Positions 1 through 64,000 of a stretch of DNA of 64,000 nt are shown piece after piece. A program made the translations under genes and the position numbers. The stretch is from Elusimicrobiota bacterium. GTDB taxonomy: Bacteria; Elusimicrobiota; Elusimicrobia; UBA1565. Position 1 is the stretch's first letter; each line of letters begins with the position of its first letter. The stretch covers positions 186,001 through 250,000 of the forward strand of contig JACPXC010000059.1 in NCBI GenBank assembly GCA_016196755.1, in the 5' to 3' direction. The notes beneath the pieces are model-generated. The model saw nothing but the letters and a program-made list of their open reading frames with translations, was not told the origin of the DNA and searched no databases.

Positions 1-991
1 TGGCCGCGAAAGGGTGTCCCAGGGCGACGGCTCCGCCGTTGACGTTGACGCGCCCGAGGTCGAGGTCCAGCTCCTGGGCGTCAAGCAGGAGCTGGGCCGC
101 GAAGGTCTCGTTGATCTCCCAAAGGTCAACGTCCGAGGCCTTCCAGCTTGCCTTAGCCAGAGCGGCCCGGACCGCGGGCACCGAGGCCACGCCCATCCGG
201 GCCGGCGCTACCCCGGCATAAGCGCCGGCGACGACGCGGGCCAGGGGCTTGAGGCCGCGGCTCTTGGCCCAGCCCGCCTCGGCCAGATAGACCGCCGCGC
301 CTCCGTCGGCCAGGGCGTGGGTGTTGCGCGCGGTGACGAGGCCGAAGGGATGGACGGCCTTCGCCGCGGCCAAGTCCGCCGGCGTCAGGTTCTCCGAGGC
401 GATGTCGTCGGCCGCAACGCCTCCGGCGGCGACGACCTCCTCGGCCAGACGCGCGCGCGCCGCCAAGGCCCGGCGGTGGCTCTCCAGAGCCCAGCGGTCC
501 TGGTCGGCGCGTGAAATCTCGGCTTCCTTGGCCAGCCCCTCGACGGCGGCGGCGATCGGGGAAGAGCAGGAGACGTCGGTGAACGACGGCGCGAAGATCT
601 CCTTGGAGACCCGGCTCGGACAGTCCGCCCCGCCGGCGAGGACGGCGGCGGCGTCGCCGGTGGCGATGTCCTGCGCGGCCTCGATGACGGCGCTCAAGCC
701 CCCGCCGCAGGCGAAGTTCACGGTCAGAGCCGGGACCTTGGGCGGCAGGCCGGCCTTCCAGGCCGCGTAGCGCGCGCCGTAGCAGCCGTGCGGGCCGTCT
801 TGATAGGCGTTGGCCCAGACCACGCGGTCGGGGACGTGCCCGGCCCGGTCCCAGGCCCCGCGCAGGGCCGCGCCGCCCAGCTCGAAGGGGTCCAAGGCCG
901 CCAGCGCCCCTCCTCGCGAGCCGTCGCCCTTGCGCCCGCGCGCCCAGGCGCAGAACGGGGTACGGGCGCCGGCCAGGAGGACGGTCTCCAT
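1..991 (-). CDS. Thiolase / acetyl-CoA acyltransferase family, 3' end missing
   Basis: My reading of the minus strand from an ATG at 991 gives about 330 residues that run off the window edge. The N-terminus (METVLLAGARTPF) is typical of thiolases. A Cys in NFACGGGLSA sits where the acyl-accepting Cys of the family lies, although the usual motif is CASG. Further on, WEINETFAAQ matches the NEAFA motif and NVNGGAVALGHP matches the C-terminal block before the catalytic Cys, which lies outside the window. The family condenses or cleaves acyl-CoA thioesters. Whether this copy is biosynthetic or beta-oxidative cannot be told. It is divergent from coaD, and a TATAGT box lies 9 bp before its ATG. Confidence 0.88.
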   Translation of the reverse strand, partial: METVLLAGARTPFCAWARGRKGDGSRGGALAALDPFELGGAALRGAWDRAGHVPDRVVWANAYQDGPHGCYGARYAAWKAGLPPKVPALTVNFACGGGLSAVIEAAQDIATGDAAAVLAGGADCPSRVSKEIFAPSFTDVSCSSPIAAAVEGLAKEAEISRADQDRWALESHRRALAARARLAEEVVAAGGVAADDIASENLTPADLAAAKAVHPFGLVTARNTHALADGGAAVYLAEAGWAKSRGLKPLARVVAGAYAGVAPARMGVASVPAVRAALAKASWKASDVDLWEINETFAAQLLLDAQELDLDLGRVNVNGGAVALGHPFAA

Positions 992-1000
992 GTGCCGGAC

Positions 1001-1022
1001 ACTATAGGAAAATTGGTACAGT
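1001..1022. promoter_or_regulatory. Divergent -10 boxes for thiolase and coaD
   Basis: On the minus strand TATAGT (1006-1001) lies 9 bp before the thiolase ATG. On the plus strand TACAGT (1017-1022, preceded by TGG as in an extended -10) lies 9 bp before the coaD ATG. The two boxes are only 10 bp apart, so each promoter's -35 region lies over or beyond the other's start. Neither gene has a Shine-Dalgarno sequence, so transcripts would carry leaders of about 2-3 nt. No good -35 match is visible for either. Confidence 0.55.
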
Positions 1023-1031
1023 CGGCCCGTA

Positions 1032-1526
1032 ATGCCGCGCATCGCCGTCTATCCCGGCAGCTTCGACCCCATCACCAACGGGCATATGGACATCGTCCGC
1101 CGGGCCCGGCGCCTCTTCGACAAGGTCATCTTGACCGTGGCGGTCAACAGGTCCAAGAATTCGACCTTCACCCTCAAGGAACGCGTGGCGATGGCCAAGG
1201 CCTGCGTCCGCGGTCTCTCCGGCGTCGAGGTCGACACCTTCGAGGGGCTCCTGGTCGACTACCTCAAGAAACGCGGCTCGCGGGTCATCATCCGCGGCGT
1301 GCGCGCGGTCAGCGACATGGAGTACGAGTTCCAGATGGCCTCGATGAACCGCGCCATCTCGCCCGAGGTGGAGTCGGTCTTCCTGATGCCCGACGAGCGC
1401 TACACCTACCTCTCCTCCTCGATCATCAAGGAGGTGGCCCGCATGGGCGCGCGGGTCGGCGATTACCTTCCCGCGCCGGCCGTCGAGGCCGTGCGCAAGC
1501 GCTTCTCCCGGAGGACCCGTCCATGA
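1032..1526 (+). CDS. coaD: Phosphopantetheine adenylyltransferase
   Basis: A 164-residue protein of normal length for CoaD, which adenylates 4'-phosphopantetheine to dephospho-CoA in coenzyme A synthesis in the cytoplasm. The N-terminal nucleotidyltransferase block YPGSFDPITNGHMDI carries the ATP-binding xNGH signature (family T/HxGH). The C-terminal LSSSIIKEVA block is the second conserved ATP-binding motif, the family's ISS(T/S)xxR/K region. The gene overlaps the next by ATGA, so the following three genes are probably translationally coupled to it. Confidence 0.96.
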   Translation: MPRIAVYPGSFDPITNGHMDIVRRARRLFDKVILTVAVNRSKNSTFTLKERVAMAKACVRGLSGVEVDTFEGLLVDYLKKRGSRVIIRGVRAVSDMEYEFQMASMNRAISPEVESVFLMPDERYTYLSSSIIKEVARMGARVGDYLPAPAVEAVRKRFSRRTRP

Positions 1527-1996
1527 CCACCCACGCCAAGAACCGCCGCGGCCGGTTCTTCATCGAGCCCAACTTCCAGCGACGCTTCATGGCCCGCCTG
1601 GCCGGCTGGACCGCGGTCTCGACCCTGATAACGGGCACCGTCGTCTACGCGCTCCTGCTCCAGGCCGACGCGCGCTCCGCCGGGGAGTTCTTCTACGTGG
1701 TCCAAGAGGCCGGCTCGCACCCCGAGATGCTCTCGCATACCGCCATCGTCCTTCCCGCCCTGGCGCTGTCGTTGGCGCTCAACCTCGCGCTGTCGCTCGT
1801 CTTCGCGCTGGTCTACTCCCAACGCCTGGCCGGCCCCATCCACCGCTTCAAGACCGACATCGAGCGGCTCGAGAAGGGCGAGCCGGTCAAGCCGGTCTTC
1901 CACCTGCGCGGCAAGGACGAGTTCCAGGACCTCGGCCACGCCTTCGACGCCCTGCTCAAGCGCCTGGCCGAGAAAGGGTTCCTCAAGCAGCCATGA
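1523..1996 (+). CDS. Two-helix membrane protein with HAMP domain, no output domain
   Basis: A 157-residue protein starting at the ATG that overlaps the coaD stop (ATGA). A basic N-terminus (residues 1-25) is followed by a membrane helix (about 27-48), a short outer loop, a second helix (about 74-100) and a HAMP-like linker (SQRLAGPIHRFKTDIERLEKGE). The protein ends soon after the HAMP, so it has no kinase, cyclase or methyl-accepting domain. It may pass a signal to a partner protein or be a stand-alone regulator. It overlaps the next gene by ATGA, which points to a coaD-led operon. The specific role is unknown. Confidence 0.75.
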   Translation: MTTHAKNRRGRFFIEPNFQRRFMARLAGWTAVSTLITGTVVYALLLQADARSAGEFFYVVQEAGSHPEMLSHTAIVLPALALSLALNLALSLVFALVYSQRLAGPIHRFKTDIERLEKGEPVKPVFHLRGKDEFQDLGHAFDALLKRLAEKGFLKQP

Positions 1997-2574
1997 GCCG
2001 CGCCGCCCTCCTGCTGGCGCTCTCCGCCGCCGCATGGGCGGGCGGCAGCCCCTCAGGCGCGGGGCGCGGGCTCAGCGGCCCGGCCGACGCCGCCTTCGAC
2101 CCCGTCCTGCGGCGCCTCGAGCGGCGCATGGAGGCCTACGAGACCATCGAGACCGCCTCGATCCAGGTCCCGGCCCGCACCATCGAGCTCGGCCTCAACG
2201 TCAAACTCTACCGCTGCTGGAAGCTCAAGCTCACCGGCGACCACGGCCGGCAGACCCTGGCCGTCTTCGAGCGCCTGCGCTCGGCGCAGGACGCGCTCAA
2301 GGACTTAAAGGAGCGTCTCGCCAAGGACCTGGTGGCCTACGCCGCCGCGCCCAAGCCCGAGACCGAGCTCCAGAAGCGCATCGTCGAGTCCCAGAAGGGC
2401 CTCGACGCCTTAGTCGACGCCTTCGACAACGCCCTCGAGGCCGCCGAGCGCAACGGCCTGCTCAAGTCCGCCGACAAGGCGCTGGCCGGCGGCCGGCGCG
2501 TGATCTCACCGAAGATGACCAAGGACGACTACACGATGGCGCGCGACGAGGAGAGCCCGGAGTGCCGCAAGTAG
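1993..2574 (+). CDS. Secreted helical protein of unknown function
   Basis: A 193-residue protein whose ATG overlaps the stop of the HAMP gene (ATGA). The N-terminus (MSRAALLLALSAAAWAGG) reads as a Sec signal peptide. The remainder is charged and mostly helical, with a Lys/Glu/Leu-rich stretch at about 85-150 that could form a coiled coil. Two cysteines are present (YRCW and the C-terminal ECRK). I recognise no family. Its place behind a HAMP membrane protein and before an ECF sigma gene suggests an envelope role, but this is inference only. Confidence 0.7.
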   Translation: MSRAALLLALSAAAWAGGSPSGAGRGLSGPADAAFDPVLRRLERRMEAYETIETASIQVPARTIELGLNVKLYRCWKLKLTGDHGRQTLAVFERLRSAQDALKDLKERLAKDLVAYAAAPKPETELQKRIVESQKGLDALVDAFDNALEAAERNGLLKSADKALAGGRRVISPKMTKDDYTMARDEESPECRK

Positions 2575-2576
2575 CT

Positions 2577-2605
2577 GGAACCCCCGGCCCCGACCCGGTG
2601 TCACA
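2577..2605 (+). promoter_or_regulatory. ECF-type promoter, probable sigma autoregulation
   Basis: GGAACCC at 2577-2583 and GGTGTCACA at 2597-2605 are separated by 13 bp and lie just before the sigma-factor ATG at 2610. The GGAAC/GTC pair is the general form of ECF sigma promoters. Closely matching pairs occur at 7598-7625 and 18234-18261 with 12 bp between the blocks. The -10 block is so near the ATG that the transcript would be nearly leaderless, or AAAGGA may serve weakly as ribosome site on a longer transcript. Confidence 0.55.
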
Positions 2606-2609
2606 AAGG

Positions 2610-3155
2610 ATGAGCGAGGACGAGTTCCTCAAGGCCGCGGCCCAGCCCGTCTACAACCTGGCCCTGCGGCTGACCGGGAACCCGTCCGACGCCGAGGACC
2701 TCTCGCAGGACGCCCTGCTGCGCTGTCTCAAGGCGCTGCCCGGCTTCCGGGGAGACTCGGCGCCGACGAGTTGGGCTTACCGGGTGACGATGAACACCTG
2801 GAAGAACCGGGTCCGCTCCGAGAAGCGGCGCGGCTTCTGGAAGACCCTGCCGCTGGCCGCGCTCTTCGGGGCCTCGGAGGACGGGGAGGAGTCGCCTACG
2901 GCGGAGCCGGCGGCCAAGGACGCTCCGCTCGACGCGGGGCTGGCGACGGTCGAGGTGGGCACGGCGGTGCAGGAAGCTTTGATGACGCTCGACGAGGAGA
3001 GCCGCGCGGTGGTGGTCTTGAGGGAGATTTCGGGGATGGCCTACGACGAGATCGCGAGGACGCTGGACCTGCCCGAGGGGACGGTCAAGTCGCGCCTGTT
3101 TAGGGCGCGGGCCGCTCTGAAGGGTCGTCTCGCGCGCTTCATGGAGGGAGCATGA
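2610..3155 (+). CDS. ECF (sigma-70 family) RNA polymerase sigma factor
   Basis: A 181-residue protein of normal ECF size. Region 2 is seen in YNLALRLTGNPSDAEDLSQDALLRCLK followed by FRGDSAPTSWAYRVTMNTWKNRVRS (about residues 13-75, quoted in parts), and region 4 in the C-terminal helix-turn-helix around REISGMAYDEIARTLDLPEG and GTVKSRLFRARAALK (about 135-175). A Pro/Glu-rich linker joins them. ECF factors recruit RNA polymerase to envelope or stress promoters and are held by an anti-sigma factor, here the next gene, which overlaps by ATGA. The sigma gene has a promoter of its own predicted type upstream, fitting positive autoregulation. Confidence 0.94.
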   Translation: MSEDEFLKAAAQPVYNLALRLTGNPSDAEDLSQDALLRCLKALPGFRGDSAPTSWAYRVTMNTWKNRVRSEKRRGFWKTLPLAALFGASEDGEESPTAEPAAKDAPLDAGLATVEVGTAVQEALMTLDEESRAVVVLREISGMAYDEIARTLDLPEGTVKSRLFRARAALKGRLARFMEGA

Positions 3156-4627
3156 CCGACCCCATCCACCCCCGCCAGGAGCTGCTCGCCGCGCACGCCG
3201 ACGGCGCGGCCCCCGACGCCGAGCGCCCCGGGCTCGAGACGCACCTGGCCGCCTGCGCCGACTGCCGGCGCGCGGTGACCGAGTACGGCGCGGTATCGAA
3301 GCTGGTCAAGGACCTGCCGCGCGCCGAGCTGCCGACGGGCTTCATGGCCCGCCTCGAGCGCCGCCGCCTCGGAGAGGAGAGCCCCGCCGCCAGGCCGCGC
3401 ATGGGCCTCTCGCCGCTGCGCCTAGCCGCCTTCGCGGCCACGGGCCTCCTCGTCGGCCTCATTTTCTTTCGCGAGGTGCGCTACGGCATGGCGCCGCGGA
3501 TGCTCGGCCTGTCCGACTCGGGGATCGAGTCCGGCGGGCTCAGCGTAAGCCAGGACGACGCCCGCGGCGCCGAGATGGACGCCGGCGCCGCCTTGCAGTC
3601 GGCCGGAGGCGTCGAGCAGGCCCGCCGCGAGATGGCCCTGCGCGGCAGTTGGAGCGGCGGCGAAGGCGACGCGCCGTCGCGCCCGGGCGCGGCGGGCGCC
3701 GCCGGACCGCTCAAGTTCTCCCAGCTCTCCCGCGCGCGCATCGCCAAGAACGGCGCGCCGCTCGAGGCCAAGCCCTCCGCCTCCAACGAGGAGCTCCACG
3801 CCTTCCTGGAGCAGGAGAAGTCGCGGATGGGGATCCAGGAGATCGTCCCGCCCAGCGCCCCTGCCGCCCCGGCCGACGGCATCCCGGACCGTCCGCTCTC
3901 GAAGGACGAGGCGATGGACGTCATGCGCCGGATGACCAGCCAGCTCACCAGCATAAACCGCCAGGCGGCCGACAGGCGCAACCCCAGCGTGTCGCTGGGC
4001 CAGGGCTCCACGCCGCGCATCATCGGCTCGAAGGAAGGCTCCCTGCCGATGGCCGACGACGCCCCCAAGGCGAAGAAGGACGCCAAGCTCGCCGCCGCCT
4101 CCGCGGGCAGCCTGGCCATGGTGCGCGGCGCCGACATCCGGGTCGACGAACCGGCCACCTTCGAGCCGTCGGCCCTCCCGTTCCGGCGCCCCGAGCCCGA
4201 GATGTTCGTCAAGAAGGGCAAGGTCGCGGAAGAGTCCCAAGCGGCCCCCGCGTCGCCCGCGCCGGCGGGCCCGCCGAGAGCCCTCAACCCGCGCGGCTCC
4301 TGGTCGGCCACCGTCGGGGGGGTCGGCAAGGCCGGCGGGGCCGTCTTCACCAACGCCGCCGACTGGGCCGACCTCTGGAAGCGCGTCGGCCGCGCCGACC
4401 CCCTGCCGGCGGTGGACTTCGACGCCGAGATGGCGGTGGCCGTCTTCGGTGAACGCAGCGAGACGGCCCAGAGCTCGGTCCTGCTCCTGTCCTTCAACGA
4501 AGAGGAGGGAGCGCTCGTCGTGCGCTACGCCGTCAAGGCCGAGGCCGGCGCCGGCCCGTCGGCGCCCTACTCCGTCGCCGTGCTGCCCAAGTCCGCCCTG
4601 CCCGTCACCTTCCGCGCCGTCCAATAG
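3152..4627 (+). CDS. Membrane anti-sigma factor with C-terminal PrcB-like domain
   Basis: A 491-residue protein overlapping the sigma gene by ATGA. The N-terminus has a zinc-finger anti-sigma motif: an upstream His (about residue 15) and HLAACADC (H-x3-C-x2-C). A single membrane helix follows at about 90-108 (LRLAAFAATGLLVGLIFF). Then comes a long low-complexity Ala/Pro/Glu region, presumably extracytoplasmic. The last 110 residues, with a tryptophan-rich WADLW segment and AEMAVAVFGE plus a C-terminal YSVAVLPKSALPV, look like the PrcB C-terminal fold. The outer domain may sense envelope state. The 3' end overlaps the convergent membrane gene by 23 bp. Confidence 0.85.
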   Translation: MTDPIHPRQELLAAHADGAAPDAERPGLETHLAACADCRRAVTEYGAVSKLVKDLPRAELPTGFMARLERRRLGEESPAARPRMGLSPLRLAAFAATGLLVGLIFFREVRYGMAPRMLGLSDSGIESGGLSVSQDDARGAEMDAGAALQSAGGVEQARREMALRGSWSGGEGDAPSRPGAAGAAGPLKFSQLSRARIAKNGAPLEAKPSASNEELHAFLEQEKSRMGIQEIVPPSAPAAPADGIPDRPLSKDEAMDVMRRMTSQLTSINRQAADRRNPSVSLGQGSTPRIIGSKEGSLPMADDAPKAKKDAKLAAASAGSLAMVRGADIRVDEPATFEPSALPFRRPEPEMFVKKGKVAEESQAAPASPAPAGPPRALNPRGSWSATVGGVGKAGGAVFTNAADWADLWKRVGRADPLPAVDFDAEMAVAVFGERSETAQSSVLLLSFNEEEGALVVRYAVKAEAGAGPSAPYSVAVLPKSALPVTFRAVQ

Positions 4628-6344
4628 CCAGCACGCTCTCGCCGAGCACCGCGTAGTCCGCCCCGCAAGCGCCGGCCGCGGCCGCGGCTTGGAGGGGGTC
4701 GGTCCACTCGGGGATCCCGCCCGCCGCGGCGGCCCGGCGGTTGCGCAAGAGCGCCCGGTCCCACTCCGCCAGCGCCGCGGCGCGCTCGGCCGGAAGGCGC
4801 CGCCAATCGGCCCCCGCCGACTCCATGCGCGCGCGCCAGGCGCGCGCCGCCTCGGCGTCGAAGAGCGCGAGGTTGAAGTCGGTCCACTCCGCGCAGACCG
4901 GACGGCGCGCGCGCAGGCGGAAGCCCGAGACCGCGGGCGCCACGGCGAAGCGCGACCCGGGCGGCGTGGCGCGCGCCGCCGACTCGGCCGACGAAGGGAC
5001 CTCGAGCGGCTCCGGTGGCCGCACGGCTCCGGATAGCCCCACGGCCAGCCACAGCGCCAGCACCGCTCCGGAGAGCGGCTTGGTCCACACCGGCCAGGCC
5101 CCGCGCTCCTCGGGGGCCAGGGCCGCGGCCAGGCCGAGCGCCGCGGCCGCCAGGGCCGCCGAGAACGGCGCGCCGGCCCAGGTCTCGGGGCTGAGGAACG
5201 GCGCTCCCAGGCCGTAGGCCGCGCCGGCCAGCGCCGCGGCGCGCCGCGACAGGGGACCTTGGAAGACCACCAGGGCCGCCGTCCAGAGCGCCAGTGGCGT
5301 GCCGGCGAAAGGCGCGGCCAACCCGACCGCGGCGGCCAGCGCCGTCATCCAGACGGCCGGACGCGGGTCGGCCAGCCGCGCGGCCAGGACGCCGGCCGCC
5401 GCGACGAGGCCCAGCCAGCAGAGCGGCGCGTCGATGCGTAGCGGCTGAGCGAGAGCCAGGGGCCCCAGCGCCGGCGCCGCCAGTCCGGCCGCGCCGAGAC
5501 CCAGGCCGGCCAAGAGCAGGGGCAGCAGGCGGCGGCGCTCGGGGTGGACCCAGGCCGCCGCCAGCCAGACCAGCGCCCACGCCCCCGCGTGGAGCCAGCG
5601 CTCCCAGGGCCAGACCCAGGGCGAATAGGTGTTGGGGGTGGCGGCGCTCAAGAGCGCCAGATCGGGCCGCGCGCCGCGGCCGATGGCGGAGAGGAAGACG
5701 GCGGCCCCCAGCGCGGCCAGGACGCCGCCGGCCTGGTCGGCGGGGGACGGCGCGGCGCGGCGCTCAAGCGCCTCCGCACCGAGCAGCCAGGCCGCGCCCA
5801 GGCCGGCCGCCAGCGGGTTGAGAAAGCCCGCGGCGAGCACAAGAACCCAGCCCGCGCTCCGCCGCTCGCCCATGCGCAGGACGCAGGCCGCCAGCACCAG
5901 CGGCCAGGCGGCCGTGGAATGGTCGGCGAACGGCTTGATGAGCGGGTCGCCGGCCCAAGGGGACGCCGTACGCAGGCCGCCTGAGAGGGACGTGAAGAGG
6001 ACGGCTAGCCCGGCCGCGCCGGTCCCGCCCCCCAAGGCCCGCGCGGCGGCCCAGGCCAAGGCGCCTACGGCGCCGGCAGAGGCCGCCCAGGCCAAGGCCG
6101 CGGCGCCGGGAAGGCCGAGCGGCCGGGCCAGCGCCGCCAGCGCGTCGTAGAAGAGCGTCGGCCCGCGCATGGCGGCGGCCACGGCGGGGTCGCCGGCGTA
6201 TAGCCCGGGGGACAGGCGCTCCAGGACGCCGGGCAGCCAGAAGGCGTGGTTCGAGGAGGCGGCGAAGCTGTAGCCGAAGAGCGCGGCAGCCGAGATCGAG
6301 ACGCCCGCGGCCGCAGCCGCTCCCGCCATGTCGCGCGTCCGCAC
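4605..6344 (-). CDS. Polytopic membrane protein, GT-C-like or unknown
   Basis: A protein of about 579 residues made mainly of Ala/Leu-rich membrane helices (ten or more from residue 10 to about 450), followed by a soluble C-terminal part of about 130 residues with PVCAEWTDFNLALFDAEAARAW and repeated Arg/Trp. The early outer loop (SSNHAFWLPGVLERLSPGLY) resembles the first loop of lipid-sugar glycosyltransferase-like membrane proteins, but no catalytic DD or ExD motif is plain. I chose the GTG at 6344 because TAAGAT lies 5 bp before it, as at other leaderless starts here. An ATG at 6329 and a TTG at 6359 are alternatives. Function unknown. Confidence 0.65.
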   Translation of the reverse strand: MRTRDMAGAAAAAGVSISAAALFGYSFAASSNHAFWLPGVLERLSPGLYAGDPAVAAAMRGPTLFYDALAALARPLGLPGAAALAWAASAGAVGALAWAAARALGGGTGAAGLAVLFTSLSGGLRTASPWAGDPLIKPFADHSTAAWPLVLAACVLRMGERRSAGWVLVLAAGFLNPLAAGLGAAWLLGAEALERRAAPSPADQAGGVLAALGAAVFLSAIGRGARPDLALLSAATPNTYSPWVWPWERWLHAGAWALVWLAAAWVHPERRRLLPLLLAGLGLGAAGLAAPALGPLALAQPLRIDAPLCWLGLVAAAGVLAARLADPRPAVWMTALAAAVGLAAPFAGTPLALWTAALVVFQGPLSRRAAALAGAAYGLGAPFLSPETWAGAPFSAALAAAALGLAAALAPEERGAWPVWTKPLSGAVLALWLAVGLSGAVRPPEPLEVPSSAESAARATPPGSRFAVAPAVSGFRLRARRPVCAEWTDFNLALFDAEAARAWRARMESAGADWRRLPAERAAALAEWDRALLRNRRAAAAGGIPEWTDPLQAAAAAGACGADYAVLGESVLAIGRRGR

Positions 6345-6378
6345 ACCGCATCTTACCAATCCGGCCGATGTCCCGCGT

Positions 6379-6408
6379 TGGCCGGGCGGACGGGGTTTTT
6401 GATATCAT
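6379..6408 (+). promoter_or_regulatory. Promoter of the lipoprotein gene
   Basis: TTGGCC (6379-6384) is followed after 18 bp by TATCAT (6403-6408), which is preceded by TGA, making an extended -10. The start codon at 6446 has a GGAGG Shine-Dalgarno sequence at 6432-6436, so this gene is of the leadered type. The same extended -10, TGATATCAT, is used before the deoxyhypusine-synthase-like gene. Confidence 0.5.
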
Positions 6409-6445
6409 CAGCCCGCCACATAATCGTCGACGGAGGAACATACAC

Positions 6446-7537
6446 GTGACATCGCTCAAGAAGCCCCTCGCTGGCGCCCTAGCCTTCTCGCTGGCCGGCT
6501 GCGGCATGCTCAACAAGACCGCCAAGCTCCCGACCTACGACGCCAATGCCACGCCGCAGAGCCAGGCGTCCGTCTTCATCGGCGCACAGAACACCAACCT
6601 GCTCACCAATAAGAAGGCCTTCGTCAGCGAGTGCAACGTGATCGTCGGCTTCCAGACCGGCGCCAGCGCCGGGACGACGGCCGGCCTGCTCAGCAACCAG
6701 GGCGGACGGGCCGACTCGAAAGTCATCTCGATGTATTATCTCAAGGGCATCACGGACGAACAGCTCCAGGCCCTCACCGACGCGGTCTGCGCCGACGCCG
6801 AGGCGCGCCTGGGCTCGTCGGGCTACAGCGTCGTGCCGCAGGCGCAGCTCCAGGCCAACCCGCTGTTCCAGAAGCTCAACGCCAACGGCAAAGCCAGCCC
6901 GTTCGACTGGGGCGTGGGGAAGAACAAGTACAAGGTCTACGCGGCCAAGGGCTCCACCGTCTACAACCCCAAGTACCTGGGCGCGGGCGGCGGCCTGGCC
7001 ATGGCCATGAAGCAGGCCAGCGGCAACGCCCCGGCGTTCATGGAAGCCAACCTGGTCGACGAGCTGGGCGCCGACGCCGTGCGCCTAAACGTCGTGCTGG
7101 ACTTCAGCTCGGTCCAGGGCGACGGCCACGGAAAGTGGATCAAGAAAGATTCGGCCTCGGTCAAGGGCAAGGTGCTCTTCGCCGTCAGCGGGTCGGTGAC
7201 CGTCGTACCCAAGGACGGGGTCACCTGCAGCAAGCGCTTCGGCAACCGGGAGTGCTACACGCCCAAGAAGCTCGCCGCGCTAAACCTCAAGTACCCGGTC
7301 ACCACCGAGGACAAGTTCTACACCGAGATCAAGGATGCCACGACCACCGGCGACAAGGTCGCGGCCGTGGCGACCAAGGCCATCGCGCTCCTGGGCGCCC
7401 TGGCCGGCTCGACCGGCTCGTCCTCGAGCACGAAACGCACGGACGTCAACATCGACGCGCCGGCGTACGACTCCGTCGCCAAGAAGCAGGTCGGCAACTT
7501 CATCGACATGGCGCTGGCCGCGGCCAAGGGCTCATAA
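6446..7537 (+). CDS. Lipoprotein of unknown function
   Basis: A 363-residue protein. I chose the GTG at 6446 because GGAGG lies 9 bp upstream and it gives a clean lipoprotein signal: a Lys-Lys n-region, a hydrophobic core and the lipobox LAGC (Cys at about residue 18). The mature part has a SQASVFIGAQNTNLLTNKKA opening, Gly/Ala-rich stretches and a conserved-looking pair of Cys residues (TCSKRFGNRECYTPKK). The pattern of alternating hydrophobic residues suggests beta structure. I recognise no family. It is a single transcription unit closed by a strong terminator at 7558. Confidence 0.8.
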   Translation: MTSLKKPLAGALAFSLAGCGMLNKTAKLPTYDANATPQSQASVFIGAQNTNLLTNKKAFVSECNVIVGFQTGASAGTTAGLLSNQGGRADSKVISMYYLKGITDEQLQALTDAVCADAEARLGSSGYSVVPQAQLQANPLFQKLNANGKASPFDWGVGKNKYKVYAAKGSTVYNPKYLGAGGGLAMAMKQASGNAPAFMEANLVDELGADAVRLNVVLDFSSVQGDGHGKWIKKDSASVKGKVLFAVSGSVTVVPKDGVTCSKRFGNRECYTPKKLAALNLKYPVTTEDKFYTEIKDATTTGDKVAAVATKAIALLGALAGSTGSSSSTKRTDVNIDAPAYDSVAKKQVGNFIDMALAAAKGS

Positions 7538-7557
7538 GCCCCAAGCCGTCTTTATAA

Positions 7558-7595
7558 GAAGAAGCCCCCGCCTCCGGGCGGGGGCTTCTTCTTTT
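7558..7595 (+). terminator. Rho-independent terminator
   Basis: A perfect 15-bp stem (7558-7572 with 7577-7591), a 4-nt loop and a following TTTT. It lies 21 bp after the lipoprotein stop and 3 bp before the ECF-type promoter of the VIT/VWA gene, so it insulates the two units. Confidence 0.93.
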
Positions 7596-7597
7596 CC

Positions 7598-7625
7598 GGA
7601 ACTTCCGGGAACCGCCGGTGTCCCA
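7598..7625 (+). promoter_or_regulatory. ECF-type promoter of the VIT/VWA gene
   Basis: GGAACTT (7598-7604), 12 bp, then GGTGTCCCA (7617-7625). The same two blocks with the same 12-bp gap occur at 18234-18261 before the second VWA gene, and a variant precedes the sigma gene. The region between the blocks is not conserved, which is what a promoter rather than a repeat predicts. The ATG at 7653 follows with a GGAGG at 7643-7647. Confidence 0.72.
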
Positions 7626-7652
7626 TCCCCAGGGCTTAGCCCCGGAGGACTC

Positions 7653-10028
7653 ATGGACACCAAAACCCGCATCCTGACCTTGGCCGCCTTCGGGGCCCTG
7701 GCTTGCGTTTCGGCCCCCATCCCCGCCTCAGCGCAGCAGTTGATCGCTTGGCCCATCGGGATGCCCAATCCCTTCCGGATACTGATGCCGGGCGGCCCGG
7801 TCCGGCCGATGCCGCTCCCGCCCCGCCCCCTGCCGCCGACGCGACCCGGCACCGTGACCCCCGTCCGGCCCGAGGACGGCCTGCCGCTCGAGCTCTCCGG
7901 CTACAAGGTCGAGGGCACGGTGGCCCCCGGCGGGGCCGAGCTGACCTACGACATCGCCTTCCGCAACCCCACCGACAGACGCCTCGAAGGGGTCCTGCTC
8001 ATCCCGATCCCGGCCGACACGGTGCTCAGCGGGTTCACGATGACGGCCGGCGGAAAGACCATGAAGGGCGAGCTGCTCGACGCGACCCAAGCCCGCACCA
8101 TCTACGAGAACATCGTCCGCGCCTCGCGCGACCCCGGATTGCTCGAGCTCGTCGGCGAGCGCCTGGTCCGGGCCAGCGTCTTCCCGATCGAGCCGCGCGC
8201 CACGGTCACCGTCCGCATGGTCGCCAGCCAGGCGGTGCGCTCGAGCGGCGGGCTCTATCAGCTCACCGTCCCGATGCGCTCGGCCACGATGACGGGCAGC
8301 GTGACGCGCGGGGCCTCGGTGCGCCTGCGTCTCTCGGGGGAAGAGGTCCTGCGCTCGGTCTATTCGCCGCAGGCCGGCGTCGAGATCAAGCGCGAGGGCG
8401 AGAAGGCCGCCGAGGTGACCTATAAGGCCGACGGGACGCTGAGCGACCTCGACCTGTTCTTCTCGACGGCCCGCGACCCGCTGGCCGCCGGGATCCTCAC
8501 CCACCGGCCCGAGGGCGAAGAGGGCACCGTCATGCTCTCGCTCACCCCCAAGCGCGAGGCCGAGGGCACGGGCATCCCCAAGGACCTTCTCTTCATCGTC
8601 GACCGCTCGGGCTCCATGGAAGAGGGCGGCAAGATGACCCAGGCCAAGGCGGCGCTGAGCTCCACCCTCAAGCGCCTGGGGCCGAAGGACCGCTTCGGCA
8701 TCGTCGACTTCGCCACCGGGGTGGGCGTCTTCGAGCGCTCGCTCGTGGCCGCCTCCAAGGAGAACGTCGCCCGGGCGCTGCGCTACGTGGAGGCGCTCGA
8801 GGCCGCCGGCGGCACCAACATCGAGGGCGCTCTCTCCGAGGGCCTGCCGATGCTGGCAGGGGGCGGCGAGAACGTGCCGATGGTGTTCTTCCTGACCGAC
8901 GGCCTGCCCACCGTGGGCTCGACCGACGTCCAGGCCATCCTGCGCTCGGCGCAAGAGCGCAACAGGGACCTCAAGGCCCGGCTCTTCGCCTTCGGGGTGG
9001 GCGACGACGTGAACACCCTGCTGCTCGACAAGCTGGCCGAGGCCAACCGCGGCTCGCGCGACTACGTGCGGCCCGGCGAGGACATCGAGCACAAGGTGTC
9101 GACGCTCTACCAGAAGGTGGCGCGCCCGGCGCTGACCGACGTCCGGCTCGAGTGGGACGGCGTGTCGGTCTCGCAGGTCACGCCGCGCCAAGGCGGGGAC
9201 CTGTTCTACGGCTCCGAGCTCCTGGTCATGGGCCGCTTCAAGGCCGCCGGGAAGGGGAAGCTCACTGTCACCGGCAAGAGCGCGGGCAAGACCCTGCGCT
9301 TCGAGTACCCGGTGAAGCTGCCGGAGCGCGCTGAGCGCAACGCCTTCCTGCCCCGTCTCTGGGCCAACCTCAAGGTGGCCGAGGAGCTTGACGGCATCCG
9401 CCTCTCGGGGCGGGCAGACCCCGAGGTGGTCGAGACGATCACCCGCATCGCCAAGCGCTACGGGATCGTCACGCCCTACACCTCGTACCTGGTCCTCGAG
9501 GAGGGGATGGCGATGCCGGCGGCCGCGCAGGCGATGCGCCGCGAGGCCGCGCGGATGGCCGACGACGCCCGTTCGAGCGGCTTTTCCGGCGGGGCTGGCG
9601 TGGCCCTGCGGGCCCAGAACGCCTCGCGCCTGCTGGGCGGCAAGGACGCCGAGGCGGAGGAAGCGGCGATGGCCGCGGCCCCGGGCGCCGGAGGCGGACT
9701 CCGGTTCGCTCCCTCGAAGATGAGCGCGACGCGCGGCGCCTTCGCGAAGGCGGAGAAGAGAACGCGCGACGAGCTCAAGGCCAAGGGCGAGCGTATCGTC
9801 GAGACGCGCGAGGCCGGCGGGAAGTCGTTCTACCTGCGCGGCGGGGTCTGGGTCGACGGCGCCATCGAGGCCGACGCCGCGGCCGCCTCGCGCAAGACCG
9901 TGACGGTCAAGGCGATGTCGGATGAGTACTTCGCCCTGCTCGCCAAGGAGCCGGTCCTGGGGCGCTTCTTCGCCCTGGGCGGCAAGGTGAAGGTGCTGCA
10001 CGGCGGGACGGTCTACAGCGTGGACTGA
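7653..10028 (+). CDS. Secreted VIT and VWA domain protein
   Basis: A 791-residue protein with a Sec signal peptide (MDTKTRILTLAAFGALACVS, cleavage near ASAQQ). A Pro-rich stretch precedes a vault/inter-alpha-trypsin (VIT) domain at about 75-200, with EPRATVTVRM typical of that fold. A von Willebrand A domain follows from about residue 310 with a full MIDAS DxSxS (D317-R-S-G-S) and FFLTDGLPT. The C-terminal 250 residues include an Ala/Met-rich linker. VIT-VWA proteins bind partners through a metal ion at the cell surface. GGAGG stands before the ATG. Its ECF-type promoter links it to the sigma/anti-sigma pair. The 3' end overlaps the convergent YfhO-like gene by 16 bp. Confidence 0.9.
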   Translation: MDTKTRILTLAAFGALACVSAPIPASAQQLIAWPIGMPNPFRILMPGGPVRPMPLPPRPLPPTRPGTVTPVRPEDGLPLELSGYKVEGTVAPGGAELTYDIAFRNPTDRRLEGVLLIPIPADTVLSGFTMTAGGKTMKGELLDATQARTIYENIVRASRDPGLLELVGERLVRASVFPIEPRATVTVRMVASQAVRSSGGLYQLTVPMRSATMTGSVTRGASVRLRLSGEEVLRSVYSPQAGVEIKREGEKAAEVTYKADGTLSDLDLFFSTARDPLAAGILTHRPEGEEGTVMLSLTPKREAEGTGIPKDLLFIVDRSGSMEEGGKMTQAKAALSSTLKRLGPKDRFGIVDFATGVGVFERSLVAASKENVARALRYVEALEAAGGTNIEGALSEGLPMLAGGGENVPMVFFLTDGLPTVGSTDVQAILRSAQERNRDLKARLFAFGVGDDVNTLLLDKLAEANRGSRDYVRPGEDIEHKVSTLYQKVARPALTDVRLEWDGVSVSQVTPRQGGDLFYGSELLVMGRFKAAGKGKLTVTGKSAGKTLRFEYPVKLPERAERNAFLPRLWANLKVAEELDGIRLSGRADPEVVETITRIAKRYGIVTPYTSYLVLEEGMAMPAAAQAMRREAARMADDARSSGFSGGAGVALRAQNASRLLGGKDAEAEEAAMAAAPGAGGGLRFAPSKMSATRGAFAKAEKRTRDELKAKGERIVETREAGGKSFYLRGGVWVDGAIEADAAAASRKTVTVKAMSDEYFALLAKEPVLGRFFALGGKVKVLHGGTVYSVD

Positions 10029-12319
10029 CCCGGCCGCATCGGACGCACCGGCGCCCCGGCGGCAACGCCGGGGCGCCGCTTTTTGAGGAGGACGAGGAAG
10101 AGGGACAGGGCGGCCAAGGACAGGGCGGCCCCGAGGCGCCGGAACGGCGGTTCGTAGCGCAGACCGACCTCGTGGACGCCCGCCTCGAGCGGGACGCCGA
10201 AGAAGCCGAAATCTACGCGCCGCAGCTCGGCGGGCCGGCCGTCGACCGACGCCGACCAGCCGGCGTCCCAAGGAATCGTGAAGAGCAGCAGCTTCGGGCT
10301 CCTCAGCGCCACGCTCCCCTCGAGGGCGTTGTGCGACCACCGCCGGATGGACAACGCCTCCGGCGCGGCGGCGGGCCCGGGCGCGGGACGCGGGAAGCCC
10401 CCGCAGTCCTCGACGACGAACGCGTCGAGGAGGGCCGCGTCCATCGACCGTGGGTCGAGGGCTCGGAACTCCCGCGCCGTGAGGCAGCGGTCCAGGGCGA
10501 ATCCCAGCGGCCGGGCCGAGCGGTCCTGGAACGCACGCACCGCGCCGAAGGTCCCGACCAGGTCGGCCGCGAAGGCCGGCGGCACGTCGCCGCCCTTGGA
10601 CAGGAAGAATTTGACGCCGACCAGCCGCATGAGCCCCGGACGCCGGCTCAGGCCGCGCAGCCAGATGGAGTCCACGGAGACCGCCGGATCGATGACGCCC
10701 GTCTGGGCCAGGAACTCGACATAGGAACGCTGGTTGAACTGGGCGTAGGACGTCGTGCCGAGATACCCCTGCGCCTTGGCGTCGTTATAGCTGGCATGGC
10801 CGGTGGGCCCGGAACGGTAGTCCTTCTCGATGCGGTAGAACGACGGGTCGGCCGCCTTGAGGTAAGCGACCGCGTCCAGCGTATCGTCGCCGTAGCCCTT
10901 CTTCTCACGCAGTTCCGCGGCCGTCAGCGCGTCGCGGCCGCTCGACACCGTCACCGAGGTGAACCAGGCCGCCTCCACGCACAGCGACGCCAGGAGCAGG
11001 ACCCCCGCCGCCCGGCGCCGGGAGGCGACCCGCATCGCGAAAAGGAGGGCCGCGTCGACGCAGAGGAACGCCGCGCAGCCGGCGCGCAGCGACGGATCGA
11101 GCGTTCCGGCAGCGGCTAGCGGCACCAGCAGCAGCGCCAAGCTGGCGAACAGCGCGGCCGGGCCGGACTCGCCGCGCTCGTGGAGCCCGTCGAGGGCCCG
11201 CGCCGTCAAGTAGACCAGGAACGCCGCGACGAACAAGGAATAGCTTCGGTAGTAATCGCCCGAAAAAGCCCACAAGGCCTGCCGGAAGTAGGGGAACACC
11301 GCGGGAAGCGCCGCGCAGGCGGCCAGGACGCCGTAGACCCGGCGCTGGCGCGCACTCATCGCGCAGAAAGCCTGCGGCGCGAGCAGCAGCGAGCTCAGGC
11401 CGCAGTAGAAAGCCGGGGCCTCGAGATAGTTCTTCCAGCCGGTGAACGCGGAGCCCGCGCCGAGCAGGTCGCTCGAATAGAGACGCAGAAGGGCGGTGAC
11501 GTAGTGCTCGGCCCCTTCCAGCCGCAGGGGCGGGGTCGACGCCAGAGCGCGGACGAGCGAGGCGCCGCCGCCCACGCGAGGGCTGTCAGCCAGCTGGAAG
11601 AGCGCGTCGAGGAGCGAGAAGCCGCTCATCAGGGCCCCGAGCGCGGCCCAGCCGGCGCAGCGCGCCAGGAAGGCCAGGCCCGCTCGCAAGCCCCCACCGT
11701 TCTCGTCGGCGAAGCGCGCCGCTCCGTAGGCGGAGAAGGCCAGGGCGTAGGGCCATAGGAGCGCGGGCTGGCGCAGGGTAAGCAACGCGAAGGCCGGCGG
11801 CAGCAGCGCCGGAGAGCCGCGGACGAGGGTCCGCTCGAAGGCCCAGAGCCCCAGCGCGCAGTTAACGGCCTCGGTCGAGAATACGCTCCAACCGCTTCCC
11901 ACCGCCATGAAGCCCGTGAAGGCGTAGAGCAGCCCACCCGCGACGGCAGCGAAGCGCGAGAGCCGCGCCTCGCGCAGAAAGAGGTGGAAGAAGGCCGCCG
12001 CGCAGAGGACCTTGGCCAGCTCCATGTAGGCGAAGCCGAACGCGGCTCCGTCGCGCCCGAACGGGAGCAGGATGAGGAAGAAGGGATCGCTCAAGGCCGA
12101 GGGATAGAGGTTCTGCCCTAGTCCTTGGGCGAAGGACCAGCCCGGAAAGCCCTCGGCGCGGAGGTAGTCGAACAGATGGAGGACCTGCGGGTAAGTGATG
12201 TTGAGCGAGTCGCTGCCGATATCCTTGAAGAGGTAGGCGGCCTGAAACGACAGGTAGCGGCGGAACGCGACCGCGCCGACCAGGACGGTCAGCAGCAAGC
12301 AGGCCGCGAGTCCGGGCAC
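10013..12319 (-). CDS. YfhO-family polytopic membrane protein
   Basis: A 768-residue protein with about 12 membrane helices in its first 500 residues and one near the C-terminus before a Lys/Arg tail. The first outer loop (LFKDIGSDSLNITYPQVLHL) carries the acidic motif found in YfhO and related GT-C-fold membrane proteins. The long outer C-terminal domain with WDAGWSASVDGRP and a VGLRY block is typical of YfhO, which has been linked to glycosylation of cell-surface polymers. The GTG at 12319 has TAGACT exactly 6 bp upstream (extended by TGA), so it is probably leaderless. Confidence 0.85.
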   Translation of the reverse strand: MPGLAACLLLTVLVGAVAFRRYLSFQAAYLFKDIGSDSLNITYPQVLHLFDYLRAEGFPGWSFAQGLGQNLYPSALSDPFFLILLPFGRDGAAFGFAYMELAKVLCAAAFFHLFLREARLSRFAAVAGGLLYAFTGFMAVGSGWSVFSTEAVNCALGLWAFERTLVRGSPALLPPAFALLTLRQPALLWPYALAFSAYGAARFADENGGGLRAGLAFLARCAGWAALGALMSGFSLLDALFQLADSPRVGGGASLVRALASTPPLRLEGAEHYVTALLRLYSSDLLGAGSAFTGWKNYLEAPAFYCGLSSLLLAPQAFCAMSARQRRVYGVLAACAALPAVFPYFRQALWAFSGDYYRSYSLFVAAFLVYLTARALDGLHERGESGPAALFASLALLLVPLAAAGTLDPSLRAGCAAFLCVDAALLFAMRVASRRRAAGVLLLASLCVEAAWFTSVTVSSGRDALTAAELREKKGYGDDTLDAVAYLKAADPSFYRIEKDYRSGPTGHASYNDAKAQGYLGTTSYAQFNQRSYVEFLAQTGVIDPAVSVDSIWLRGLSRRPGLMRLVGVKFFLSKGGDVPPAFAADLVGTFGAVRAFQDRSARPLGFALDRCLTAREFRALDPRSMDAALLDAFVVEDCGGFPRPAPGPAAAPEALSIRRWSHNALEGSVALRSPKLLLFTIPWDAGWSASVDGRPAELRRVDFGFFGVPLEAGVHEVGLRYEPPFRRLGAALSLAALSLFLVLLKKRRPGVAAGAPVRPMRPGQSTL
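10049..10084 (+). terminator. Terminator of the VIT/VWA gene inside a convergent gene
   Basis: A perfect 13-bp stem (10049-10061 with 10066-10078), loop GCAA, then CTTTTT. It follows the VIT/VWA stop by 20 bp. The same DNA codes, on the other strand, for the last residues of the YfhO-like protein, so the hairpin is under double constraint. Confidence 0.88.
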
Positions 12320-12325
12320 GGCGGA

Positions 12326-12350
12326 AGTCTATCAAACACCGTGCTATAAT
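12326..12350. promoter_or_regulatory. Divergent -10 boxes, both leaderless
   Basis: On the minus strand TAGACT (12331-12326, preceded by TGA) lies 6 bp before the GTG of the YfhO-like gene. On the plus strand TATAAT (12345-12350, preceded by TGC, a full extended -10) lies 6 bp before a GTG at 12357 that opens a 15-codon frame. The two boxes are 13 bp apart. Confidence 0.6.
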
Positions 12351-12356
12351 CAGGCC

Positions 12357-12404
12357 GTGGTGGCGAAAATCGTCTTCCTCATCGGCCTCACCTCCGGCCT
12401 CTAG
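12357..12404 (+). CDS. Possible 15-residue leaderless leader peptide
   Basis: A frame of GTG plus 14 sense codons and TAG, read VVAKIVFLIGLTSGL. It starts 6 bp after a perfect extended -10 (TGCTATAAT) and ends 58 bp before the GcvT-like start. The peptide is hydrophobic with one Lys, like a small membrane or leader peptide. Its existence depends on the leaderless reading of the promoter. It may have no role of its own beyond being at the transcript's 5' end. The following 58 bp are C-rich and hold an AGAGG before the next ATG. Confidence 0.35.
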   Translation: MVAKIVFLIGLTSGL

Positions 12405-12462
12405 CCCCGCCGTTTCCCCCCGCCGCCGCCCCCGATCCCAAGCCCCTTATAAGAGGAAAACC

Positions 12463-13653
12463 ATGCCCGTGCCAACGCCCTTCCATCCGCGAACCTCGGC
12501 CCTCTGCACCAGCTACCGCTGGAAGCAGTGGTCGGGCTACCACGCCGTCTGCTCCTACGAGACCTGCCACGAGCGCGAGTACAACGCGTTCCGCCAGGGC
12601 GCCGGCCTCTTGGACGTCACGCCGCTCTTCAAGTACGAGGTGCGCGGCAAGGGCGCGGCGGACTTCCTCTCCCATGTGCTGACCAAGGACGCCCGCAAGG
12701 TCAAGGTCGGCCAGGTCTCCTACGTCTCCTGGACCGACGACAAGGGCAAGATGCTCGACGACGGCACCATCACCCGCATCGCCGACGACCATTTCCGCAT
12801 GACGGCCGCCCTGCCCACCTACTACTGGCTCGAGAAGAACCGCCGCGGCTACGACGTGACCGTGTCGGACGTCTCCGACCAGATCGCCACCCTGGCCCTG
12901 CAGGGCCCCACCTCGCGCGCCATCCTCAAGAAGGCCTGCGACGCCGACTTAGACAAGCTCGGCTTCTTCAAGACCACGGCCTGCCGCATGGACGGCTTCG
13001 AGGCCCGCATCACGCGCACCGGCTACACCGGCGACCTCGGCTACGAGGTCTGGGTCAAGAACGCCGACGCCCTGAAGCTATGGGACCACCTGATGGACGC
13101 CGGCAAGGACCACGGCATCGAGGCCGCGGGCTTGGACGCCCTCGACATCACCCGCATCGAGGCCGGCTTCATCCTGCTCGACGTCGACTACTTCAGCGCC
13201 AAGGACTGCCTCATCGAGGCGCGCAAGTCCACCCCCTACGAGATCGGCCTGGGCTGGACCGTGAACCTCGACCGCGAGCCCTTCATCGGCCAGGCCGCGC
13301 TCAAGGCCGAGAAGGCCAAGGGCTCCAAGTGGGCGTTCGTGGGCTTGGACATCGACTGGCTCGAGCTCGAGGCCCTCTACCTCGCCCAGGACCTGCCGCC
13401 CTCGGTGCCCGGCGCCGCCTGGCGCACGGCGGTACCGGTCTTCGACCAGGACATGGGCCAGGTCGGCCAGGCCACCAGCGGCGCCTGGTCGCCCATCCTA
13501 AAGAAGAACCTGGCCCTGGCTACCGTGCTCAATGAGCACTCCAAGCCCGGGACCAAGCTCCGCATAGAGACCACAGTCGAGTTCAAGCGCCAGAGCGTCA
13601 CCGCCACCGTCGTCGAGAAGCCCTTCTTCAACCCCGAGAGGAAACGAGCATGA
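12463..13653 (+). CDS. GcvT-family folate-binding protein (aminomethyltransferase-like)
   Basis: A 396-residue protein of the GcvT/YgfZ family. The opening HEREYNAFRQGAGLLDVTPL matches the GcvT N-terminal block, with LALQGPTSRAIL and ITRTGYTGDLGYEVWV as the folate-binding core and a C-terminal ATSGAWSPILKKNLALATV barrel. GcvT moves an aminomethyl group to tetrahydrofolate, but no gcvP, gcvH or lpd is present here. Instead it overlaps two FAD oxidoreductases by ATGA, so it may be a folate-linked demethylase partner like those of sarcosine or dimethylglycine oxidation. The ATG is preceded by AGAGG. The substrate is unknown. Confidence 0.85.
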   Translation: MPVPTPFHPRTSALCTSYRWKQWSGYHAVCSYETCHEREYNAFRQGAGLLDVTPLFKYEVRGKGAADFLSHVLTKDARKVKVGQVSYVSWTDDKGKMLDDGTITRIADDHFRMTAALPTYYWLEKNRRGYDVTVSDVSDQIATLALQGPTSRAILKKACDADLDKLGFFKTTACRMDGFEARITRTGYTGDLGYEVWVKNADALKLWDHLMDAGKDHGIEAAGLDALDITRIEAGFILLDVDYFSAKDCLIEARKSTPYEIGLGWTVNLDREPFIGQAALKAEKAKGSKWAFVGLDIDWLELEALYLAQDLPPSVPGAAWRTAVPVFDQDMGQVGQATSGAWSPILKKNLALATVLNEHSKPGTKLRIETTVEFKRQSVTATVVEKPFFNPERKRA

Positions 13654-15305
13654 CCACCACGACCGCCGTCCCGTTGGTGACCGAGCAGGTGGCCTCCAAG
13701 TACAAGGACGCCAAGCCCACCGGCGAGTACGACGCCATCGTCGTGGGCGGGGGCCATAACGGCCTCATCTGCGCCGCCTACATGGCCAAGGCCGGCAAGA
13801 AGGTCCTGCTCCTCGAGCGCCGCCACGTCCTGGGCGGGGCCGCGGTGACCGAGGAGGTCTTCCCGGGATTTAAGTTCTCGGTCTGCTCCTACGTGGTCAG
13901 CCTGTTTAGGCCCCACATCATCCGCGACCTGGAGCTCCCCAAGTTCGGCTACCAGGTCCTGCCGCTGGACTGCTCCTTCCTGCCGCTGCCCAACGGCGAC
14001 TCGCTGGCCCGCTGGGGCGACGGCGAGCGCACCCGCCGCGAGATCGCGCGCTTCTCGAAGAAGGATTCCGAGGTCTACCCCGAGTTCGGCAAGGCCATGA
14101 TGCAGATGGCGCGCTTCGCCAAGCCCCTGATCGACTCGCCGGCCCCGGCGCCCGAGTCGCTCAACCCGCTCGAGCTCCTCGACATCCTCCAGGTCGGCGA
14201 GCGCTTCAAGAACCTCGGCAAGGACAACCAGACCCGCTTGGTCAAGATGATGACCATGAGCGCGGCCGACTTCCTCGACGAGTGGTTCGAGTCGGACACC
14301 TTGAAGGGTCCGATGTCGGTCTCCGGCATCATCGGCACCTTCCAGGGCGTGCGCTCCCCGGGCACCGCCTACGTCCTCCTGCACCACTACATGGGCGAGA
14401 TCGACGGCGCCTTCCGCTCCTGGGGGTTCGCCAAGGGCGGGACCGGGGCCATCAGCATGGCCTGCGCCGGCGCCGCCAAGCACCTGGGCGTGGAGATCCG
14501 CACCGAGGCCGCGGTGGCCAAGATCCTCATGAAGGGCAACTCGGCCCGCGGCGTGGTCATGGCCAACGGCGACGAGATCCGCGCCAAGATCGTGGTCAGC
14601 GGCGTGGACCCCCGGCTCACCTTCATGGGGCTCGTGGGTGAGGAGCACCTCGACGGCGAGTTCGCCACCCAGATCAAGCGCTACAAGTTCCGCGGCAGCT
14701 CGGGGAAGGTCAACCTGGCCCTCGACCGCTTCCCGAACTTCACCTGCCGCCCGGGCGACGGCAACCACCTGCGCGGCGACATCGCCATCGTGCCGTCGAT
14801 GGACTACGTCGAGAAGGCCTTCGACGAGGCCAAGTACGGCGACTTCTCACGCCGGCCCTACATCAACATCGTCATCCCGTCCTTGACCGACCCGAGCGTG
14901 GCGCCTCCCGGCAAGCACGTCATGTCCTGCTTCGTCCAGTACGCCCCGTACAACATCAAGGAAGGGCCGTCGCACTGGCCGCAGCGCCGCGAGGCCTTCG
15001 GCGAGACCGTCATCGACACGATCGAGGAGTACGTGCCGAACATCCGCCAGACCATCCTGCACAAGCAGGTCCTGAGCCCGTGGGACCTGGAGAAGGATTT
15101 CGGCCTCACGGAAGGCAACATCTTCCACGGCGAGCTCAGCCTCGAGCAGCTGGCCTTCCAGCGCCCCACCGCGAAGTGGTCGCGCTACCGGACTCCGGTG
15201 GACAATCTCTACCTCTGCGGCTCCGGCGCGCATCCGGGCGGCGGCATCATGGGCGCCCCCGGCGAGCTGGCGTCCAAGGAAATCCTGAAGTCGGGCGCGA
15301 TCTAA
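13650..15305 (+). CDS. PYROXD2/CrtI-like FAD-dependent oxidoreductase (first copy)
   Basis: A 551-residue flavoprotein overlapping the GcvT gene by ATGA. After about 25 residues comes the dinucleotide-binding block YDAIVVGGGHNGLICAAYMA (GxGxxN type) and the glycine-rich LLERRHVLGGAAVTEE. The C-terminus has the FAD block YLCGSGAHPGGGIMGAPG. This arrangement is that of the phytoene-desaturase-like PYROXD2 group, which are amine-oxidase-fold enzymes of mostly unknown substrate. It is followed after 8 bp by a shorter paralogue. The two could form a heterodimer or act on related substrates. Confidence 0.88.
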   Translation: MTTTTAVPLVTEQVASKYKDAKPTGEYDAIVVGGGHNGLICAAYMAKAGKKVLLLERRHVLGGAAVTEEVFPGFKFSVCSYVVSLFRPHIIRDLELPKFGYQVLPLDCSFLPLPNGDSLARWGDGERTRREIARFSKKDSEVYPEFGKAMMQMARFAKPLIDSPAPAPESLNPLELLDILQVGERFKNLGKDNQTRLVKMMTMSAADFLDEWFESDTLKGPMSVSGIIGTFQGVRSPGTAYVLLHHYMGEIDGAFRSWGFAKGGTGAISMACAGAAKHLGVEIRTEAAVAKILMKGNSARGVVMANGDEIRAKIVVSGVDPRLTFMGLVGEEHLDGEFATQIKRYKFRGSSGKVNLALDRFPNFTCRPGDGNHLRGDIAIVPSMDYVEKAFDEAKYGDFSRRPYINIVIPSLTDPSVAPPGKHVMSCFVQYAPYNIKEGPSHWPQRREAFGETVIDTIEEYVPNIRQTILHKQVLSPWDLEKDFGLTEGNIFHGELSLEQLAFQRPTAKWSRYRTPVDNLYLCGSGAHPGGGIMGAPGELASKEILKSGAI

Positions 15306-15313
15306 GAGGACAC

Positions 15314-16864
15314 ATGGCCAACAACTTCGACGTCATCGTCATCGGGGCCGGGCACAACGGCCTGGCCGCCGCGGCCGCGCTGGCCAAGGGCGGGCGCAAG
15401 GTCGTCGTGCTCGAGCGCCGCGCCCACGTCGGCGGACTGGCCGCAGGCGAGGAGTTCGCGCCCGGCTACAAGACCCTGGGCCTCTTGCTCGACACCCACG
15501 GGGTGCGCCGCGAGGCCGTCGACTCGCTGGACCTGGCCGACCACGGCCTCAAGCTCCAGGACGCCGAGACTCCGGTCTACGCGGCCCAGGAGAAGGGTCC
15601 GGGCCTGCTTCTCTACCGCGACTCCGCCAAGGCCGCGCCCGAGATCGCCAAGCATTCGGAGAAGGACGCCAAGAGCTACGTCGAGTTCCGCGCCTTCGTG
15701 GAGCGCATAACGCCGTTTGTCGCCGGGGTGCTGGCCTGTCAACCGCCCAGCATCGTCCCCACCGCCTGCGACTTGGTCAAGCTGGCCAAGACCGGCCTGT
15801 CTTTGCGCCTGCTCGGCGAGAAGGACATGCTCGAGCTCCTGCGCATCGGCCCGATGTGCATCGCCGACTGGCTGGGCGACTGGTTCGAGTCCGACCTGCT
15901 CAAGACCGCCCTGGCCGCCCCGGCGTTCCCCGGCACCTTCATGGGCCCGTGGTCGGCGGGCAGCGTGGCCACCTGGCTCTTGGGCGAGTGCTCGGCCCAC
16001 AACGGCGTCGCCGGCGGCCCCGCCGCCCTGACCAAGGCCCTCGAGGCCGCGGCGAAGGCCCACGGGGCCGAGGTCCGCCTCAACACCCCCGTGCGCTCCA
16101 TCCGCCTCAAGGCCGGCACGGTGACCGGCGTGACCCTGGAGGACGGCTCCGAGCTCCACGCCCCGGTCGTGCTGTCCTCGCTCGACCCCAAGCGCACCTT
16201 CCTGGGGCTCGTGCCGCCCACCGAGCTCTCCATGGAGCTCGAGCGCCAGGTACGCGTGTTCAAGACCCGCGGCACCGCGGCCAAGCTCTCGCTGGCCCTC
16301 AAGGCCCCGCTCGAGTTCGCCGGCCGCAAGGGCGAGCGCTTCGCCGCCGCGCGCGTCTGCGGCGAGCGCATCGACGACCTCGAGAAGTCCTTCGACGCGG
16401 TCAAGTACCGGCGCTTCTCCGAGAAGCCCTATCTGGAGATCCGCGTCCCCAGCGTGTCGGACGCGTCGCTGGCCCCCGCCGGCGGACACGTGGTCGAGGT
16501 CCTCGTGCATTTCGCCCCCCACAACCTGGAGGGCGGCTGGACGCCGGAGAGCGCCAAGGCCCTGGCCGAGGCGGCCCTGAACGTCCTCGAGCGTGTCGCG
16601 CCCGGGACCCGCGCCAACGTCGTGGGCCAGGAGCTGCTCACCCCGGTCGACCTCGAGTCCCGCTACGGGCTGACCGGCGGACACATCTACCACGGCGAGC
16701 ATGCCTTGGATCAGGTCTACTCGCTGCGCCCCTCGGTGGACCTGTCGCGCTACGCCACGCCCTTCCCGGGCCTCTTCATCGGCGGCAGCGGCAGCCATCC
16801 GGGCGGCGGCCTGACCTGCGCGCCGGGGACTTTGGCGGCCGCCGCGGTCTTGAAGGCTTCTTGA
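15314..16864 (+). CDS. PYROXD2/CrtI-like FAD-dependent oxidoreductase (second copy)
   Basis: A 516-residue paralogue of the preceding gene, starting at the ATG after AAGAGGACAC. The N-terminal block FDVIVIGAGHNGLAAAAALA, the LERRAHVGGLAAGEE block and the C-terminal GLFIGGSGSHPGGGLTCAPG all align with the first copy. It shares WLGDWFESDLL with DEWFESDTL there. Tandem paralogues of this kind suggest a duplicated catalytic pair in one pathway. The downstream oxidoreductase starts with a TTG overlapping this stop. Confidence 0.88.
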   Translation: MANNFDVIVIGAGHNGLAAAAALAKGGRKVVVLERRAHVGGLAAGEEFAPGYKTLGLLLDTHGVRREAVDSLDLADHGLKLQDAETPVYAAQEKGPGLLLYRDSAKAAPEIAKHSEKDAKSYVEFRAFVERITPFVAGVLACQPPSIVPTACDLVKLAKTGLSLRLLGEKDMLELLRIGPMCIADWLGDWFESDLLKTALAAPAFPGTFMGPWSAGSVATWLLGECSAHNGVAGGPAALTKALEAAAKAHGAEVRLNTPVRSIRLKAGTVTGVTLEDGSELHAPVVLSSLDPKRTFLGLVPPTELSMELERQVRVFKTRGTAAKLSLALKAPLEFAGRKGERFAAARVCGERIDDLEKSFDAVKYRRFSEKPYLEIRVPSVSDASLAPAGGHVVEVLVHFAPHNLEGGWTPESAKALAEAALNVLERVAPGTRANVVGQELLTPVDLESRYGLTGGHIYHGEHALDQVYSLRPSVDLSRYATPFPGLFIGGSGSHPGGGLTCAPGTLAAAAVLKAS

Positions 16865-17871
16865 GCGCCGAGAACCGGCGCTTCCTGCTGGCGGCCAGGC
16901 CCGTAGGCCTGCCCAAGGCCGGCGACTGGAAATTCGACACCTGCGCGCGGCCAGAGCCCGGCGAAGGACAGCTGCTCGTCAAAGTCCTTCACATCTCGCT
17001 CGACCCGGCCATGCGCGGCTGGATGAACGACGGCAAGTCCTACTTGCCGCCGGTAGGCCTGGGCGAGGTCATGCGCGCCGGCGCCGTCGGCCGCGTCCTG
17101 GCCTCGAAGAACCCCGCCTTCGCCGTGGGCGAGCACGTCGTCGGGATGTTCGGCGTGCAGGAATACGCCCTCAGCGACGGCAAGGGTATCGCCAAAGTCG
17201 ACCCCGAACGCGCCCCCCTGCCGACCTACTTGAGCGCCCTGGGCATGACGGGCATGACGGCCTACTTCGGCCTGCTCGACGTAGGCCAGCCCAAGCCCGG
17301 GGAGACCGTCGTCGTCTCCGGCGCGGCCGGCGCGGTAGGCTCCTTGGTCGGCCAGATCGCCAAGCTCAAGGGCTGTCGCGTCGTCGGCATCGCCGGCGGG
17401 GCCGAGAAGTGCCGCTATCTCACCGACGAGCTGGGCTTCGACGCCGCCATCGACTACAAGGCCGAGGACGTGAGGGCGGCCCTGCGCCGGCACTGCCCGC
17501 GCGGCATCGACGTCTTTTTCGACAACGTCGGCGGCGACATCCTCGACGCCGCGCTATCGCAGATCGCCATGCGGGCCCGCATCGTCATCTGCGGCGCCAT
17601 CTCCCAGTACAACAACACCACGCCCATAAAAGGCCCCTCCAACTACCTGGCGCTCCTGGTGAACCGGGCGCGCATGGAAGGGATGATCGTGTTCGACTAC
17701 GCCCCGCGCTACGGCGAGGCAGCCGTCGAGCTGGCCGGCTGGCTGGCGGCCGGCAAGCTCAAGAGCCGCGAGGACGTCGTCGCCGGCCTCGAGACCTTCC
17801 CCCAGACCTTGCTCAAGCTGTTTAAGGGCGAGAACGCAGGGAAGCTGGTCCTCAAGGTAGCCGACTCCTGA
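16861..17871 (+). CDS. NADP-dependent MDR-family oxidoreductase (zinc-free)
   Basis: A 336-residue member of the medium-chain reductase family close to leukotriene B4 12-hydroxydehydrogenase, 2-alkenal reductase and CurA. NHxSLDPAMRGWM-like text is seen in ISLDPAMRGWMNDG, the nucleotide site in VVVSGAAGAVGSLVGQIAK, and FFDNVGGDILDAAL is typical of the family. No zinc-binding Cys cluster is present. I chose the TTG at 16861 because it overlaps the previous stop as TTGA and gives the expected N-terminus (SAENRRFLLAARPVG). It closes the GcvT-flavoprotein run, so it probably reduces an enone or aldehyde made or used there. Confidence 0.88.
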   Translation: MSAENRRFLLAARPVGLPKAGDWKFDTCARPEPGEGQLLVKVLHISLDPAMRGWMNDGKSYLPPVGLGEVMRAGAVGRVLASKNPAFAVGEHVVGMFGVQEYALSDGKGIAKVDPERAPLPTYLSALGMTGMTAYFGLLDVGQPKPGETVVVSGAAGAVGSLVGQIAKLKGCRVVGIAGGAEKCRYLTDELGFDAAIDYKAEDVRAALRRHCPRGIDVFFDNVGGDILDAALSQIAMRARIVICGAISQYNNTTPIKGPSNYLALLVNRARMEGMIVFDYAPRYGEAAVELAGWLAAGKLKSREDVVAGLETFPQTLLKLFKGENAGKLVLKVADS

Positions 17872-17875
17872 AAAC

Positions 17876-18190
17876 CTAGAGCAAACCGACGGCTTCTTCG
17901 ACGCGCTGGACGCAGATGAAGCCGTTGCCGGGGCGATCGAGGCCGAGCGCGTCCTTCACCGCCTTGACGATCTTCGGCGCGGTCTCGGCGGGGACGGTCG
18001 TGAGCAGCACGGTCTTCTCGATCTGGATGAGTCGGCCGACGCGCTCGAACTTTTGGCGCACACCGGTCCCGCTGGCGGGGTGAAAAGTGACCCCGGTCGC
18101 GCCCGCGTCGCGCATGCACCCGATCACGAGTTCCTCATCCTTACGCTGGGCGACGATCGTGATCAAGCGAAGATTCCTAACCTTAGCCAT
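17876..18190 (-). CDS. P-II-like signalling protein
   Basis: A 104-residue protein with the P-II fold pattern: a short first strand (LRLITIVAQRKDEELVI), the alpha-1 segment MRDAGATGVTFHPASGTG, a central strand with IEKTVLLTTVPAET, and the C-terminal PGNGFICVQRVEEAVGL. The T-loop is short and lacks the Tyr that is uridylylated in GlnB, so it is more like the P-II-like proteins without nitrogen control. TTGACA-17 bp-TATGCT lies upstream with the ATG only 7 bp later, so it is probably leaderless. It is convergent with the MDR gene at a 4-bp gap. No transporter or amtB is adjacent to say what it senses. Confidence 0.8.
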   Translation of the reverse strand: MAKVRNLRLITIVAQRKDEELVIGCMRDAGATGVTFHPASGTGVRQKFERVGRLIQIEKTVLLTTVPAETAPKIVKAVKDALGLDRPGNGFICVQRVEEAVGLL

Positions 18191-18197
18191 GCGCTTG

Positions 18198-18226
18198 AGC
18201 ATAGCGGTAGCCGCCGGAAATGTCAA
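18198..18226 (-). promoter_or_regulatory. Sigma-70 promoter of the P-II-like gene
   Basis: On the minus strand a perfect TTGACA (18226-18221), 17 bp, then TATGCT (18203-18198). The ATG follows 7 bp later. Only 7 bp separate this -35 box from the divergent ECF promoter's GGAACTT. Confidence 0.72.
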
Positions 18227-18233
18227 CACCGAG

Positions 18234-18261
18234 GGAACTTTGCGGCAGCCCCGGTGTCCCA
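18234..18261 (+). promoter_or_regulatory. ECF-type promoter of the secreted VWA gene
   Basis: GGAACTT (18234-18240), 12 bp, then GGTGTCCCA (18253-18261), identical in both blocks and gap to 7598-7625. The ATG at 18285 follows with GGGGGAG as ribosome site. Confidence 0.72.
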
Positions 18262-18284
18262 CCCCCATGCCGCAAGGGGGAGAA

Positions 18285-19394
18285 ATGGGCAAGGTTCTAG
18301 GGCTGTTCCTGACGGGTCTTTTGACGGGCGCGGCGCAGGCCGCGGAGAGCAAGCCGCGCGCCGCCGTCGACGTCGTCTTCGTCATCGACACCACGAGCTC
18401 GATGGGCGGGCTCCTCGAGGCGGCCAAGACCAAGGTCTGGGCCATCGCCAACGAGATCGCCAAGGGCAAGCCCACCCCCGAGATCCGCATGGGCCTCGTG
18501 GCCTTCCGCGACCGCGGCGACGCCTACCTGACCCAGGTCACCGACCTCACCAAGGACTTAGACAAGATGTACGGCCGGCTCCTGGCCCTGCGCCCGGAAG
18601 GCGGCGGGGACGGCCCCGAGCATGTCCTGCAGGGCCTGGCCGACGCCTCCGAGAAGATCTCCTGGTCGAAGGACCCCAAGACCTTCAAGGTCCTCTATCT
18701 GGTCGGCGACGCGCCGGCCCACGAGGACTACAACGACACCAAGCCCCTGGCCGGGCTGGTGCAGGACCTGGTCAAGAAGGGGGTCGTGCTCAACACCATC
18801 CAGTGCGGTTCGGGCGGCAGCACCCAGGAGCAATGGTCGCGCATCGCCAGCCTCGGAGAGGGCCGCTACGCGGCGATCTCGCACGACGGCGGCGTGGCCG
18901 CGTCCGACACGCCCTTCGACGCCCGGCTCTCGGAGCTCAGCGGCCGCCTCGACGGCACCGCGCTGGCCTTCGGCGAGCGCCGCCGCGAGGCCGAGGAGTC
19001 GGCCTCCGCCGTGCGCGGGATGCTGGCCTTCGCCGCCCCGGCCGCCAAGGCCGACCGCGCGGCCTTCCGGATGAGCGCCGGAGCGGGAGGCAAGGGCGCC
19101 TTTCCCGCCGAGAGCGACCTCCTGGCGGCGGTCGAGGACAAGCGCGTCGACCTCGGCAAGGTCAAGGATGAGGAGCTGCCGCCCGCCCTGCGCGGCAAGG
19201 ACGCCGAGGGGCGCCGCAAGGCGCTCGACAAGGTGCGCGCCGAGCGCGAGACGCTCAAGAAGGAGATCGCCCAGGTGGCCAAGGAGCGCGAGGCCTGGCG
19301 GGCCAAGAACGCGGGGACCAAGAAGGACGCCTTCGACGCGAAGCTCGTCGAGGCCCTCAAGGCGCAGGCCGGCCGCAAGGGGATCGCGTACTGA
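18285..19394 (+). CDS. Secreted VWA-domain protein with C-terminal coiled coil
   Basis: A 369-residue protein with a Sec signal peptide (MGKVLGLFLTGLLTGAAQA). The VWA domain starts at VDVVFVIDTTSSMGG with the metal-binding D35-T-T-S-S, and continues through LYLVGDAPAHEDY and a Gly-rich end near residue 210. The final third is charged, with RKALDKVRAERETLKKEIAQ and VAKEREAWRAKN forming a likely coiled coil. GGGGGAG precedes the ATG. It shares an ECF-type promoter with the VIT/VWA gene, so both may be surface proteins of one envelope response. Confidence 0.87.
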   Translation: MGKVLGLFLTGLLTGAAQAAESKPRAAVDVVFVIDTTSSMGGLLEAAKTKVWAIANEIAKGKPTPEIRMGLVAFRDRGDAYLTQVTDLTKDLDKMYGRLLALRPEGGGDGPEHVLQGLADASEKISWSKDPKTFKVLYLVGDAPAHEDYNDTKPLAGLVQDLVKKGVVLNTIQCGSGGSTQEQWSRIASLGEGRYAAISHDGGVAASDTPFDARLSELSGRLDGTALAFGERRREAEESASAVRGMLAFAAPAAKADRAAFRMSAGAGGKGAFPAESDLLAAVEDKRVDLGKVKDEELPPALRGKDAEGRRKALDKVRAERETLKKEIAQVAKEREAWRAKNAGTKKDAFDAKLVEALKAQAGRKGIAY

Positions 19395-19478
19395 GCCGTC
19401 GTATGGGCCCAAAGACCCATCTTGAGCCTAGGGCCTAGCAGGGTTGCGCGAGGGCCGATAGGGAGCCATCCTCTAGGC

Positions 19479-22292
19479 ATGAGGACCTCCCCCGGCCCCC
19501 GCGCCGCTCTCGTCCTGGCAGTCCTGTCTCTGGTGGTCGCCGGACACGCCGAGGAGCCCGCGCAGCCCGCCGAACCCGAGAAGACCCCCTTCGAGACGAC
19601 CTACGACGGCCTGTTTGAGGGCCGGACCGGAGTACAGCACTCGGCCGTCCTGCCCGCCGACTCACGCGCTCGGGTCGAGTACGACACCTTGGCGCGCCTG
19701 GCCCGCGACGGCCGCATCGCCGACGTGCGGCCGTTCTCCTTCGGGCACGGCGTCACGGTGCCCAACTCCCTGCTCTTCGAGATGGAAGTCGACGGGCAGC
19801 GCCGTCTGTTCATCTACAGCCCCCAGGTCGGCCCCGACGGCGCGCTCCAGTCTACCCCCTTCATCCGCGAGCTCAAGCCGAAGTCGGGCGAGCTGTCCGC
19901 GGGCGACCACCGCATCTGGCCCGACCAGATCAACGAACTGCTCGTCACGGCCTCGGGAGGGATCGAGTACGGCGCGTTCCTCGGGACGAAGAAGGAACTC
20001 AGACCCAGCGACTTCAGACAGATAAAGTCGCTGCTCGCCCGCTTCGCCGGACCCAGGGCTCAGCCTCCGACGGACACCGACCCTCTCGCCGCCTCCCCGG
20101 CCCCCGCCCGCCAGGCCTTCGGCGCGGCCGGCGAGCGCATGGACGGCGACTTCCTCGTCGACGCCGGAGGCGGGCGGATCGGCTACAGCGTCAAGGGCGT
20201 GCCGGGCCTCGTGTTTCGCTACGGCGCGAACCCGCCGCAGGGGCTCAGCCGCGAGGGCTGGGCCTACTTCGCGCCGGATGGACGCCGCTTCGGGACCTTT
20301 AGCGAGGTCGACCTCAAGCGCGCCGGGACCTTCTCGATCGGCGGCCGGGAGGTCTGGGCCGCGCCGGTCTCCGGCTCGATGCGCTACCGGGACCTCGAGG
20401 GCAACGAGTACACCGGACAGAAGACCGTCCGCGCCGTTCAGACCGAGGCCGTCTGCAGCCGGCGCGGCCGTTGCCAGCCGACGACGACCTATGAGAACGT
20501 GGTGACGCTCGTGCCCTTTGCCGCTACCGCGGCCCCCGCCAAGCCGGTGACCGCCGCGAGGATGCGGCCGGCCACCGTAGTCCCGAGGCCCGGCGCGGCG
20601 CGCGAGCCGGCAGGAGTCGACCCCTTCGCCGCCCAGCCCGCGCCGGGCACCAAAATGCGCATCCTAAGCAACGGCCGCTACTTCGAGGCCACCTACAGCA
20701 TCGCCGCCGACGGCCGCCTGATGGCCGACCAAGGCCGGGGCGCCGCGCCCTCGAGCCGCAAGCTCCTCTACCGCGACCCGGTCAGCGGGCGGCTCTTCTC
20801 GGCCGACGGGCGGGCCCTGGGCCTCATGGGCGTGTCCAAGAGCGGGACCCAGGGCGGCGATTACGTCCAGACCAACGCCACCCTCCAGGGCGCCGACGGG
20901 CGCCTGACGCATTTCAACCCGTTCGAGATGACCCTGGGCGGCGAGAACGTCATCATCAGGAGCGGCCTGCCGCCGGGGCTGGGCTACGAGTACAAGGCCG
21001 AGTCACGCGAGGTGCTCTTCGACCGCGGCCGTCATTTCGAGGCCAAGACCACGCGCGGCTGGCAGGTCAGCGTCGTGTCGGGCGGCAACACCCAGACCTT
21101 CAAGGTCTCCGACGACGGCCAGAGCGTGGAAGGCGGCGAGTTCAAGCGCCGGCCCGACGGCAGCTTCGTCTCGGCTGACGGGACGGTCTATCTTACGCGC
21201 TCGGCCGACGGCCAGTGGTCCGCCAAGCGCTGGATCCACGCCCCGCTCAACTGGAGGGAGCAATCCCGTTCCGGCGAGCGCCTGACCTACGAGGGCCGCT
21301 GGGTGGCCGACCCCTCGGTCGTCGTGCGGCCGCCCTACTACGAGGAGCCCGTGACGGTCACGGGCGCGCCGCGGCGCGGCAGACTGGCGGTCTCGATGCA
21401 GCGCGGCAACGACGTCCTGCTCGGCAACTCGGGCAGCGAGACCCCGTGGCTGGGTGTGACGCGCCGGAGCCTGCTCCAGACGACCGATCCGGTCAGCGAC
21501 CTCGGCCTCGATCACGCCGCGCTCAAGCCGATGGAGGAACAGGTGGCTTGGACCTGGGGGGCGCTCGACCAGCTCGACCAGACCTCGGCCCGCGCGTTCT
21601 ACGACGGCGTGCTGGCGACCTACGGTCAATGGAGCGCCTACGACAAGCAACGGCGGCCCGCCGCCGAATTCCGCGCCGACCTCGACAGCGGCCTGGCCGA
21701 CCGGATCCGCACGCGCCACGTGGGAGAGGACTACGCCGGCCTCGTGGAAATGGAGGACGACCAGGTCGTTTCGTGGTACCTCGGCGCCGCTGCGGCGCGG
21801 CCCGTATCGGGCGCCTTCGCACCAGCCGGCACCGCCGAACCCGGCACCCTGCTCGGCGTGCACCTAGACCGCGGGCCGGGCCGGCGTTACGCCGCTTTCG
21901 GCTCGATGTCCACAGGCCATCCCTACCCCGGCATCCAGTACGAGCCGCTCTACCCCGACTCCGCGGGCTACCAGCTCGGGCAGTTCGCGCACTGGCTCGG
22001 CGAGGACCGCGAAACCTCCTCCTGGCGTTACGTCGACGCCCACGCCCGGCGCTTCGCGGAGCTGGCGGCCAAGGTCCCCGACGCCCAACTTCCCGCCTTC
22101 TTCCGCGACTACGTCGGCGGGGTCCCCAACCCCTACAACACCTCGATCGACGACGACGGCAACACCGTCTACCGCTCCAACGTCGCCGACAGGGCCGGGA
22201 ACTTCACGGCCGACTTCGAAGGGGCGCTGCGCACCCTCCTCGCCGAGTCCGATTCCAAGGTCCTCCAGCGCCTCTCCCCCGCTGCGCGCTAG
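19479..22292 (+). CDS. Large secreted protein of unknown function
   Basis: A 937-residue protein with a signal peptide (RAALVLAVLSLVVAGHAEEP). Residues 40-180 hold a possible domain with FDPVxR-like text absent but RVEYDTLARLARDGRIADVR present. The middle (about 200-690) is rich in short beta repeats with aromatic and Gly residues (for example DGRLMADQG, DGRLTHFNP, DGSFVSADG), like a beta-sandwich or propeller array. The last 250 residues are Trp/Tyr-rich and helical. I recognise no family. The ATG at 19479 has only a distant GGGAG. A palindrome-rich 85-bp leader precedes it. Confidence 0.72.
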   Translation: MRTSPGPRAALVLAVLSLVVAGHAEEPAQPAEPEKTPFETTYDGLFEGRTGVQHSAVLPADSRARVEYDTLARLARDGRIADVRPFSFGHGVTVPNSLLFEMEVDGQRRLFIYSPQVGPDGALQSTPFIRELKPKSGELSAGDHRIWPDQINELLVTASGGIEYGAFLGTKKELRPSDFRQIKSLLARFAGPRAQPPTDTDPLAASPAPARQAFGAAGERMDGDFLVDAGGGRIGYSVKGVPGLVFRYGANPPQGLSREGWAYFAPDGRRFGTFSEVDLKRAGTFSIGGREVWAAPVSGSMRYRDLEGNEYTGQKTVRAVQTEAVCSRRGRCQPTTTYENVVTLVPFAATAAPAKPVTAARMRPATVVPRPGAAREPAGVDPFAAQPAPGTKMRILSNGRYFEATYSIAADGRLMADQGRGAAPSSRKLLYRDPVSGRLFSADGRALGLMGVSKSGTQGGDYVQTNATLQGADGRLTHFNPFEMTLGGENVIIRSGLPPGLGYEYKAESREVLFDRGRHFEAKTTRGWQVSVVSGGNTQTFKVSDDGQSVEGGEFKRRPDGSFVSADGTVYLTRSADGQWSAKRWIHAPLNWREQSRSGERLTYEGRWVADPSVVVRPPYYEEPVTVTGAPRRGRLAVSMQRGNDVLLGNSGSETPWLGVTRRSLLQTTDPVSDLGLDHAALKPMEEQVAWTWGALDQLDQTSARAFYDGVLATYGQWSAYDKQRRPAAEFRADLDSGLADRIRTRHVGEDYAGLVEMEDDQVVSWYLGAAAARPVSGAFAPAGTAEPGTLLGVHLDRGPGRRYAAFGSMSTGHPYPGIQYEPLYPDSAGYQLGQFAHWLGEDRETSSWRYVDAHARRFAELAAKVPDAQLPAFFRDYVGGVPNPYNTSIDDDGNTVYRSNVADRAGNFTADFEGALRTLLAESDSKVLQRLSPAAR

Positions 22293-22295
22293 CAA

Positions 22296-22325
22296 TTGAC
22301 TCTGCCGTACCAACGGGCCTATACT
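22296..22325 (+). promoter_or_regulatory. Sigma-70 promoter of the carboxypeptidase gene
   Basis: TTGACT (22296-22301), 18 bp, TATACT (22320-22325). The ATG at 22363 has GGAGG 5 bp upstream, so this transcript has a normal leader of about 30 nt. Confidence 0.75.
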
Positions 22326-22362
22326 GGACCCCTGTCCTGTGGTCCCAAGTCCCGGAGGACGC

Positions 22363-23712
22363 ATGCCCCGTCTCCTAGCCCTAGCCGTCCTGGCGTCGGT
22401 CCTGGCCGCCTCGGCGGGCGCTAGCGACCTATGGGAGTCCCTGTTCGACGGCCGCGACGACTCGGCGGCCTCCGGCCTCAACGCCTTCATCGCCAAGGTG
22501 CGCTCCGAGGCCCCCAAGCCCGGCCCGCGCCCGCACGACGACCGCTACTGGGTGACGGTGCGCGTCGACGGCGGCCCCGCGCGCACCCGCGCGGCGGCGA
22601 TGGGCCTCTCGATCGAGATGGTGGAGGGCGGCACGGTCAGCGGCGTGGCCGACTCGGGGACCCTCACGCGCCTCCTTCAGGCCGGTCTCGTCATCGAGTC
22701 GCGCCGTCCCCTGACCGGCTTCTCGGCCAAGGACTTCCCCCCCGCCGACGGGATCTACCACAACTACGGCGAGATCGTCTCGGAGCTAAACGGCCTGGCC
22801 CAGGCCGCCGAGGGCTTCGGCGCCGGCTTCTCGATCGGCACGAGCGTGCAGGGCCGCGCCATCCCGGGCATCCGCCTGGGCTACCCGGCCAAGGACGGCA
22901 AGCCCAAGCCCGCCGCGGCCTTCCTCGGCACGCACCACGCCCGCGAGCACCTCTCCACCGAGGTGCCCCTGCTCCTGGCGCGCTGGCTCGTCGAGCACGC
23001 CCGCGAGCCGCGCGTCAAGAAGCTCCTAGAGACCCGCGACGTCTATATCCTGCCCGTCATCAACCCCGACGGCGTCGAGTACGACATCGCTACCGGGTCC
23101 TACAAGTGGCAGCGCAAGAACATGCGCGACAACGGCGACGGGACGACCGGCGTCGACCTCAACCGCAACTACGACTTCCGCTTCGGCGGCGGCGGCTCCT
23201 CGGACTACCCGGGCTCGGACACCTACCACGGGAAGTCGGCGTTCTCGGAGCCCGAGTCGCGCGCGGTGCGCGACTTCGTCGAGGGCCTGCCCGCCCTCAA
23301 GATGATGGTGAGCTTCCACACCTTCTCGGAGCTCGTCATGTACCCCTGGGGCGGGGCCGACGAGCCGATCTCCGACGGGCGCGCCCTGGCGGCCTACAAG
23401 GCCATGGCGGGGAAGGTCTCGCAGTGGAACGGCTACCGGGCCATGCAGTCGAGCGAGCTCTACGTGGCCACCGGCGACACCTGCGACTGGGCCTGGGCCT
23501 CCAAGGGCGTGTTCTGCCTGACCTTCGAGCTGACGCCGAAGTCGCAGTGGGACGGCGGCTTCTACCCCGGCGCGGGAGCCGTGGCGGGGACCTTCCAGAA
23601 GAACCTGGAGCCCGCGCTCTACCTCATCGACCTGGCCGACGACCCCTACCGGGCCGGCAACGCCGCGGCCTCGGCCGGCGGCGCCGCGGCCGCCGGCTCT
23701 TCGGGCCGCTGA
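22363..23712 (+). CDS. Secreted M14 zinc carboxypeptidase
   Basis: A 449-residue protein with a Sec signal (MPRLLALAVLASVLAASAGA), a pro-region of about 100 residues and an M14 catalytic domain. Zinc ligands are H192 and E195 (in THHAREH) and H319 (in SFHTFSE). The catalytic Glu is E389 in LTFELTP. The substrate-binding block VDLNRNYDFRF is intact. The M14 family removes C-terminal residues from peptides, in some members from peptidoglycan. It is probably exported and activated by loss of the pro-region. The last 20 residues are Ala/Gly-rich. It is convergent with the HAD-MFS gene at a 1-bp gap, with no visible terminator. Confidence 0.93.
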   Translation: MPRLLALAVLASVLAASAGASDLWESLFDGRDDSAASGLNAFIAKVRSEAPKPGPRPHDDRYWVTVRVDGGPARTRAAAMGLSIEMVEGGTVSGVADSGTLTRLLQAGLVIESRRPLTGFSAKDFPPADGIYHNYGEIVSELNGLAQAAEGFGAGFSIGTSVQGRAIPGIRLGYPAKDGKPKPAAAFLGTHHAREHLSTEVPLLLARWLVEHAREPRVKKLLETRDVYILPVINPDGVEYDIATGSYKWQRKNMRDNGDGTTGVDLNRNYDFRFGGGGSSDYPGSDTYHGKSAFSEPESRAVRDFVEGLPALKMMVSFHTFSELVMYPWGGADEPISDGRALAAYKAMAGKVSQWNGYRAMQSSELYVATGDTCDWAWASKGVFCLTFELTPKSQWDGGFYPGAGAVAGTFQKNLEPALYLIDLADDPYRAGNAAASAGGAAAAGSSGR

Positions 23713-23713
23713 C

Positions 23714-26700
23714 CTACTTCACTTCTTCTTTCGGCTGGGTCAGGGTCTTCGGCAGGCCCGGCAGGTGCTTGGGCGCCTGCGAGAAGAGCGCCCCGCCCGC
23801 CAGGTAGGCCGCGCCGATGACGGCCAGGGTGGCCGGGAAGACCGGGGAGAAGAGCCCCGCCGCCATCGCCAGCATCCCGTAGCCCATCGAGATCGCCGCG
23901 TTGAAGAACGAGCCCTGGACGCCGACCATCTTGCCGACGTTGGCCTGGGCCGCGTTCGACGAGAAGTAGGTGTTGAGCGCCACCGACCCCGGACCGTAGA
24001 ACATGCCGATGGCGAGCAGGCTCAGCAGCATGGCCACCGGCACCGAGAGGAACGGCAGGACCCCGGTCCAGGCCAAGTAAGGCAGCCAGATCGCCGAGAA
24101 GCCCACCCCGAAGAGCTGGATCCAGCCGCGGTTGGTCAGCTGGGAGGCGAGATACATGAGCCCCGCCGCCGCCAGGGCCGCCGCGCCGGCGGCGAGCAGA
24201 CTGCCGGGCATGAGGCCCGTGTAGACCCAGACCGAGGCCAGGGCCGCCACGCCGGCCTGGATGAGGCGCGCCGCGGGGAGGCTGCCGATGAACGGCAGGC
24301 GCACCTCGGGGAGCTTGGTCTGCGCCGCGTTGGCGATCATGTTCCCGAAGAACAAGGCACCCAGGAACTGGCCGGTCAAGAGGTGCTTGTCGGCCGCCCC
24401 GCCCAGCGCCTCGGCGATGCGCGGGATGCCGAAGTACTGCAGGGGATACATGAGAAGGGCGGCCAGGGCGACGTAGAGCATGGCCATGCCGAGCTTGCGC
24501 TTGCTGGCGCCGAGCTCCGAGCTCGCGGCCTCGCTGGCCTCCTCCAGCTCGTTGACCTTCGCCTCCCAACCTTCGGCCTTCTCGGCGCTCAGGCGCTCGA
24601 TCTCGGTCATGTTGGCCGCGGCCTTGGCTTCCAGCCCCTTCTCGGACGCCGAGAGCTCGCGCGCGCCCCACAGGCCGCGGAAGCTGTCGGTCTGGGCGAT
24701 CCACCAGAGCAGGGCCAGGGTGATCGGGATCGGCGAGCCGAGAAACGGATACGAAGCGACGGCCCCGGCCACCAGCGCCGCTTCCTTCCAATAGCTCCTG
24801 ATGAAGCTGACGGCGGCCCAGGGCTGGGCGGCCAGCTTCTCGGCCGCGGGACCCGCGGGCTCGAGCTCGACCTGGGCCTCGAGGACGGCCTGGGTGTGCG
24901 CGTCGAGCTCCCGCCGCAGGCTGGCGGTCTGGGCGCGCATCCGCCAGCCGTTCCAGGACAGCAGGCCCTCCGCGGCGATCTGGGCCTCGAGGGTCTCGAG
25001 CGCGGTCTGCGCCTTGCGCGCGGCCTGCTCTTCGGCGCCGATCGTCTTGGCGAGGTCCTTGGCGCGCTTGTCCATGTCGGCGGCCAAGCTCGCCCGCTCC
25101 TTGGCGGAGGCCGCGTCGGTCTTGCCCTCGAGCTCGGCGACGCGCTCACGCATGGCGTCGAGGGTCTTGGGCAGCGGCGAGACGTTCGGCACCGTGAAGT
25201 AGATGATCGGCAGGATCAGGAAGACGTGCAGGGCCGCGGAGATGTAGAACGGCGCGAAGATCCAGCCGGCCGACGCCCAGCCGCCCACGTAGGCCCCGAC
25301 GCCGAGGATGAGGTTGAGGCCCACCTGGAGCGCCAGGTAGTTCATCCAGGCCAGGCCGTTGAAGGTGCCCAGATGCTTGCCGGCCATGCGCCGGATGAAG
25401 GCGCCCTCGGTGGTCATGATCGAGGACAAAAGCCAGCCGTTGCCGATCGAGCCGAGCAGCAGGGTCCAGAAGTTCATGACGCCGAAGAACGCGAAGAGCG
25501 GCATGTCGAAGGCCAGGACGGCCTTGATGACGGTGTTGAGGATCATCGCGTTGCGCGGCGAGAGCCGGTCGACGATGAGGCCGTTGAGCGGCCCGGTGGC
25601 GATCGCGGCGAGGGGGCCGAGCGCCATGAGCGCGCCGAGGGTGGCCCAACCGACGACCGGGGCGGCCACGAAGGGATAGGCCACCGAGGTCAGGATGAAG
25701 CCGGTGATCGAGATGGTGCGCGAGGAGAAGAGCCCGACCGCGGCCTTCTTGTCGAAGCCGCTCGGGAGCTCCTTGGCCAGCGCGGCCTGGATCTCCATCG
25801 ACGCGGTCTCGCCCTGGCTCGGCCAGACGAAGATGTTCTGGATGCGCGGGTCGGCCTTGCCGCCCACGGCCAGCGCCAGGGCGCCGGGGGCGCCCTTGGC
25901 AAAGCCCATGTCGGCGTTGTGCGAGTCGAAGAACTGGTCGCCGACCAAGAGGGTCTTGGCCGAGGGGATGGGCCGCGCGGGCAGGAGCTGGAGGATGCCC
26001 CAGACCTTTTGCGCCCAGCTGGCCGGCAGGCCCCAGGCCAGGAGGTCGCGCATCTGCTCGAAGGCGCGGCGGTTGGCGCGCACGGGCTTGACCCCGATCG
26101 ACTTGTCGATCTTCGAGAGCATGATGTAGGGCGCGTCGGTGGGGGACTTCGGGGTGCGGCCTAGGACGTCGATCTTAAGGCCGCGCTTGGCTAGCTCGGC
26201 CTGCATCAGGGCGGCGGCCTCCTTGGCCTGGGCCAGGGTCAGCCCGATGGGCAGGAACTTCGCGTAGCCGTAGGCGGAGAGGTCCTCGAGCTTGCCGTTG
26301 AACTCCTGTGAACCGTATCTTTCCGCGACGACGGCCTTGGCCTCGTTGATGGCGGCCTTCTCGGCGTCGGTCCAGGACACCTTCTCCTCGTAGACGAGGT
26401 GGAGCTGGCCGTCGCGGCCGGACATCTGGATGCGCGTGCCGCGGTCGGAGACCACGGTGATGGCGGACTTCTCCTCGGCGGTCATCTCCGCGATCGAGCG
26501 CGTGACGGTGTCGTCCTCCTTCTTGCCCTCGGCCAAAAGCGCGGGGCGGTCGGTGTGGATGACGGTCTCGATGCCGGCGTCGGCCACCGCCTTGAGGCTG
26601 GCGGCGTTCGCGCGGCTCAAGGGCTTCTTGTAGCCCTGGAGCGTGTCGTCGTAGTCGGTGATGTAGAGCTCGGGCTTGTCGGCGGCGAGCTTGGAGAGCA

Positions 26701-27583
26701 CCTGGTCGGCGTGGGCGCGGCTCATCGCGCGCAGGGAGCGGACCTCGCCGAAGGTCTCGGCCAGGGCCTTGAGGCCGGCGCGGTGGACCTCGTAGTCGGC
26801 GGCGCCGCCCTCGGGGTTGGCCTCGGAGATGCGGATGAGCGCGGCCTTGGCTTCATCGCCGCCCTGCTTGGCGACGGCCGACACGGCCTGGACGCGCTCG
26901 GCCTCGGACTTCGCGGAGTCCTTGGCGATCCCCTCGTAGTCGACGGCGACCGGGGCGCTGAGGCCGGAGGACTGCGGGGCGGGGCGCGATGAGTCGTCGG
27001 AGGTGACGCCGTTGAGGAAGCCGGCGGCGATGTTGCGGCTGCCGGTGAAGAAGGAATCGAGGAAAGACGCGGCGCCGGAGCGGCCCGCGCTCTGGAGGCC
27101 CTTCGCGCCGGCCTCGAGCGTGCCCTTCGCGGTGATCGGGGCGGCGGGCTTGGATTCTGAGGCGAAAACGTTCAGGACCGCGGCCTTATTAGAGGAAGCG
27201 GGGGCGGCAGCCGGCGCTGCAGGCGCGGCCCCGGCGGCGAAAGCGTTGGGCGCGACAGGGGCGGCGGCGGGCGCGACGCCGACGGCAATCGCGTTGGGGA
27301 CGGCGGCGGGAACCACGGCGTTCACGGTCGGCAGGGCGGTCGTGGGCAGGGCCGAACCCAGCGTCAGCAAGGACGGTCCGGAGAGCCGCGGGGCGACGGA
27401 CGGGGCCAGGGCCGGGACGACGCCGACGGGAGAGGTGGGGACGACGCGCCCGGCGGCGGCATTGCCGGCGATGACCTGGGCGACAGCGTTGGTGGCCAGC
27501 GGGCCCGGGGAGACTAGCAGCAGCGCGGCCGAGAGGCCGGCGGCGACGGGTCTAGTCAGTTTTTCGCGGGTCGATAAGGTCAT
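23714..27583 (-). CDS. HAD-like phosphatase domain fused to an MFS transporter
   Basis: A 1,289-residue protein. I chose the ATG at 27583 because GGAGGTG lies before it, and because an upstream ATG at 27622 would add a non-signal segment. The first 35 residues resemble a signal peptide (SAALLLVSPGPLATNAVAQ). A Pro/Ala-rich linker runs to about 180. A helical region follows at about 195-290. A HAD-like domain has DYDDTLQ near residue 309 and a GDQFFDSHNADMGF acid motif near 540. An MFS carrier fills about 620-1,275 with two six-helix halves separated by a charged coiled coil. The fusion is odd because a signal peptide would place the HAD domain outside. Such fusions occur in Elusimicrobiota as far as I recall. 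Substrate unknown. Confidence 0.8.
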   Translation of the reverse strand: MTLSTREKLTRPVAAGLSAALLLVSPGPLATNAVAQVIAGNAAAGRVVPTSPVGVVPALAPSVAPRLSGPSLLTLGSALPTTALPTVNAVVPAAVPNAIAVGVAPAAAPVAPNAFAAGAAPAAPAAAPASSNKAAVLNVFASESKPAAPITAKGTLEAGAKGLQSAGRSGAASFLDSFFTGSRNIAAGFLNGVTSDDSSRPAPQSSGLSAPVAVDYEGIAKDSAKSEAERVQAVSAVAKQGGDEAKAALIRISEANPEGGAADYEVHRAGLKALAETFGEVRSLRAMSRAHADQVLSKLAADKPELYITDYDDTLQGYKKPLSRANAASLKAVADAGIETVIHTDRPALLAEGKKEDDTVTRSIAEMTAEEKSAITVVSDRGTRIQMSGRDGQLHLVYEEKVSWTDAEKAAINEAKAVVAERYGSQEFNGKLEDLSAYGYAKFLPIGLTLAQAKEAAALMQAELAKRGLKIDVLGRTPKSPTDAPYIMLSKIDKSIGVKPVRANRRAFEQMRDLLAWGLPASWAQKVWGILQLLPARPIPSAKTLLVGDQFFDSHNADMGFAKGAPGALALAVGGKADPRIQNIFVWPSQGETASMEIQAALAKELPSGFDKKAAVGLFSSRTISITGFILTSVAYPFVAAPVVGWATLGALMALGPLAAIATGPLNGLIVDRLSPRNAMILNTVIKAVLAFDMPLFAFFGVMNFWTLLLGSIGNGWLLSSIMTTEGAFIRRMAGKHLGTFNGLAWMNYLALQVGLNLILGVGAYVGGWASAGWIFAPFYISAALHVFLILPIIYFTVPNVSPLPKTLDAMRERVAELEGKTDAASAKERASLAADMDKRAKDLAKTIGAEEQAARKAQTALETLEAQIAAEGLLSWNGWRMRAQTASLRRELDAHTQAVLEAQVELEPAGPAAEKLAAQPWAAVSFIRSYWKEAALVAGAVASYPFLGSPIPITLALLWWIAQTDSFRGLWGARELSASEKGLEAKAAANMTEIERLSAEKAEGWEAKVNELEEASEAASSELGASKRKLGMAMLYVALAALLMYPLQYFGIPRIAEALGGAADKHLLTGQFLGALFFGNMIANAAQTKLPEVRLPFIGSLPAARLIQAGVAALASVWVYTGLMPGSLLAAGAAALAAAGLMYLASQLTNRGWIQLFGVGFSAIWLPYLAWTGVLPFLSVPVAMLLSLLAIGMFYGPGSVALNTYFSSNAAQANVGKMVGVQGSFFNAAISMGYGMLAMAAGLFSPVFPATLAVIGAAYLAGGALFSQAPKHLPGLPKTLTQPKEEVK

Positions 27584-27605
27584 GCCACCTCCAGAGTGGT
27601 GCCTC

Positions 27606-27611
27606 ATTGTA
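27606..27611 (-). promoter_or_regulatory. Possible -10 box of the HAD-MFS gene
   Basis: TACAAT on the minus strand (27611-27606), 22 bp before the ATG at 27583. No convincing -35 lies 17 bp further up. The 27623-27756 stretch between the two genes is C/G-rich and palindrome-rich and holds no gene that I can see. Confidence 0.35.
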
Positions 27612-27756
27612 GCCGCGGCCATGACTTTTAACTTGGGTCCGGGGGGGCCCCGGTGCCAGGGATTAAGACCTGCCCGGGCTGGGACTTTTCGGAACGGGTG
27701 CCGGACTTAAGGTCCTAGATTGCCGGTCGGAGCCCGGTCGATAGGTCGCTCGCCGG

Positions 27757-28923
27757 CTAACGCGGCCCGACGACGGGAATGGACTTGCCTTTCGCGCCGA
27801 GGAACGTCACCGTCCCGCTATCCGGACGCCAATACCGGCGGTCGGCCAGCACGGCTACAGCCAGGCCCCCGTCGGTGAGCGACAGCGCCTCGGCGTAGAG
27901 GGTCGAAGCGCGCAGCAGGAAGAGTTCCCGACCGCGCCGGATGAGATGGGCGCCGTCCATGACCAGCGGGAAGCCTCCGTCCGCGTAGCCGGTGCGCACG
28001 GCCAACAGGGCTATGGAGCCGGTCCGCGGGTCCCAGACCATGTCGAATCGCCCGTTCGTGTTGCGTACGGAGCCGGCGTAATGGCGCCCATCCTCCGCGG
28101 CGGGACCTCCGACCACGGCTGGGCTGGGCGAAAACGGGGCGCCGTCCGCGGCGCGCTCGAACGGGACGATGCGGGGCGCGGCGTCCTCCGCGGGCGCCCG
28201 CGCCGCGAAGACGGCGCCCGGTACCTCCTCGGCGAACTCGAGCTCGACCTGATACGGCCCGTCCACGGCCCGCACCAGAAAGAGGACGGCCTCGGGCCGC
28301 ATGCGCGCGGCGCCCTCCTCGCCTACCGCCCACCACGGTCCGTCGAGAAAGGCCGGCTCGTCGCCGCGCAGCTCGCCTGCCGGCACCCGGACCGGAGCGA
28401 GCCAAGAACCGAGCGCGCCCCGCGGCGACGGCGGCGGACGGCCGTGCTCGGCTTGCGACTTGAGCTCCTTGAACCTGACGCGCACGGGTCCGGGAAGGGC
28501 GAGGAAGAGCGGCTCGTCCATGGTCCGAAAAGAGGCCAGCGTGACCCGCTTAGGGGCCGAGAAAGGATGGAGCGGCGGAGGCGAGGACATCGTCGCTGAC
28601 GCCAGGCTCCCGCGGGGCCGGACCAGCGCCCGACAGCATGAGCCGTTCTCGCCCGTGCAGCCTTCCTCCTCGTGCAGGTCGACGTCCCAGGCGCCCGCCC
28701 CCGCGCTCCAGCGCAGACGCTCGCAGACCTCGTTGTAGCGCCCGTCGACGAGCCCCGCCGCCAGGCTATGGAGCAGGTCCGCGGACGCGCCATCGACGGG
28801 CCGCACGAGGCGATGCGCCTCCGCCACGCTGGAAGGGAACCGGGCGACCGCCTTCTCCTTGGGCGGAGACTCGTGGCGGCCGCAGGCGGCCGACAGGCAG
28901 CCCAGGAGCAGGACCCCCTTCAG
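27757..28923 (-). CDS. Lipoprotein, probable CTG start, last gene of the redox operon
   Basis: A 388-residue protein. The open frame has no ATG, GTG or TTG at a sensible place, but a CTG at 28923 overlaps the previous stop (CTGA) and gives LKGVLLLGCLSAAC, a lipoprotein signal with lipobox LSAAC. An ATT at 28938 would lengthen it by five residues. The mature part has two CxnC pairs (EEGCTGENGSCCRA) and much beta-type sequence. No known family is recognised. Its position suggests a periplasmic partner of the NapH/CcoG-like ferredoxin protein. Start choice is inferred from the signal and from the same overlap style seen upstream (ATGA, GTGA). Confidence 0.6.
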   Translation of the reverse strand: MKGVLLLGCLSAACGRHESPPKEKAVARFPSSVAEAHRLVRPVDGASADLLHSLAAGLVDGRYNEVCERLRWSAGAGAWDVDLHEEEGCTGENGSCCRALVRPRGSLASATMSSPPPLHPFSAPKRVTLASFRTMDEPLFLALPGPVRVRFKELKSQAEHGRPPPSPRGALGSWLAPVRVPAGELRGDEPAFLDGPWWAVGEEGAARMRPEAVLFLVRAVDGPYQVELEFAEEVPGAVFAARAPAEDAAPRIVPFERAADGAPFSPSPAVVGGPAAEDGRHYAGSVRNTNGRFDMVWDPRTGSIALLAVRTGYADGGFPLVMDGAHLIRRGRELFLLRASTLYAEALSLTDGGLAVAVLADRRYWRPDSGTVTFLGAKGKSIPVVGPR

Positions 28924-29390
28924 CGTTTGAGCAATGCCTTGGCCCAAAGCCCACCCACCCCCAAGAACGGCAGCATGTAGAACCACATCCCCGCCTTGCC
29001 CAGGTCCGGGGGCGTCACGTCGACGTCCTCGCGGAGTTCCCCCGCTCCGCGCGAGCCCTTGAGCGCCACGCGGACCTTCCAGCGCTCCTCGGCGTCGAAC
29101 TCGGGCCGCGCCACGAAGCGCAGGCCGTCCTTGGTCGTCTCGCTCCACCCCTCCCAGCGCGCCTCGGGCAGGCGCCCCGAGGCCGGCTGGACGAAGAGCT
29201 CGACCGTCGTGTCGTCGGCGGGGCCGGCCTTGTCGACCAAGATGAAGAAGGTGCCCGTCCCCACGTCGGGGTCGCCCCAGAGCGAGACCGTGTAAGGCCC
29301 CGCCTTCTGATCGACCAGGATGGCGTACGGCGGGCCTTCATGCGCGGCGGCGGCCGAAGACAGCAGGAGCGTCAGGAGCAGGGCCCTCAT
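28920..29390 (-). CDS. Secreted protein with C-terminal anchor, redox operon
   Basis: A 156-residue protein. The ATG at 29390 overlaps the previous stop (ATGA). The signal peptide is MRALLLTLLLSSAAAAHEG. The mature region is beta-rich (YAILVDQKAGPYTVSLWGDP, TTVELFVQP) like the FixH/YtkA group of small domains. The end has a membrane helix (GMWFYMLPFLGVGGLWAKALLKR), with the positive tail inside. The neighbours are the ferredoxin gene upstream and a lipoprotein downstream. A role in assembly or metal supply to a redox complex is possible, but not shown. Confidence 0.72.
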   Translation of the reverse strand: MRALLLTLLLSSAAAAHEGPPYAILVDQKAGPYTVSLWGDPDVGTGTFFILVDKAGPADDTTVELFVQPASGRLPEARWEGWSETTKDGLRFVARPEFDAEERWKVRVALKGSRGAGELREDVDVTPPDLGKAGMWFYMLPFLGVGGLWAKALLKR

Positions 29391-30718
29391 CCCACCGCCA
29401 CGCCGCGCATCGCCATCGGCTGGGACAGCACCCAGGCCCCGGCCCCCCACAAGACGGCGCAGACCAGCAGCCAGGGCCAGGAGGCCTTGAGCCCCTGACC
29501 CTGCCGCCAGGCCGCCGCCAGGGAACCGACCAGCCCCAGCGCCAGAACGCCCTGCCCGATCCCCTGCGCCGCCATCGGCGAGAGCCCGCCCAGCCCCCAG
29601 AGCGGCCGGCCCAGGAACTCGAAGCCGGACAGGTCCTCGACCACGGCTTGCACGGCCGGGACCAAGGTGCCCGCCCCGGTCAGGAAGTGGAAGCCATAGT
29701 GCGCCGTCCAGACCCCGAGACCCAGCGGTATGAGCGCGGGCGAAAAGCGCAGCGCCGTCTTCACCAAGGGCTCGGAGCCGCGCGAGAGGGCCGCCGCGCC
29801 CAGGAGCACGGCCGCCGGAAGCAGGACCAGGCCGACGGTGAACATCACCGTCAGCGTCAGAGTCTCGGACCTCAGCCCGAACGACAGGCGCTCGGCCAGC
29901 GCGAAGGCCGGGGCCGTCATCGCGTAGGCGTTGAGCAAGGCGCCGAACAGGAACACGACCGAGAGCGCCGCCAGGTCGGGCCGCTCGGACGGCCGTCCCA
30001 CCCCCGAGCGCCAGCGGTCGTCGACGAGTTCGGCCCCCGGCATGCGCAGGACGAGGCCGGCGTTGTCCTCCGGGCAGGCCGCCACGCAGTCCATGCAGAA
30101 GGTGCAGTCCATATTGCCGACCTTGCGCGGCAGGAACAGCCCGGTCTCGCAGCCGCGCAAGGTGACGTTCCCCCCCTCATCGCGCCGGCCGCGCAGGCAG
30201 TCCTTGGTCCGGCAGGAGGCGCAGACCGAGAGGTCCTTGGCGGCCACCTCAAAGGGCGAGAGCGCCGCGCCCGCGAAGTTGAACTGGCCCAAGGGACAGA
30301 GCCATTTGCAGAACGGCGCGCCCTTGAAGTTGACGTCGACGAGGATCGCCCCGGCGAAATAGGCCAGGATGAGCCCCGCGGTGGCCGGCGGCGAGGACCA
30401 CAGGGCGCAGCGCTCATAGACGAATAGCACCAAGGCGAAGAGCAGGAGCGCCGGGGCCTTGCTCCTCCAGGCCCGCGGCCAGCGCCGGACCGGCGCGGAC
30501 AGCTTCCGCGCTAAGTCCCGCGCCAGCGTGAACGGGCAGGCCAGGCAGAAGGCGTTCCCGAAGGCCAAAAGCGCCAGCACCAGAAGCCCCCGGGTATGCA
30601 CCCAGACCGCCAAGGTCGCCAGGTTCCGAGGCGCGAAGTCGGGGCCGAAAAAACCATGAAGGACGAGCACCCCGGCCAGGAGCAGGCTGCCCGCCTGCAG
30701 AAAGCGCCGCCAGGTCAC
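29387..30718 (-). CDS. NapH/CcoG-like membrane 4Fe-4S ferredoxin protein
   Basis: A 443-residue membrane protein with six or more helices. The GTG at 30718 overlaps the previous stop (GTGA). Residues 60-130 have FCLACPF (C-x2-C), followed by FCKWLCPLGQFN (C-x3-CP) near 150. A ferredoxin part with CASCRTKDCLRG and CTFCMDCVAACPEDNAG gives two 4Fe-4S clusters, and more helices follow. NapH and CcoG (FixG) pass electrons across the membrane or help copper delivery to oxidases. No oxidase or nitrate reductase gene is nearby. It is the core of a five-gene run of small membrane or secreted proteins. Confidence 0.87.
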   Translation of the reverse strand: MTWRRFLQAGSLLLAGVLVLHGFFGPDFAPRNLATLAVWVHTRGLLVLALLAFGNAFCLACPFTLARDLARKLSAPVRRWPRAWRSKAPALLLFALVLFVYERCALWSSPPATAGLILAYFAGAILVDVNFKGAPFCKWLCPLGQFNFAGAALSPFEVAAKDLSVCASCRTKDCLRGRRDEGGNVTLRGCETGLFLPRKVGNMDCTFCMDCVAACPEDNAGLVLRMPGAELVDDRWRSGVGRPSERPDLAALSVVFLFGALLNAYAMTAPAFALAERLSFGLRSETLTLTVMFTVGLVLLPAAVLLGAAALSRGSEPLVKTALRFSPALIPLGLGVWTAHYGFHFLTGAGTLVPAVQAVVEDLSGFEFLGRPLWGLGGLSPMAAQGIGQGVLALGLVGSLAAAWRQGQGLKASWPWLLVCAVLWGAGAWVLSQPMAMRGVAVG

Positions 30719-31086
30719 GGGACGCTGACCCGGTCTTGACGCTCGGCGCGCCGGCCGTCGTCCCAGCGCGCGTCGAAGAACACCGTCCATTCGCCCGACA
30801 TCGTCCAGGTCAGGCTGGCCTCATAGCGGCCGGGCGCGGTCTCGGAGGCCTTGGCCACCAGGGGATCCATGCCGGGATGCGACATATCGGCCGTGAAGAC
30901 CGCCTCGGCGCCGGGGGGTGCCGTCACCGCCACGACGCTGGGCTTGTTGTACCCCGGCGTCCCCTGGAGCGCGAAGCGGGTGTCGACCCCCGCGCCGGAC
31001 CGCTTGCAGGCCGCGGCGGCCAGGACGAGCGCCGCCGCCGCTAGGCGTGCTGCGCCGCGTGGGAATGGTGCCAGGCGCAGGAGCAT
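30715..31086 (-). CDS. Small FixH/YtkA-like lipoprotein
   Basis: A 123-residue protein starting at the ATG at 31086, inside the previous gene by 46 bp. It has a lipoprotein signal (AALVLAAAACKRS, Cys27). The mature domain has TADMSHPGMDPLVAKA and GRYEASLTWTMSGEWTVFFD, the pattern of YtkA/FixH-type beta sandwiches. The Met-His pair (MSHPGM) could bind copper. It lies next to the ferredoxin membrane gene, like the CcoG-CcoH arrangement. Confidence 0.75.
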   Translation of the reverse strand: MLLRLAPFPRGAARLAAAALVLAAAACKRSGAGVDTRFALQGTPGYNKPSVVAVTAPPGAEAVFTADMSHPGMDPLVAKASETAPGRYEASLTWTMSGEWTVFFDARWDDGRRAERQDRVSVP

Positions 31087-31610
31087 GTCTGGGCCGAGGC
31101 GTCGGCTGGCTCGGGGAACATGTGCCAATACATCGCCACGAGCATCGGGACGAAGACCACGGCGTTGTAGAAGAGGTGCAGCTCGACGCGCGGGATCCAG
31201 AGCTGGAGCACGCTGAGAGGCACCGGGGAGCCCAACAGGTTCTGGCCCGCGATCGCCTGGCCTTGGAGCAGGCCGTGCTCGATGTGATGCCAGAACTGGA
31301 TATAGAGCGCCGCCGTCCACCACGCCTTGGACCGCCCGGTGAATCCCGGCTTGAGCAGCCACAGCCCGGCCAGCATGACCAGGGCGTAGCCGTAGTGCAG
31401 GACCTCGGACGTGATCATCCAGGGGAACCAGAGCCCCAGCATCCCCCCGGCCTTCGGCCGCGGCCAGTGCAGGGCGTAGACCTGCCAGGCCTGGGTCAGG
31501 TGCTCGGCCCAGTGCGCCAGGACGATGAACATGAAGGCCTGGTTGGCGGGCTTGTGGAGGGGGCCGTTGAGGCGGTCCCGGAAGGAAATGGCGCAGGCAC
31601 CCTGGCTCAT
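31041..31610 (-). CDS. His-rich four-helix membrane protein of unknown function
   Basis: A 189-residue protein, first gene of the redox operon. Four membrane helices are visible (about 24-46, 57-86, 97-118, 143-164). Histidines cluster in or near them: H33 and H37 (HWAEH), H72, H108/H109/H112 (HHIEH), H145 and H163. The tail has Cys and His (TCSCAWHHSHAAQH). HxxxH and HHxxH are motifs of di-iron membrane enzymes, but only two boxes are seen here rather than three. It may bind metal or haem. The ATG has TAAACT 6 bp upstream and a perfect TTGACA. No family is recognised. Confidence 0.72.
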   Translation of the reverse strand: MSQGACAISFRDRLNGPLHKPANQAFMFIVLAHWAEHLTQAWQVYALHWPRPKAGGMLGLWFPWMITSEVLHYGYALVMLAGLWLLKPGFTGRSKAWWTAALYIQFWHHIEHGLLQGQAIAGQNLLGSPVPLSVLQLWIPRVELHLFYNAVVFVPMLVAMYWHMFPEPADASAQTCSCAWHHSHAAQHA

Positions 31611-31616
31611 GCTTTG

Positions 31617-31645
31617 AGTTTAGCGTCCGAGGCTCCGGCTGTCAA
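31617..31645 (-). promoter_or_regulatory. Strong sigma-70 promoter of the redox operon
   Basis: On the minus strand TTGACA (31645-31640), 17 bp, TAAACT (31622-31617), then 6 bp to the ATG at 31610. No ribosome site fits, so the operon mRNA is probably leaderless. Confidence 0.75.
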
Positions 31646-31656
31646 CGGCCGGCCGC

Positions 31657-32055
31657 TTAGGCGTCCCCGAGCGCCTTCACGGCCGGGGCGATCTGGTCGA
31701 CGGCGATAAGGATCCGCGAGACCTGGTGTCCGAAGGCCGTGCCGTAGACGGTGGTGATGTTGACGCCGGCATCTGCCAGCTTCCGGGTGATGACGGCCAA
31801 GGCGCCGGGCTTGTCGTCGACCTCTACCGAGAGGAGACGCGTCTCCACCGAGGCGAAGCCGGCCTTGGAGAGGACGGCCGAGTGATCGCCGGCGCCTTCC
31901 AAGGCCACGCGCACGAGGCCCGAATCGTCGCGCACCTCGGAGGCGATCCCCACCATGTTGACCCCGGCTTCCGCGAACAGCTGAGCCAGGTCGGCCAAGG
32001 CGCCGGGCCGGTTGGGGAGGAAGATCGAGTACTGGGTGATGACGCTGACCTTCAT
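31657..32055 (-). CDS. Tandem ACT-domain protein
   Basis: A 132-residue protein starting at the ATG that overlaps the asd stop. It has two ACT-like halves (residues 1-65 and 67-132). The first has FLPNRPGALADLAQLFAEAGVNM and the second VDDKPGALAVITRKLADAGVNI, both with the Gly-Ala turn of ACT ligand sites. ACT domains bind amino acids and control their synthesis. It could regulate the aspartate pathway, since asd is next to it, or act in trans. No catalytic domain is present. Confidence 0.88.
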   Translation of the reverse strand: MKVSVITQYSIFLPNRPGALADLAQLFAEAGVNMVGIASEVRDDSGLVRVALEGAGDHSAVLSKAGFASVETRLLSVEVDDKPGALAVITRKLADAGVNITTVYGTAFGHQVSRILIAVDQIAPAVKALGDA

Positions 32056-33098
32056 GATGGCCTCCGGGGCCTGAGCCAGCCCTTCTTGAGCAGGGCCTCG
32101 GCGGTCTGGATCGAGTTGAGGGCCGCGCCCTTGAGCAGGTTGTCGGTGACTACCCAGACCGCCAGCTCCTTGGGGGCCGCTCCGCGCCGCCAGCGCGCGG
32201 CATGGACCGCGTCCCCCCCGCCGGCCTGGAGCGGCGTGGGGTAGGCCCCGTCCTTCCAGACCGTCACTCCGGGCGCGTTCGCGGCCAGCGCCGCCGCGGC
32301 GCGCGGGGTCAGCGGGCGCGAGAGCTCCAGCCAGGCCGCCACGCTGTGGCCGCGCGCCACCGGCACGCGCACGGTGGTGGCGCTCAAGGCCAACCCGGGC
32401 GCGCCCCAGAGCTTGCGCAGCTCGTTGCGGACCTTGACCTCCTCCGAGCATTCCCCGTCGGCGTTGAAACGCCCCACCTGCGGGAAGACGTTGAAGGCGA
32501 TGGTCGCCGGCAGGGCGCTGGCCTTTCCGGGGACGGGAGCGCGCAGCATGTCTGCGTCGGAAAGCGAACGAGCGCCGCGCCGCGCCTGGGCGTAGAACTC
32601 GAGCAAAGCCTCGCGGCCCGCCCCGGAGACAGCCTGATAGGACGCCATCCGCACGCGCTTGACCCCGGAGCGCCGGTGCAGGGCCGCGGCCGCCACGGCC
32701 AGGCCGGTGATCGTGCAGTTGGGCCCCGCCACGAGCCGCTTGTCCGCCCGGAGCGCCGCGGCGTTGACCTCGGGGATGACCAGCGGCACCGCGGGGTCGA
32801 GGCGGAACGCCGCCGAGTCGTCGAGCACCCAGACGCCGCGCGCGGCCAGATCCTTGCCCCAGGCCAGGGCCACCTCGTCGGAGGAGACCAGGAAGGCCAC
32901 GTCGGCCGAGCGCAGGGCCGCAGCGTCGGCGGCCGGCGCCGGGATGGCCCGGCCCTTGAAGCGCACAGCGGCGCGGGCCCGGCCCGAGCTGAAGGGCAGG
33001 AGGGCGGCGACCGGGAAACGCCGGCGCTCGAGGCGCTCGAGCAGGACCCGTCCCACCATCCCAGTGGCCCCGACGACGGCGACGCGCAGGCCCTTCAT
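32052..33098 (-). CDS. asd: Aspartate-semialdehyde dehydrogenase
   Basis: A 348-residue protein. The N-terminal VAVVGATGMVGRVLLERLE is the NADP-binding loop. Further on, VAGPNCTITGLAVA holds the catalytic Cys in the GPNC form (most copies have NPNC), and VPVARGHSVAAWLE has the His-Ser block. The family reduces aspartyl phosphate to the semialdehyde that leads to lysine, methionine, threonine and diaminopimelate. The ATG overlaps the preceding stop (ATGA). It is in the parAB operon, a coupling of partition and amino-acid genes that I would not have expected. Confidence 0.93.
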   Translation of the reverse strand: MKGLRVAVVGATGMVGRVLLERLERRRFPVAALLPFSSGRARAAVRFKGRAIPAPAADAAALRSADVAFLVSSDEVALAWGKDLAARGVWVLDDSAAFRLDPAVPLVIPEVNAAALRADKRLVAGPNCTITGLAVAAAALHRRSGVKRVRMASYQAVSGAGREALLEFYAQARRGARSLSDADMLRAPVPGKASALPATIAFNVFPQVGRFNADGECSEEVKVRNELRKLWGAPGLALSATTVRVPVARGHSVAAWLELSRPLTPRAAAALAANAPGVTVWKDGAYPTPLQAGGGDAVHAARWRRGAAPKELAVWVVTDNLLKGAALNSIQTAEALLKKGWLRPRRPS

Positions 33099-34156
33099 CG
33101 CTCCTCCGGCCCGGGCACCCAAAGCGCCGCGCTCGAGCCCTCGGCGCCCCACAGGTCGCGCGCCCGGGCGCGTAAGTAGGAGCCCCTGCCGGAGACGGCC
33201 TCGAGCGACAGGGAGAACAGATAGGGCGGCGAGCGGCGGTAGGTCGAGATCCGGTTCCATTCGAGCTGGTCCTCGGAGGACTCGACCCAGGCCAGTTCCA
33301 CATCACGGCCCTCGGCCGAGAAGCGGGCCAGGACGCGGTCGGCGACGGGCTCGGCCGAGAAGGCCGAGAGGCTGACGCGGGTCGTGACGCTCGGCACGAG
33401 CTTGATGGCCATCGCGGGCTTGAGCGTGAGAGGCACGGCCAGCGCGCCCTCCTCCTGGCGCGGCGGCACGCCCTGGATCTGGTGGTTGTTCCAGGCCCGC
33501 GGCTCTCCGCCCGCCGGCGAGGAATCCGCCGCGGCCAAGATGGGGGCGTTGTCGGCGGAGCGGAACTCACGGGTCGGCGACCAGACGATCAGGTAGTTTG
33601 GCCGCTCGCCGGAGACCAGCGACTTAGGGACCTCGGCCCAGAACCATTCCGACTTGCCGGCTCCGGGGAGATAGAGGCTTTCGTGAGGCTCGACGGGGAT
33701 GTCCGAGGTATCGGCCAAGAAGAAGCTCTGATCCGACGAGAACGCCGGACGCTGGGACACGCCGATGTAGACCTTGCCGGGCAAGATACGGTGCTCCCAG
33801 GGCTTATCGCGGCGCGGCACGGTCTTGGCTCGGCCGAGCTTCGCCCCGACGAAGACCCGCGACCAGCGGCCCTCGGGGATCGGCGGCAGCTTCACGACCC
33901 AGGCGTTATCGAAGCCCACATACCAGTTGGAGTCCGAGCCGCCGTCGGCGAAGCGACCGAAATCGTGGAGGCTGTCTGCCAAGGAGAGAAACACCGGCTG
34001 ACCGGCGTCGCTGCCGTAGAGCTCGCGCGTGCGCTGGCCGTGCGCCGTCGGTGTTTCGGCGGCCGGTTCTTCGTCCGGGTCGTCGGAGTAATTCTGCGCC
34101 CAGGCCCCCCCCACGCCGAGCAAGGCGGCCAGGCCGACATGTCTTAAAATTATCAT
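33095..34156 (-). CDS. Secreted protein of unknown function in the parAB operon
   Basis: A 353-residue protein. Its ATG at 34156 overlaps the parB stop (TAATG). The signal peptide is MIILRHVGLAALLGVGGAWAQ. The mature protein has beta-rich text (WYVGFDNAWVVKLPPIPEGR, VYIGVSQRPAFSS, WFWAEVPKSLVSG) and a C-terminal domain with FSLSLEAVSGRGSYLRARARD that looks like an Ig or fibronectin-like fold. No family is recognised. It has no obvious link to partition. Confidence 0.72.
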   Translation of the reverse strand: MIILRHVGLAALLGVGGAWAQNYSDDPDEEPAAETPTAHGQRTRELYGSDAGQPVFLSLADSLHDFGRFADGGSDSNWYVGFDNAWVVKLPPIPEGRWSRVFVGAKLGRAKTVPRRDKPWEHRILPGKVYIGVSQRPAFSSDQSFFLADTSDIPVEPHESLYLPGAGKSEWFWAEVPKSLVSGERPNYLIVWSPTREFRSADNAPILAAADSSPAGGEPRAWNNHQIQGVPPRQEEGALAVPLTLKPAMAIKLVPSVTTRVSLSAFSAEPVADRVLARFSAEGRDVELAWVESSEDQLEWNRISTYRRSPPYLFSLSLEAVSGRGSYLRARARDLWGAEGSSAALWVPGPEER

Positions 34157-35073
34157 TATTTTTTCAATGCTTTTAGTATATTGTCAAAGTCGTCCAAGCT
34201 GAAGAAGTGGATCATGATCCGGCCGCTCTTCGAGTCCTGACGCAGACGGATCTCCACGCGCGTGCCGAAGGCCTTCTCAAGCGACTGCTCCATCGCCTTG
34301 ATGTCGGCAGGCTTGGGCGCCTTGGGTTCGGCCTTGCGCGCCGAGGGCTCGGGCAGGGGATCTCCGGCCTCGATCTTCTGCGCTAGCCTCTCGGTGTCGC
34401 GGACCGAGAGATGGTTCTCCGTGACCAGCTTGAAGAGCTTCGAACGCTCCATCGGGTCGGAGACCATGAGGATGGCCCGGCCATGCCCTTCGTCCATGCG
34501 CTCGAACTGGATGGCCTTCTGCATCTCATCGGGCAGCTCGAGGAGACGCAAGGTGTTCGAGACCGTCGACTTCGACTTGCCGACCACATGGGCCAGTTCC
34601 GACTGCGTGACGGCCTGCTCGTTCATCAACTTCTTGTATGCCAGCGCCGTATCGATGGCGTTGAGGGCGTCGCGCTGGATGTTCTCGATGAGGGCCAAGA
34701 CCAGTCGCTCCTTGTCGGACTGCGGCGTGCGCACCAGGGCCTCGATGGTCTTGAGGCCGGCCAGTTGGCTGGCCCGCAGGCGGCGCTCGCCCGCGATCAA
34801 CTCGTAGCTATTGCTGATGGCATCGTAGGAGACCACGATAGGCTGGGCTAGGCCATGTTCCTTGATGGTCATGGCCAGCTCGCTGAGGCGCTCAGGGTCG
34901 AAGTTCTTACGCGGCTGGACGCGGTTGGGCCGGATGGCGTCGACCGGAATGCGGCGGACCTCGCGCCCTTCCCCTTCACCGGCCACGGCGGGAGCGGGCG
35001 CCGGAGCGGCGGCGGGCTTGACCGGCGCCGGGGGCAACAGGGCTTCGATTCCACGACCTAACGCTTTCCTCAT
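34156..35073 (-). CDS. parB: Chromosome partition protein ParB
   Basis: A 305-residue ParB. After a Pro/Ala linker, the CTPase/parS-loading N-terminal domain has IPVDAIRPNRVQPRKNFDPE and SYELIAGERRLRASQLAGL (the GERRxRA motif that binds CTP). The helix-turn-helix follows in MNEQAVTQSELAHVVGKSKSTVSN. The C-terminal dimer domain ends in the usual Leu-rich helix (DDFDNILKALKK). It starts 9 bp after the parA stop. It binds parS and spreads along DNA to load SMC and guide origin segregation. Confidence 0.96.
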   Translation of the reverse strand: MRKALGRGIEALLPPAPVKPAAAPAPAPAVAGEGEGREVRRIPVDAIRPNRVQPRKNFDPERLSELAMTIKEHGLAQPIVVSYDAISNSYELIAGERRLRASQLAGLKTIEALVRTPQSDKERLVLALIENIQRDALNAIDTALAYKKLMNEQAVTQSELAHVVGKSKSTVSNTLRLLELPDEMQKAIQFERMDEGHGRAILMVSDPMERSKLFKLVTENHLSVRDTERLAQKIEAGDPLPEPSARKAEPKAPKPADIKAMEQSLEKAFGTRVEIRLRQDSKSGRIMIHFFSLDDFDNILKALKK

Positions 35074-35082
35074 GTTCGCTCC

Positions 35083-35868
35083 CTAGTTCAACTTCATGCC
35101 GCGCCAACCGCGGCGGGCCAGCAACTCACCTGCCAGCGCCAGATACGTCTCACTGCCCTTAGACTTCGGGTCGTACTGAAAAATGGTTTTGCCGAAGCTG
35201 GGTGCCTCGGCCAAGCGCACCGAGCGCGGGATGGCCGTAGCATAGAGGCTCTCCCCAAAGTACTTCGCCAGTTCCCCCCGCACCTGCTGCGCCAGCGTGT
35301 AGCGCGGATCATACATGGTCAGGACAGCGCCCTCGATACCTAAGGCAGGGTTAAGACGTTCTTGGCAGATGCGCACTGTTTGCAGAAAAGCGGTGAGACC
35401 TTCCAGAGCGTAGTATTCACCTTGAATGGGGACCAAGACCTTGTCGGCCGCAGCCAAGGCATTAAGAGTCAAAAGACCAAGAGAAGGCGGACAATCGATG
35501 ATAATGAACGCATAGGCGTCCCGAATGGATTTCAAACTGGCGCGGAGGCGGTTTTCACGTGAAACACCCCCCGCCAAAGCCAGTTCGGCCGAAACCAGGT
35601 CGGAGCTAGAGCACAAAATGTCCAACAATTCGATCCCGGTAGCTCTGATGGTTTTTTCGGCGGGGACCATTTCCACTAAGTTTTCGTAGGCCCCCCCCTC
35701 GATGGTATTCTTGTCGATTCCAAGGCCGGAGGTGGCATTGGCTTGAGGATCGAGGTCGACGATCAGGGTGTCCTGACCTAGACAAGCTAGGCCGGCAGCC
35801 AGATTGATGGCTGTAGTGGTCTTTCCGACGCCGCCTTTTTGATTCGCTAAAGCGATTATTTCTGCCAT
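35083..35868 (-). CDS. parA: Chromosome partition ATPase ParA/Soj
   Basis: A 261-residue ParA. The deviant Walker A KGGVGKTTT lies at residues 11-19, Walker A' VDLDPQANATSGLG near 39-52, and Walker B IIIDCPPSLGLLTLNA near 123-138. No N-terminal helix-turn-helix is present, so it is the chromosomal Soj type. The gene is noticeably richer in A+T than its neighbours. A strong sigma-70 promoter and a parS-like site lie upstream, and another parS-like site lies within it, as is usual for parABS near an origin. Confidence 0.96.
   Translation of the reverse strand: MAEIIALANQKGGVGKTTTAINLAAGLACLGQDTLIVDLDPQANATSGLGIDKNTIEGGAYENLVEMVPAEKTIRATGIELLDILCSSSDLVSAELALAGGVSRENRLRASLKSIRDAYAFIIIDCPPSLGLLTLNALAAADKVLVPIQGEYYALEGLTAFLQTVRICQERLNPALGIEGAVLTMYDPRYTLAQQVRGELAKYFGESLYATAIPRSVRLAEAPSFGKTIFQYDPKSKGSETYLALAGELLARRGWRGMKLN
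35551..35566. other. parS-like centromere site inside parA
   Basis: GTTTTCACGTGAAACA at 35551-35566 keeps the CACGTG core and matches 14 of 16 bases of the bacterial parS consensus TGTTTCACGTGAAACA. It lies in the parA coding sequence, as parS does in other genomes. Confidence 0.88.
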
Positions 35869-35871
35869 GGT

Positions 35872-35887
35872 GTTTTCACGTGAAACT
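35872..35887. other. parS-like site between the parAB promoter and parA
   Basis: GTTTTCACGTGAAACT at 35872-35887 matches 13 of 16 bases of the consensus with the CACGTG core intact. It lies 3 bp before the parA ATG and downstream of the -10, so ParB bound here could repress parAB. Confidence 0.82.
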
Positions 35888-35915
35888 TTTAGGTTTTAGG
35901 CTTGATATAGCCAGC

Positions 35916-35944
35916 ATTGTAGTACGCATCCAGCATCCTGTCAA
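35916..35944 (-). promoter_or_regulatory. Sigma-70 promoter of parAB
   Basis: On the minus strand TTGACA (35944-35939), 17 bp, TACAAT (35921-35916). The first base of the transcript would fall about 40 bp before the parA ATG, leaving the parS-like site within the leader. Confidence 0.82.
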
Positions 35945-36037
35945 TTCCCAAGCTATAATTCGCCCGGTTAAACATTATATTATATTGTTTAGACTCTTTT
36001 AGTATCTTTTATTATCTTATTTTATCTTATATAGCCA
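35945..36037. other. AT-rich intergenic stretch
   Basis: About 93 bp that are mostly A and T, with three near-repeats of TATCTTAT/TATCTTTT (36003-36030) and TATTATATT before them. No gene, DnaA box (TTATNCACA) or terminator was seen. It stands out strongly from the GC-rich surroundings and sits beside parAB. It may be curved or easily melted DNA. Confidence 0.6.
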
Positions 36038-36066
36038 TTGCCGCCGAAAGGCTTAATCAGTACAAT
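36038..36066 (+). promoter_or_regulatory. Promoter of the nucleoside transporter
   Basis: TTGCCG (36038-36043), 17 bp, TACAAT (36061-36066), then 7 bp to the ATG at 36074. No Shine-Dalgarno sequence is present, so the mRNA is probably leaderless. The TTG at 36038 belongs to the -35 box, not to a start codon. Confidence 0.65.
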
Positions 36067-36073
36067 CGCGGCC

Positions 36074-37330
36074 ATGGAGAATATCATCAGCCTCTTCGGC
36101 ACCTTCGTCCTCATCGGCATCGCGGTGGCCTGCTCGTCAAACCGCAAGGCCATCAACTGGAAGACGGTGGGGTTGGGAATGCTCCTGCAATTCCTTTTCG
36201 CCATCATCGTGCTGTGGGCGCCGCCGGGCCGCGCTTTCTTCGCCTTCATGAACGATGCCATCGTCAAGCTTTTGAGCTTCCAGGAAGAGGGGGGGAGGTT
36301 CATCTTCAACGCCCTTGCCATCCCGCCGTGGAAGGAAGGAACGCTGGGCTTCTTCTTCGCCTTCCAGGTGCTGACCACCATCATCTTCTTCTCGTCGCTG
36401 ATGTCGATCCTCTACTACCTGGGAGTCCTGCAGGTCGTGGTGGTGTTCTTCGCCCGGATCATGGCCAAGACCATGAACACCTCGGGGGCCGAGTCGCTCT
36501 CCGCCTCGGCCAACATCTTCGTGGGACAGACCGAGGCGCCGCTCCTTATTAAGCCCTACGTGGAGACCATGACGGACTCCGAGCTCTTGACCGTCATGGT
36601 GGGCGGCATGGCGACGGTGGCGGGTGGGGTCATGGCGGCCTATGTGGGGATGCTGCAGCCCTACTTCCCGGATATCGCCGGGCACCTGCTGGCGGCCAGC
36701 GTCATGTCCGCGCCGGCGGCGCTGGTCATGGCCAAGATCCTATTGCCCGAGACCTCCAAGCCGAAGACCCTGGGCATGGTCAAGCTGGACTACGAGGACC
36801 CATCGCTCAACGTCATCGAAGCGGCGGCCAACGGGGCCACGACCGGCCTGCACCTGGCTCTCAACGTCGGCACGATGCTCATCGCCTTCATGGCGCTCAT
36901 GGCCATGGCCAACTGGATGGTGTCCGCCTCCGCGAACCTGGTGGGCTTTAGCGGCGTCACGCTGGAGAGCATCCTGGGCCGGCTTTTCGCCCCCTTGGCT
37001 TGGATCATGGGCGTGCCCTGGGTCGACTGCCGGCAGATCGGGTTTTTGATGGGCGAGAAGACCGTGCTAAACGAGTTCGTCGCCTACACCCATCTGGCCG
37101 AGTTCCTCAAGAACAACCCCGGCGGGCTCCAAGAGCGCTCCGTCATCATCGCCACCTACGCGCTCTGCGGCTTCTCGAACTTCCTTTCCATCGGCATCCA
37201 GATCGGCGGCATCGGGGTCATCGCCCCCAACCGCCGCCAAGACCTGGCCCGTCTCGGCATCAAAGCGCTGATCGGGGGGACGTTGGCCTGCTTCATGACC
37301 GCCACCCTGGCGGGCATCCTCGTCAAGTAG
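36074..37330 (+). CDS. Concentrative nucleoside transporter (CNT/NupC family)
   Basis: A 418-residue membrane protein with a typical CNT layout: an N-terminal helix, the motif GQTEAPLLIKPYVETMTDSE (substrate-site block of this family), then AANGATTGLHLALNVGTMLIAF and the C-terminal FLMGEKTVLNEFVAYTHLAEF. The family co-imports nucleosides with Na+ or H+. The TACAAT box sets the start. It may feed nucleosides from the medium into salvage. It stands alone; no deaminase or phosphorylase is adjacent. Confidence 0.93.
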   Translation: MENIISLFGTFVLIGIAVACSSNRKAINWKTVGLGMLLQFLFAIIVLWAPPGRAFFAFMNDAIVKLLSFQEEGGRFIFNALAIPPWKEGTLGFFFAFQVLTTIIFFSSLMSILYYLGVLQVVVVFFARIMAKTMNTSGAESLSASANIFVGQTEAPLLIKPYVETMTDSELLTVMVGGMATVAGGVMAAYVGMLQPYFPDIAGHLLAASVMSAPAALVMAKILLPETSKPKTLGMVKLDYEDPSLNVIEAAANGATTGLHLALNVGTMLIAFMALMAMANWMVSASANLVGFSGVTLESILGRLFAPLAWIMGVPWVDCRQIGFLMGEKTVLNEFVAYTHLAEFLKNNPGGLQERSVIIATYALCGFSNFLSIGIQIGGIGVIAPNRRQDLARLGIKALIGGTLACFMTATLAGILVK

Positions 37331-37350
37331 GGGGCGGGGGAACGGCGCCG

Positions 37351-38394
37351 CTAACGGTCTTTGACCAGTCCGCGGCTGCGCAAGGTCCAGGCCGCCAGGC
37401 GGTAGAGCAGGCGCATCCCCACGTTGGCGTCCCATTCGTCCTTGCCCCCGGGGGAGGGGGAGACCTCGACTAAGTCGAAGCCCAGGATCGTGCGGCCGGA
37501 GCGGGCCAGGAGCCCGAGAATGTGGTCGGCCTCGTCGAACTCGAGGCCGCCCGGCACGGGCGTACCGGTGCCCGGGCAGAGCTTGGGGTCGAGCCCGTCG
37601 ATGTCGAAGGTGACCCAGACCTTCTCGGGCAGGGCCGCCACGGCCTCGGCCGCGGCCTCGCCGAAGGGCTTCCCCGCGAAGCGCCGGCTGGAGAGCTCGC
37701 GGGCCGTGAACATCCGCGCCCGCGGCCCCAGACCCCGGACGTAGTCGTCCTCCTCGCGGCAGAAGTCCCGGATGCCGACCTGGACGATCTTCGAGATCTG
37801 CGGGATGTCGCGCAGGGCGTTGCGCATGATGGAGGCGTGCGACCAGAGGAAGCCCTCATAGGCCTCGCGGGTGTCGGAGTGGGCGTCGAAATGGAGCAGG
37901 CCGAAGGAGCCATGGCGCTCGGCGGCGGCCTGGAACGCGCCGTAGGGGACGGAATGGTCCCCGCCGACGACGCCGACGACCTTGCCGGCCGCCATCAGCC
38001 TGGCGCACTCGGACCGGACCCAGCCGTTGAGCTCGCCGCCCAGCTGGTTGGCCTCGGCCAGCGCCTTGCGCAGGGCGGGTGTATTCGCCTCCCCGCCGGC
38101 GCGGATGACCTTCTGGGCGGCCGCCTTGGCTTTATTGTTCCAGGCCCGGACCCGGGGGGACTCCGCGAGCATGTGGATGCCCGGGCGCCAGGGGTCCCCC
38201 ACCTGGGGGTCGAAGAGGTCGATCTGGGCGCTGGCCGCGAGGATGGCCGCGGGCCCGCGCGAAGTCCCGCCGCCGTAGGAGGTGGTGGCCTCCCAGGGCA
38301 CCGGCAGGAGGACCAGGGCGGCGTCGGCCTCCCCGTGGGGCAAGCCGAAGACGCCGTCCCCGCCGGCCGGGCCGTCCGGGTCGAAGTCCGTCAT
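37351..38394 (-). CDS. Agmatinase / ureohydrolase family enzyme
   Basis: A 347-residue arginase-fold protein with both manganese sites: GGDHS (His), FDAHSD (Asp, His, Asp) and FDIDGLDP (two Asp). N-terminal YGGGTSRGPAAILAAS is typical of agmatinases, and the segment between motifs is longer than usual. It splits a guanidino group to urea and an amine. Its ATG lies 7 bp after the stop of a deoxyhypusine-synthase-like gene, so the two are one unit. It may therefore act on agmatine or on a longer bis-guanidino polyamine, as discussed under findings. Confidence 0.88.
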   Translation of the reverse strand: MTDFDPDGPAGGDGVFGLPHGEADAALVLLPVPWEATTSYGGGTSRGPAAILAASAQIDLFDPQVGDPWRPGIHMLAESPRVRAWNNKAKAAAQKVIRAGGEANTPALRKALAEANQLGGELNGWVRSECARLMAAGKVVGVVGGDHSVPYGAFQAAAERHGSFGLLHFDAHSDTREAYEGFLWSHASIMRNALRDIPQISKIVQVGIRDFCREEDDYVRGLGPRARMFTARELSSRRFAGKPFGEAAAEAVAALPEKVWVTFDIDGLDPKLCPGTGTPVPGGLEFDEADHILGLLARSGRTILGFDLVEVSPSPGGKDEWDANVGMRLLYRLAAWTLRSRGLVKDR

Positions 38395-38401
38395 CGCCGG
38401 C

Positions 38402-39454
38402 TTACGCCAGAGCGTTCGGGATCTTGACCTTGTTGTCGTCGAGGAACGCCGACCACTTGTTGCCTTTGCGGGCCTTCCAGCTGCCCTTGTGGTAGGCGTA
38501 GGACGCCAGGAGCGGGAAGGACATCGTCGCCTCGGAGAACACCATCTGCTCCCAGACCACGTCGACCTTGCCCCACGAGCAGGCCTCGCGCAAAGTCGAG
38601 CCCGAGAGCGCCCCGTCGCGCTCGTCGGCCACGCTGATCTGCACGGCGTACTTGTGCATCTTGACGTCGAGGCCGATCATCTCGGCGCCGACGGTGATGT
38701 CCTGGGCGAAGTTCTTGGGGACGCCGCCGCCGATCATGAGGAGGCCGGTGTCCTTGGCCGCCAGCTTCACGCGCACCAGCTCGCGGAAGTCGCGGGCCGA
38801 GTCGATCATGACGTGGGACTCGGGGTTGTGCCACTGGTGGTGCAGGAGCCCGAAGCCCGCCGAGCAGTCCGAGAAGGCGGGGACGAAGATCGGGACCTTC
38901 TTCTTGAAGCACTCCAGCACGATCGAGTCGGTGACCTTGGCGTTCTTGACCAGGTACTTGCCCATCTCGTCGATGAACTGGCGCGAGGAGTAGGCGCGCG
39001 GCTCGAGCGAGCCGGCGATCTTGGAGATCGTGTTGTCGCACTTGCCGAGCTCGTCCTCGTCGATGAAGGTGTCGTAGATGCGGTCGACGCGCAGGTCGCG
39101 GAGCTGCTTGTCGTCGACCCACTTCGAGCCCAGGTAGTGCTTGAAGCCGAGGGCCTCGAAGAAGTCCTGGTCGATGATGTTGGCGCCGGTGGAGACGATG
39201 GCGTCGACCATGTTATGGCGCACCAAGTCGTAGACCACGCGCTTGAGGCCGGCCGAGATGAGCGAACCCGCCAGGCACAGGACGACCGAGCAGTCCTTGT
39301 CGGCCAGCATGCGGTCGTAGATGTCCGATGCCCGCGCCAAGTCCTTGGCCGAGAAGGCCATCTTCGAATAGGCCTGCATGAGGGGGACGGCATCGAACTC
39401 GGTGATGTCCAGGTGCTCGACGGTCTCTTTGAGAAGATCAGACTTCTTTGGCAT
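38402..39454 (-). CDS. Deoxyhypusine-synthase-like polyamine enzyme
   Basis: A 350-residue protein of the deoxyhypusine synthase superfamily. The NAD-site region IVSTGANIIDQDFFEALG and the block MIGGGVPKNFAQDI are clear. The active-site Lys is K296 in SWGKV, which forms an imine with the aminobutyl group in the family. Bacteria have no hypusine target, and bacterial homologues are known as homospermidine- or bis-guanidino-polyamine-forming enzymes. It stands beside an agmatinase-family gene, so a polyamine role is likely. A TGATATCAT promoter and GGAGG lie upstream. Confidence 0.85.
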   Translation of the reverse strand: MPKKSDLLKETVEHLDITEFDAVPLMQAYSKMAFSAKDLARASDIYDRMLADKDCSVVLCLAGSLISAGLKRVVYDLVRHNMVDAIVSTGANIIDQDFFEALGFKHYLGSKWVDDKQLRDLRVDRIYDTFIDEDELGKCDNTISKIAGSLEPRAYSSRQFIDEMGKYLVKNAKVTDSIVLECFKKKVPIFVPAFSDCSAGFGLLHHQWHNPESHVMIDSARDFRELVRVKLAAKDTGLLMIGGGVPKNFAQDITVGAEMIGLDVKMHKYAVQISVADERDGALSGSTLREACSWGKVDVVWEQMVFSEATMSFPLLASYAYHKGSWKARKGNKWSAFLDDNKVKIPNALA

Positions 39455-39542
39455 CTCACGGCCTCCGGGTTTCCGGGCGGCCGTCGGTCCGCGGGGACTT
39501 TCCCGGCGGCGCGTCGGGCGCGCGGAGTCTTTTCGAACCGAA

Positions 39543-39551
39543 ATGATATCA
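39543..39551 (-). promoter_or_regulatory. Extended -10 of the DHS-like/agmatinase unit
   Basis: TGATATCAT on the minus strand (39551-39543), identical to the box before the lipoprotein gene at 6400-6408. The leader is about 80 nt and ends with GGAGG before the ATG at 39454. No strong -35 is visible. Confidence 0.5.
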
Positions 39552-39601
39552 AATCATCGTCGGGAACCGAACGATTTTCCGTCGATGCGAGAGGATTTTT
39601 G

Positions 39602-39607
39602 TAGACT
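39602..39607 (+). promoter_or_regulatory. -10 box of a leaderless gene
   Basis: TAGACT at 39602-39607, then 6 bp, then the GTG at 39614. The same box and spacing occur before the YfhO-like gene. No ribosome site is present. Confidence 0.55.
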
Positions 39608-39613
39608 CGCGGC

Positions 39614-40804
39614 GTGAAAGCGGCGCTGCTGCTCGCCCTGATGGCGCTCCTCTCGTCGACGGCGGAGGCCGCCGCGGCCAAGCGCCCGGCACGTCCCAAG
39701 CGGCCGGCGCGCCACCGCGTCAAGGTCGAAGCCCCGCGGCTGACCGACCCCACCGCCGTGAGTTGGCCGCGGCGCCTCAAGCCCGGACGCTGGACGCCGG
39801 CCGCGGCCGACGCGCTCGAGCGCCTGCTCCAACACCTCGGCGAGGGCGCCACCGGCTACTCGCGCGCCGACCCGCCGGCCGCCGTCTTCGTACTCGATGA
39901 CGCGGCGTTGAGCGGCTCGCCCGGCGACGCGCTCCTGGCCCGCCTCACGGCGGAGGCCGCGTTCAGTTTCGACGAGTCGTTCTGGAAGCAACTGCCGCCG
40001 CACTACGGTGCCGCCCGCGCGCGCGCCGGCTGGCAGAGCTTCCAAGGGCAGCCGCGGACGGTGTGGGCGCGCGACCCGCACTACCTCATGTACCGCAAGG
40101 CCCTGCACGCGGCCTACGCGTCCTTGTGCCGCGACGCAGGCCGGAAGACCTGCGCGCGCTGGCGCGCGGCGCTTCTCACGGGCCTCGACGAGAGCGCCCT
40201 CCAACGCATGGCGCGCCAGGTCGTCGCCGAGGCGCTGCGCGTGCCGGTGACGCCGGAGCGGGTCGGCGACTCGCCCGAGGACCCCGCCCCCACGGCCGTC
40301 ACGGCGGCCCTGCGGGTCGTGCCCGAGATGCTCGACCTCGTGCGCGTCCTGCAGGACAGGGGCTTCGACGTCTGGGTCATGAGCGCCTCGAGCCAGTACG
40401 CGGCGCTCGAGGCCGCGCGCCTCTACGGCGTCCATCCGACCCGAGTGGTGGGCCTGCGCCAGAAGGTCACCAACGGGCAAATCACGCCCGACATCCTCCA
40501 ACCCGTGCCGGAGGGCGCTGGACTGGCCGAGGCGCTGACCTTGTTCCTGGGCCGGCCCCCGGCCCTCGCGGTGGGACGCCTCGAGGACGGCCCGCTGCTC
40601 GACTATGGCGATGGCAGCGGCCTGAGCCTGCTCCTGGCCGAGCCGTCGACGGCGCCTCCCGAGGCGGCCCGCAACGGCTGGCTCGTCCAGCCGCCCTTCA
40701 GCCCGGTGCGCGAGCCGCAGGCGGCGGTCTACCCGCCGCCGCCGGGCACCCGGCCGCCGGCCGAGCCGGCCCCGCCCGCGCCGGACGCCGCGGGAGGGCC
40801 TTGA
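39614..40804 (+). CDS. Secreted HAD-like protein, probably without full catalytic set
   Basis: A 396-residue protein with a signal peptide (MKAALLLALMALLSSTAEA). A basic Pro/Arg/Lys stretch comes next. The HAD core begins at VFVLDDAAL near residue 95, then an alpha cap with HYLMYRKALHAAY, then DVWVMSASSQYAALEAARLYG (motif II Ser) and RQKVTNGQITPD (motif III Lys). The first motif is DDAA, so the second catalytic Asp of DxD is absent. The last 60 residues are Pro-rich. It could be a degenerate phosphatase-like binding protein, or the Asp could be supplied elsewhere. The GTG is 6 bp after TAGACT. Confidence 0.78.
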   Translation: MKAALLLALMALLSSTAEAAAAKRPARPKRPARHRVKVEAPRLTDPTAVSWPRRLKPGRWTPAAADALERLLQHLGEGATGYSRADPPAAVFVLDDAALSGSPGDALLARLTAEAAFSFDESFWKQLPPHYGAARARAGWQSFQGQPRTVWARDPHYLMYRKALHAAYASLCRDAGRKTCARWRAALLTGLDESALQRMARQVVAEALRVPVTPERVGDSPEDPAPTAVTAALRVVPEMLDLVRVLQDRGFDVWVMSASSQYAALEAARLYGVHPTRVVGLRQKVTNGQITPDILQPVPEGAGLAEALTLFLGRPPALAVGRLEDGPLLDYGDGSGLSLLLAEPSTAPPEAARNGWLVQPPFSPVREPQAAVYPPPPGTRPPAEPAPPAPDAAGGP

Positions 40805-40829
40805 CGCCGCACGAACTTCATGATAGATT
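40801..40829 (+). promoter_or_regulatory. Sigma-70 promoter of the 98-residue gene
   Basis: TTGACG (40801-40806), 17 bp, TAGATT (40824-40829), preceded by TGA as extended -10. The -35 overlaps the stop codon of the preceding gene. The ATG at 40879 has GGAG 4 bp upstream, so the transcript has a leader of about 45 nt. Confidence 0.65.
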
Positions 40830-40878
40830 TAAGGGCTGTCCCCGCCGAGAAGAACGCCACCATAATCGTTGGAGCCAA

Positions 40879-41175
40879 ATGAAGCGACCGCAAGAGGAAG
40901 TCGGCGATCTGTTCGTGACTGAGTCTCTCCTGACCCTCAAGCTGCTTCCCAGCGGCAAGAGCGGGTCGCGCACGATCCGCTGGTTCGTCAACGGCGAGGT
41001 GCGCAACCACTCCGCCGCCGCCAAGGACATCGTCGCGCTGGTCAACAAGCTGCGGGGACGCTCGCGCGTCGTCCGCAACTTGACGCTGATGACCGACCGC
41101 GGCGCCCAGCACGACCTCGCCGGCACCGGCCTCAACGAGGCCGTGGCGAAAGCCGGCTTCAACGCCCTGAACTAG
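40879..41175 (+). CDS. Small cytoplasmic protein of unknown function
   Basis: A 98-residue protein starting at the ATG after GGAG. It has no signal peptide or helix of membrane type. The text (VTESLLTLKLLPSGKSGS, GRSRVVRNLTLMTDRGAQHD, LNEAVAKAGFNALN) suggests an alpha/beta fold with a basic patch that could bind nucleic acid. No family is recognised. It overlaps the convergent tatD by 4 bp. Confidence 0.7.
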   Translation: MKRPQEEVGDLFVTESLLTLKLLPSGKSGSRTIRWFVNGEVRNHSAAAKDIVALVNKLRGRSRVVRNLTLMTDRGAQHDLAGTGLNEAVAKAGFNALN

Positions 41176-41957
41176 ACGGGCAGCCCGTAGAGCGACCGCG
41201 CGTTGGCGGTCGTGGCGGCGGCCAAGGCCTCGGCGTCCACGCCGAAGGCCTCGGCCAGCCTCGCCGCCACGGCCGCCACATCGGCGGGCTCACAGCGCTT
41301 GCCGCGCTTGGACTGGGGGGGGAGATAGGGACTGTCGGTCTCGAGGACGACGGCCGAGAGCCCCGCCGCGACCAGCGCGCGCCGCAGAGGCTCGTTTTTG
41401 GGGTATGTCACCGGCCCGTCGGCGCCCAGCGCGAACCCCAGGGCCGCGCACTCCTTCGCCTCGTCCTCCGTCCCCGAGAAGCAGTGCACCACGCCATGGT
41501 AGCGTCGCGCCGGACTTTTCCCGCCATAGCGCTCGCGCAGGACCGGCAGGAGGTCGGCGAATGCATCGCGGCAGTGCACGACGACGGGCCGGTCCGCGGC
41601 CTTTGCGGCGGCCAGCATCCCGCGGAACGCCTCGAGCTGGACGGGACGCGGCACGCTGCAGCGCGCGTAGTCGAGCCCCACCTCGCCCACCGCCACCACC
41701 TCGGGCGCCATGGCGGCCAAGAGCTCGGCCTCCAGCCCCGGCCGCCACTGGGCGGCGTGGTAGGGATGGAGCCCCAGCGTACAGTAGACCCGGCCGGGGC
41801 GCAGGCGGCAGAGCGCCTTGGCCCGCCCCCAGTCCGCCGGAGCGTCGGCGATCTCGACTAAGGTCCCCACTCCCGAGGCCAGGGCGCGGTCGATGACGGC
41901 CTCGCGGTCCTCGTCGAAGCGAGCGTCGTTTAAATGGGCGTGGGTGTCGATGAGCAC
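41172..41957 (-). CDS. TatD-family metal-dependent hydrolase
   Basis: A 261-residue TatD-type enzyme. Metal ligands are visible: DTHAHLND at the N-terminus, GEVGLDY (Glu), VVVHCRDA (His), GVVHCFSG (His) and LETDSPYLPP (Asp). The family has 3'-5' exonuclease and deoxyribonuclease activity in DNA repair. The GTG at 41957 has TAGGAT 9 bp upstream. Confidence 0.93.
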   Translation of the reverse strand: MLIDTHAHLNDARFDEDREAVIDRALASGVGTLVEIADAPADWGRAKALCRLRPGRVYCTLGLHPYHAAQWRPGLEAELLAAMAPEVVAVGEVGLDYARCSVPRPVQLEAFRGMLAAAKAADRPVVVHCRDAFADLLPVLRERYGGKSPARRYHGVVHCFSGTEDEAKECAALGFALGADGPVTYPKNEPLRRALVAAGLSAVVLETDSPYLPPQSKRGKRCEPADVAAVAARLAEAFGVDAEALAAATTANARSLYGLPV

Positions 41958-41966
41958 GTCGGACTC

Positions 41967-41972
41967 ATCCTA
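41967..41972 (-). promoter_or_regulatory. -10 box of the TatD gene
   Basis: TAGGAT on the minus strand (41972-41967), 9 bp before the GTG. It follows the T-run of the upstream terminator directly, so the end of one unit abuts the start of the next. Confidence 0.45.
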
Positions 41973-41973
41973 C

Positions 41974-42006
41974 AAAACGGGACCGCCCCCCGAGCGGGGG
42001 GCGGTC
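41974..42006 (-). terminator. Rho-independent terminator of the 90-residue gene
   Basis: An 11-bp stem (42006-41996 with 41991-41981), a 4-nt loop, and TTTT at 41977-41974 three bases after the stem, read on the minus strand. It lies just after the stop at 42029. Confidence 0.85.
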
Positions 42007-42028
42007 TTTGCGGGTGGCGTCGGGCGGC

Positions 42029-42301
42029 CTACTTCCCGAAGAACTTCCAGCGGCGCTCGTGGTCCTCCCGGACCGCGTGCCGCACCAAGAGGTGCTCCTT
42101 GACCTCCACCCAAGTGTCGCCCTCCTCGGCGACCGGGGCGGTCATCTCGTGCCAGAGCTTCTCGCTGCGCTCCTCGGCCTGCAGGCGGTCGAAGAGGAAC
42201 GCGACTTCCTCGGAATCGAGCTTGTCCACCGGTTTACGCGCGCGGCGGACCGTCTTCTTGAGCTTGGCTGCCTTCCTGACCGGCGTCTTGCGACGAGCCA
42301 T
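42029..42301 (-). CDS. Small basic protein of unknown function
   Basis: A 90-residue protein. I chose the ATG at 42301 because GGAGGTG stands before it. The first 25 residues are very basic (MARRKTPVRKAAKLKKTVRR), then an acidic helical part with SEEVAFLFDRLQAEERSEKLWHE. This is the shape of a small nucleic-acid-binding or ribosome-associated protein. No family is recognised. A terminator follows. Confidence 0.65.
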   Translation of the reverse strand: MARRKTPVRKAAKLKKTVRRARKPVDKLDSEEVAFLFDRLQAEERSEKLWHEMTAPVAEEGDTWVEVKEHLLVRHAVREDHERRWKFFGK

Positions 42302-42371
42302 CGACACCTCCGCGACAAGGTTTGGAACGTCCGTTAGTATTGGCCGCGAGGCTCCGGATTTCAAGGGGGGC

Positions 42372-43190
42372 CTACTCGTGGTGGCTCTGGCCGCCGGTCT
42401 CGGCCAAGGTGGCCAAGACCTCGTCGAAGACCGGGTTCTCGTGCCCGCCGATGAGCGTATAGCGCATCTTCTCGCCGACCACGTAGGCCTTGCGGAACTG
42501 GAAGGGCTTGGTGACCGTGACGATGAAGGCCGACATCCCGTTGACGACCGTGAGGCGCGACTCGTAGCGCGCCTTCTCGCCGTCGAGCTGGCGGATGACC
42601 CACTCCTGGAGGGTGTCGATCCCGATGAGCCCCTGCGGCACGCGCCGCGGCAGGATCTCGAGGCGGAGTATGCCGAGATGCTCGTAGAGGCCGTCGTTGA
42701 TGAAATGCTGGGCGTCGGTGCCTTTACGGTACGCGTAGACGACCTCCATCGTCTTCTCCGCGTCCCGGAAAGAGCTGCGCGCCTCGTAGCCCGGCGGCAG
42801 CTTGAGGATGAACTCGTTCTGGCCGTGGAACACCGAGCCCTCGGAGGGCAGTTCGGACGGGGCGGCTGCGGGCGTAGTCCCGTCCTTGGGCTTTTGCCGA
42901 CCCATGAAGACCGAGAGCCCCATGAGGGCGAGTCCTCCGAGCAGCGCCCCGATGACCACGCCGCGGCGCGAGCGCTTGGTCTTCGAGAGCGGCACGGTCG
43001 GCGGCAGGGCGCCTGGCGGCGGCGGGGCCGGCACCGCCATGAGCGGCGGCATGACCGGCAGGGCCTCCTTCATCGCCGCGTCGACGTCGGCGTCGGCCAC
43101 CCCCTGCTGGCGCAGGTGCTGGCGCAGGACGTCGGGCCCGTAGGCGCTCAAGTGCTGGCGGATGTAATCGACGACCTTCGGGTCGGCCAT
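42372..43190 (-). CDS. Membrane-anchored protein of unknown function
   Basis: A 272-residue protein. The N-terminus (residues 1-40) is a small helical domain (VVDYIRQHLSAYGPDVLRQHLRQQG) of a type seen in proteins with winged or PIN-adjacent helices. A Pro-rich linker and a membrane helix (about 77-95, GVVIGALLGGLALMGLSVFMG) precede a domain of about 170 residues with FILKLPPGYEARSSFRD and GEKMRYTLIGGHE. No family is recognised. It begins 1 bp after the stop of the cyclase gene, so they are probably one unit. Confidence 0.7.
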   Translation of the reverse strand: MADPKVVDYIRQHLSAYGPDVLRQHLRQQGVADADVDAAMKEALPVMPPLMAVPAPPPPGALPPTVPLSKTKRSRRGVVIGALLGGLALMGLSVFMGRQKPKDGTTPAAAPSELPSEGSVFHGQNEFILKLPPGYEARSSFRDAEKTMEVVYAYRKGTDAQHFINDGLYEHLGILRLEILPRRVPQGLIGIDTLQEWVIRQLDGEKARYESRLTVVNGMSAFIVTVTKPFQFRKAYVVGEKMRYTLIGGHENPVFDEVLATLAETGGQSHHE

Positions 43191-43191
43191 C

Positions 43192-44730
43192 CTATCGAGG
43201 ATAGCCCGCCGACTTCGCCTTGTCCAGCTTGAGAGCGGCGGCGCTCTCGCGGGCGGCCTCGGGACCGCGGCCCAACTCGGCCAAGACCTCGGCGAGCCGT
43301 CGGCGGGTCTCGGCGTCGTCGGGGTCGAGCGCCGCGGCGCGCTCGAGGGCCTCCCGCGCGGCGGCCGTCCGGCCGCGGCCGCGCCGGCAGAGGCCCAGGT
43401 AAAACCAGGCGCGGGCGTCCTGGGGTTCGAGCGCCGCGGCCTTCTCGAGCGCCGCCTCGGCCTCGGGCCAGCGCTTTTCTGCGGCATAGGCCTTGCCGAG
43501 GTTCATCCAGGCCAGGCCCAGGCCGGGCTTGAGACGCACGGCGCGCTCGAGGGTCTCGGCGCAGCGCCGCGTCTCGCCCTTGTCGCAAAGGATCAGCCCG
43601 CGCAGGAACTGGTTGTACGGCGAGACGTCCGGCAGGCGCTTGAGATAGCCCAGCGCGCGGATCGGATCGCTCTCCCGGTAGAGGTCGGCCGCCGACAGGA
43701 GGGCCAGGGCCCCGGCCTCGTGCATGACCGCGTCCTTGGCGCCGAAGCCCGGGGAGGCCCCCTCGCGTACGGCGTCGGAGTCCATGTTGGCCCACATGCG
43801 CCGCTCGTCGGCCAACGTGACGAAGGAGCGCAGGCGAGTCTCCCCGCCCGAGGCGGCGATCTCGCCCCAGAGCATCATATGGGCCCCGGCGCGCTTGAGG
43901 ATGGCGCGTGCCTCGGCGTGGGTGCGTGGCAGCTCGGCGTCGGGGAGCTTGAGGCTCATGACGGCCGCGTCCTCCTCCATGAGCTCCTCTAGCTTGTGGG
44001 CCAACAACGACTGCAGGACCAGCCCGTCCTTGGCGGCCTCGCCCGCGCCGAGAAAGGGTGCCACGACGACGTTGAGGCGGGTGCCGGTCATTTCAAGCGG
44101 GGAGGAAGGTGTGCCCTGCCGGAAGGCGCTCCGGACCGCGAGGAGGGTCATTATAAGGAGCAGGGCGGCAAGCCAGGGCGCCGCGCGGCGCAGGCGCCTG
44201 GCCGGGGACTCCGCCCCGCCGCCGATCGCGAAGAGCCGGTGCCGGCCGGCGATGTTCTTGAGTCGGTGCTCGCCCATGTCGGCAATCTCGACGTCGAGCT
44301 GGGGGGCGACCATGTCGCGCACGGCGCTCGAGAGGCAGATGCCGCCCGGCGGGGCCAGGGCCTGCAGGCGGGCCGCGATGTTGACCCCCGAGCCGAAGGC
44401 GTCGCCGTCCTTCTCGGTGACGTCGCCCACGTGGAGCCCGATTCGCACGACGAGGGGCTTGTCCCCCGGCCGCGCGGCGTTGCGGGCTTCCAGCGCCTCC
44501 TGCGTGGCGATGGCGCAGCGCGTCGCGTCGACCGCGCTGGGGTACACCGAGAGGATGGCGTCGCCGACGAACTTTAGCGCCCGCCCGCCGTGGCGCGTGA
44601 TGATCGGCACGAGCAGGGAGTTGTGCTCATCGAGGAGACCGAGCGTCGCCGGCTCGTCCTCGGCCATCATCTTCGAGTAGCCGAAGATGTCCGAGAACAT
44701 CACGGCGGCCAGGCGCTGCGTCGCGGCCAT
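43192..44730 (-). CDS. Class III adenylate/guanylate cyclase with TPR domain
   Basis: A 512-residue protein. The N-terminal cyclase domain has the metal Asp D14 in MFSDIFGYSK and D57 in FVGDAIL, and GSGVNIAARLQAL near residues 115-127 holds the transition-state Asn/Arg. A membrane helix at about 192-210 anchors it. The C-terminal half has TPR-like helices (GLAWMNLGKAYAAEKRWPEA, ARAWFYLGLCRRGRGRTAAA). This arrangement is common in bacterial cyclases of the adenylate-cyclase-TPR kind. TPR may bind a regulator. The ATG has TACGAT 6 bp before it. Confidence 0.88.
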   Translation of the reverse strand: MAATQRLAAVMFSDIFGYSKMMAEDEPATLGLLDEHNSLLVPIITRHGGRALKFVGDAILSVYPSAVDATRCAIATQEALEARNAARPGDKPLVVRIGLHVGDVTEKDGDAFGSGVNIAARLQALAPPGGICLSSAVRDMVAPQLDVEIADMGEHRLKNIAGRHRLFAIGGGAESPARRLRRAAPWLAALLLIMTLLAVRSAFRQGTPSSPLEMTGTRLNVVVAPFLGAGEAAKDGLVLQSLLAHKLEELMEEDAAVMSLKLPDAELPRTHAEARAILKRAGAHMMLWGEIAASGGETRLRSFVTLADERRMWANMDSDAVREGASPGFGAKDAVMHEAGALALLSAADLYRESDPIRALGYLKRLPDVSPYNQFLRGLILCDKGETRRCAETLERAVRLKPGLGLAWMNLGKAYAAEKRWPEAEAALEKAAALEPQDARAWFYLGLCRRGRGRTAAAREALERAAALDPDDAETRRRLAEVLAELGRGPEAARESAAALKLDKAKSAGYPR

Positions 44731-44736
44731 GGTCCC

Positions 44737-44745
44737 ATCGTAGCA
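44737..44745 (-). promoter_or_regulatory. Extended -10 of the cyclase gene, leaderless
   Basis: TGCTACGAT on the minus strand (44745-44737), 6 bp before the ATG at 44730. No Shine-Dalgarno sequence is present. Confidence 0.6.
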
Positions 44746-44775
44746 AAGGGCCGTCCCGGAGGCCGCGCAGTGTCG

Positions 44776-44781
44776 TAGAAT
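44776..44781 (+). promoter_or_regulatory. -10 box of the tRNA gene
   Basis: TAGAAT at 44776-44781, 9 bp before the first base of the tRNA. No clear -35 is seen. Confidence 0.45.
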
Positions 44782-44790
44782 CGAGGAGAC

Positions 44791-44863
44791 GCCCTCGTAG
44801 CTCAGTGGTTAGAGCGGCCCGCTCATAACGGGTTGGTCGCAGGTTCGAACCCTGCCGGGGGCA
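44791..44863 (+). tRNA. tRNA with CAT anticodon (elongator Met, or Ile2)
   Basis: The cloverleaf is complete: acceptor GCCCTCG with CGGGGGC, D-stem GCTC/GAGC, anticodon stem GCCCG/CGGGT (one G-U pair), loop CTCATAA, T-stem GCAGG/CCTGC with TTCGAAC loop. The anticodon CAT and a fully paired first base pair exclude the initiator. The TTGGTCGC variable region recalls tRNA-Ile2, whose C34 becomes lysidine, so Ile2 remains possible. CCA is not encoded. The downstream gene follows after 49 bp, so it may share the transcript. Confidence 0.92.
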
Positions 44864-44912
44864 TTTCCTTAGGAAGAAGCGGCCGCTGGCCGCCGTAAAT
44901 AAAGGAGAGCGT

Positions 44913-45758
44913 ATGCGCACCCGCGCCCTGATCTGCGTCTTGTTGCTCTCGCCCGCCGCCGCCCTCGCCGAGGGACCGGCCGGCTTAGACGCAAAGACGC
45001 GCCGCGCGCTGATCGAGGCGGTTTGCGAGGGCGAGAGCAAGCGGCCCGAGTATGGCGACGGCATCGCGGCCTGCCATCGGCCCTCCTACGCCGGCGGCGA
45101 GGAAGGCTCCGACGACGACGTCAACCTCGGGCCGGTGCGCCTGGGCAGCTTCACGCGGCCCGGCTCCAAGCAGGCCCTCGTGAACCTCGACGGCTGCGGC
45201 ACAAGCAGCAGCAACTCCTGCGGGACCGTCCTGCTCGAGAGGGACGGTCCCGGCTGGAAGCGCGTCTACTTGGACAAGAGCGGCACCTTCTCCTGCCCGC
45301 AGACGTTCCGGGTCCCGAACGGCCGCGACCTCCTCATCTGCGAGCACTGGACCCTGTCCGGGTATGCAGCCATGTGGTGGGTGTCGTTCGGGCCGAAGGC
45401 CGCCGAGACGCACGACCTCTTCGAGCCCCTGTTCAGCAACAAGGTCTACGACGGCTGCGCGCCGGGGAAACTCATGTTTTCCCTGGAGCCCGGCAAGCCG
45501 CTCCGCAAAGACGTCGACAGCGACGGTAGGCCCGACTTGGCTCTGCGGGTCGAAGGCCGGCGGTGGACGCCGGCGCGCGCCTCGGATTGCCCAGAACAGT
45601 TGTCTGATTCGGACGCGCGGCTCAAGAAGCACTCCAGACCCGAGGTCTTCGAGCTCGAGTTCATCGTCGGCGCGCCCGGCCTTCAGCCGACGCCCGCCAC
45701 GGTCAAAGCCCTGGCGGCCATCGAAGCCCTGCAGGCCAGGAACTACGCCGACCGGTAG
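44913..45758 (+). CDS. Secreted Cys-containing protein of unknown function
   Basis: A 281-residue protein starting at ATG after AAAGGAGAG. The signal peptide is MRTRALICVLLLSPAAALAE. The mature protein has six or more Cys, likely in disulfides (AVCEGES, AACHRP, LDGCGTSSSNSCGTV, TFSCPQT, LICEHW). It has the text of a beta-propeller or FG-GAP-like secreted protein (DVDSDGRPDLALRVEG). No family is recognised. It lies right behind the tRNA with no terminator visible between, so it may be read from the tRNA promoter. Confidence 0.72.
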   Translation: MRTRALICVLLLSPAAALAEGPAGLDAKTRRALIEAVCEGESKRPEYGDGIAACHRPSYAGGEEGSDDDVNLGPVRLGSFTRPGSKQALVNLDGCGTSSSNSCGTVLLERDGPGWKRVYLDKSGTFSCPQTFRVPNGRDLLICEHWTLSGYAAMWWVSFGPKAAETHDLFEPLFSNKVYDGCAPGKLMFSLEPGKPLRKDVDSDGRPDLALRVEGRRWTPARASDCPEQLSDSDARLKKHSRPEVFELEFIVGAPGLQPTPATVKALAAIEALQARNYADR

Positions 45759-45765
45759 GTCGGGT

Positions 45766-46638
45766 CTAGCTCAGGACGGCGCGCAGGGACGACCCGCGCC
45801 CCACGGCGCGCTCGGCCAAGGCCGGCAGCTCGAAAAACGGCAACGTCAGCAGCGCCGGCCAACCCACCCCGCCGGCGTTCGGCCCGCCGCCCGCGCGCAG
45901 GGCGTTCTGCAGGGAGAGCGACCACGACGAGGAGTCCGGCGTGGTGTCCACGGCCACCGACACGAAGCCCGCGCGCCGCGCCAGGGCCTCCAGCGCCGGC
46001 GGCGTGAAGACGTATAGGTGGCGCGGGGCGTGCAGGCCCGACCAATGCGCGCCGAAGACGGAACGGCCGACGGCGTCGGCGTTCGGCGTCCGGATGAAGA
46101 CCCGGCCGCCGGGGGCCAGGGCGCCCTTGAGCCGGGCCAGGAAGGCCCCGGGGTCGAGCAGGTGCTCCAAGACGTTGTTGGCGAGGACCCCGTCGTAGGG
46201 GCCGCCGAGCGGAGCCGACTCGAGGTCGCCGGCTGTAAAGGGGATCCCGTCGCGTTTTAGGAGCGGCGGCTCGTGCCAGTCAAAGCCCGCTATGTTCCGG
46301 TAGCCGAGCGCTTTGAGCCCGCGCAGGAGATGGCCGGCGCCGCAGCCGAGCTCGACGAGCCGGGTCCCGCGGTCGGGGAACTCCTTGGCGAGGTCCTTGG
46401 CCAGGCGGCGGCCCTGGATCCCCTTGAGCCGCGCGACGAAGCCCTCGGAGAGATACGGGCCGTAGTCGGCGGGGTAAAACGAGCGGACCGCCTCGGGGGT
46501 GGGGGCCGGGACCTGGGCCAGCGCCCGGCAGACGGGACACTCGGAAAAGTCGGCGCGCGCCTGTACGCCGTGCTCGAGGTCCGCTACTCCTTTATAGAGG
46601 GGGCGCAGCTCCGCCTTACGGCAGAGGGGGCATTCCAT
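45766..46638 (-). CDS. Class I SAM methyltransferase with N-terminal zinc ribbon
   Basis: A 290-residue protein. The N-terminus is MECPLCRK with a second FSECPVCRA (two CxxC), a zinc ribbon. The Rossmann core has VELGCGAGHLLRGLKALGY (SAM motif I), IAGFDWHEP and VLANNVLEHLLDPGAFLARL with GGRVFIRTPN. This architecture is common in methyltransferases near glycolipid or polyketide-like clusters. The ATG lies 23 bp inside the Rieske-oxygenase-like gene. It may act on the product of that oxygenase, which is inference. Confidence 0.88.
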   Translation of the reverse strand: MECPLCRKAELRPLYKGVADLEHGVQARADFSECPVCRALAQVPAPTPEAVRSFYPADYGPYLSEGFVARLKGIQGRRLAKDLAKEFPDRGTRLVELGCGAGHLLRGLKALGYRNIAGFDWHEPPLLKRDGIPFTAGDLESAPLGGPYDGVLANNVLEHLLDPGAFLARLKGALAPGGRVFIRTPNADAVGRSVFGAHWSGLHAPRHLYVFTPPALEALARRAGFVSVAVDTTPDSSSWSLSLQNALRAGGGPNAGGVGWPALLTLPFFELPALAERAVGRGSSLRAVLS

Positions 46639-47263
46639 AACCGACTTCGACACTCTCACCGAAGGGGCGCTCGTAGCCCTCGCGGCATACGCTGGTCGAC
46701 TTGGGCACCGGCAGTTCGATGGGATAGGGCCGCTCGGCGGGAAGGCCGGCGGGCTTCGGGGTCTTGTCGTTGATAAAGCCGATGCCCTCGAAGTTCTTGA
46801 AGCCCAGCTTCCAGACCTTGAGGCGCCGCAGGCGCATCGGCACGTCCTCGTCCCAGGTGGCATAGAACCACTTGCGGGTCATCTCGTAGAAGAAGGGCTG
46901 GAGGAGGCCCAGGGGCCACGGCACCTCCATCCGGCTCTCCAGCGTGACCAGGCATTTCTCGCCCGGCAGGTCGCGGAAGGTGTACTCCTGCACCAGGGTG
47001 GCGAGCTTGCCGATGTGGATCGACTTCATCGTGTGGGGCGAGGTCAGGTGCGAGAAGTTCTTCGAGACCACCATGAAGGGGATGTAGGAGATGTTGAAGT
47101 GCCGCTCCGCGAAGCACCAGTTGTCCTTCTCGTCGTAGACGCGGATCTTCTTGTAGCTCTTGTAGTGCGTGCCGACCACGTGCTCGTGGTCGAAGTAGTT
47201 CCAGATGACGATCTCGCGCGGGCACTCCATCTCCTGCTCGATCTTGGAATGGAGGGTGGCCAT
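46616..47263 (-). CDS. Stand-alone catalytic domain of a Rieske oxygenase (split form)
   Basis: A 215-residue protein without a Rieske cluster. It carries WNYFDHEHVVGTHYKSY near residues 21-37. This has the D-x2-H-x4-H (D25, H28, H33) arrangement of Rieske non-haem oxygenases, where the two His bind the mononuclear iron and the Asp lies between subunits. A later ATWDEDVPM offers an Asp for the third ligand. The fold is of the SRPBCC (START-like) type. The Rieske protein is encoded separately 10 bp upstream, and a methyltransferase overlaps it downstream. The pair would be a two-gene oxygenase. Substrate unknown. Confidence 0.72.
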   Translation of the reverse strand: MATLHSKIEQEMECPREIVIWNYFDHEHVVGTHYKSYKKIRVYDEKDNWCFAERHFNISYIPFMVVSKNFSHLTSPHTMKSIHIGKLATLVQEYTFRDLPGEKCLVTLESRMEVPWPLGLLQPFFYEMTRKWFYATWDEDVPMRLRRLKVWKLGFKNFEGIGFINDKTPKPAGLPAERPYPIELPVPKSTSVCREGYERPFGESVEVGYGMPPLP

Positions 47264-47273
47264 GGGTTCGGTC

Positions 47274-47594
47274 CTAGGCGGACGCGCGCTCGACGAGTTG
47301 GACCATGATCGCGTCGCCCTCGACCTTGATAGTGTACTCGCGCAGCGAAAGTCCGCCAGGGCTGAGGCAGGCGCCGTCCTTGGCCGAGAACTTGAAGTTG
47401 TGCCACAGGCAGGTGAAGCAGCCGTCCTTCATCTTGTGGTAGCCCACCGGCCCGCCGAAATGGGTGCAGATGTTGCTCAGGGCCCTGATCTTCCCGTCGA
47501 GGCGGTACACGAGGACGTCGTGGTCGTCGAGCCAGCGCGAGAACTGGCCGTGGGGCTCGAGGTCGCTAAGAACCCCGATTTTCTTGAATTCCAT
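47274..47594 (-). CDS. Small Rieske [2Fe-2S] protein
   Basis: A 106-residue protein with the Rieske motifs CTHFGG (C-x-H) and CLWHNF (C-x2-H), which bind the cluster, separated by about 16 residues. It has no catalytic domain. I chose the ATG at 47594, 29 bp inside the glycosyltransferase gene. The separate SRPBCC protein follows after 10 bp. It could be the electron donor of that protein or its covalent-partner replacement. Confidence 0.92.
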   Translation of the reverse strand: MEFKKIGVLSDLEPHGQFSRWLDDHDVLVYRLDGKIRALSNICTHFGGPVGYHKMKDGCFTCLWHNFKFSAKDGACLSPGGLSLREYTIKVEGDAIMVQLVERASA

Positions 47595-48897
47595 CCTTCT
47601 CGATTGTATCAAAACGCCGCGCGGCAACCGCCGCCGCGGCCCCGACGGCCAAGAGCGGCACGCAGGGGATGCGGTAGCGATAGTAGCCCTGCGAGCTCGA
47701 GAAGGCCAGGAAGTAGCCCAGGATCAGGCCGAGGAAGGCGGCCTCGGCGCGGCGCCGCTCTCGCCAGAACCTGAGCAGCCCCGCCGCGCAGAGGAGGTAG
47801 AGGGCGGCCAAAGCGGCCATGTAACCCAGCTGCAGGGGGATGAGCCACGGGTAGCGGCGCAGCAGGGCCACCGTCCCGCGCCCCGAGGCCTTGACCCGGT
47901 ACTCCGCGTCGATGCCCTCGGGCCGGCCGGCCCACTGCGGCAGCATCTCCAGGCCGGTGCCGGCCAGGGTCTTGAGCAGGCCCCAGGAACAGTAGCGCAC
48001 GAGCAGGAACGGATGGGCGCCGATGACGCGGGCGCCGACCCGGCCGTAGACCTGGCTGCGCTCGGCATCGCTAGCGTAGCCCCCGGGATGCTCGGCGTCG
48101 GCGACGGCCTGGAGCTCGAGGTCGCGTTCCTTGACCGTACCGCCCAGGCGCAGAGACTCGATCCCCGCGGCCATGTAGCTCAGCATCGCCACGCCGCCCA
48201 CCCCCGAGAACGCCGACACGCCGGTCGCCCTAAAATTACGTGCCATCCAGGCCCCGGGCAGGAGGTAGGCCGCGAGCAGGAAACAGGCCGCCGCCTTGCG
48301 GTCGCGCCGCCAGACCCAGACCAGGGCCACGGGCAGATGGAAGCTCAGCGGGCGGACCAGAGCGCCGACGCCCCAGAGCAGGCCGCAGAGCGCCGCGCCC
48401 TTGAGGCCGGGCCGCTCGATCTGGTCCCAGGTGCGGACGAAAGCCGCGACGACCAAGAAGACGAACACGGTCTCGCTGAGGAGCATGGGGGTGTGGAATA
48501 TGGTCACGAGGTCCAGCGCCACGGCCAAGGCGCCCACAGCCGCGGCCAGTCGCCCCCAACGGGGCTCGAGCCAGCGCCACAACAGGACCGCCGTCGCCGC
48601 TCCGATCAGGCACTGCGCCAAGGCGGCCGGCAGTACCGGCGCGTCAAAGAGCGCCACGAAAGGCGCCAGGAAGAGCGGATAGCCGGGAGTGCGGAACGTG
48701 TTGGGCACAAACGGCTCCGGCCCGGTCGAGAAGACGCCGTGGTCCAGCATGTTGCCGGCCAGCGCCAGATAGCCCACGCCGTCGATGGGGACGAAGCGCG
48801 CGGGGTCGCCCGCGGCCAGAAGCCAGAGCCCCAGGCGCGGGGCCAGCGCCGCGGCCCAGAGCCACCAGGGAGCGCCCAAAAGCATCCCTTTGCGCAT
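47566..48897 (-). CDS. GT39/GT83-like membrane glycosyltransferase
   Basis: A 443-residue membrane protein of the dolichyl-phosphate-mannose-protein mannosyltransferase type. An early outer loop has IDGVGYLALAGNMLDHGVFS with an acidic pair, and a further loop with NTFRTPGYPLFLAPF. About ten helices follow. The family moves sugars from lipid carriers to lipids or proteins on the outside. The ATG at 48897 has TAGGCT 5 bp upstream. It is divergent from the GT2 gene, whose product could make the lipid-linked sugar. Confidence 0.85.
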   Translation of the reverse strand: MRKGMLLGAPWWLWAAALAPRLGLWLLAAGDPARFVPIDGVGYLALAGNMLDHGVFSTGPEPFVPNTFRTPGYPLFLAPFVALFDAPVLPAALAQCLIGAATAVLLWRWLEPRWGRLAAAVGALAVALDLVTIFHTPMLLSETVFVFLVVAAFVRTWDQIERPGLKGAALCGLLWGVGALVRPLSFHLPVALVWVWRRDRKAAACFLLAAYLLPGAWMARNFRATGVSAFSGVGGVAMLSYMAAGIESLRLGGTVKERDLELQAVADAEHPGGYASDAERSQVYGRVGARVIGAHPFLLVRYCSWGLLKTLAGTGLEMLPQWAGRPEGIDAEYRVKASGRGTVALLRRYPWLIPLQLGYMAALAALYLLCAAGLLRFWRERRRAEAAFLGLILGYFLAFSSSQGYYRYRIPCVPLLAVGAAAAVAARRFDTIEKDGIQENRGS

Positions 48898-48902
48898 CGG
48901 CT

Positions 48903-48933
48903 AGCCTACAAAATCGGGAGGATTTGGTATCCT
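48903..48933. promoter_or_regulatory. Divergent -10 boxes, both leaderless
   Basis: Minus strand TAGGCT (48908-48903) lies 5 bp before the glycosyltransferase ATG. Plus strand TATCCT (48928-48933, extended by TGG) lies exactly 6 bp before the GT2 ATG at 48940. No ribosome sites are seen on either side. Confidence 0.55.
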
Positions 48934-48939
48934 CGGCCC

Positions 48940-49824
48940 ATGGCGCTCAGCGTGACGGCGGTCCTTCCGGCGTACAACGAGGAAGGCGCGGTGGCCAAGG
49001 TGGCCGCGGCGGTGAAGGCCGCCCTGGCCGGCGCCGGGCTCGAGGCCTACGAGGTCCTCGTAGTCGACGACGGCTCGAGCGACGGCACCGCCGCCGCCGC
49101 CGAGGCCGCGGGGGCGCGCGTCGTGCGCCACCCCGTCAACAGCGGCTACGGCCGGGCGCTCCTGACGGGCGCCTCCGAGGCCAAGCATCCCTGGCTCCTT
49201 TACCTCGACGCCGACGGTTCCTATCGGGCCGAAGACGCGGTGCGTCTCCTGGCCGACGCTCCGGCCTGCGACATGGTGGTCGGCGCCCGGCAGGGAAGCC
49301 TGTTCTGGGGCAACCCGGGCAAGGCCTTCCTGCGCTTTCTCCAACTCAAGCTCTCGGCCTTCGTCGCGGGGATGCCGATCCCCGACACCAACTCCGGCCT
49401 GCGCCTGGTGCGCAAGGCCGCCCTCGAGCACAACCTGCCGGTACGCTGCTACGGCTTCTCGCTTTCGACGACGATGACGCTGTCCTTCATCCAGCAGCGC
49501 CTGTTCGTGAAGTTCGTCCCCGTGGCCTACGACCCGCGCAAGGGCAAGTCCAAGGTGAAGCTCCTGCGCGACTCGCTGAGGACCCTCCAGCTCATGCTCG
49601 AGATCATCCTCTTCTTTAACCCGCTCAAGTTCGCGGTCACGGTCGCCGGACTGCTCCTGCTCTTAGCCGCCGCCCTGGCGGCCTCCTCGTCGTGCTCGGG
49701 CTCGGCGCTCCAGGCGCTGAGCGCCGTGCTGGCCGCCTTCGCGGCCCTGCCCGTGCTGATCGCCGGCTGCGTGCTCGACGCCCTGCGCCTGCACGGGCAG
49801 GCCGACCGGCACTGGAAGATATAA
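48940..49824 (+). CDS. GT2-family polyprenyl-sugar glycosyltransferase
   Basis: A 294-residue protein. The GT-A fold shows VLPAYNEEG at the N-terminus, VLVVDDGSSDGT (donor site) and LLYLDADGSY (DxD metal motif). Two membrane helices at the C-terminus (about 227-250 and 258-283) suggest a dolichyl/polyprenyl-phosphate sugar synthase. The product lipid could feed the divergent GT39-like protein. The ATG is 6 bp after TATCCT. It is convergent with speA at a 7-bp gap. Confidence 0.9.
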   Translation: MALSVTAVLPAYNEEGAVAKVAAAVKAALAGAGLEAYEVLVVDDGSSDGTAAAAEAAGARVVRHPVNSGYGRALLTGASEAKHPWLLYLDADGSYRAEDAVRLLADAPACDMVVGARQGSLFWGNPGKAFLRFLQLKLSAFVAGMPIPDTNSGLRLVRKAALEHNLPVRCYGFSLSTTMTLSFIQQRLFVKFVPVAYDPRKGKSKVKLLRDSLRTLQLMLEIILFFNPLKFAVTVAGLLLLLAAALAASSSCSGSALQALSAVLAAFAALPVLIAGCVLDALRLHGQADRHWKI

Positions 49825-49831
49825 GGGAAGG

Positions 49832-51787
49832 CTACGTCAGGGGGACGGTGTCCGACTCGGCGGGCGCCGTCAGACCGACGGCCGCGCGCGGCCCGTGGTC
49901 GATGTACGTGTACTGCCGCAGCACCGCCTCGTAGTAGTCGAGGAGCTCGACGCCTTCGCGCGGCTTCAAAGCACCGGCTCGGACCTGGGTGTCCAGCGCA
50001 GTCTTGACCATCTTCACGAGCTCGTATTCGCTGTACTGCGTGTCGTCTAGGACGTCGCGCACGGTCTGGCCGCGGATGACTTCCTCGACATAGTAGCCCG
50101 ACGGCTCCTGGTCGTCCTCGAAAACGTGGACCTCGTTGACGCGGCCGAAGAGGTTGTGGATGTCGCCCATCGTGGCCTGGTAGGCACCCATGAGGAAGAT
50201 GCCGAGGTAGTAGGGCTCGCCGTTGAGCGGGTGCACGGGCAGGGTGTCGCGCGGCCGGTCCCCGCAGACGTACTGGTCGACCTTGCCGTCGGAGTCGCAG
50301 GTGATGTCGACGAGGCCGGCCTCGCGGCTGGGCTCTTCGTCTAGCCGGTGCAGGGGGACGATCGGGAACATATGGTTGATCGCCCAGCTGTCGGGCAGCG
50401 ACTGGAACAGCGAGAAGTTGACGAGGTACTGGTCGTGCAGGGTCCGCGTCATGCGCTGGACGTCCTCGGGGACGCTCTCGGCCTGGGGCAGGAGCTTGCG
50501 AATCTCGAGGCAGAGGCGCCAGAACAGGGTCTCGGCCTTGGCCTTCTCCTCCAGGTCGATGTAGCCCAAGCGGAAGAGCGAGTTGGCCTCTTCGAGCCAG
50601 CGCAGGCCGTCGTGGTAGCTCTCGCCGATCCCCTCGAGGGTCAGGTCCTTGAGGGCGTCGCGGATCTCGCGCACGACGACGTGGTCGTCGGGCGTCTCGT
50701 CGACCGGGATGACGGAGGCGCCGGTCTCGATGGAGCCGAAGATGTTGACGACCAGCATCGCGTGGTGGGCCGTCGTGGAGCGGCCCGACTCGGTGACGAT
50801 GTTGGGCTCGGGGACCTTCTCCTGGGCGCAGACGGTCTGGATCGAGTAGACCAGGCCGCGCGCGTACTCGTCGAGCGTGTAGTTGATCGAGTGGTCGTTG
50901 GAGGTCTTGGTGCCGTCGTAATCGACGCCGAGGCCGCCGCCGCAGTCGAGGTACTCGAGCGGCACGCCCATCTTGCGCATCTTGGCGTAGATGCGGGTGG
51001 CTTCCTTGACCCCGTCCTGGATGGCCTGGATCTCGGTGATCTGGGAGCCGATGTGGAAGTGGAGCATCTTGAGGTGCTCGATGGCGCCCTCGGCCTTGAG
51101 GGTGCGCACCGCGGCCACGAGCTCGGGCGTCGACAGCCCGAACTTGGCGGCGTGCCCGCCGGAGGTCTTCCACTTGCCCGAGCCCTCGGTGGAGAGCTTG
51201 GCGCGCAGGCCGATGAGGGGCTGGACGCCGGTCTCGCGGGCCGCGCGCAGCAGGAGGTCGAGCTCGCCGGGCTTTTCGATGACGACGACGACCTGCTTGC
51301 CCAGCTTGACGCCCAGGCAGGAGAGGCGCATCATCTCCTCGTCCTTGTAGCCGTTGACGATGGTGAGGCCGTCGGCGCGGTTCATCGCGAGGACGGCCAT
51401 CAACTCCGGCTTCGAGCCCGCTTCCAGGCCCATGCGGTAGGGCTTGCCGGCCTCGAGCACTTCCTCGACGACCTCGCGCAGCTGGTTGACCTTGATCGGG
51501 AAGACGCCCTGGTACTTGCCCTGGTAGTTGTGCTCCTCGATCGCGCGCCGGAAGGTGCGGTTGAGGAGGTTCACCCGGTCGTGGAGGATGTCCTGGAAGC
51601 GGATGAGGACCGGGAGCTTGATGCCTCGCGCGGCCACGTCGTCTACGACGGCCTTGATGTCGATGATCTGGCGGGCGCTGCGCTTGGGCTGGTAGATGAG
51701 GTGGCCGTTGTCGGCCACCGCGAAGTAGTTCTGTCCCCAACCCTTGATATTGTAGAGCTTCGCGGCGTCTTTGACCGACCAAGTCAT
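49832..51787 (-). CDS. speA: Biosynthetic arginine decarboxylase
   Basis: A 651-residue protein of normal SpeA length. The PLP-binding Lys is K99 in GVFPIKVNQ. The long fold-III barrel and C-terminal domain follow, with YLDCGGGLGVDYDGT and TESGRSTTAHHA typical of SpeA. It converts arginine to agmatine, the first step of the polyamine route suggested by the DHS-like and agmatinase-like genes 10 kb away. It has TTGAAT-17-GATAAT upstream and the ATG 8 bp after the -10. Confidence 0.96.
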   Translation of the reverse strand: MTWSVKDAAKLYNIKGWGQNYFAVADNGHLIYQPKRSARQIIDIKAVVDDVAARGIKLPVLIRFQDILHDRVNLLNRTFRRAIEEHNYQGKYQGVFPIKVNQLREVVEEVLEAGKPYRMGLEAGSKPELMAVLAMNRADGLTIVNGYKDEEMMRLSCLGVKLGKQVVVVIEKPGELDLLLRAARETGVQPLIGLRAKLSTEGSGKWKTSGGHAAKFGLSTPELVAAVRTLKAEGAIEHLKMLHFHIGSQITEIQAIQDGVKEATRIYAKMRKMGVPLEYLDCGGGLGVDYDGTKTSNDHSINYTLDEYARGLVYSIQTVCAQEKVPEPNIVTESGRSTTAHHAMLVVNIFGSIETGASVIPVDETPDDHVVVREIRDALKDLTLEGIGESYHDGLRWLEEANSLFRLGYIDLEEKAKAETLFWRLCLEIRKLLPQAESVPEDVQRMTRTLHDQYLVNFSLFQSLPDSWAINHMFPIVPLHRLDEEPSREAGLVDITCDSDGKVDQYVCGDRPRDTLPVHPLNGEPYYLGIFLMGAYQATMGDIHNLFGRVNEVHVFEDDQEPSGYYVEEVIRGQTVRDVLDDTQYSEYELVKMVKTALDTQVRAGALKPREGVELLDYYEAVLRQYTYIDHGPRAAVGLTAPAESDTVPLT

Positions 51788-51795
51788 CGAAAGAG

Positions 51796-51824
51796 ATTAT
51801 CCGACATTCCCGCCCGCGATTCAA
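51796..51824 (-). promoter_or_regulatory. Sigma-70 promoter of speA
   Basis: On the minus strand TTGAAT (51824-51819), 17 bp, GATAAT (51801-51796). The ATG follows 8 bp later, leaving a leader of only 1-2 nt. Confidence 0.65.
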
Positions 51825-51865
51825 CCGGCAGGAACGTTGCTTTCAAGCTTCCGCCCGGTGACACG

Positions 51866-52633
51866 ATGCAGCCTCGACAACCCGAATGGGCCTGGCAATG
51901 GAGCGAGTTCGACGACCCCGTCGAATGGCTGTTCGCCGATTGGATCGCCCCGAACCACCTCGCCGACTTCGCCGGTAAGCTCGTGCTCGACGCCGGCTGC
52001 GGCCACGGACGGCACGCGGCGCTCGTCGCGCGCCGCGCGGCGCGCGTCGTCGCCGTCGACCTCAACACCGCCGCGGTAGCGCGCAGGCGCGCAGGCGCGG
52101 CCGCCAACATCGAGTTCCTCGCCGGCGACGTCGCCGGTTTTGACGACGGACGCCGGTTCGACGCGATCTACAGCGTGGGAGTGGTCCACCACACAGACGA
52201 CCCCGACGTCACGGTGGCCCACTTGCGTGCGCTGCTAAAGCCCGGCGGCCGGCTTATCCTCTGGGTCTACTCGCGCGAGGGTAACGCTCTAAACCGGCTG
52301 TTCCTCGAGCCGTTAAAGGCGGCGATACTGAGCGCGCTGCCGCGTCCGGTCCTGGACATCTTCTCGCACGCGCTGACGGCTTGGCTCTATCCTCTTATCT
52401 GGAGCGTCTACCTCCTACCCATGTCCGCGCTCCCTTACTACGAGTATTTCGCCAACTGGCGCCGCCTCCCCTATTGGCGCAACCGCCTCAACGTCTTCGA
52501 CAAGCTCAACGCCCCGGTCACCCACTTTATCACGCGGGAGCGCGCCCTGAGCTGGATGAGCGGTCTCGTCGACGTCCACCTAAGTCCCTACCTGGGTGCG
52601 AGTTGGCGCATCTCGGGCACCGCTCCGCGCTGA
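51866..52633 (+). CDS. Class I SAM methyltransferase
   Basis: A 255-residue protein starting at the ATG at 51866. SAM motif I is LVLDAGCGHGRHAALVARRA, then VVAVDLNTAAVARR and FDAIYSVGVVHHTDDPDVTV, with GGRLILWVYSREGNAL. The C-terminus has a membrane-like hydrophobic part (LTAWLYPLIWSVYLLPMSAL), found in methyltransferases that act on lipid or glycan substrates. Its promoter was not found. It is divergent from speA and 40 bp before the next gene. Confidence 0.88.
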   Translation: MQPRQPEWAWQWSEFDDPVEWLFADWIAPNHLADFAGKLVLDAGCGHGRHAALVARRAARVVAVDLNTAAVARRRAGAAANIEFLAGDVAGFDDGRRFDAIYSVGVVHHTDDPDVTVAHLRALLKPGGRLILWVYSREGNALNRLFLEPLKAAILSALPRPVLDIFSHALTAWLYPLIWSVYLLPMSALPYYEYFANWRRLPYWRNRLNVFDKLNAPVTHFITRERALSWMSGLVDVHLSPYLGASWRISGTAPR

Positions 52634-52642
52634 CCCCCTTTC

Positions 52643-52667
52643 CCGCCGGCGGACCGGCGGTTATACT
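52643..52667 (+). promoter_or_regulatory. Hairpin and -10 box between two genes
   Basis: A 7-bp stem (52643-52649 with 52654-52660) is followed by a short T/A run. TATACT (52662-52667) lies 6 bp before the ATG at 52674. The hairpin may end the methyltransferase unit and occupies the place of a -35 element for the next gene. Confidence 0.5.
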
Positions 52668-52673
52668 TCCGGC

Positions 52674-53516
52674 ATGAGACGCCTTTTGCTGCTTGCCTGC
52701 CTGGCCCTGGCACCCGCGACCGCTCGCGCGGCCGGCGGGATGTCCGCCGACGGCCGTCTGAGCTGGGACCCCGGCGACGCCGCGGTGACGATAAACAAGC
52801 GCTCGGGCTTCTCGGCGCGCGGCCAGAAGATAGCGCTGCCCGCGCTGGCTAAGGACGCCAAGCGCCGCGTGGTCTTTCCCATCCGCGGCGACCGCTTCGC
52901 GGTGCTCGACGCGGCCGATGACGCCGTCGGCCTGCACCAGAACTCCCCGCGCGGGGCGCGCGGGGCGCTGGCCGTGGTGACCGGCGCGACGCTGCGGCTC
53001 CTCAACTTGCGCGGCCGCGTGCTCTGGACCAAGCGCCTGCCCGAGACCCACACGGTTGGCGGCGAGGCCGGCGTCGAGCCGCTGACCGTCGGCGCCGACG
53101 GCAGCTCGGCTTTGCTCCTGCAAGACGTCGACCCCTACTCGAAAGCCAAGCCGTTCATCCTCGTCTTGGACCCCAAGGGCAAGGACGTACTGCGCCTCGA
53201 CTACACCTCATGGAGCCGGGTCGACGAGATGCTGCTCTCCGACGACGGCAAGTGGCTCATCGTGCGCGGGATCGGCCGCATACCGGCCGACGACGCCTGG
53301 GGCACGGCGCTGGGCCACTACCGCCTGGAGGACGGCGACGCGGCGGTCTTCCCGACGCCGAAGGCCTCGGGGGCGAAATCCCTGCGCGCGGTCGACGCGA
53401 AGGGCTGGGCCTGCTGCCTGCTCGAGGGCAAGATATTGAGCGCGGTCGACCACGACGGCGGGCGCGACCCGGTGCCCTTCGGCGAACTGGGCAAGCGCTT
53501 CGGTGTGAAGCAGTGA
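52674..53516 (+). CDS. Secreted beta-propeller-like protein of unknown function
   Basis: A 280-residue protein with a signal peptide (MRRLLLLACLALAPATARAA). The mature protein has repeated short beta segments ending in D/G (GRLSWDPGD, GDRFAVLDAADDA, LVLDPKGKDVLRLDY), like a WD or PQQ-type propeller. No catalytic motif is seen. It overlaps the next gene by GTGA. The ATG is 6 bp after TATACT, so it is probably leaderless. Confidence 0.72.
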   Translation: MRRLLLLACLALAPATARAAGGMSADGRLSWDPGDAAVTINKRSGFSARGQKIALPALAKDAKRRVVFPIRGDRFAVLDAADDAVGLHQNSPRGARGALAVVTGATLRLLNLRGRVLWTKRLPETHTVGGEAGVEPLTVGADGSSALLLQDVDPYSKAKPFILVLDPKGKDVLRLDYTSWSRVDEMLLSDDGKWLIVRGIGRIPADDAWGTALGHYRLEDGDAAVFPTPKASGAKSLRAVDAKGWACCLLEGKILSAVDHDGGRDPVPFGELGKRFGVKQ

Positions 53517-54370
53517 ACGCCTTATCCCTCTTCCTGGCTCTGGCTTTCCCAGCCGCGGCTTCCGGTCCCATCGACGTGGAGATGGCGCGCTTGGCCGCCC
53601 AAGGCTTCCGCCCTTCGGGCGGGGCCACCGCCCGCACGCGCAAGGGCGAGGTCTGGGCCGCGATGCTCAGGCGCGAGGACGGCACGCAGAGGCTCTATCT
53701 CTACATCCACGACTCCCGGAAGGTGAAGACCTTGCACATGGAGCTGGGCGGCTCCCAGAAGCTCGAGCTCGACTCCATCCACGACGGCGGCGATCTCCCC
53801 GACCTCGAGGGCGACGGCGGGCGCATCGTGGCGCTGCGGACCATCATGCCCGGCCTAGACCAGGAGACGCTGGTCGTCCTGCGCGTGATAAACGGCGGCG
53901 TCGAGAAGCTCGGCCGCGTGTCGGGTGGGAGATTCAAGGACATAGACGGCGACGGCCGGCTGGAGATCGTCGGCCGCGAGCGTCCTCTGGGCGCCTTGTT
54001 CTCCATGTCGTGCCGGTCCTTCCACACGATGGCGCAGGCGGCTTGGCGCACGACGGTGCACATCCTCGAGCGCGGCAAGCTCGTGAAGGCGTCGGAGCGC
54101 TTCACGCCGTTCTACGACAAGCGCATCGCCGCGGAGAGGCGCGAGCTCTCGGGCATCGACGCCCGGGCCACCGACGACTACGGGGGCTTTCTGGGCCTGA
54201 CGTTGTCGCTCTATTTCGACTATGAGCAGAGCGGCCGGAGCCGCCAGGGCTGGGGGGAGTTCCGCAGGCTCTTCCCCGTTAAGGATTCCGACCCCGCGCC
54301 GGTCAAGCGCTGCATGCAGCAGATGGAAGGGGTCATCAAGGACAAGCTGGACATCCCCGCGGACTGGTAG
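53513..54370 (+). CDS. Secreted protein of unknown function
   Basis: A 285-residue protein. I chose the GTG at 53513 because it overlaps the previous stop (GTGA) and gives a signal peptide (NALSLFLALAFPAAASG). The mature protein has FKDIDGDGRLEIVGRERP, an FG-GAP or dockerin-like Asp/Gly calcium loop, and a helical C-terminal half. No family is recognised. It is paired with the propeller-like gene upstream, so both may be secreted partners. It is convergent with the zinc-ribbon gene. Confidence 0.72.
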   Translation: MNALSLFLALAFPAAASGPIDVEMARLAAQGFRPSGGATARTRKGEVWAAMLRREDGTQRLYLYIHDSRKVKTLHMELGGSQKLELDSIHDGGDLPDLEGDGGRIVALRTIMPGLDQETLVVLRVINGGVEKLGRVSGGRFKDIDGDGRLEIVGRERPLGALFSMSCRSFHTMAQAAWRTTVHILERGKLVKASERFTPFYDKRIAAERRELSGIDARATDDYGGFLGLTLSLYFDYEQSGRSRQGWGEFRRLFPVKDSDPAPVKRCMQQMEGVIKDKLDIPADW

Positions 54371-54373
54371 TCT

Positions 54374-54850
54374 TTACGGCTCGACGCCGGCCACTTCGCG
54401 GCACCAGGTCTTAAAGCCGGCGGCGATGCGGACGGCGCGCTCCCCGGGCGGCAGGACCTCCGAAGACGACTTCTCGCCGGCCAGGTCGGCCAGGTCGCGC
54501 TGGAGGCGATGGATGCCGTTAAAGTCGGAGGCGTCCTTAGGCAGGAAGGTCGTCAACGCCAGGATCGTGCCCTTCGACCCATCGAGCGTGAGCGTGAGCT
54601 TCGCCCACTGCCAGTTGAGGCGACACTTCCCGCAATCCCAATCGCCGACGGCGACCTCGAGGGGGGCGCGGCCGTCCCAAGGATAGAGGGGGATGAATTC
54701 CTCGATGCCGTCGACCTCCGCCCCTTCGCCTACGCGGTAGACCTCGCCGGCGTTCTCGGCGGTGGTCTTGAAGAGATAGGTCTGGATGAGGGCGTCGGTG
54801 TCGGCGCCGCAGCGCAGACAGCGAAAGACGCCGCCCAGGTTGGTGAACAT
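54374..54850 (-). CDS. Small zinc-ribbon protein of unknown function
   Basis: A 158-residue protein with CLRC at residues 11-14 and CGKC at about 73-76, plus a later Cys. It could be a zinc ribbon in two halves. No family is recognised. The ATG lies directly after the stop of the 135-residue gene. The first 20 bases of this gene are repeated (19 of 20) 464 bp upstream. Confidence 0.65.
   Translation of the reverse strand: MFTNLGGVFRCLRCGADTDALIQTYLFKTTAENAGEVYRVGEGAEVDGIEEFIPLYPWDGRAPLEVAVGDWDCGKCRLNWQWAKLTLTLDGSKGTILALTTFLPKDASDFNGIHRLQRDLADLAGEKSSSEVLPPGERAVRIAAGFKTWCREVAGVEP
54831..54850 (-). repeat. 20-bp direct repeat, copy 1
   Basis: This covers the first codons (MFTNLGG) of the zinc-ribbon gene. 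The second copy is at 55295-55314 with one mismatch. The two copies flank the 135-residue gene. Confidence 0.8.
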
Positions 54851-55258
54851 CTAGGCTCCCTTCAGCGTCGCGATGACCGCCCGGAGCTCGCGCAGCAGCC
54901 CGTGGTCCGAGTGCTTCCCGCCGTCGAGGACGGCCTGGAGCTTCCTCGCGCTCTTCTTCGACGCGAGGCGGCCGAGCGTGAAGACGGCCGAATTGGCCTT
55001 GCGGACGTCGTCCCCGGCGGCCAGCTCTTCCAGTTGGCCGACGAGCTTAGAGGCCATGAACTCGGCCTTGAACGGCCCCACGGCGTCGCGGATGAAGTTG
55101 CAGACGCTGACGCACTGCTCCTCGTCGCAGGCCGACAGGGCTTCCGACATGGCCTTGAGCAGCTCCTTGGGCGGATGGGCTTCGTGGATCCGCGCCCAAT
55201 ATTCATCGGTATTGCTGTCGGAGCGATATCCGGCGATTTCCTCGCGCAGGGTCTTCAT
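54851..55258 (-). CDS. Small helical protein of unknown function
   Basis: A 135-residue protein, mainly helical (EELAAGDDVRKANSAVFTLG, KLQAVLDGGKHSDHGLLREL), with two Cys near the middle (ALSACDEEQCVSVCNF). It could be a HEAT-like or armadillo-like fragment. The ATG overlaps the stop of a 19-residue frame (ATGA). No family is recognised. Confidence 0.65.
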   Translation of the reverse strand: MKTLREEIAGYRSDSNTDEYWARIHEAHPPKELLKAMSEALSACDEEQCVSVCNFIRDAVGPFKAEFMASKLVGQLEELAAGDDVRKANSAVFTLGRLASKKSARKLQAVLDGGKHSDHGLLRELRAVIATLKGA

Positions 55259-55314
55259 CCGGGCTCGAGCATGCGCTCGTCGATCTCCGCGCCCCCGCCT
55301 AGGTTGGTGAACAT
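55255..55314 (-). CDS. 19-residue frame with duplicated N-terminus
   Basis: The frame reads MFTNLGGGAEIDERMLEPG and ends with TGA overlapping the next ATG (ATGA). Its first seven residues equal those of the zinc-ribbon gene. It starts inside the VOC gene end. It may be a small protein or the leftover 5' end of a duplicated gene. Confidence that it is translated is low. Confidence 0.35.
   Translation of the reverse strand: MFTNLGGGAEIDERMLEPG
55295..55314 (-). repeat. 20-bp direct repeat, copy 2
   Basis: 19 of 20 bases match 54831-54850. It lies over the stop of the VOC gene (TAG at 55301-55299) and the start of the 19-residue frame. Confidence 0.8.
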
Positions 55315-55697
55315 GGCGCCGCCTCCGTCGCGAAAGCGAGCACGTGGCCGTCCGGGTCCATGGAATAGGCCGCGTGGTGTCCCCAGTCCCTGGGAAGCAT
55401 CGGGCTCAACTCGCGCGCGCCGTTCGCGAGCGCCCGGCGGTGGCACGAGGCGGCATCCTGGGTGATGAGGTAGAGCTCGGCGCGCGGGACGCCGCGCCCC
55501 GCCGCCGGGTCGGGCAATGCGTCGCCCAAAAGGCGCTTGATCCCGGCCTCCGGCATGAGGCCGAGGACGGCGCCGTCGCCGAGCCGGAACTCCGTCATCC
55601 CGGGCATGTCGAGCTCGGGGCGCCGCGCCAGCACGGCGGCGTAGAAGTCCGCGCTCCTGCGCTGGTCGGAGACGTAGAGGATGAGGTGGGCGCGCAT
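55299..55697 (-). CDS. VOC (glyoxalase/bleomycin-resistance) family protein
   Basis: A 132-residue protein with the VOC fold: AHLILYVSDQRRSADFYAAVL at the N-terminus, MTEFRLGDGAVLGLMP in the middle and HHAAYSMDPDGHVLAFAT at the end. The metal ligands of the family would be His/Glu at each half; the HHAAYSMDPDGH end fits. The family includes lyases, dioxygenases and binding proteins, so no reaction is named. The ATG has AGGA upstream. It is in the run behind serS. Confidence 0.88.
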   Translation of the reverse strand: MRAHLILYVSDQRRSADFYAAVLARRPELDMPGMTEFRLGDGAVLGLMPEAGIKRLLGDALPDPAAGRGVPRAELYLITQDAASCHRRALANGARELSPMLPRDWGHHAAYSMDPDGHVLAFATEAAPCSPT

Positions 55698-55747
55698 GAC
55701 GCGATCCTGGTCGGCGACGGCAATCTTATTCCTCAGGGAGGTCAGCG

Positions 55748-57082
55748 TTAGTATCCCTCGTTCGCCTTCGTCTTCGCCGGCCCGATGACGTCCTTGCCGA
55801 CGTACTTGCGCAAACGCGAGGGGACCTCGACCGACCCGTCGGCGCGCTGGAAGTTCTCGAGGATGGCGGCGAAGACCCGCCCCACGGCCAGGCCCGAGCC
55901 GTTGAGGGTATGGACCAGCTCGGGGGCCGCCTTCGGACCGCGGCGGAAGCGCGCGTTCATGCGCCGGGCCTGGAAGTCCCCGCAGTTCGAGCACGACGAC
56001 GTCTCGCGCCAGCGCCGCTCGGCGGGGAACCAGACCTCGAGGTCGTAGGTCTTGCAGGAGGCGAACCCCAGGTCCGCGGTGCAGAGCTCGAGCATCCGGT
56101 AGGGCAGGTGCAGCTCGCGCAGGATGCCGGCCGCGTGCTCGGTCAGCTGCTCGAGCGCCGACAACGAGTCCTCGGGCTTGGTGATCCAGACCAGCTCCAC
56201 CTTGTCGAACTGGTGCTGCCGGATGAGGCCCTTCACGTCCTTGCCGTAGGAGCCGGCCTCTTGGCGGAAGCAAGGCGTCAGCGCCGTGAGCTTCATCGGA
56301 AGGGCGGCTTCTTCGAGTATGGTCTCGCGCACCAGGTTCGTCAGCGGCACCTCGGAGGTGGGGATCAGATAGAGTGGGAGCGCCGCCTCCGTGCCGGCGG
56401 GGCCGGTGGCGGTCTTGTAGAGGTCCTCCTCGAACTTGGGCAGCTGGCCGGTCCCCTGCAGGACCTCGCTGCGCACGAGATACGGCACCCAGGCCTCGGT
56501 GTAGCCGTTCTGGCCCGTGTGGGTGTCGAGCATGAACTGCGCCAGCGCCCGGTGCAGGCGCGCGAGGTCCCCTTTGAGGACCGAGAAGCGCGAGCCACCG
56601 AGCTTGGCCCCGGCGCCGAAGTCCATCAGCCCCAGCGCCTCGCCCAGCGCCGCGTGGTCCTTGAGCGGGAACGGGGGCGGAGTGGGCTCGGGGTCGGAGC
56701 GCACCAGGCGGTTGTCGGCCTCGGACCTGCCCACCGGCACCGACTCGTGGGGGAAATGGGGGATCCCGAGCAGGAGGTCCGAGAGCTCCTTATCGAGAGC
56801 GGCCAGCTCGGCTTCCTTCTCTGGCATCGCGGCTTTGACCTGGGCGACCTCGTCCATCAGCGCCTGGGCCTTGGCCTCGTCCTTGGCCGCCTTGGCCGCG
56901 CCGATGGCCTTCGAGGCCTCGTTGCGCTTGGAGCGCAGGGTCTCGACCTCCTGCAGGAGGACGCGGTGGCGGTCGCCCAGCGCTAGGGCACTCTCCAGCG
57001 CGGGGAGAGAACGCCGCCCTCTGTCCACCGCTCCCTTTCGGGCGCGGGCAGGGTCGGAGCGCAGTATCTTCGGGTCGTTCAC
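55748..57082 (-). CDS. serS: Seryl-tRNA synthetase
   Basis: A 444-residue class II synthetase. The N-terminal coiled-coil arm is at about 25-105 (SLPALESALALGDRHRVLLQ, KAIGAAKAAKDEAKAQALM). Motif 2 is in TPCFRQEAGSYGKDVKGLIR, and motif 3 is LNGSGLAVGRVFAAILENFQ. It attaches serine to tRNA-Ser and tRNA-Sec. The GTG at 57082 overlaps the stop of the upstream gene (GTGA), so its translation may be coupled to that secreted-protein gene, an unusual arrangement for a synthetase. Confidence 0.96.
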   Translation of the reverse strand: MNDPKILRSDPARARKGAVDRGRRSLPALESALALGDRHRVLLQEVETLRSKRNEASKAIGAAKAAKDEAKAQALMDEVAQVKAAMPEKEAELAALDKELSDLLLGIPHFPHESVPVGRSEADNRLVRSDPEPTPPPFPLKDHAALGEALGLMDFGAGAKLGGSRFSVLKGDLARLHRALAQFMLDTHTGQNGYTEAWVPYLVRSEVLQGTGQLPKFEEDLYKTATGPAGTEAALPLYLIPTSEVPLTNLVRETILEEAALPMKLTALTPCFRQEAGSYGKDVKGLIRQHQFDKVELVWITKPEDSLSALEQLTEHAAGILRELHLPYRMLELCTADLGFASCKTYDLEVWFPAERRWRETSSCSNCGDFQARRMNARFRRGPKAAPELVHTLNGSGLAVGRVFAAILENFQRADGSVEVPSRLRKYVGKDVIGPAKTKANEGY

Positions 57083-57603
57083 CGCGGCTTCCAGTTGACG
57101 GAGATGGTCTTGGTCCCCGTCCGGCCGCTCAGCGACTCGGTGCCGGCGCGCGGCTCGATGGCCGCCTCGACGCGCAGGGCGTCCGGCCAGAAGCCGGCGG
57201 CCTTCAGGCGCGTAAGATGAGTCTGGACGGCCACCCGGTTGATGGGGAGGATGACCTCGATGCCATGGCCGCGCTTGATCTGAGGCACGTGGCGGTCCTC
57301 CAAGAGGAACGGGATGCTCCAGGTCCCCTCGCCGGTCGTACCGAGGCGGCGCAGGCGGGCGCTCAGCGAGAAGCGGATGCGCGCGCCGCTCTCGACGCGG
57401 GTACCCTCGTTGTCGACGGTGAGGACGGCGCGCAGGAGCGCGGCGGGCTTGCCCTCGGGGGGCAGGAGCAGGTTCTCGACCGAATGGTACACCGGCCGGC
57501 CCTTCTGCCCGGGAATGGCCACCTGGAGCGTGGTCGACGACACCATCAGGCCCGCCGAGGCGGGGATGGAGTAGAAGATGAGCGACAAGAGCGCGGCCAG
57601 CAT
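57079..57603 (-). CDS. Secreted protein of unknown function before serS
   Basis: A 174-residue protein with a signal peptide (MLAALLSLIFYSIPASAG). The mature part is beta-rich (SSTTLQVAIPGQKGRPVYHS, RIRFSLSARLRRLGTTGEG) like a late-embryogenesis or Ig-type fold. The ATG has TAGAAT 6 bp upstream, and this box overlaps the rtcB stop codon. It is likely leaderless and carries serS on the same mRNA. Confidence 0.7.
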   Translation of the reverse strand: MLAALLSLIFYSIPASAGLMVSSTTLQVAIPGQKGRPVYHSVENLLLPPEGKPAALLRAVLTVDNEGTRVESGARIRFSLSARLRRLGTTGEGTWSIPFLLEDRHVPQIKRGHGIEVILPINRVAVQTHLTRLKAAGFWPDALRVEAAIEPRAGTESLSGRTGTKTISVNWKPR

Positions 57604-57609
57604 TCTCCG

Positions 57610-57615
57610 ATTCTA
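57610..57615 (-). promoter_or_regulatory. -10 box overlapping the rtcB stop
   Basis: TAGAAT on the minus strand (57615-57610). Its TAG is the stop codon of rtcB (57615-57613). The ATG of the serS operon's first gene lies 6 bp later. Confidence 0.55.
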
Positions 57616-59025
57616 CCCTTTCAAGACCCCGAATGGCTTCAGGCGGACCACCTTCTTGGCCAAGCCGGCCTGCACGCAGACCTCCACCACCTCGGCCACA
57701 TCCTTGTACGCCTCGGGAGCCTCCTCGGCGAAGCCCTTCCAGGAGTCGGTGCGCGCCGTGACGCCGTATCTATCGAGCCGGGCTTTCAACTCGGCGGGAC
57801 GTACGCGCTTGGAGGCCTCGGTGCGGCTCATGACCCGCCCCGCCCCGTGGCAGAGCGAGGCGAAGGTGTCTCTCAGCGCGCCGTCAGTGCCGACCAGCAC
57901 GTAGGAAGCCGTCCCCATCGTCCCGGGCACCAGGACGGGCTGGCCCGCCGCGCGATAGGCCGGGGTCACAGACGGATGCCCCGCAGGGAAGGCGCGCGTC
58001 GCCCCTTTGCGATGGACGCAGAGCTTCCGCCCGCCGTGCTCCTCCATCGTGGCCAGGTTGTGGCTCAGGTCGTAGACCACGCACAGGCGGGCGTCCTCGG
58101 GAAGCGCCGCCGCGCAGGCCTTGCGCGCGGCATGGGTGATCTCCTGCCTGTTGGCGCGCGCGAAATTCGCCGCCGCCGCCATCGCCCCGAGGTAGTCGCG
58201 CCCCTCGCGGGAATCGAGCGGCGCGCAGGCCAACTGGCGGTCGGGGAGGCTGATCTGCGCCCGGCGCATAGCCGCCGGCATCGCCGTGAGCGCGTCGGTA
58301 CAGACCTGGTAGCCCAGGCCGCGCGAGCCGGTGTGGATCATAAGGACGAACTGCCCGCGGCGCAGGCCGAAGGCCGCCGCGGCCGTCTCGTCGTAGACCT
58401 CGTCGACCTCCTGGAGCTCCAAGAAGTGGTTGCCGCTGCCCAAGGTGCCGAGCTGGCCGCCGCCGCGCTCGAGCGCCCGCGCGCTGACTTTGCCGGGATC
58501 GGCCCCCGCCGCCAGCCCGCCGTCCTCCAAGACCTCGAGGTCCTTGGGCTCCCCGCGCCCGCGCTCGACGACCCAGCGCGCGCCTTGGGCCAGGACGGTC
58601 TCAAGCTCCCGGGCGCCGAGCCGGATGGCGCCGCCCTTGCCTACGCCCGAGGCCACCCCCGCGTGCAGTGCGTCCATCAAGGCGCCCGCGTTCGGCCTCA
58701 CCGCGGCGGCGTCGAGCCCCGAGGCCAAGAGCCGCATCCCGCAGGAGATATCGTAGCCGACCAAGCCCGGCGAGACCACGCCGGTGCGCGCGTCGGTGGC
58801 CGCCACGCCGCCCACCGGAGCCCCGTAGCCCCAATGGCAGTCGGGCATGGCCAGCGACGCGCCCACGATCCCCGGCAGGCAGGCCACGTTGGCCACCTGC
58901 TCGGCCACGCGCTCGCGCTCGATGCGGCCGATCATGTCCTGGGAGGCGAAGATGCGCCCCGGCACGCGCATCGCGCCGGACTTGGGGATCTCCCAGACGA
59001 AATCGCCGACTTTATGCGCCTTCAT
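57613..59025 (-). CDS. rtcB: RNA-splicing/repair ligase RtcB
   Basis: A 470-residue RtcB. Metal and active-site blocks are all present: DISCGM (Cys ligand), GSGNHFLE, HTGSRGLG, and CHGAGRVMSR with the His that takes GMP. It joins 2',3'-cyclic phosphate or 3'-phosphate to 5'-OH RNA ends using GTP. Its cofactor archease is the next gene upstream, with stop and start 3 bp apart. Bacterial RtcB is linked to RNA repair, fitting the HEPN/MNT pair (a possible RNase toxin) in the same run. Confidence 0.95.
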   Translation of the reverse strand: MKAHKVGDFVWEIPKSGAMRVPGRIFASQDMIGRIERERVAEQVANVACLPGIVGASLAMPDCHWGYGAPVGGVAATDARTGVVSPGLVGYDISCGMRLLASGLDAAAVRPNAGALMDALHAGVASGVGKGGAIRLGARELETVLAQGARWVVERGRGEPKDLEVLEDGGLAAGADPGKVSARALERGGGQLGTLGSGNHFLELQEVDEVYDETAAAAFGLRRGQFVLMIHTGSRGLGYQVCTDALTAMPAAMRRAQISLPDRQLACAPLDSREGRDYLGAMAAAANFARANRQEITHAARKACAAALPEDARLCVVYDLSHNLATMEEHGGRKLCVHRKGATRAFPAGHPSVTPAYRAAGQPVLVPGTMGTASYVLVGTDGALRDTFASLCHGAGRVMSRTEASKRVRPAELKARLDRYGVTARTDSWKGFAEEAPEAYKDVAEVVEVCVQAGLAKKVVRLKPFGVLKG

Positions 59026-59028
59026 AGC

Positions 59029-59437
59029 CTAGACGTCGAGGATGACGGTGGCCGAGTAGCGGCCGGCGCGGCGCAGGACCTTGAGCCCGTGGTAGGTGGC
59101 GGCCTTCACTTCGAGGCGCGGGCGCTCGCCTTTGGCGAGCGGACGCCAGCGCGCCGTCCCGCGGAGGGCCTTGGCCGAGGCCTCCGAGAAGCGCGCCTCG
59201 GTCAGGAGCTCCCCGCGCGCCGAGAGCCGGAAGATGGCCTCTTCCAGCCACATGACGAGCAGGGACTCCCGGTCCTCGGCCTCGAAACCGAACGGCTCCG
59301 ACCTTCCACCCTTGCCGGCCGGCAGGGCCCAGAGCGACCGCAACCCGCGCGCCGCGTTAAGAAAAAGCTCGCCCTGCGAGCGGCCCTCCGCTCGCAGGGC
59401 GACCTCGGCCGTGTGGCCGAGTATCTCGAAGCCTTCC

Positions 59438-59445
<8 letters not shown>
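59029..59445 (-). CDS. Archease, probable CTG start
   Basis: A 138-residue protein. The C-terminus [21 protein letters not shown] matches the archease end, with the terminal Asp that binds metal. The N-terminus [17 protein letters not shown] matches the archease HTADVGxRxxG block only if translation starts upstream of the TTG at 59343. The only start-like codon in that part is a CTG at 59445, which overlaps the gyrA stop (CTGAGTAA). This yields the usual archease length. Archease speeds RtcB turnover by helping its guanylylation. A terminator-like hairpin lies within its 5' part. Confidence 0.82.
59362..59400 (-). terminator. Terminator-like hairpin inside the archease gene
   Basis: A perfect 12-bp inverted repeat (59371-59382 and 59389-59400) with a 6-nt loop is followed on the minus strand by GAGC and TTTTT (59366-59362). 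It lies 38 bp after the gyrA stop. It codes for [10 protein letters not shown] of archease, so it is both coding and a candidate gyrA terminator or attenuator. Confidence 0.72.
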
Positions 59446-61944
<2,499 letters not shown>

Positions 61945-61948
<4 letters not shown>

Positions 61949-62376
61949 TTAATCTCTCTCAGTTCCGCTTCGAGTCTTGGAGCGATCGATTCCAGCGTCC
62001 TTCTTGCGGCGTCCAGGGCTTCCCTAGACATCTCGTCCGTGAAATCCATGTCTAACTCATAACGCGAATCCACCGCGTATGCTGTCAAGGCCTTCTGCTC
62101 CGCGGGCAAGAGCTCTGGACGGTCTCCCTTCGGAAGAAGCGCCATGAGCAGCTCAATATCGTGGGTTTTCTTGAAATCGATGTTGCGCCAAACCAACACG
62201 GCCTTTAACAGCTTCTCTGTGCACTGCTGGGAATGGAAGCAGACCGCTCCTAGAACGGAAACCCGGCCGTCGGATGACATCAACAATTCACTGACCTCGA
62301 GATCTCTCTGGGCCATCTCCAACCACTGCCGCACCAAGCGGATGCGCTCCGAGTGGATCTCAGTGGGTTCGTTCAT
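61945..62376 (-). CDS. HEPN-domain protein of an MNT/HEPN pair
   Basis: A 143-residue all-helical protein. [22 protein letters not shown] near residues 41-62 and the end-piece [17 protein letters not shown] match the HEPN family. R64 and H72 ([13 protein letters not shown]) could be the RNase residues, but the gap of seven is longer than the usual 4-6. HEPN proteins paired with MNT nucleotidyltransferases make type VII toxin-antitoxin units in which the MNT modifies the HEPN toxin. The stop overlaps the gyrA ATG. Base composition is clearly lower in G+C than its neighbours. Confidence 0.85.
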
Positions 62377-62683
62377 AGAGAACCTTGCCGTCGCGTTGCG
62401 CAGCGCGCCCCAGGGTGCCAGGAATATGTCCATGGATCTCCAACTCCCGCGGAGAGATGACGAACACGTCCTTGGGGATAGAGATATCGTCGAGCGCGGC
62501 CCGGATCTTGACGCGCTTTTCGCGCCTTTCATCATTCGTCACCGGCATGACGACTAGGATATCGACATCGCTGTCGGGCCCCGCGTCTCCGCGCGCCTGT
62601 GACCCAAACAGAATGACCTTCTCCGGGTCAAAACGCGCAACGATGCGCTGAACCATCTCGTCAATCGCCTGTCGAGTCGTCAC
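62360..62683 (-). CDS. MNT-type nucleotidyltransferase of an MNT/HEPN pair
   Basis: A 107-residue protein. Its motif is GSQARGDAGPDSDVDI, with Gly-Ser at 27-28 and catalytic Asp at D39 and D41, plus a third acid likely D72 (IPKDVFVIS). The GTG at 62683 lies 8 bp after the gyrB stop. It overlaps the HEPN ATG by 17 bp. The family transfers AMP (or several) onto a Tyr of the HEPN protein and neutralises it. No other TA part is needed. Confidence 0.87.
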   Translation of the reverse strand: MTTRQAIDEMVQRIVARFDPEKVILFGSQARGDAGPDSDVDILVVMPVTNDERREKRVKIRAALDDISIPKDVFVISPRELEIHGHIPGTLGRAAQRDGKVLYERTH

Positions 62684-62691
62684 AGAATCAA

Positions 62692-64000
<1,309 letters not shown>

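Follow-up and report, generated by a model that had tools for sequence, protein, structure and literature searches.

Promoter-like TANNNT hexamers placed directly before start codons point to leaderless expression in a clade of Elusimicrobiota

The present analysis shows that many operon-first genes in the genome of an Elusimicrobiota bacterium (69% GC) carry a TANNNT hexamer a few base pairs before the start codon, with a Shine-Dalgarno (SD) sequence nearly always missing beside it. Very probably, these hexamers belong to housekeeping σ70 promoters that are placed such that transcription begins at, or within ~3 nt of, the start codon, SD sites being used by the operon-internal genes and by a part of the first genes. 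The pattern was noticed in a stretch of 64,000 nucleotides, referred to here as the window, and was followed in an 863-kb sample of the same genome (19% of it), with one relative also profiled in depth.

All starts were set by our own gene caller, which is blind to TANNNT and uses no upstream information. From 675 called genes, 297 operon-first and 372 internal starts were kept, two genes (start less than 100 nt from the end of a stretch, or 5'-open) and four 'edge' starts being left out. The expected TANNNT counts were taken from positions further upstream of the same genes. The mirror pattern TNNNAT, used as a control, also peaks at 6–10 bp; because TANAAT fits both patterns, distant spacers and out-of-frame codons were employed as controls instead.

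Of the 32 starts called as operon-first in the window, 11 carry TANNNT 5–7 bp ahead of the start codon, compared to 0.59 expected (p = 7e-12), and outside the window the count is 54/265 against 8.1 (p = 1e-28). For the whole sample, the hexamer is found at 5–10 bp in 95 of the 297 operon-first starts (17.3 expected). The commonest spacer is exactly 6 bp, with 40/297 starts against 2.9 expected (p = 2e-32), followed by 7 bp with 20 occurrences. Above background, ~26% of the operon-first starts thus seem, judging from the sequence, to have a promoter directly against the start codon. Counted over the whole genome, TANNNT-N6-ATG occurs 410 times versus 179 for the N14 control; since this ratio appears to be insensitive in AT-rich genomes, the extended motif was added as a measure. 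The sequence-only reading of the window had anticipated a TANNNT peak once operon-first starts were aligned, and the peak emerged both in this 19% of the genome and in the relative.

The individual sites are collected in Table 1. The hexamer is indeed present at 5–7 bp at all 11 starts for which the sequence-only reading had claimed it, the gene at 4605–6344 fitting with GTG 6344 as its start, and the more distant elements described for tatD, coaD, thiolase and speA are likewise in place. The 11 starts counted above on the basis of the caller form a somewhat different set, as 12357 and 18190 were not called as starts and 57603, lying 9 bp past a neighbour, was classed as internal. For the P-II-like gene the motif-blind caller chose 18115, so the start at 18190 rests on the protein length and the motif. 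The frame at 12357 has only 15 codons and lies upstream of gcvT, which has an SD of its own; the hexamer there may be either the gcvT promoter or that of a leader peptide.

Table 1. TANNNT and related hexamers before start codons in the window. "Counted" marks the 11 caller-based operon-first starts with TANNNT at 5–7 bp; the P-II-like, His-rich, coaD and thiolase genes were matched by translations, not by database match.
Gene	Hexamer	Position (strand)	Preceded by	Spacer (bp)	Start	Class	Remarks
Thiolase-like	TATAGT	1001..1006 (-)		9	ATG 991	Counted	Alternative TAGTGT at 7 bp
coaD-like	TACAGT	1017..1022 (+)	TGG	9	ATG 1032		Taken to be coaD-like from its N-terminus
4605–6344 gene	TAAGAT	6350..6355 (-)	TGG	5	GTG 6344	Counted	
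YfhO (PF09586)	TAGACT	12326..12331 (-)	TGA	6	GTG 12319	Counted	
12357 frame	TATAAT	12345..12350 (+)	TGC	6	GTG 12357	Not called	gcvT start at 12463
P-II-like, 104 aa	TATGCT	18198..18203 (-)		7	ATG 18190	Not called	
His-rich membrane protein	TAAACT	31617..31622 (-)		6	ATG 31610	Counted	
NupC-type nucleoside transporter	TACAAT	36061..36066 (+)		7	ATG 36074	Counted	
396-aa gene	TAGACT	39602..39607 (+)	TTG	6	GTG 39614	Counted	Taken as the 'secreted HAD'
TatD	TAGGAT	41967..41972 (-)		9	GTG 41957		Terminator-like hairpin and T run directly before
43190 gene	TATCCT	43198..43203 (-)		7	ATG 43190	Internal	Not listed earlier
Adenylate/guanylate cyclase with TPR	TACGAT	44737..44742 (-)		6	ATG 44730	Counted	
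Rieske/NirD-like	TACAAT	47603..47608 (-)	TGA	8	ATG 47594	Internal	Not listed earlier
PMT_2-like (GT39/PMT-like) membrane protein	TAGGCT	48903..48908 (-)		5	ATG 48897	Counted	Divergent to 48940
GT2	TATCCT	48928..48933 (+)	TGG	6	ATG 48940	Counted	
speA	GATAAT	51796..51801 (-)		8	ATG 51787	Counted	Strict TANNNT (TAATCT) also, at 6 bp
280-aa gene	TATACT	52662..52667 (+)		6	ATG 52674	Counted	
serS operon, first gene	TAGAAT	57610..57615 (-)		6	ATG 57603	Internal	

When the 95 motif starts are aligned on the hexamer, the extended -10 positions are occupied by T and G with frequencies of 0.55 and 0.51, respectively. A -35-like TTG is found at a 17-bp spacer in 14 of them and at 18–19 bp in 7, other spacers accounting for 0–2 each. 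By these features the TANNNT element looks like the -10 of a σ70 promoter. A hairpin of 7 bp or more lies no further than 10 nt upstream of the -10 in 10/95 starts versus 3.0 in shuffles; this is no more than a hint that terminator and promoter may be fused. Among the tatD orthologues, as read by eye, those of the window's family have the motif, or a sequence close to it, when a terminator-like hairpin precedes the gene; the motif is lacking where the start of tatD touches or overlaps the gene before it.

The SD sequence is nearly excluded at the motif starts: among the operon-first starts, it is found in 4/95 with TANNNT versus 65/202 without it (Fisher p = 8e-9). Elsewhere it is enriched: internal starts have it in 147/372 cases, and shuffling of their upstream stretches gives 67.9; for the operon-first starts as a whole the numbers are 69/297 and 38.3. 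Two modes of initiation therefore coexist, as had been proposed for the window. In SD-independent initiation of the Bacteroidetes kind, SD motifs are not enriched genome-wide; this kind was considered and discarded, as SD is enriched in the window's genome. The CCUCC anti-SD is intact (GGATCACCTCCTTT) at the 16S 3' end of the relative G037; a 16S gene was not found in the window's genome or in G048. A link to the loss of bS21 was also rejected, since the protein is present in each of the 13 genomes tested that belong to the strong clade or to the window's order; in the full set of genomes examined it is present in 26/30, the four misses being all among the other Elusimicrobiota.

Orthologues tend to retain the motif beside the start, as judged from family orthologues of the window genes, where rows were dropped if the match began past residue 25 or at the edge of a stretch. 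With the in-frame start required to lie at most 12 bases from the aligned start, the motif is present in 16/39 rows of motif genes versus 1/51 of the others. If the start may lie anywhere within 15 codons, the counts are 17/39 and 5/51, and strict TANNNT is absent in 22 of the 39 rows. The joint movement of start and motif is partly built in, because the first script favoured in-frame starts with a motif, and the count of 16/39 is the stricter one. Conservation is seen for the 43190 gene (5/7 rows), GT2 (3/3), the 280-aa gene (2/4) and the serS-operon gene (4/5). The motif of the nucleoside transporter is not kept in three orthologues, and in G003 and G006 this gene has a -10 further upstream together with an SD. 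For speA, 27 of 30 rows were usable; GATAAT or TATAAT occurs at 5–9 bp in 15, another TANNNT in 5, and neither in 7.

In the mechanism that we favour, RNA polymerase would recognise an extended -10, TGN-TANNNT with T-rich sequence immediately before it, and a weak -35, TTG at a 17-bp spacer. The transcription start would fall on, or within ~3 nt of, the start codon, and the mRNA would begin with AUG or GUG, to which the ribosome with the initiator tRNA would bind directly. That the 5' end lies at the start codon and that the ribosome binds there directly is suggested by the spacing and by analogy with Deinococcus and Actinobacteria. Operon-internal genes and some first genes would rely on SD sites. 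A variant in which the -10 is active and the 5' ends lie several nucleotides upstream, most leaders being ~2–10 nt and hence too short for an SD, is in our view unlikely. It accords with the 30/95 motif starts at which TANNNT is confined to 8–10 bp, for which a leader of ~1–4 nt would remain, but the peak stands at 6 and then 7 bp, which by the usual distance from the -10 to the start site puts +1 on the start codon.

We have also considered that TANNNT is an A/U-rich recruitment site acting in translation rather than a promoter. The hexamer does occupy the usual place of the SD, and a small peak exists at internal starts too, with 9/372 at 6 bp (0.8 expected), which we guess to result from misjudged operon borders. 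However, at 5–10 bp the internal starts carry it in only 24/372 cases (5.1 expected), far more rarely than the operon-first ones, it is accompanied by the extended -10 and the -35 at 17 bp, and in tatD it tracks the operon structure; this explanation is very improbable and was rejected. Chance TANNNT in AT-rich intergenic DNA near mispredicted starts was likewise rejected, as almost certainly wrong. The background per position, which the sequence-only reading had put somewhat too low at fewer than one in 200, is indeed higher before operon-first (0.97%) than before internal starts (0.23%), with 0.61% in the window. The peak is nevertheless sharp to a single base and confined to in-frame codons, with spacer-6 TANNNT before 44/525 in-frame ATG/GTG versus 1/297 out-of-frame ones in the same stretches; moreover, the caller had no upstream information to draw on, and the signal is seen again beyond the window and also in relatives (in G037, 22/320 in-frame versus 2/184 out-of-frame). 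The resemblance to a promoter, the near absence of SD at these starts, the preference for operon-first genes and the footprints in orthologues all fit the leaderless or near-leaderless transcription that had been read from the window.

Within the phylum, the signal is strong in 15/15 genomes tested of one Elusimicrobiota clade, and it is weaker and mixed in the remaining ones. In G048, the plain-TANNNT peak is not clear and only the extended motif gives a peak. Loci flanking gyrA in the same high-GC clade show no clean peak among 118 first starts, with 5 at 6 bp, 6 at 9 bp, 11 at spacer 0, and the extended -10 at 5–7 bp in 1/118; these loci are not independent, because the same genes recur across them. 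In the corresponding set from lower-GC Elusimicrobiota, the count of extended motifs at 5–7 bp is 0/100, which argues against a phylum-wide reading.

A 200-kb stretch of Deinococcus deserti plasmid 1 served as a weak positive control; the gene model of the window's genome called just 51 genes there and was replaced by self-training, which gave 100. TANNNT at spacer 6 occurs in 5/81 of its operon-first starts, with 0–2 for each other spacer, and the extended -10 is absent across spacers 0–19 in these 81 starts. In a study of Deinococcus-Thermus (PMC12340547), TANNNT is described ~6–7 bp before ORFs, conserved across species and alongside a GGAG motif class, and is reported to act as an RpoD-bound -10. 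The Elusimicrobiota hexamer resembles it in its 6–7 bp spacing and in the second, SD class, but it belongs to another phylum, is read here from sequence, and comes with extended -10 and -35 enrichment. The share also differs, ~26% of operon-first starts here versus, in that study, a -10-adjacent motif at nearly one third of all genes in D. radiodurans (PMC12340547). Zheng et al. 2011 (PMC3160421) take TANNNT located ~12 bp ahead of the start for a -10 box from which leaderless mRNA arises ('TA-led' genes), with the TAnnnT form in high-GC genomes; the text examined does not name Elusimicrobiota among the leaderless groups, although its 'Other Bacteria' row (8/20 genomes) could hide one. Mycobacterium tuberculosis is reported to have an extensive leaderless transcriptome with TANNNT and starts mapped by RNA-seq (PMC3898074); it is of an unrelated phylum, whereas the Elusimicrobiota case is read from sequence. 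No report of leaderless expression in Elusimicrobiota was found in the literature; the mechanism as in Deinococcus and Actinobacteria is already known, and the lineage appears to be new in print.

A mostly uncultured phylum would join the small number of bacterial groups that make heavy use of leaderless expression. In genomes of this kind, many starts may be set wrongly by gene finders that look for an SD site. Leaderless expression may be an old, phylum-wide Elusimicrobiota trait that was amplified in the window's clade, a view to which we give slightly less than even credence; there, where the promoter lies would decide where the protein begins, the promoter and its start codon would evolve as a unit, and, with bS21 and the anti-SD kept, leaderless use would have grown without loss of the SD apparatus. 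As the trait varies inside one phylum, its gain, its loss and the switching from SD to leaderless initiation would be traceable gene by gene.

All the starts that the sequence-only reading had listed as carrying a TANNNT hexamer shortly before the start codon have it at the claimed spacing. Among the called operon-first starts of the window, 11 of 32 carry the hexamer at a spacer of 5–7 bp, compared to 0.59 expected; these overlap the eleven starts of that reading, the two sets not being identical. Starts were assigned on an 863-kb sample by our own gene caller, which uses coding score and start-codon type only and is blind to the upstream sequence, and were taken as operon-first when the neighbor is on the opposite strand or the upstream gene lies at least 40 bp away. 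The alignment of TANNNT at operon-first starts, proposed as a check by the same reading, gives on this sample a peak at 6 bp (40 of 297 starts), with 5, 20, 12, 14, and 9 starts at 5, 7, 8, 9, and 10 bp, respectively, and about 4 per position beyond 10 bp. The 372 internal starts show 9 occurrences at 6 bp, 7 at 7 bp, and 0–5 elsewhere. Outside the window, 54 of 265 first starts have the hexamer at 5–7 bp (8.1 expected). The strongest control considers all ATG and GTG codons within 60 bases of a called start: the motif at 6 bp precedes 44/525 in-frame codons vs 1/297 out-of-frame codons, the corresponding values in a relative, G037, being 22/320 vs 2/184. The motif share of first starts above background is about 26%, (95 − 17.3)/297, which is probably an underestimate, given the degeneracy of −10 elements and the miscalling of some starts.

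In 95 starts aligned on the hexamer, the extended −10 (TGN ahead of TANNNT) is prominent (T 0.55, G 0.51), and A or C is preferred at hexamer positions 4 and 5. TTG is found upstream with a 17-bp spacer in 14 of the 95 and with 18–19 bp in 7, any other listed spacer accounting for 0–2 each. Judged by its sequence, the TANNNT element looks like a promoter, and we infer that the mRNAs lack a leader at the motif starts. The coexistence of two start modes, suggested earlier, is borne out: Shine-Dalgarno (SD) 4-mers are nearly absent at motif first starts (4/95, vs 65/202 at the remaining first starts, p 8e-9) and enriched at internal starts (147/372, vs 67.9 in shuffled sequence). The 16S anti-SD is intact in G037, a search for 16S in the window's genome found none, and all 13 genomes of the clade or order that were tested have bS21.

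Divergent genes can be closely packed. By our own count in the 863-kb sample, the start codons are at most 53 bp apart in 9 of the 12 divergent pairs in which both genes have the motif, in 7 of the 40 in which one gene has it, and in 4 of the 31 in which neither does.

Loci of the window, with positions
Feature	Window positions	Remarks
Divergent pair 991/1032 (thiolase-like/coaD-like)	992–1031	start codons 40 bp apart; −10 near each start
Divergent pair 48897/48940 (PMT_2-like/GT2)	48898–48939	start codons 42 bp apart; −10 near each start
Region upstream of gcvT	12345–12462	hexamer at 12345; ORF at 12357; gcvT at 12463
Deoxyhypusine synthase homologue	38402–39454	PF01916, 318 bits
Hairpin before tatD	41958–42000	GC-rich, with T run
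speA	49832–51787

Of the 38 genomes in the order, 28 have a near full-length, single-piece match to speA. The start region is visible in 27 of the 30 loci retrieved and, with TTG starts allowed, GATAAT or TATAAT precedes an in-frame start by 5–9 bp in 15 of these, another TANNNT in 5, and neither in 7; SD 4-mers are close to a candidate start in 2 of the 27. A deoxyhypusine synthase homologue lies about 10 kb from speA, both in one bacterium.

Ahead of tatD, the hairpin and T run stop directly in the −10, so that one gene's terminator may pass straight into the next gene's promoter. In the window's family (8 genomes), a strict TANNNT stands just before tatD in three (G000, G003, G006) and a near form in two (GATAAT in G001, TATAAC in G002), each time following a hairpin-like stretch; the motif is missing in G004, G005, and G007. 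Outside the family, the motif is found in G011, and in many other genomes the tatD start adjoins or overlaps the upstream stop, as judged by eye.

Across family orthologues of window genes, 16 of the 39 rows for genes with the motif have it no more than 12 bases from the aligned start, vs 1 of the 51 rows for genes without it. For GT2 (48940), the 280-residue gene (52674), and the serS-operon gene (57603), the start codon has shifted against the aligned protein (−12 to +3 bases), with the spacer kept at 6–8 bp, in a comparison whose script favors starts with the motif. The nucleoside transporter is a counter-example: in G003 and G006 its −10 lies farther upstream and an SD is present.

Upstream of gcvT, TGCTATAAT stands 6 bp before a GTG that begins a 15-codon ORF, about 60 bp ahead of the SD-led gcvT. 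The arrangement could represent either a promoter for gcvT that yields a 106-nt leader or a leader peptide; no riboswitch is found in this region at the Rfam gathering score.

The window is positions 186001–250000 of one contig in a 4.59-Mb genome of 67 contigs, whose nearest relatives by GyrA are uncultured Elusimicrobiota MAGs (best match 81% identity). The GyrA tree (46 rows, midpoint-rooted for drawing only) places it inside a supported Elusimicrobiota clade of 18 rows (99/97). We calculated the genome-wide ratio of TANNNT-N6-ATG to N14-ATG in 45 genomes. It exceeds 1 in 15/15 genomes of the window's clade (1.26–3.95), in 1/13 other Elusimicrobiota (G050), and in 1/17 outgroups (the Myxococcota genome G060). 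For the extended motif, the ratio is above 1 in 15/15 (1.9–15.5), 12/13 (the exception, G049, having 0.86), and 2/17 (G060 and G064; G065 is exactly 1), respectively. All 29 genomes of a further set show motif excess over the reversed pattern; identical counts indicate that this set is partly shared with the 45.

Anchored at starts, the extended −10 at 5–7 bp is found in 20/297 cases in the window's genome (0.86 expected), 11/194 in G037 (0.64), 13/170 in G050 (3.0), and 9/118 in another compared genome, G048 (2.1), with 3/326 at outgroup loci (2.5) and 0/100 at gyrA loci of lower-GC Elusimicrobiota (0.75). At gyrA loci from the high-GC clade, no clean motif peak emerges. From these ratios and counts, we consider the trait strong genome-wide in one clade, its presence in the rest of the phylum being possible but unproven.

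Two genomes outside the strong clade deserve mention. G050, an uncultured Elusimicrobiales (sample 53% GC), has a clear leaderless-type signature, with TANNNT at 6 bp in 17/170 first starts, while its GyrA neighbors show little genome-wide. Among the outgroups, a clear N6 excess is seen only in the Myxococcota MAG G060 (174 vs 97; extended motif 28 vs 9).

The original observation is correct and well-founded. Equivalent arrangements of a −10 next to the start are described for other phyla in excerpts of PMC3160421 and PMC12340547, and the anti-SD table in an excerpt of PMC10783764 has an Elusimicrobiota entry. The searches, which covered open-licence literature and only a minority of subscription papers, yielded no report of leaderless expression in Elusimicrobiota; the mode of expression is itself known, and the phylum is one for which these searches gave no precedent. 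The variation of leaderless-type expression inside Elusimicrobiota is useful.

Follow-up and report, generated by a model that had tools for sequence, protein, structure and literature searches.

We found that two adjacent genes on the minus strand of the window, the 64,000-nucleotide stretch of DNA analysed here, probably encode a Rieske non-haem iron oxygenase whose two halves are separate proteins: a standalone Rieske [2Fe-2S] protein of 106 residues (P0002), the presumed electron-transfer half, and an SRPBCC-fold protein of 215 residues (P0001), the presumed catalytic half. The original prediction of a split Rieske non-haem oxygenase at this position is supported by the conservation of the pair, by its iron-site residues and by the existence of fused relatives. 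We assign a probability of about 0.82 to the reading that P0001 and P0002 form a two-chain enzyme, the substrate of which is probably a polyprenoid or surface glycolipid that is methylated in the next step. Our computations established that the two genes are real, that they are conserved as a pair, that the iron-site residues are invariant and that both halves are homologous to single-chain Rieske proteins with the domains in either order. From these results we infer iron binding, complex formation, oxygenase activity and the nature of the substrate.

The Rieske gene (47274..47594, minus strand) runs from an ATG at 47594 to a stop at 47274, and the catalytic gene (46616..47263, minus strand) from an ATG at 47263 to a stop at 46616. 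As had been described, the two proteins are encoded separately with 10 bp between their genes. The reading frames differ, and both genes bear a strong coding signal (third-position GC of 0.91 for the Rieske gene and 0.93 for the SRPBCC gene). A search for a consensus promoter found none. Rieske non-haem oxygenases carry the two domains on a single alpha-subunit chain, and because two genes take its place here and in five other genomes, we describe P0001 and P0002 as a variant and not as a classical alpha subunit. The catalytic half had been thought shorter than usual, but its SRPBCC core of about 155 residues is complete. When the two chains are added together, about 88 residues separate the first Rieske cysteine from the predicted catalytic aspartate (D25), compared with 91–93 in the single-chain Rieske–DUF5914 proteins described below; to judge by this spacing, it is as if the break fell within the inter-domain linker.

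P0002 matched the Pfam Rieske domain (PF00355) with an E value of 2.3e-13 and 50.3 bits (cut-off 20.3). It contains the cluster motif C43-x-H45-x16-C62-x2-H65 (C43-T-H45 and C62-L-W-H65), which is the C-x-H ... C-x2-H pattern of Rieske [2Fe-2S] domains, and as a small standalone protein of 106 residues it also has the form of a Rieske-type ferredoxin. Its nearest solved structures were Rieske ferredoxins and cytochrome b6f Rieske subunits, and comparison with the toluene 4-monooxygenase protein T4moC gave an E value of 1.7e-4. When Rieske domains were placed on a small tree, those of the split pairs sat nearer to ferredoxins than to the domains of oxygenases, with weak support. Given this placement, the two-chain pair could equally have arisen through recruitment of a ferredoxin or through a gene that split in two. 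Because P0002 is ferredoxin-like and unlike the Rieske domains of oxygenases, it might serve another partner; we consider P0001 to be its probable partner. Elsewhere in the window's own genome (G000), contig C6 encodes a group of four Rieske proteins, each a single chain, in a stretch of 24 kb (L034, L047, L027 and L041; C6:43877-67715). Some of these lack the canonical late aspartate in the alignment, and the group is possibly part of a natural-product or lipid cluster.

P0001 contains the motif N22-x2-D25-x2-H28-x4-H33 (47165..47200, minus strand; N22-Y-F-D25-H-E-H28-V-V-G-T-H33), in which sequence and conservation point to D25 as the bridging aspartate and to H28 and H33 as iron ligands. 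The predicted third ligand is D140 (46844..46846, minus strand) in the C-terminal helix, which was invariant in 17 of 17 aligned sequences and which hhalign placed opposite the (Q/E)D of canonical Rieske oxygenases. D25, H28, H33 and a later aspartate had been named beforehand; all are present, the later aspartate being D140, and the motif extends upstream to N22. Taken as residues only, these constitute the 2-His-1-carboxylate set (D-x2-H-x4-H plus an aspartate in the C-terminal helix). The mononuclear-iron residues of naphthalene dioxygenase are D205, H208, H213 and D362, and we take the near-invariant columns of P0001 to be those that, in Rieske oxygenases, ligate the mononuclear iron or support its function.

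All seven family members compared, the most distant at 20% identity, have N22, D25, H28, H33 and D140. When 17 sequences spanning three architectures (split, swapped and canonical order) were aligned, only seven columns were kept in at least 16 sequences, namely these five together with R146 and R147. The prediction also held up when relatives were examined for loss of the four iron-site residues, as 16 of the 17 aligned sequences keep them all. The exception, L007 (19% identity), retains the first aspartate, the first histidine and the late aspartate and has asparagine in place of the second histidine; because of this substitution, it may be inactive or may use another ligand. The L007 pair (L007/L015, contig C87 of G280) adjoins genes for a cupin and a thiamine-diphosphate enzyme, and a changed metal site is possible there. 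Among 100,000 shuffles of P0001, D..H....H arose in 0.7% and N..D..H....H in 0.02%, and the latter pattern occurred in no frame other than that of P0001 among the 317 stop-free frames of at least 100 residues in the window. Conservation and the shuffles together led us to reject a chance motif; it is the conservation, more than the odds of the motif, that is real evidence for the predicted iron-site set.

As a canonical reference, we used 15 Rieske oxygenase catalytic domains from the genomes searched. The joined family aligned with these domains by hhalign at an E value of 2.5e-5, with the N, D, H and H in register. For the unjoined family the score was 21.6 (E = 0.02), a weak match when taken by itself; none of the 200 column-shuffled controls reached this score (mean 10.8, s.d. 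1.8, maximum 17.3). The end alignment produced by hhalign in global mode was meaningless and was excluded from the results.

P0001 had no match in a Pfam hmmscan at E ≤ 1, curated catalytic domains such as Ring_hydroxyl_A, VanA_C, PaO and DUF5914 included, and it is linked to DUF5914 and to the canonical domains through its family profile only. Searches of PDB sequences with the single sequence and with the profile gave no result for the catalytic half. An AlphaFold2 model built from three sequences was of modest confidence (pLDDT 59, pTM 0.60), and a second model from a trimmed alignment was worse (pLDDT 58.6). The model has the SRPBCC (helix-grip) fold, with a strand, a helix, six strands and a long helix. 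At this modest confidence, the model places the D25–H33 segment after the first helix and D140 within the final one, an arrangement shared with Rieske oxygenases; residues 27–33 at the iron site have a pLDDT below 50, too low to judge the geometry of the pocket. Foldseek returned 271 PDB matches at E ≤ 0.001 with SRPBCC proteins on top. These included the Rieske oxygenases SxtT (7.4e-6) and GxtA, with E values of about 1e-5, and the best matches were non-enzymatic or aromatase/cyclase SRPBCC proteins. VIA-align likewise placed carriers and aromatase/cyclases on top (Z of 13–14), with no Rieske oxygenase among the 50 matches listed, and a search of a viral fold library with the model found START-like proteins. 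The fold agrees with the START/polyketide-cyclase carrier class, whereas the conserved ligand set speaks against it.

Adjacent Rieske and SRPBCC genes, with the Rieske gene first, were present in six genomes: that of the window, two Myxococcota, two Alphaproteobacteria and one more member of the window's class. The close relatives L004 and L005 came from a scan in which each species was represented by one genome, and further genome searches found L011, L010 and L007. In all five loci the Rieske gene lies directly upstream of the gene for the catalytic half, which is 53% identical to P0001 in a Labilithrix MAG (L004), 48% in an alphaproteobacterial MAG (L005), 52% in G682, a genome of the same class as that of L005 (L011), 24% in G618, of the same phylum as that of L004 (L010), and 19% in G280, of the window's class (L007). 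The intergenic distances in the close pairs, the window included, are 10, 0, 6 and −4 bp. The catalytic-half family is rare in the window's class, where its profile matched 3 of 235 genomes, the window's own counted. This rarity and the occurrence of members about 50% identical in distant phyla suggest that the family has spread laterally. No result was obtained for the catalytic half by tblastn in plasmids and phages, by a profile scan of viral contigs or in a PHROGs search.

Fused homologues, which the original prediction had named as a check, were recovered by sequence profile in both domain orders. Three unnamed single-chain proteins (L003/G240, L018/G964 and L066/G1053) have a homologous catalytic half with the iron-site residues and the reversed order, catalytic then Rieske. 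Two of these three, L003 and L018, are chains of 306–307 residues from genomes of the window's own order, and their Pfam Rieske matches at residues 226–265 and 230–273, respectively, confirm the swap. L018 adjoins a family-2 glycosyltransferase (GT2) gene. A B12-binding radical SAM gene directly follows and overlaps L003 (L003/L014, contig C78 of G240), and a second such gene lies nearby.

A profile built from seven members of the catalytic family (A5) retrieved, in the class of G295, twelve Rieske-first proteins from twelve genomes (L054–L065; best E value 5.7e-9) as well as the swapped L066 (E = 7e-4), whose catalytic half gave weak Pfam scores to VanA_C and Polyketide_cyc2. In L054–L065 the motif reads NRLDPWHGxxxH and the end motif L-W-x-E-D, and all three that were scanned against Pfam (L054, L062 and L065) matched Rieske plus DUF5914. 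Comparison of the window's family with the Rieske–DUF5914 catalytic domain by hhalign gave an E value of 1.7e-13; P0001 alone had no match to DUF5914 (PF19299) and is homologous to it by profile. Among single-chain proteins with the canonical order, the Rieske–DUF5914 proteins are the nearest homologues of the catalytic half, with identical iron-site residues and, like P0001, a W-x-E-D end motif, after which most have Arg-Arg. They differ from the pair in being one chain and in their neighbours, with lycopene cyclase in the two loci opened. These cyclase genes lie close to Rieske–DUF5914 genes at L067 and L068 (two genomes, class of G295), which suggests that DUF5914 is a carotenoid-modifying oxygenase domain; we found no mention of DUF5914 in the open-access literature searched.

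In the mechanism that we propose, P0001 would bind one Fe(II) through H28, H33 and D140, and P0002 would dock on P0001 and deliver electrons from its [2Fe-2S] cluster to the iron through the bridging D25, the retention of which would fit a Rieske protein that docks where it does in other Rieske oxygenases. Activated O2 would then be used for the hydroxylation, or else the desaturation or dealkylation, of a hydrophobic substrate bound in the cavity of the SRPBCC fold, and the product would be methylated; from the neighbouring genes, this substrate may be a polyprenoid or a glycolipid, the latter either linked to polyprenyl phosphate or at the surface. The cluster of known Rieske oxygenases feeds the iron of the neighbouring subunit about 12 Å away, and electrons cross between subunits because the distance within a subunit is about 45 Å (PMC12445004). 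Since single-chain enzymes already transfer electrons between neighbouring subunits, separate chains require no new chemistry.

Other explanations account for parts of these data. P0001 could be a non-catalytic lipid or substrate carrier of the START/polyketide-cyclase type and P0002 a ferredoxin for some other oxygenase, as carriers and aromatase/cyclases head the fold matches, P0002 is ferredoxin-like and the window's genome has several single-chain Rieske proteins elsewhere. We consider this improbable in view of the invariant N-x2-D-x2-H-x4-H and late aspartate at the iron-site positions of Rieske oxygenases, the fused relatives in both orders and the adjacency of the pair across phyla, with no third oxygenase gene seen to be common to the loci. 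That the split is an artefact or decay, in which a frameshift or stop broke a single-chain gene, can be given almost no credence: the same split recurs in six independent genomes, the two genes start separately, the distance between them varies and their coding signal is strong, even though total length and domain order match those of single-chain Rieske–DUF5914 relatives. The same adjacent pair in five other genomes indicates that the split is not a frameshift, and the six conserved split loci refute an artefact.

The pair could also be a split Rieske-type iron enzyme that catalyses a reaction other than oxygen insertion, such as desaturation, oxidative cyclisation or dealkylation. Many such reactions are catalysed by Rieske oxygenases (PMC12445004), and the methyltransferase neighbour leaves the chemistry unfixed. 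We found no specific evidence against such an enzyme, which differs from the two-chain oxygenase in its product only, and we think it unlikely to be the correct description. Counting against the two-chain oxygenase itself are the lack of a curated oxygenase family for P0001, the weak direct profile match to canonical oxygenases, the modest confidence of the model and its best structural matches to non-enzymatic or aromatase/cyclase proteins, the ferredoxin-like character of P0002 and the asparagine of L007.

The reported overlap of the pair with genes on both sides was borne out. A SAM-dependent methyltransferase gene with N-terminal CxxC pairs (45766..46638, minus strand; Methyltransf_23, E = 1.6e-24) shares 23 bp with the catalytic gene, and a gene for a multi-pass GT-C-type glycosyltransferase-like protein (47566..48897, minus strand; PMT_2, E = 1.3e-6) overlaps the Rieske gene at its start by 29 bp. 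Divergent from these is a gene for a family-2 glycosyltransferase with C-terminal hydrophobic segments, of the dolichol/undecaprenyl-phosphate type (48940..49824, plus strand; Glycos_transf_2, E = 2.9e-23). The window's methyltransferase was 39.5–39.8% identical over nearly its full length to the products of the same-position genes in L004 and L011; the three are 35–40% identical to one another, and all their genes overlap the catalytic gene. The Methyltransf_23 gene of L005 is on the other side of the pair. Besides the window, L004, L010, L011 and L018 have GT2 genes near the pair or fusion; GT-C-like membrane proteins are encoded nearby both in the window (PMT_2) and at L010 (GT87). These neighbourhoods make a surface lipid or glycan a plausible substrate. 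The simplest guess, which we rate somewhat below an even chance, is oxidation followed by O-methylation of a lipid (acyl or polyprenyl) or of a lipid-linked sugar. More tentatively, and with slightly less expectation of being right, the pair may represent a distinct branch of the Rieske oxygenases that is rare, has spread laterally and comes as two chains or fused in either order; in a cassette with a dedicated methyltransferase and prenyl-phosphate glycosyltransferases, it would oxidise and methylate an undescribed polyprenyl-linked surface glycolipid.

With Rieske non-haem oxygenases such as naphthalene dioxygenase, dicamba monooxygenase DdmC and SxtT/GxtA, the pair shares the Rieske motif, the SRPBCC fold, N-x2-D-x2-H-x4-H and the late (Q/E)D, in the same order. 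It differs from them in having two chains and a ferredoxin-type Rieske partner, and the core of P0001 lacks any known Pfam oxygenase domain. In toluene 4-monooxygenase, T4moC is a standalone Rieske protein that donates electrons directly to non-haem iron on another chain, as proposed for P0002; its partner T4moH is a di-iron carboxylate enzyme, whereas P0001 is predicted to be an SRPBCC mono-iron enzyme. A search of the open-access literature found no split or two-chain Rieske oxygenase, and the electron-delivering and oxygen-activating domains of the Rieske oxygenases described there were always on one chain, which makes docking, electron gating and cluster potential hard to study separately. 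Where such an enzyme occurs naturally as two chains and has single-chain relatives in either order, each half can be made, mixed, titrated and swapped, and such a split could reveal how electrons pass between parts of an enzyme. The residue signature also allows an unnamed protein family to be annotated as a probable iron oxygenase.

Judged from their translations only, agmatinase-like and deoxyhypusine-synthase-like genes (37351-39454) and a biosynthetic arginine-decarboxylase-like gene (49832-51787) flank the cassette on its two sides, forming a scattered set of polyamine genes in the window.
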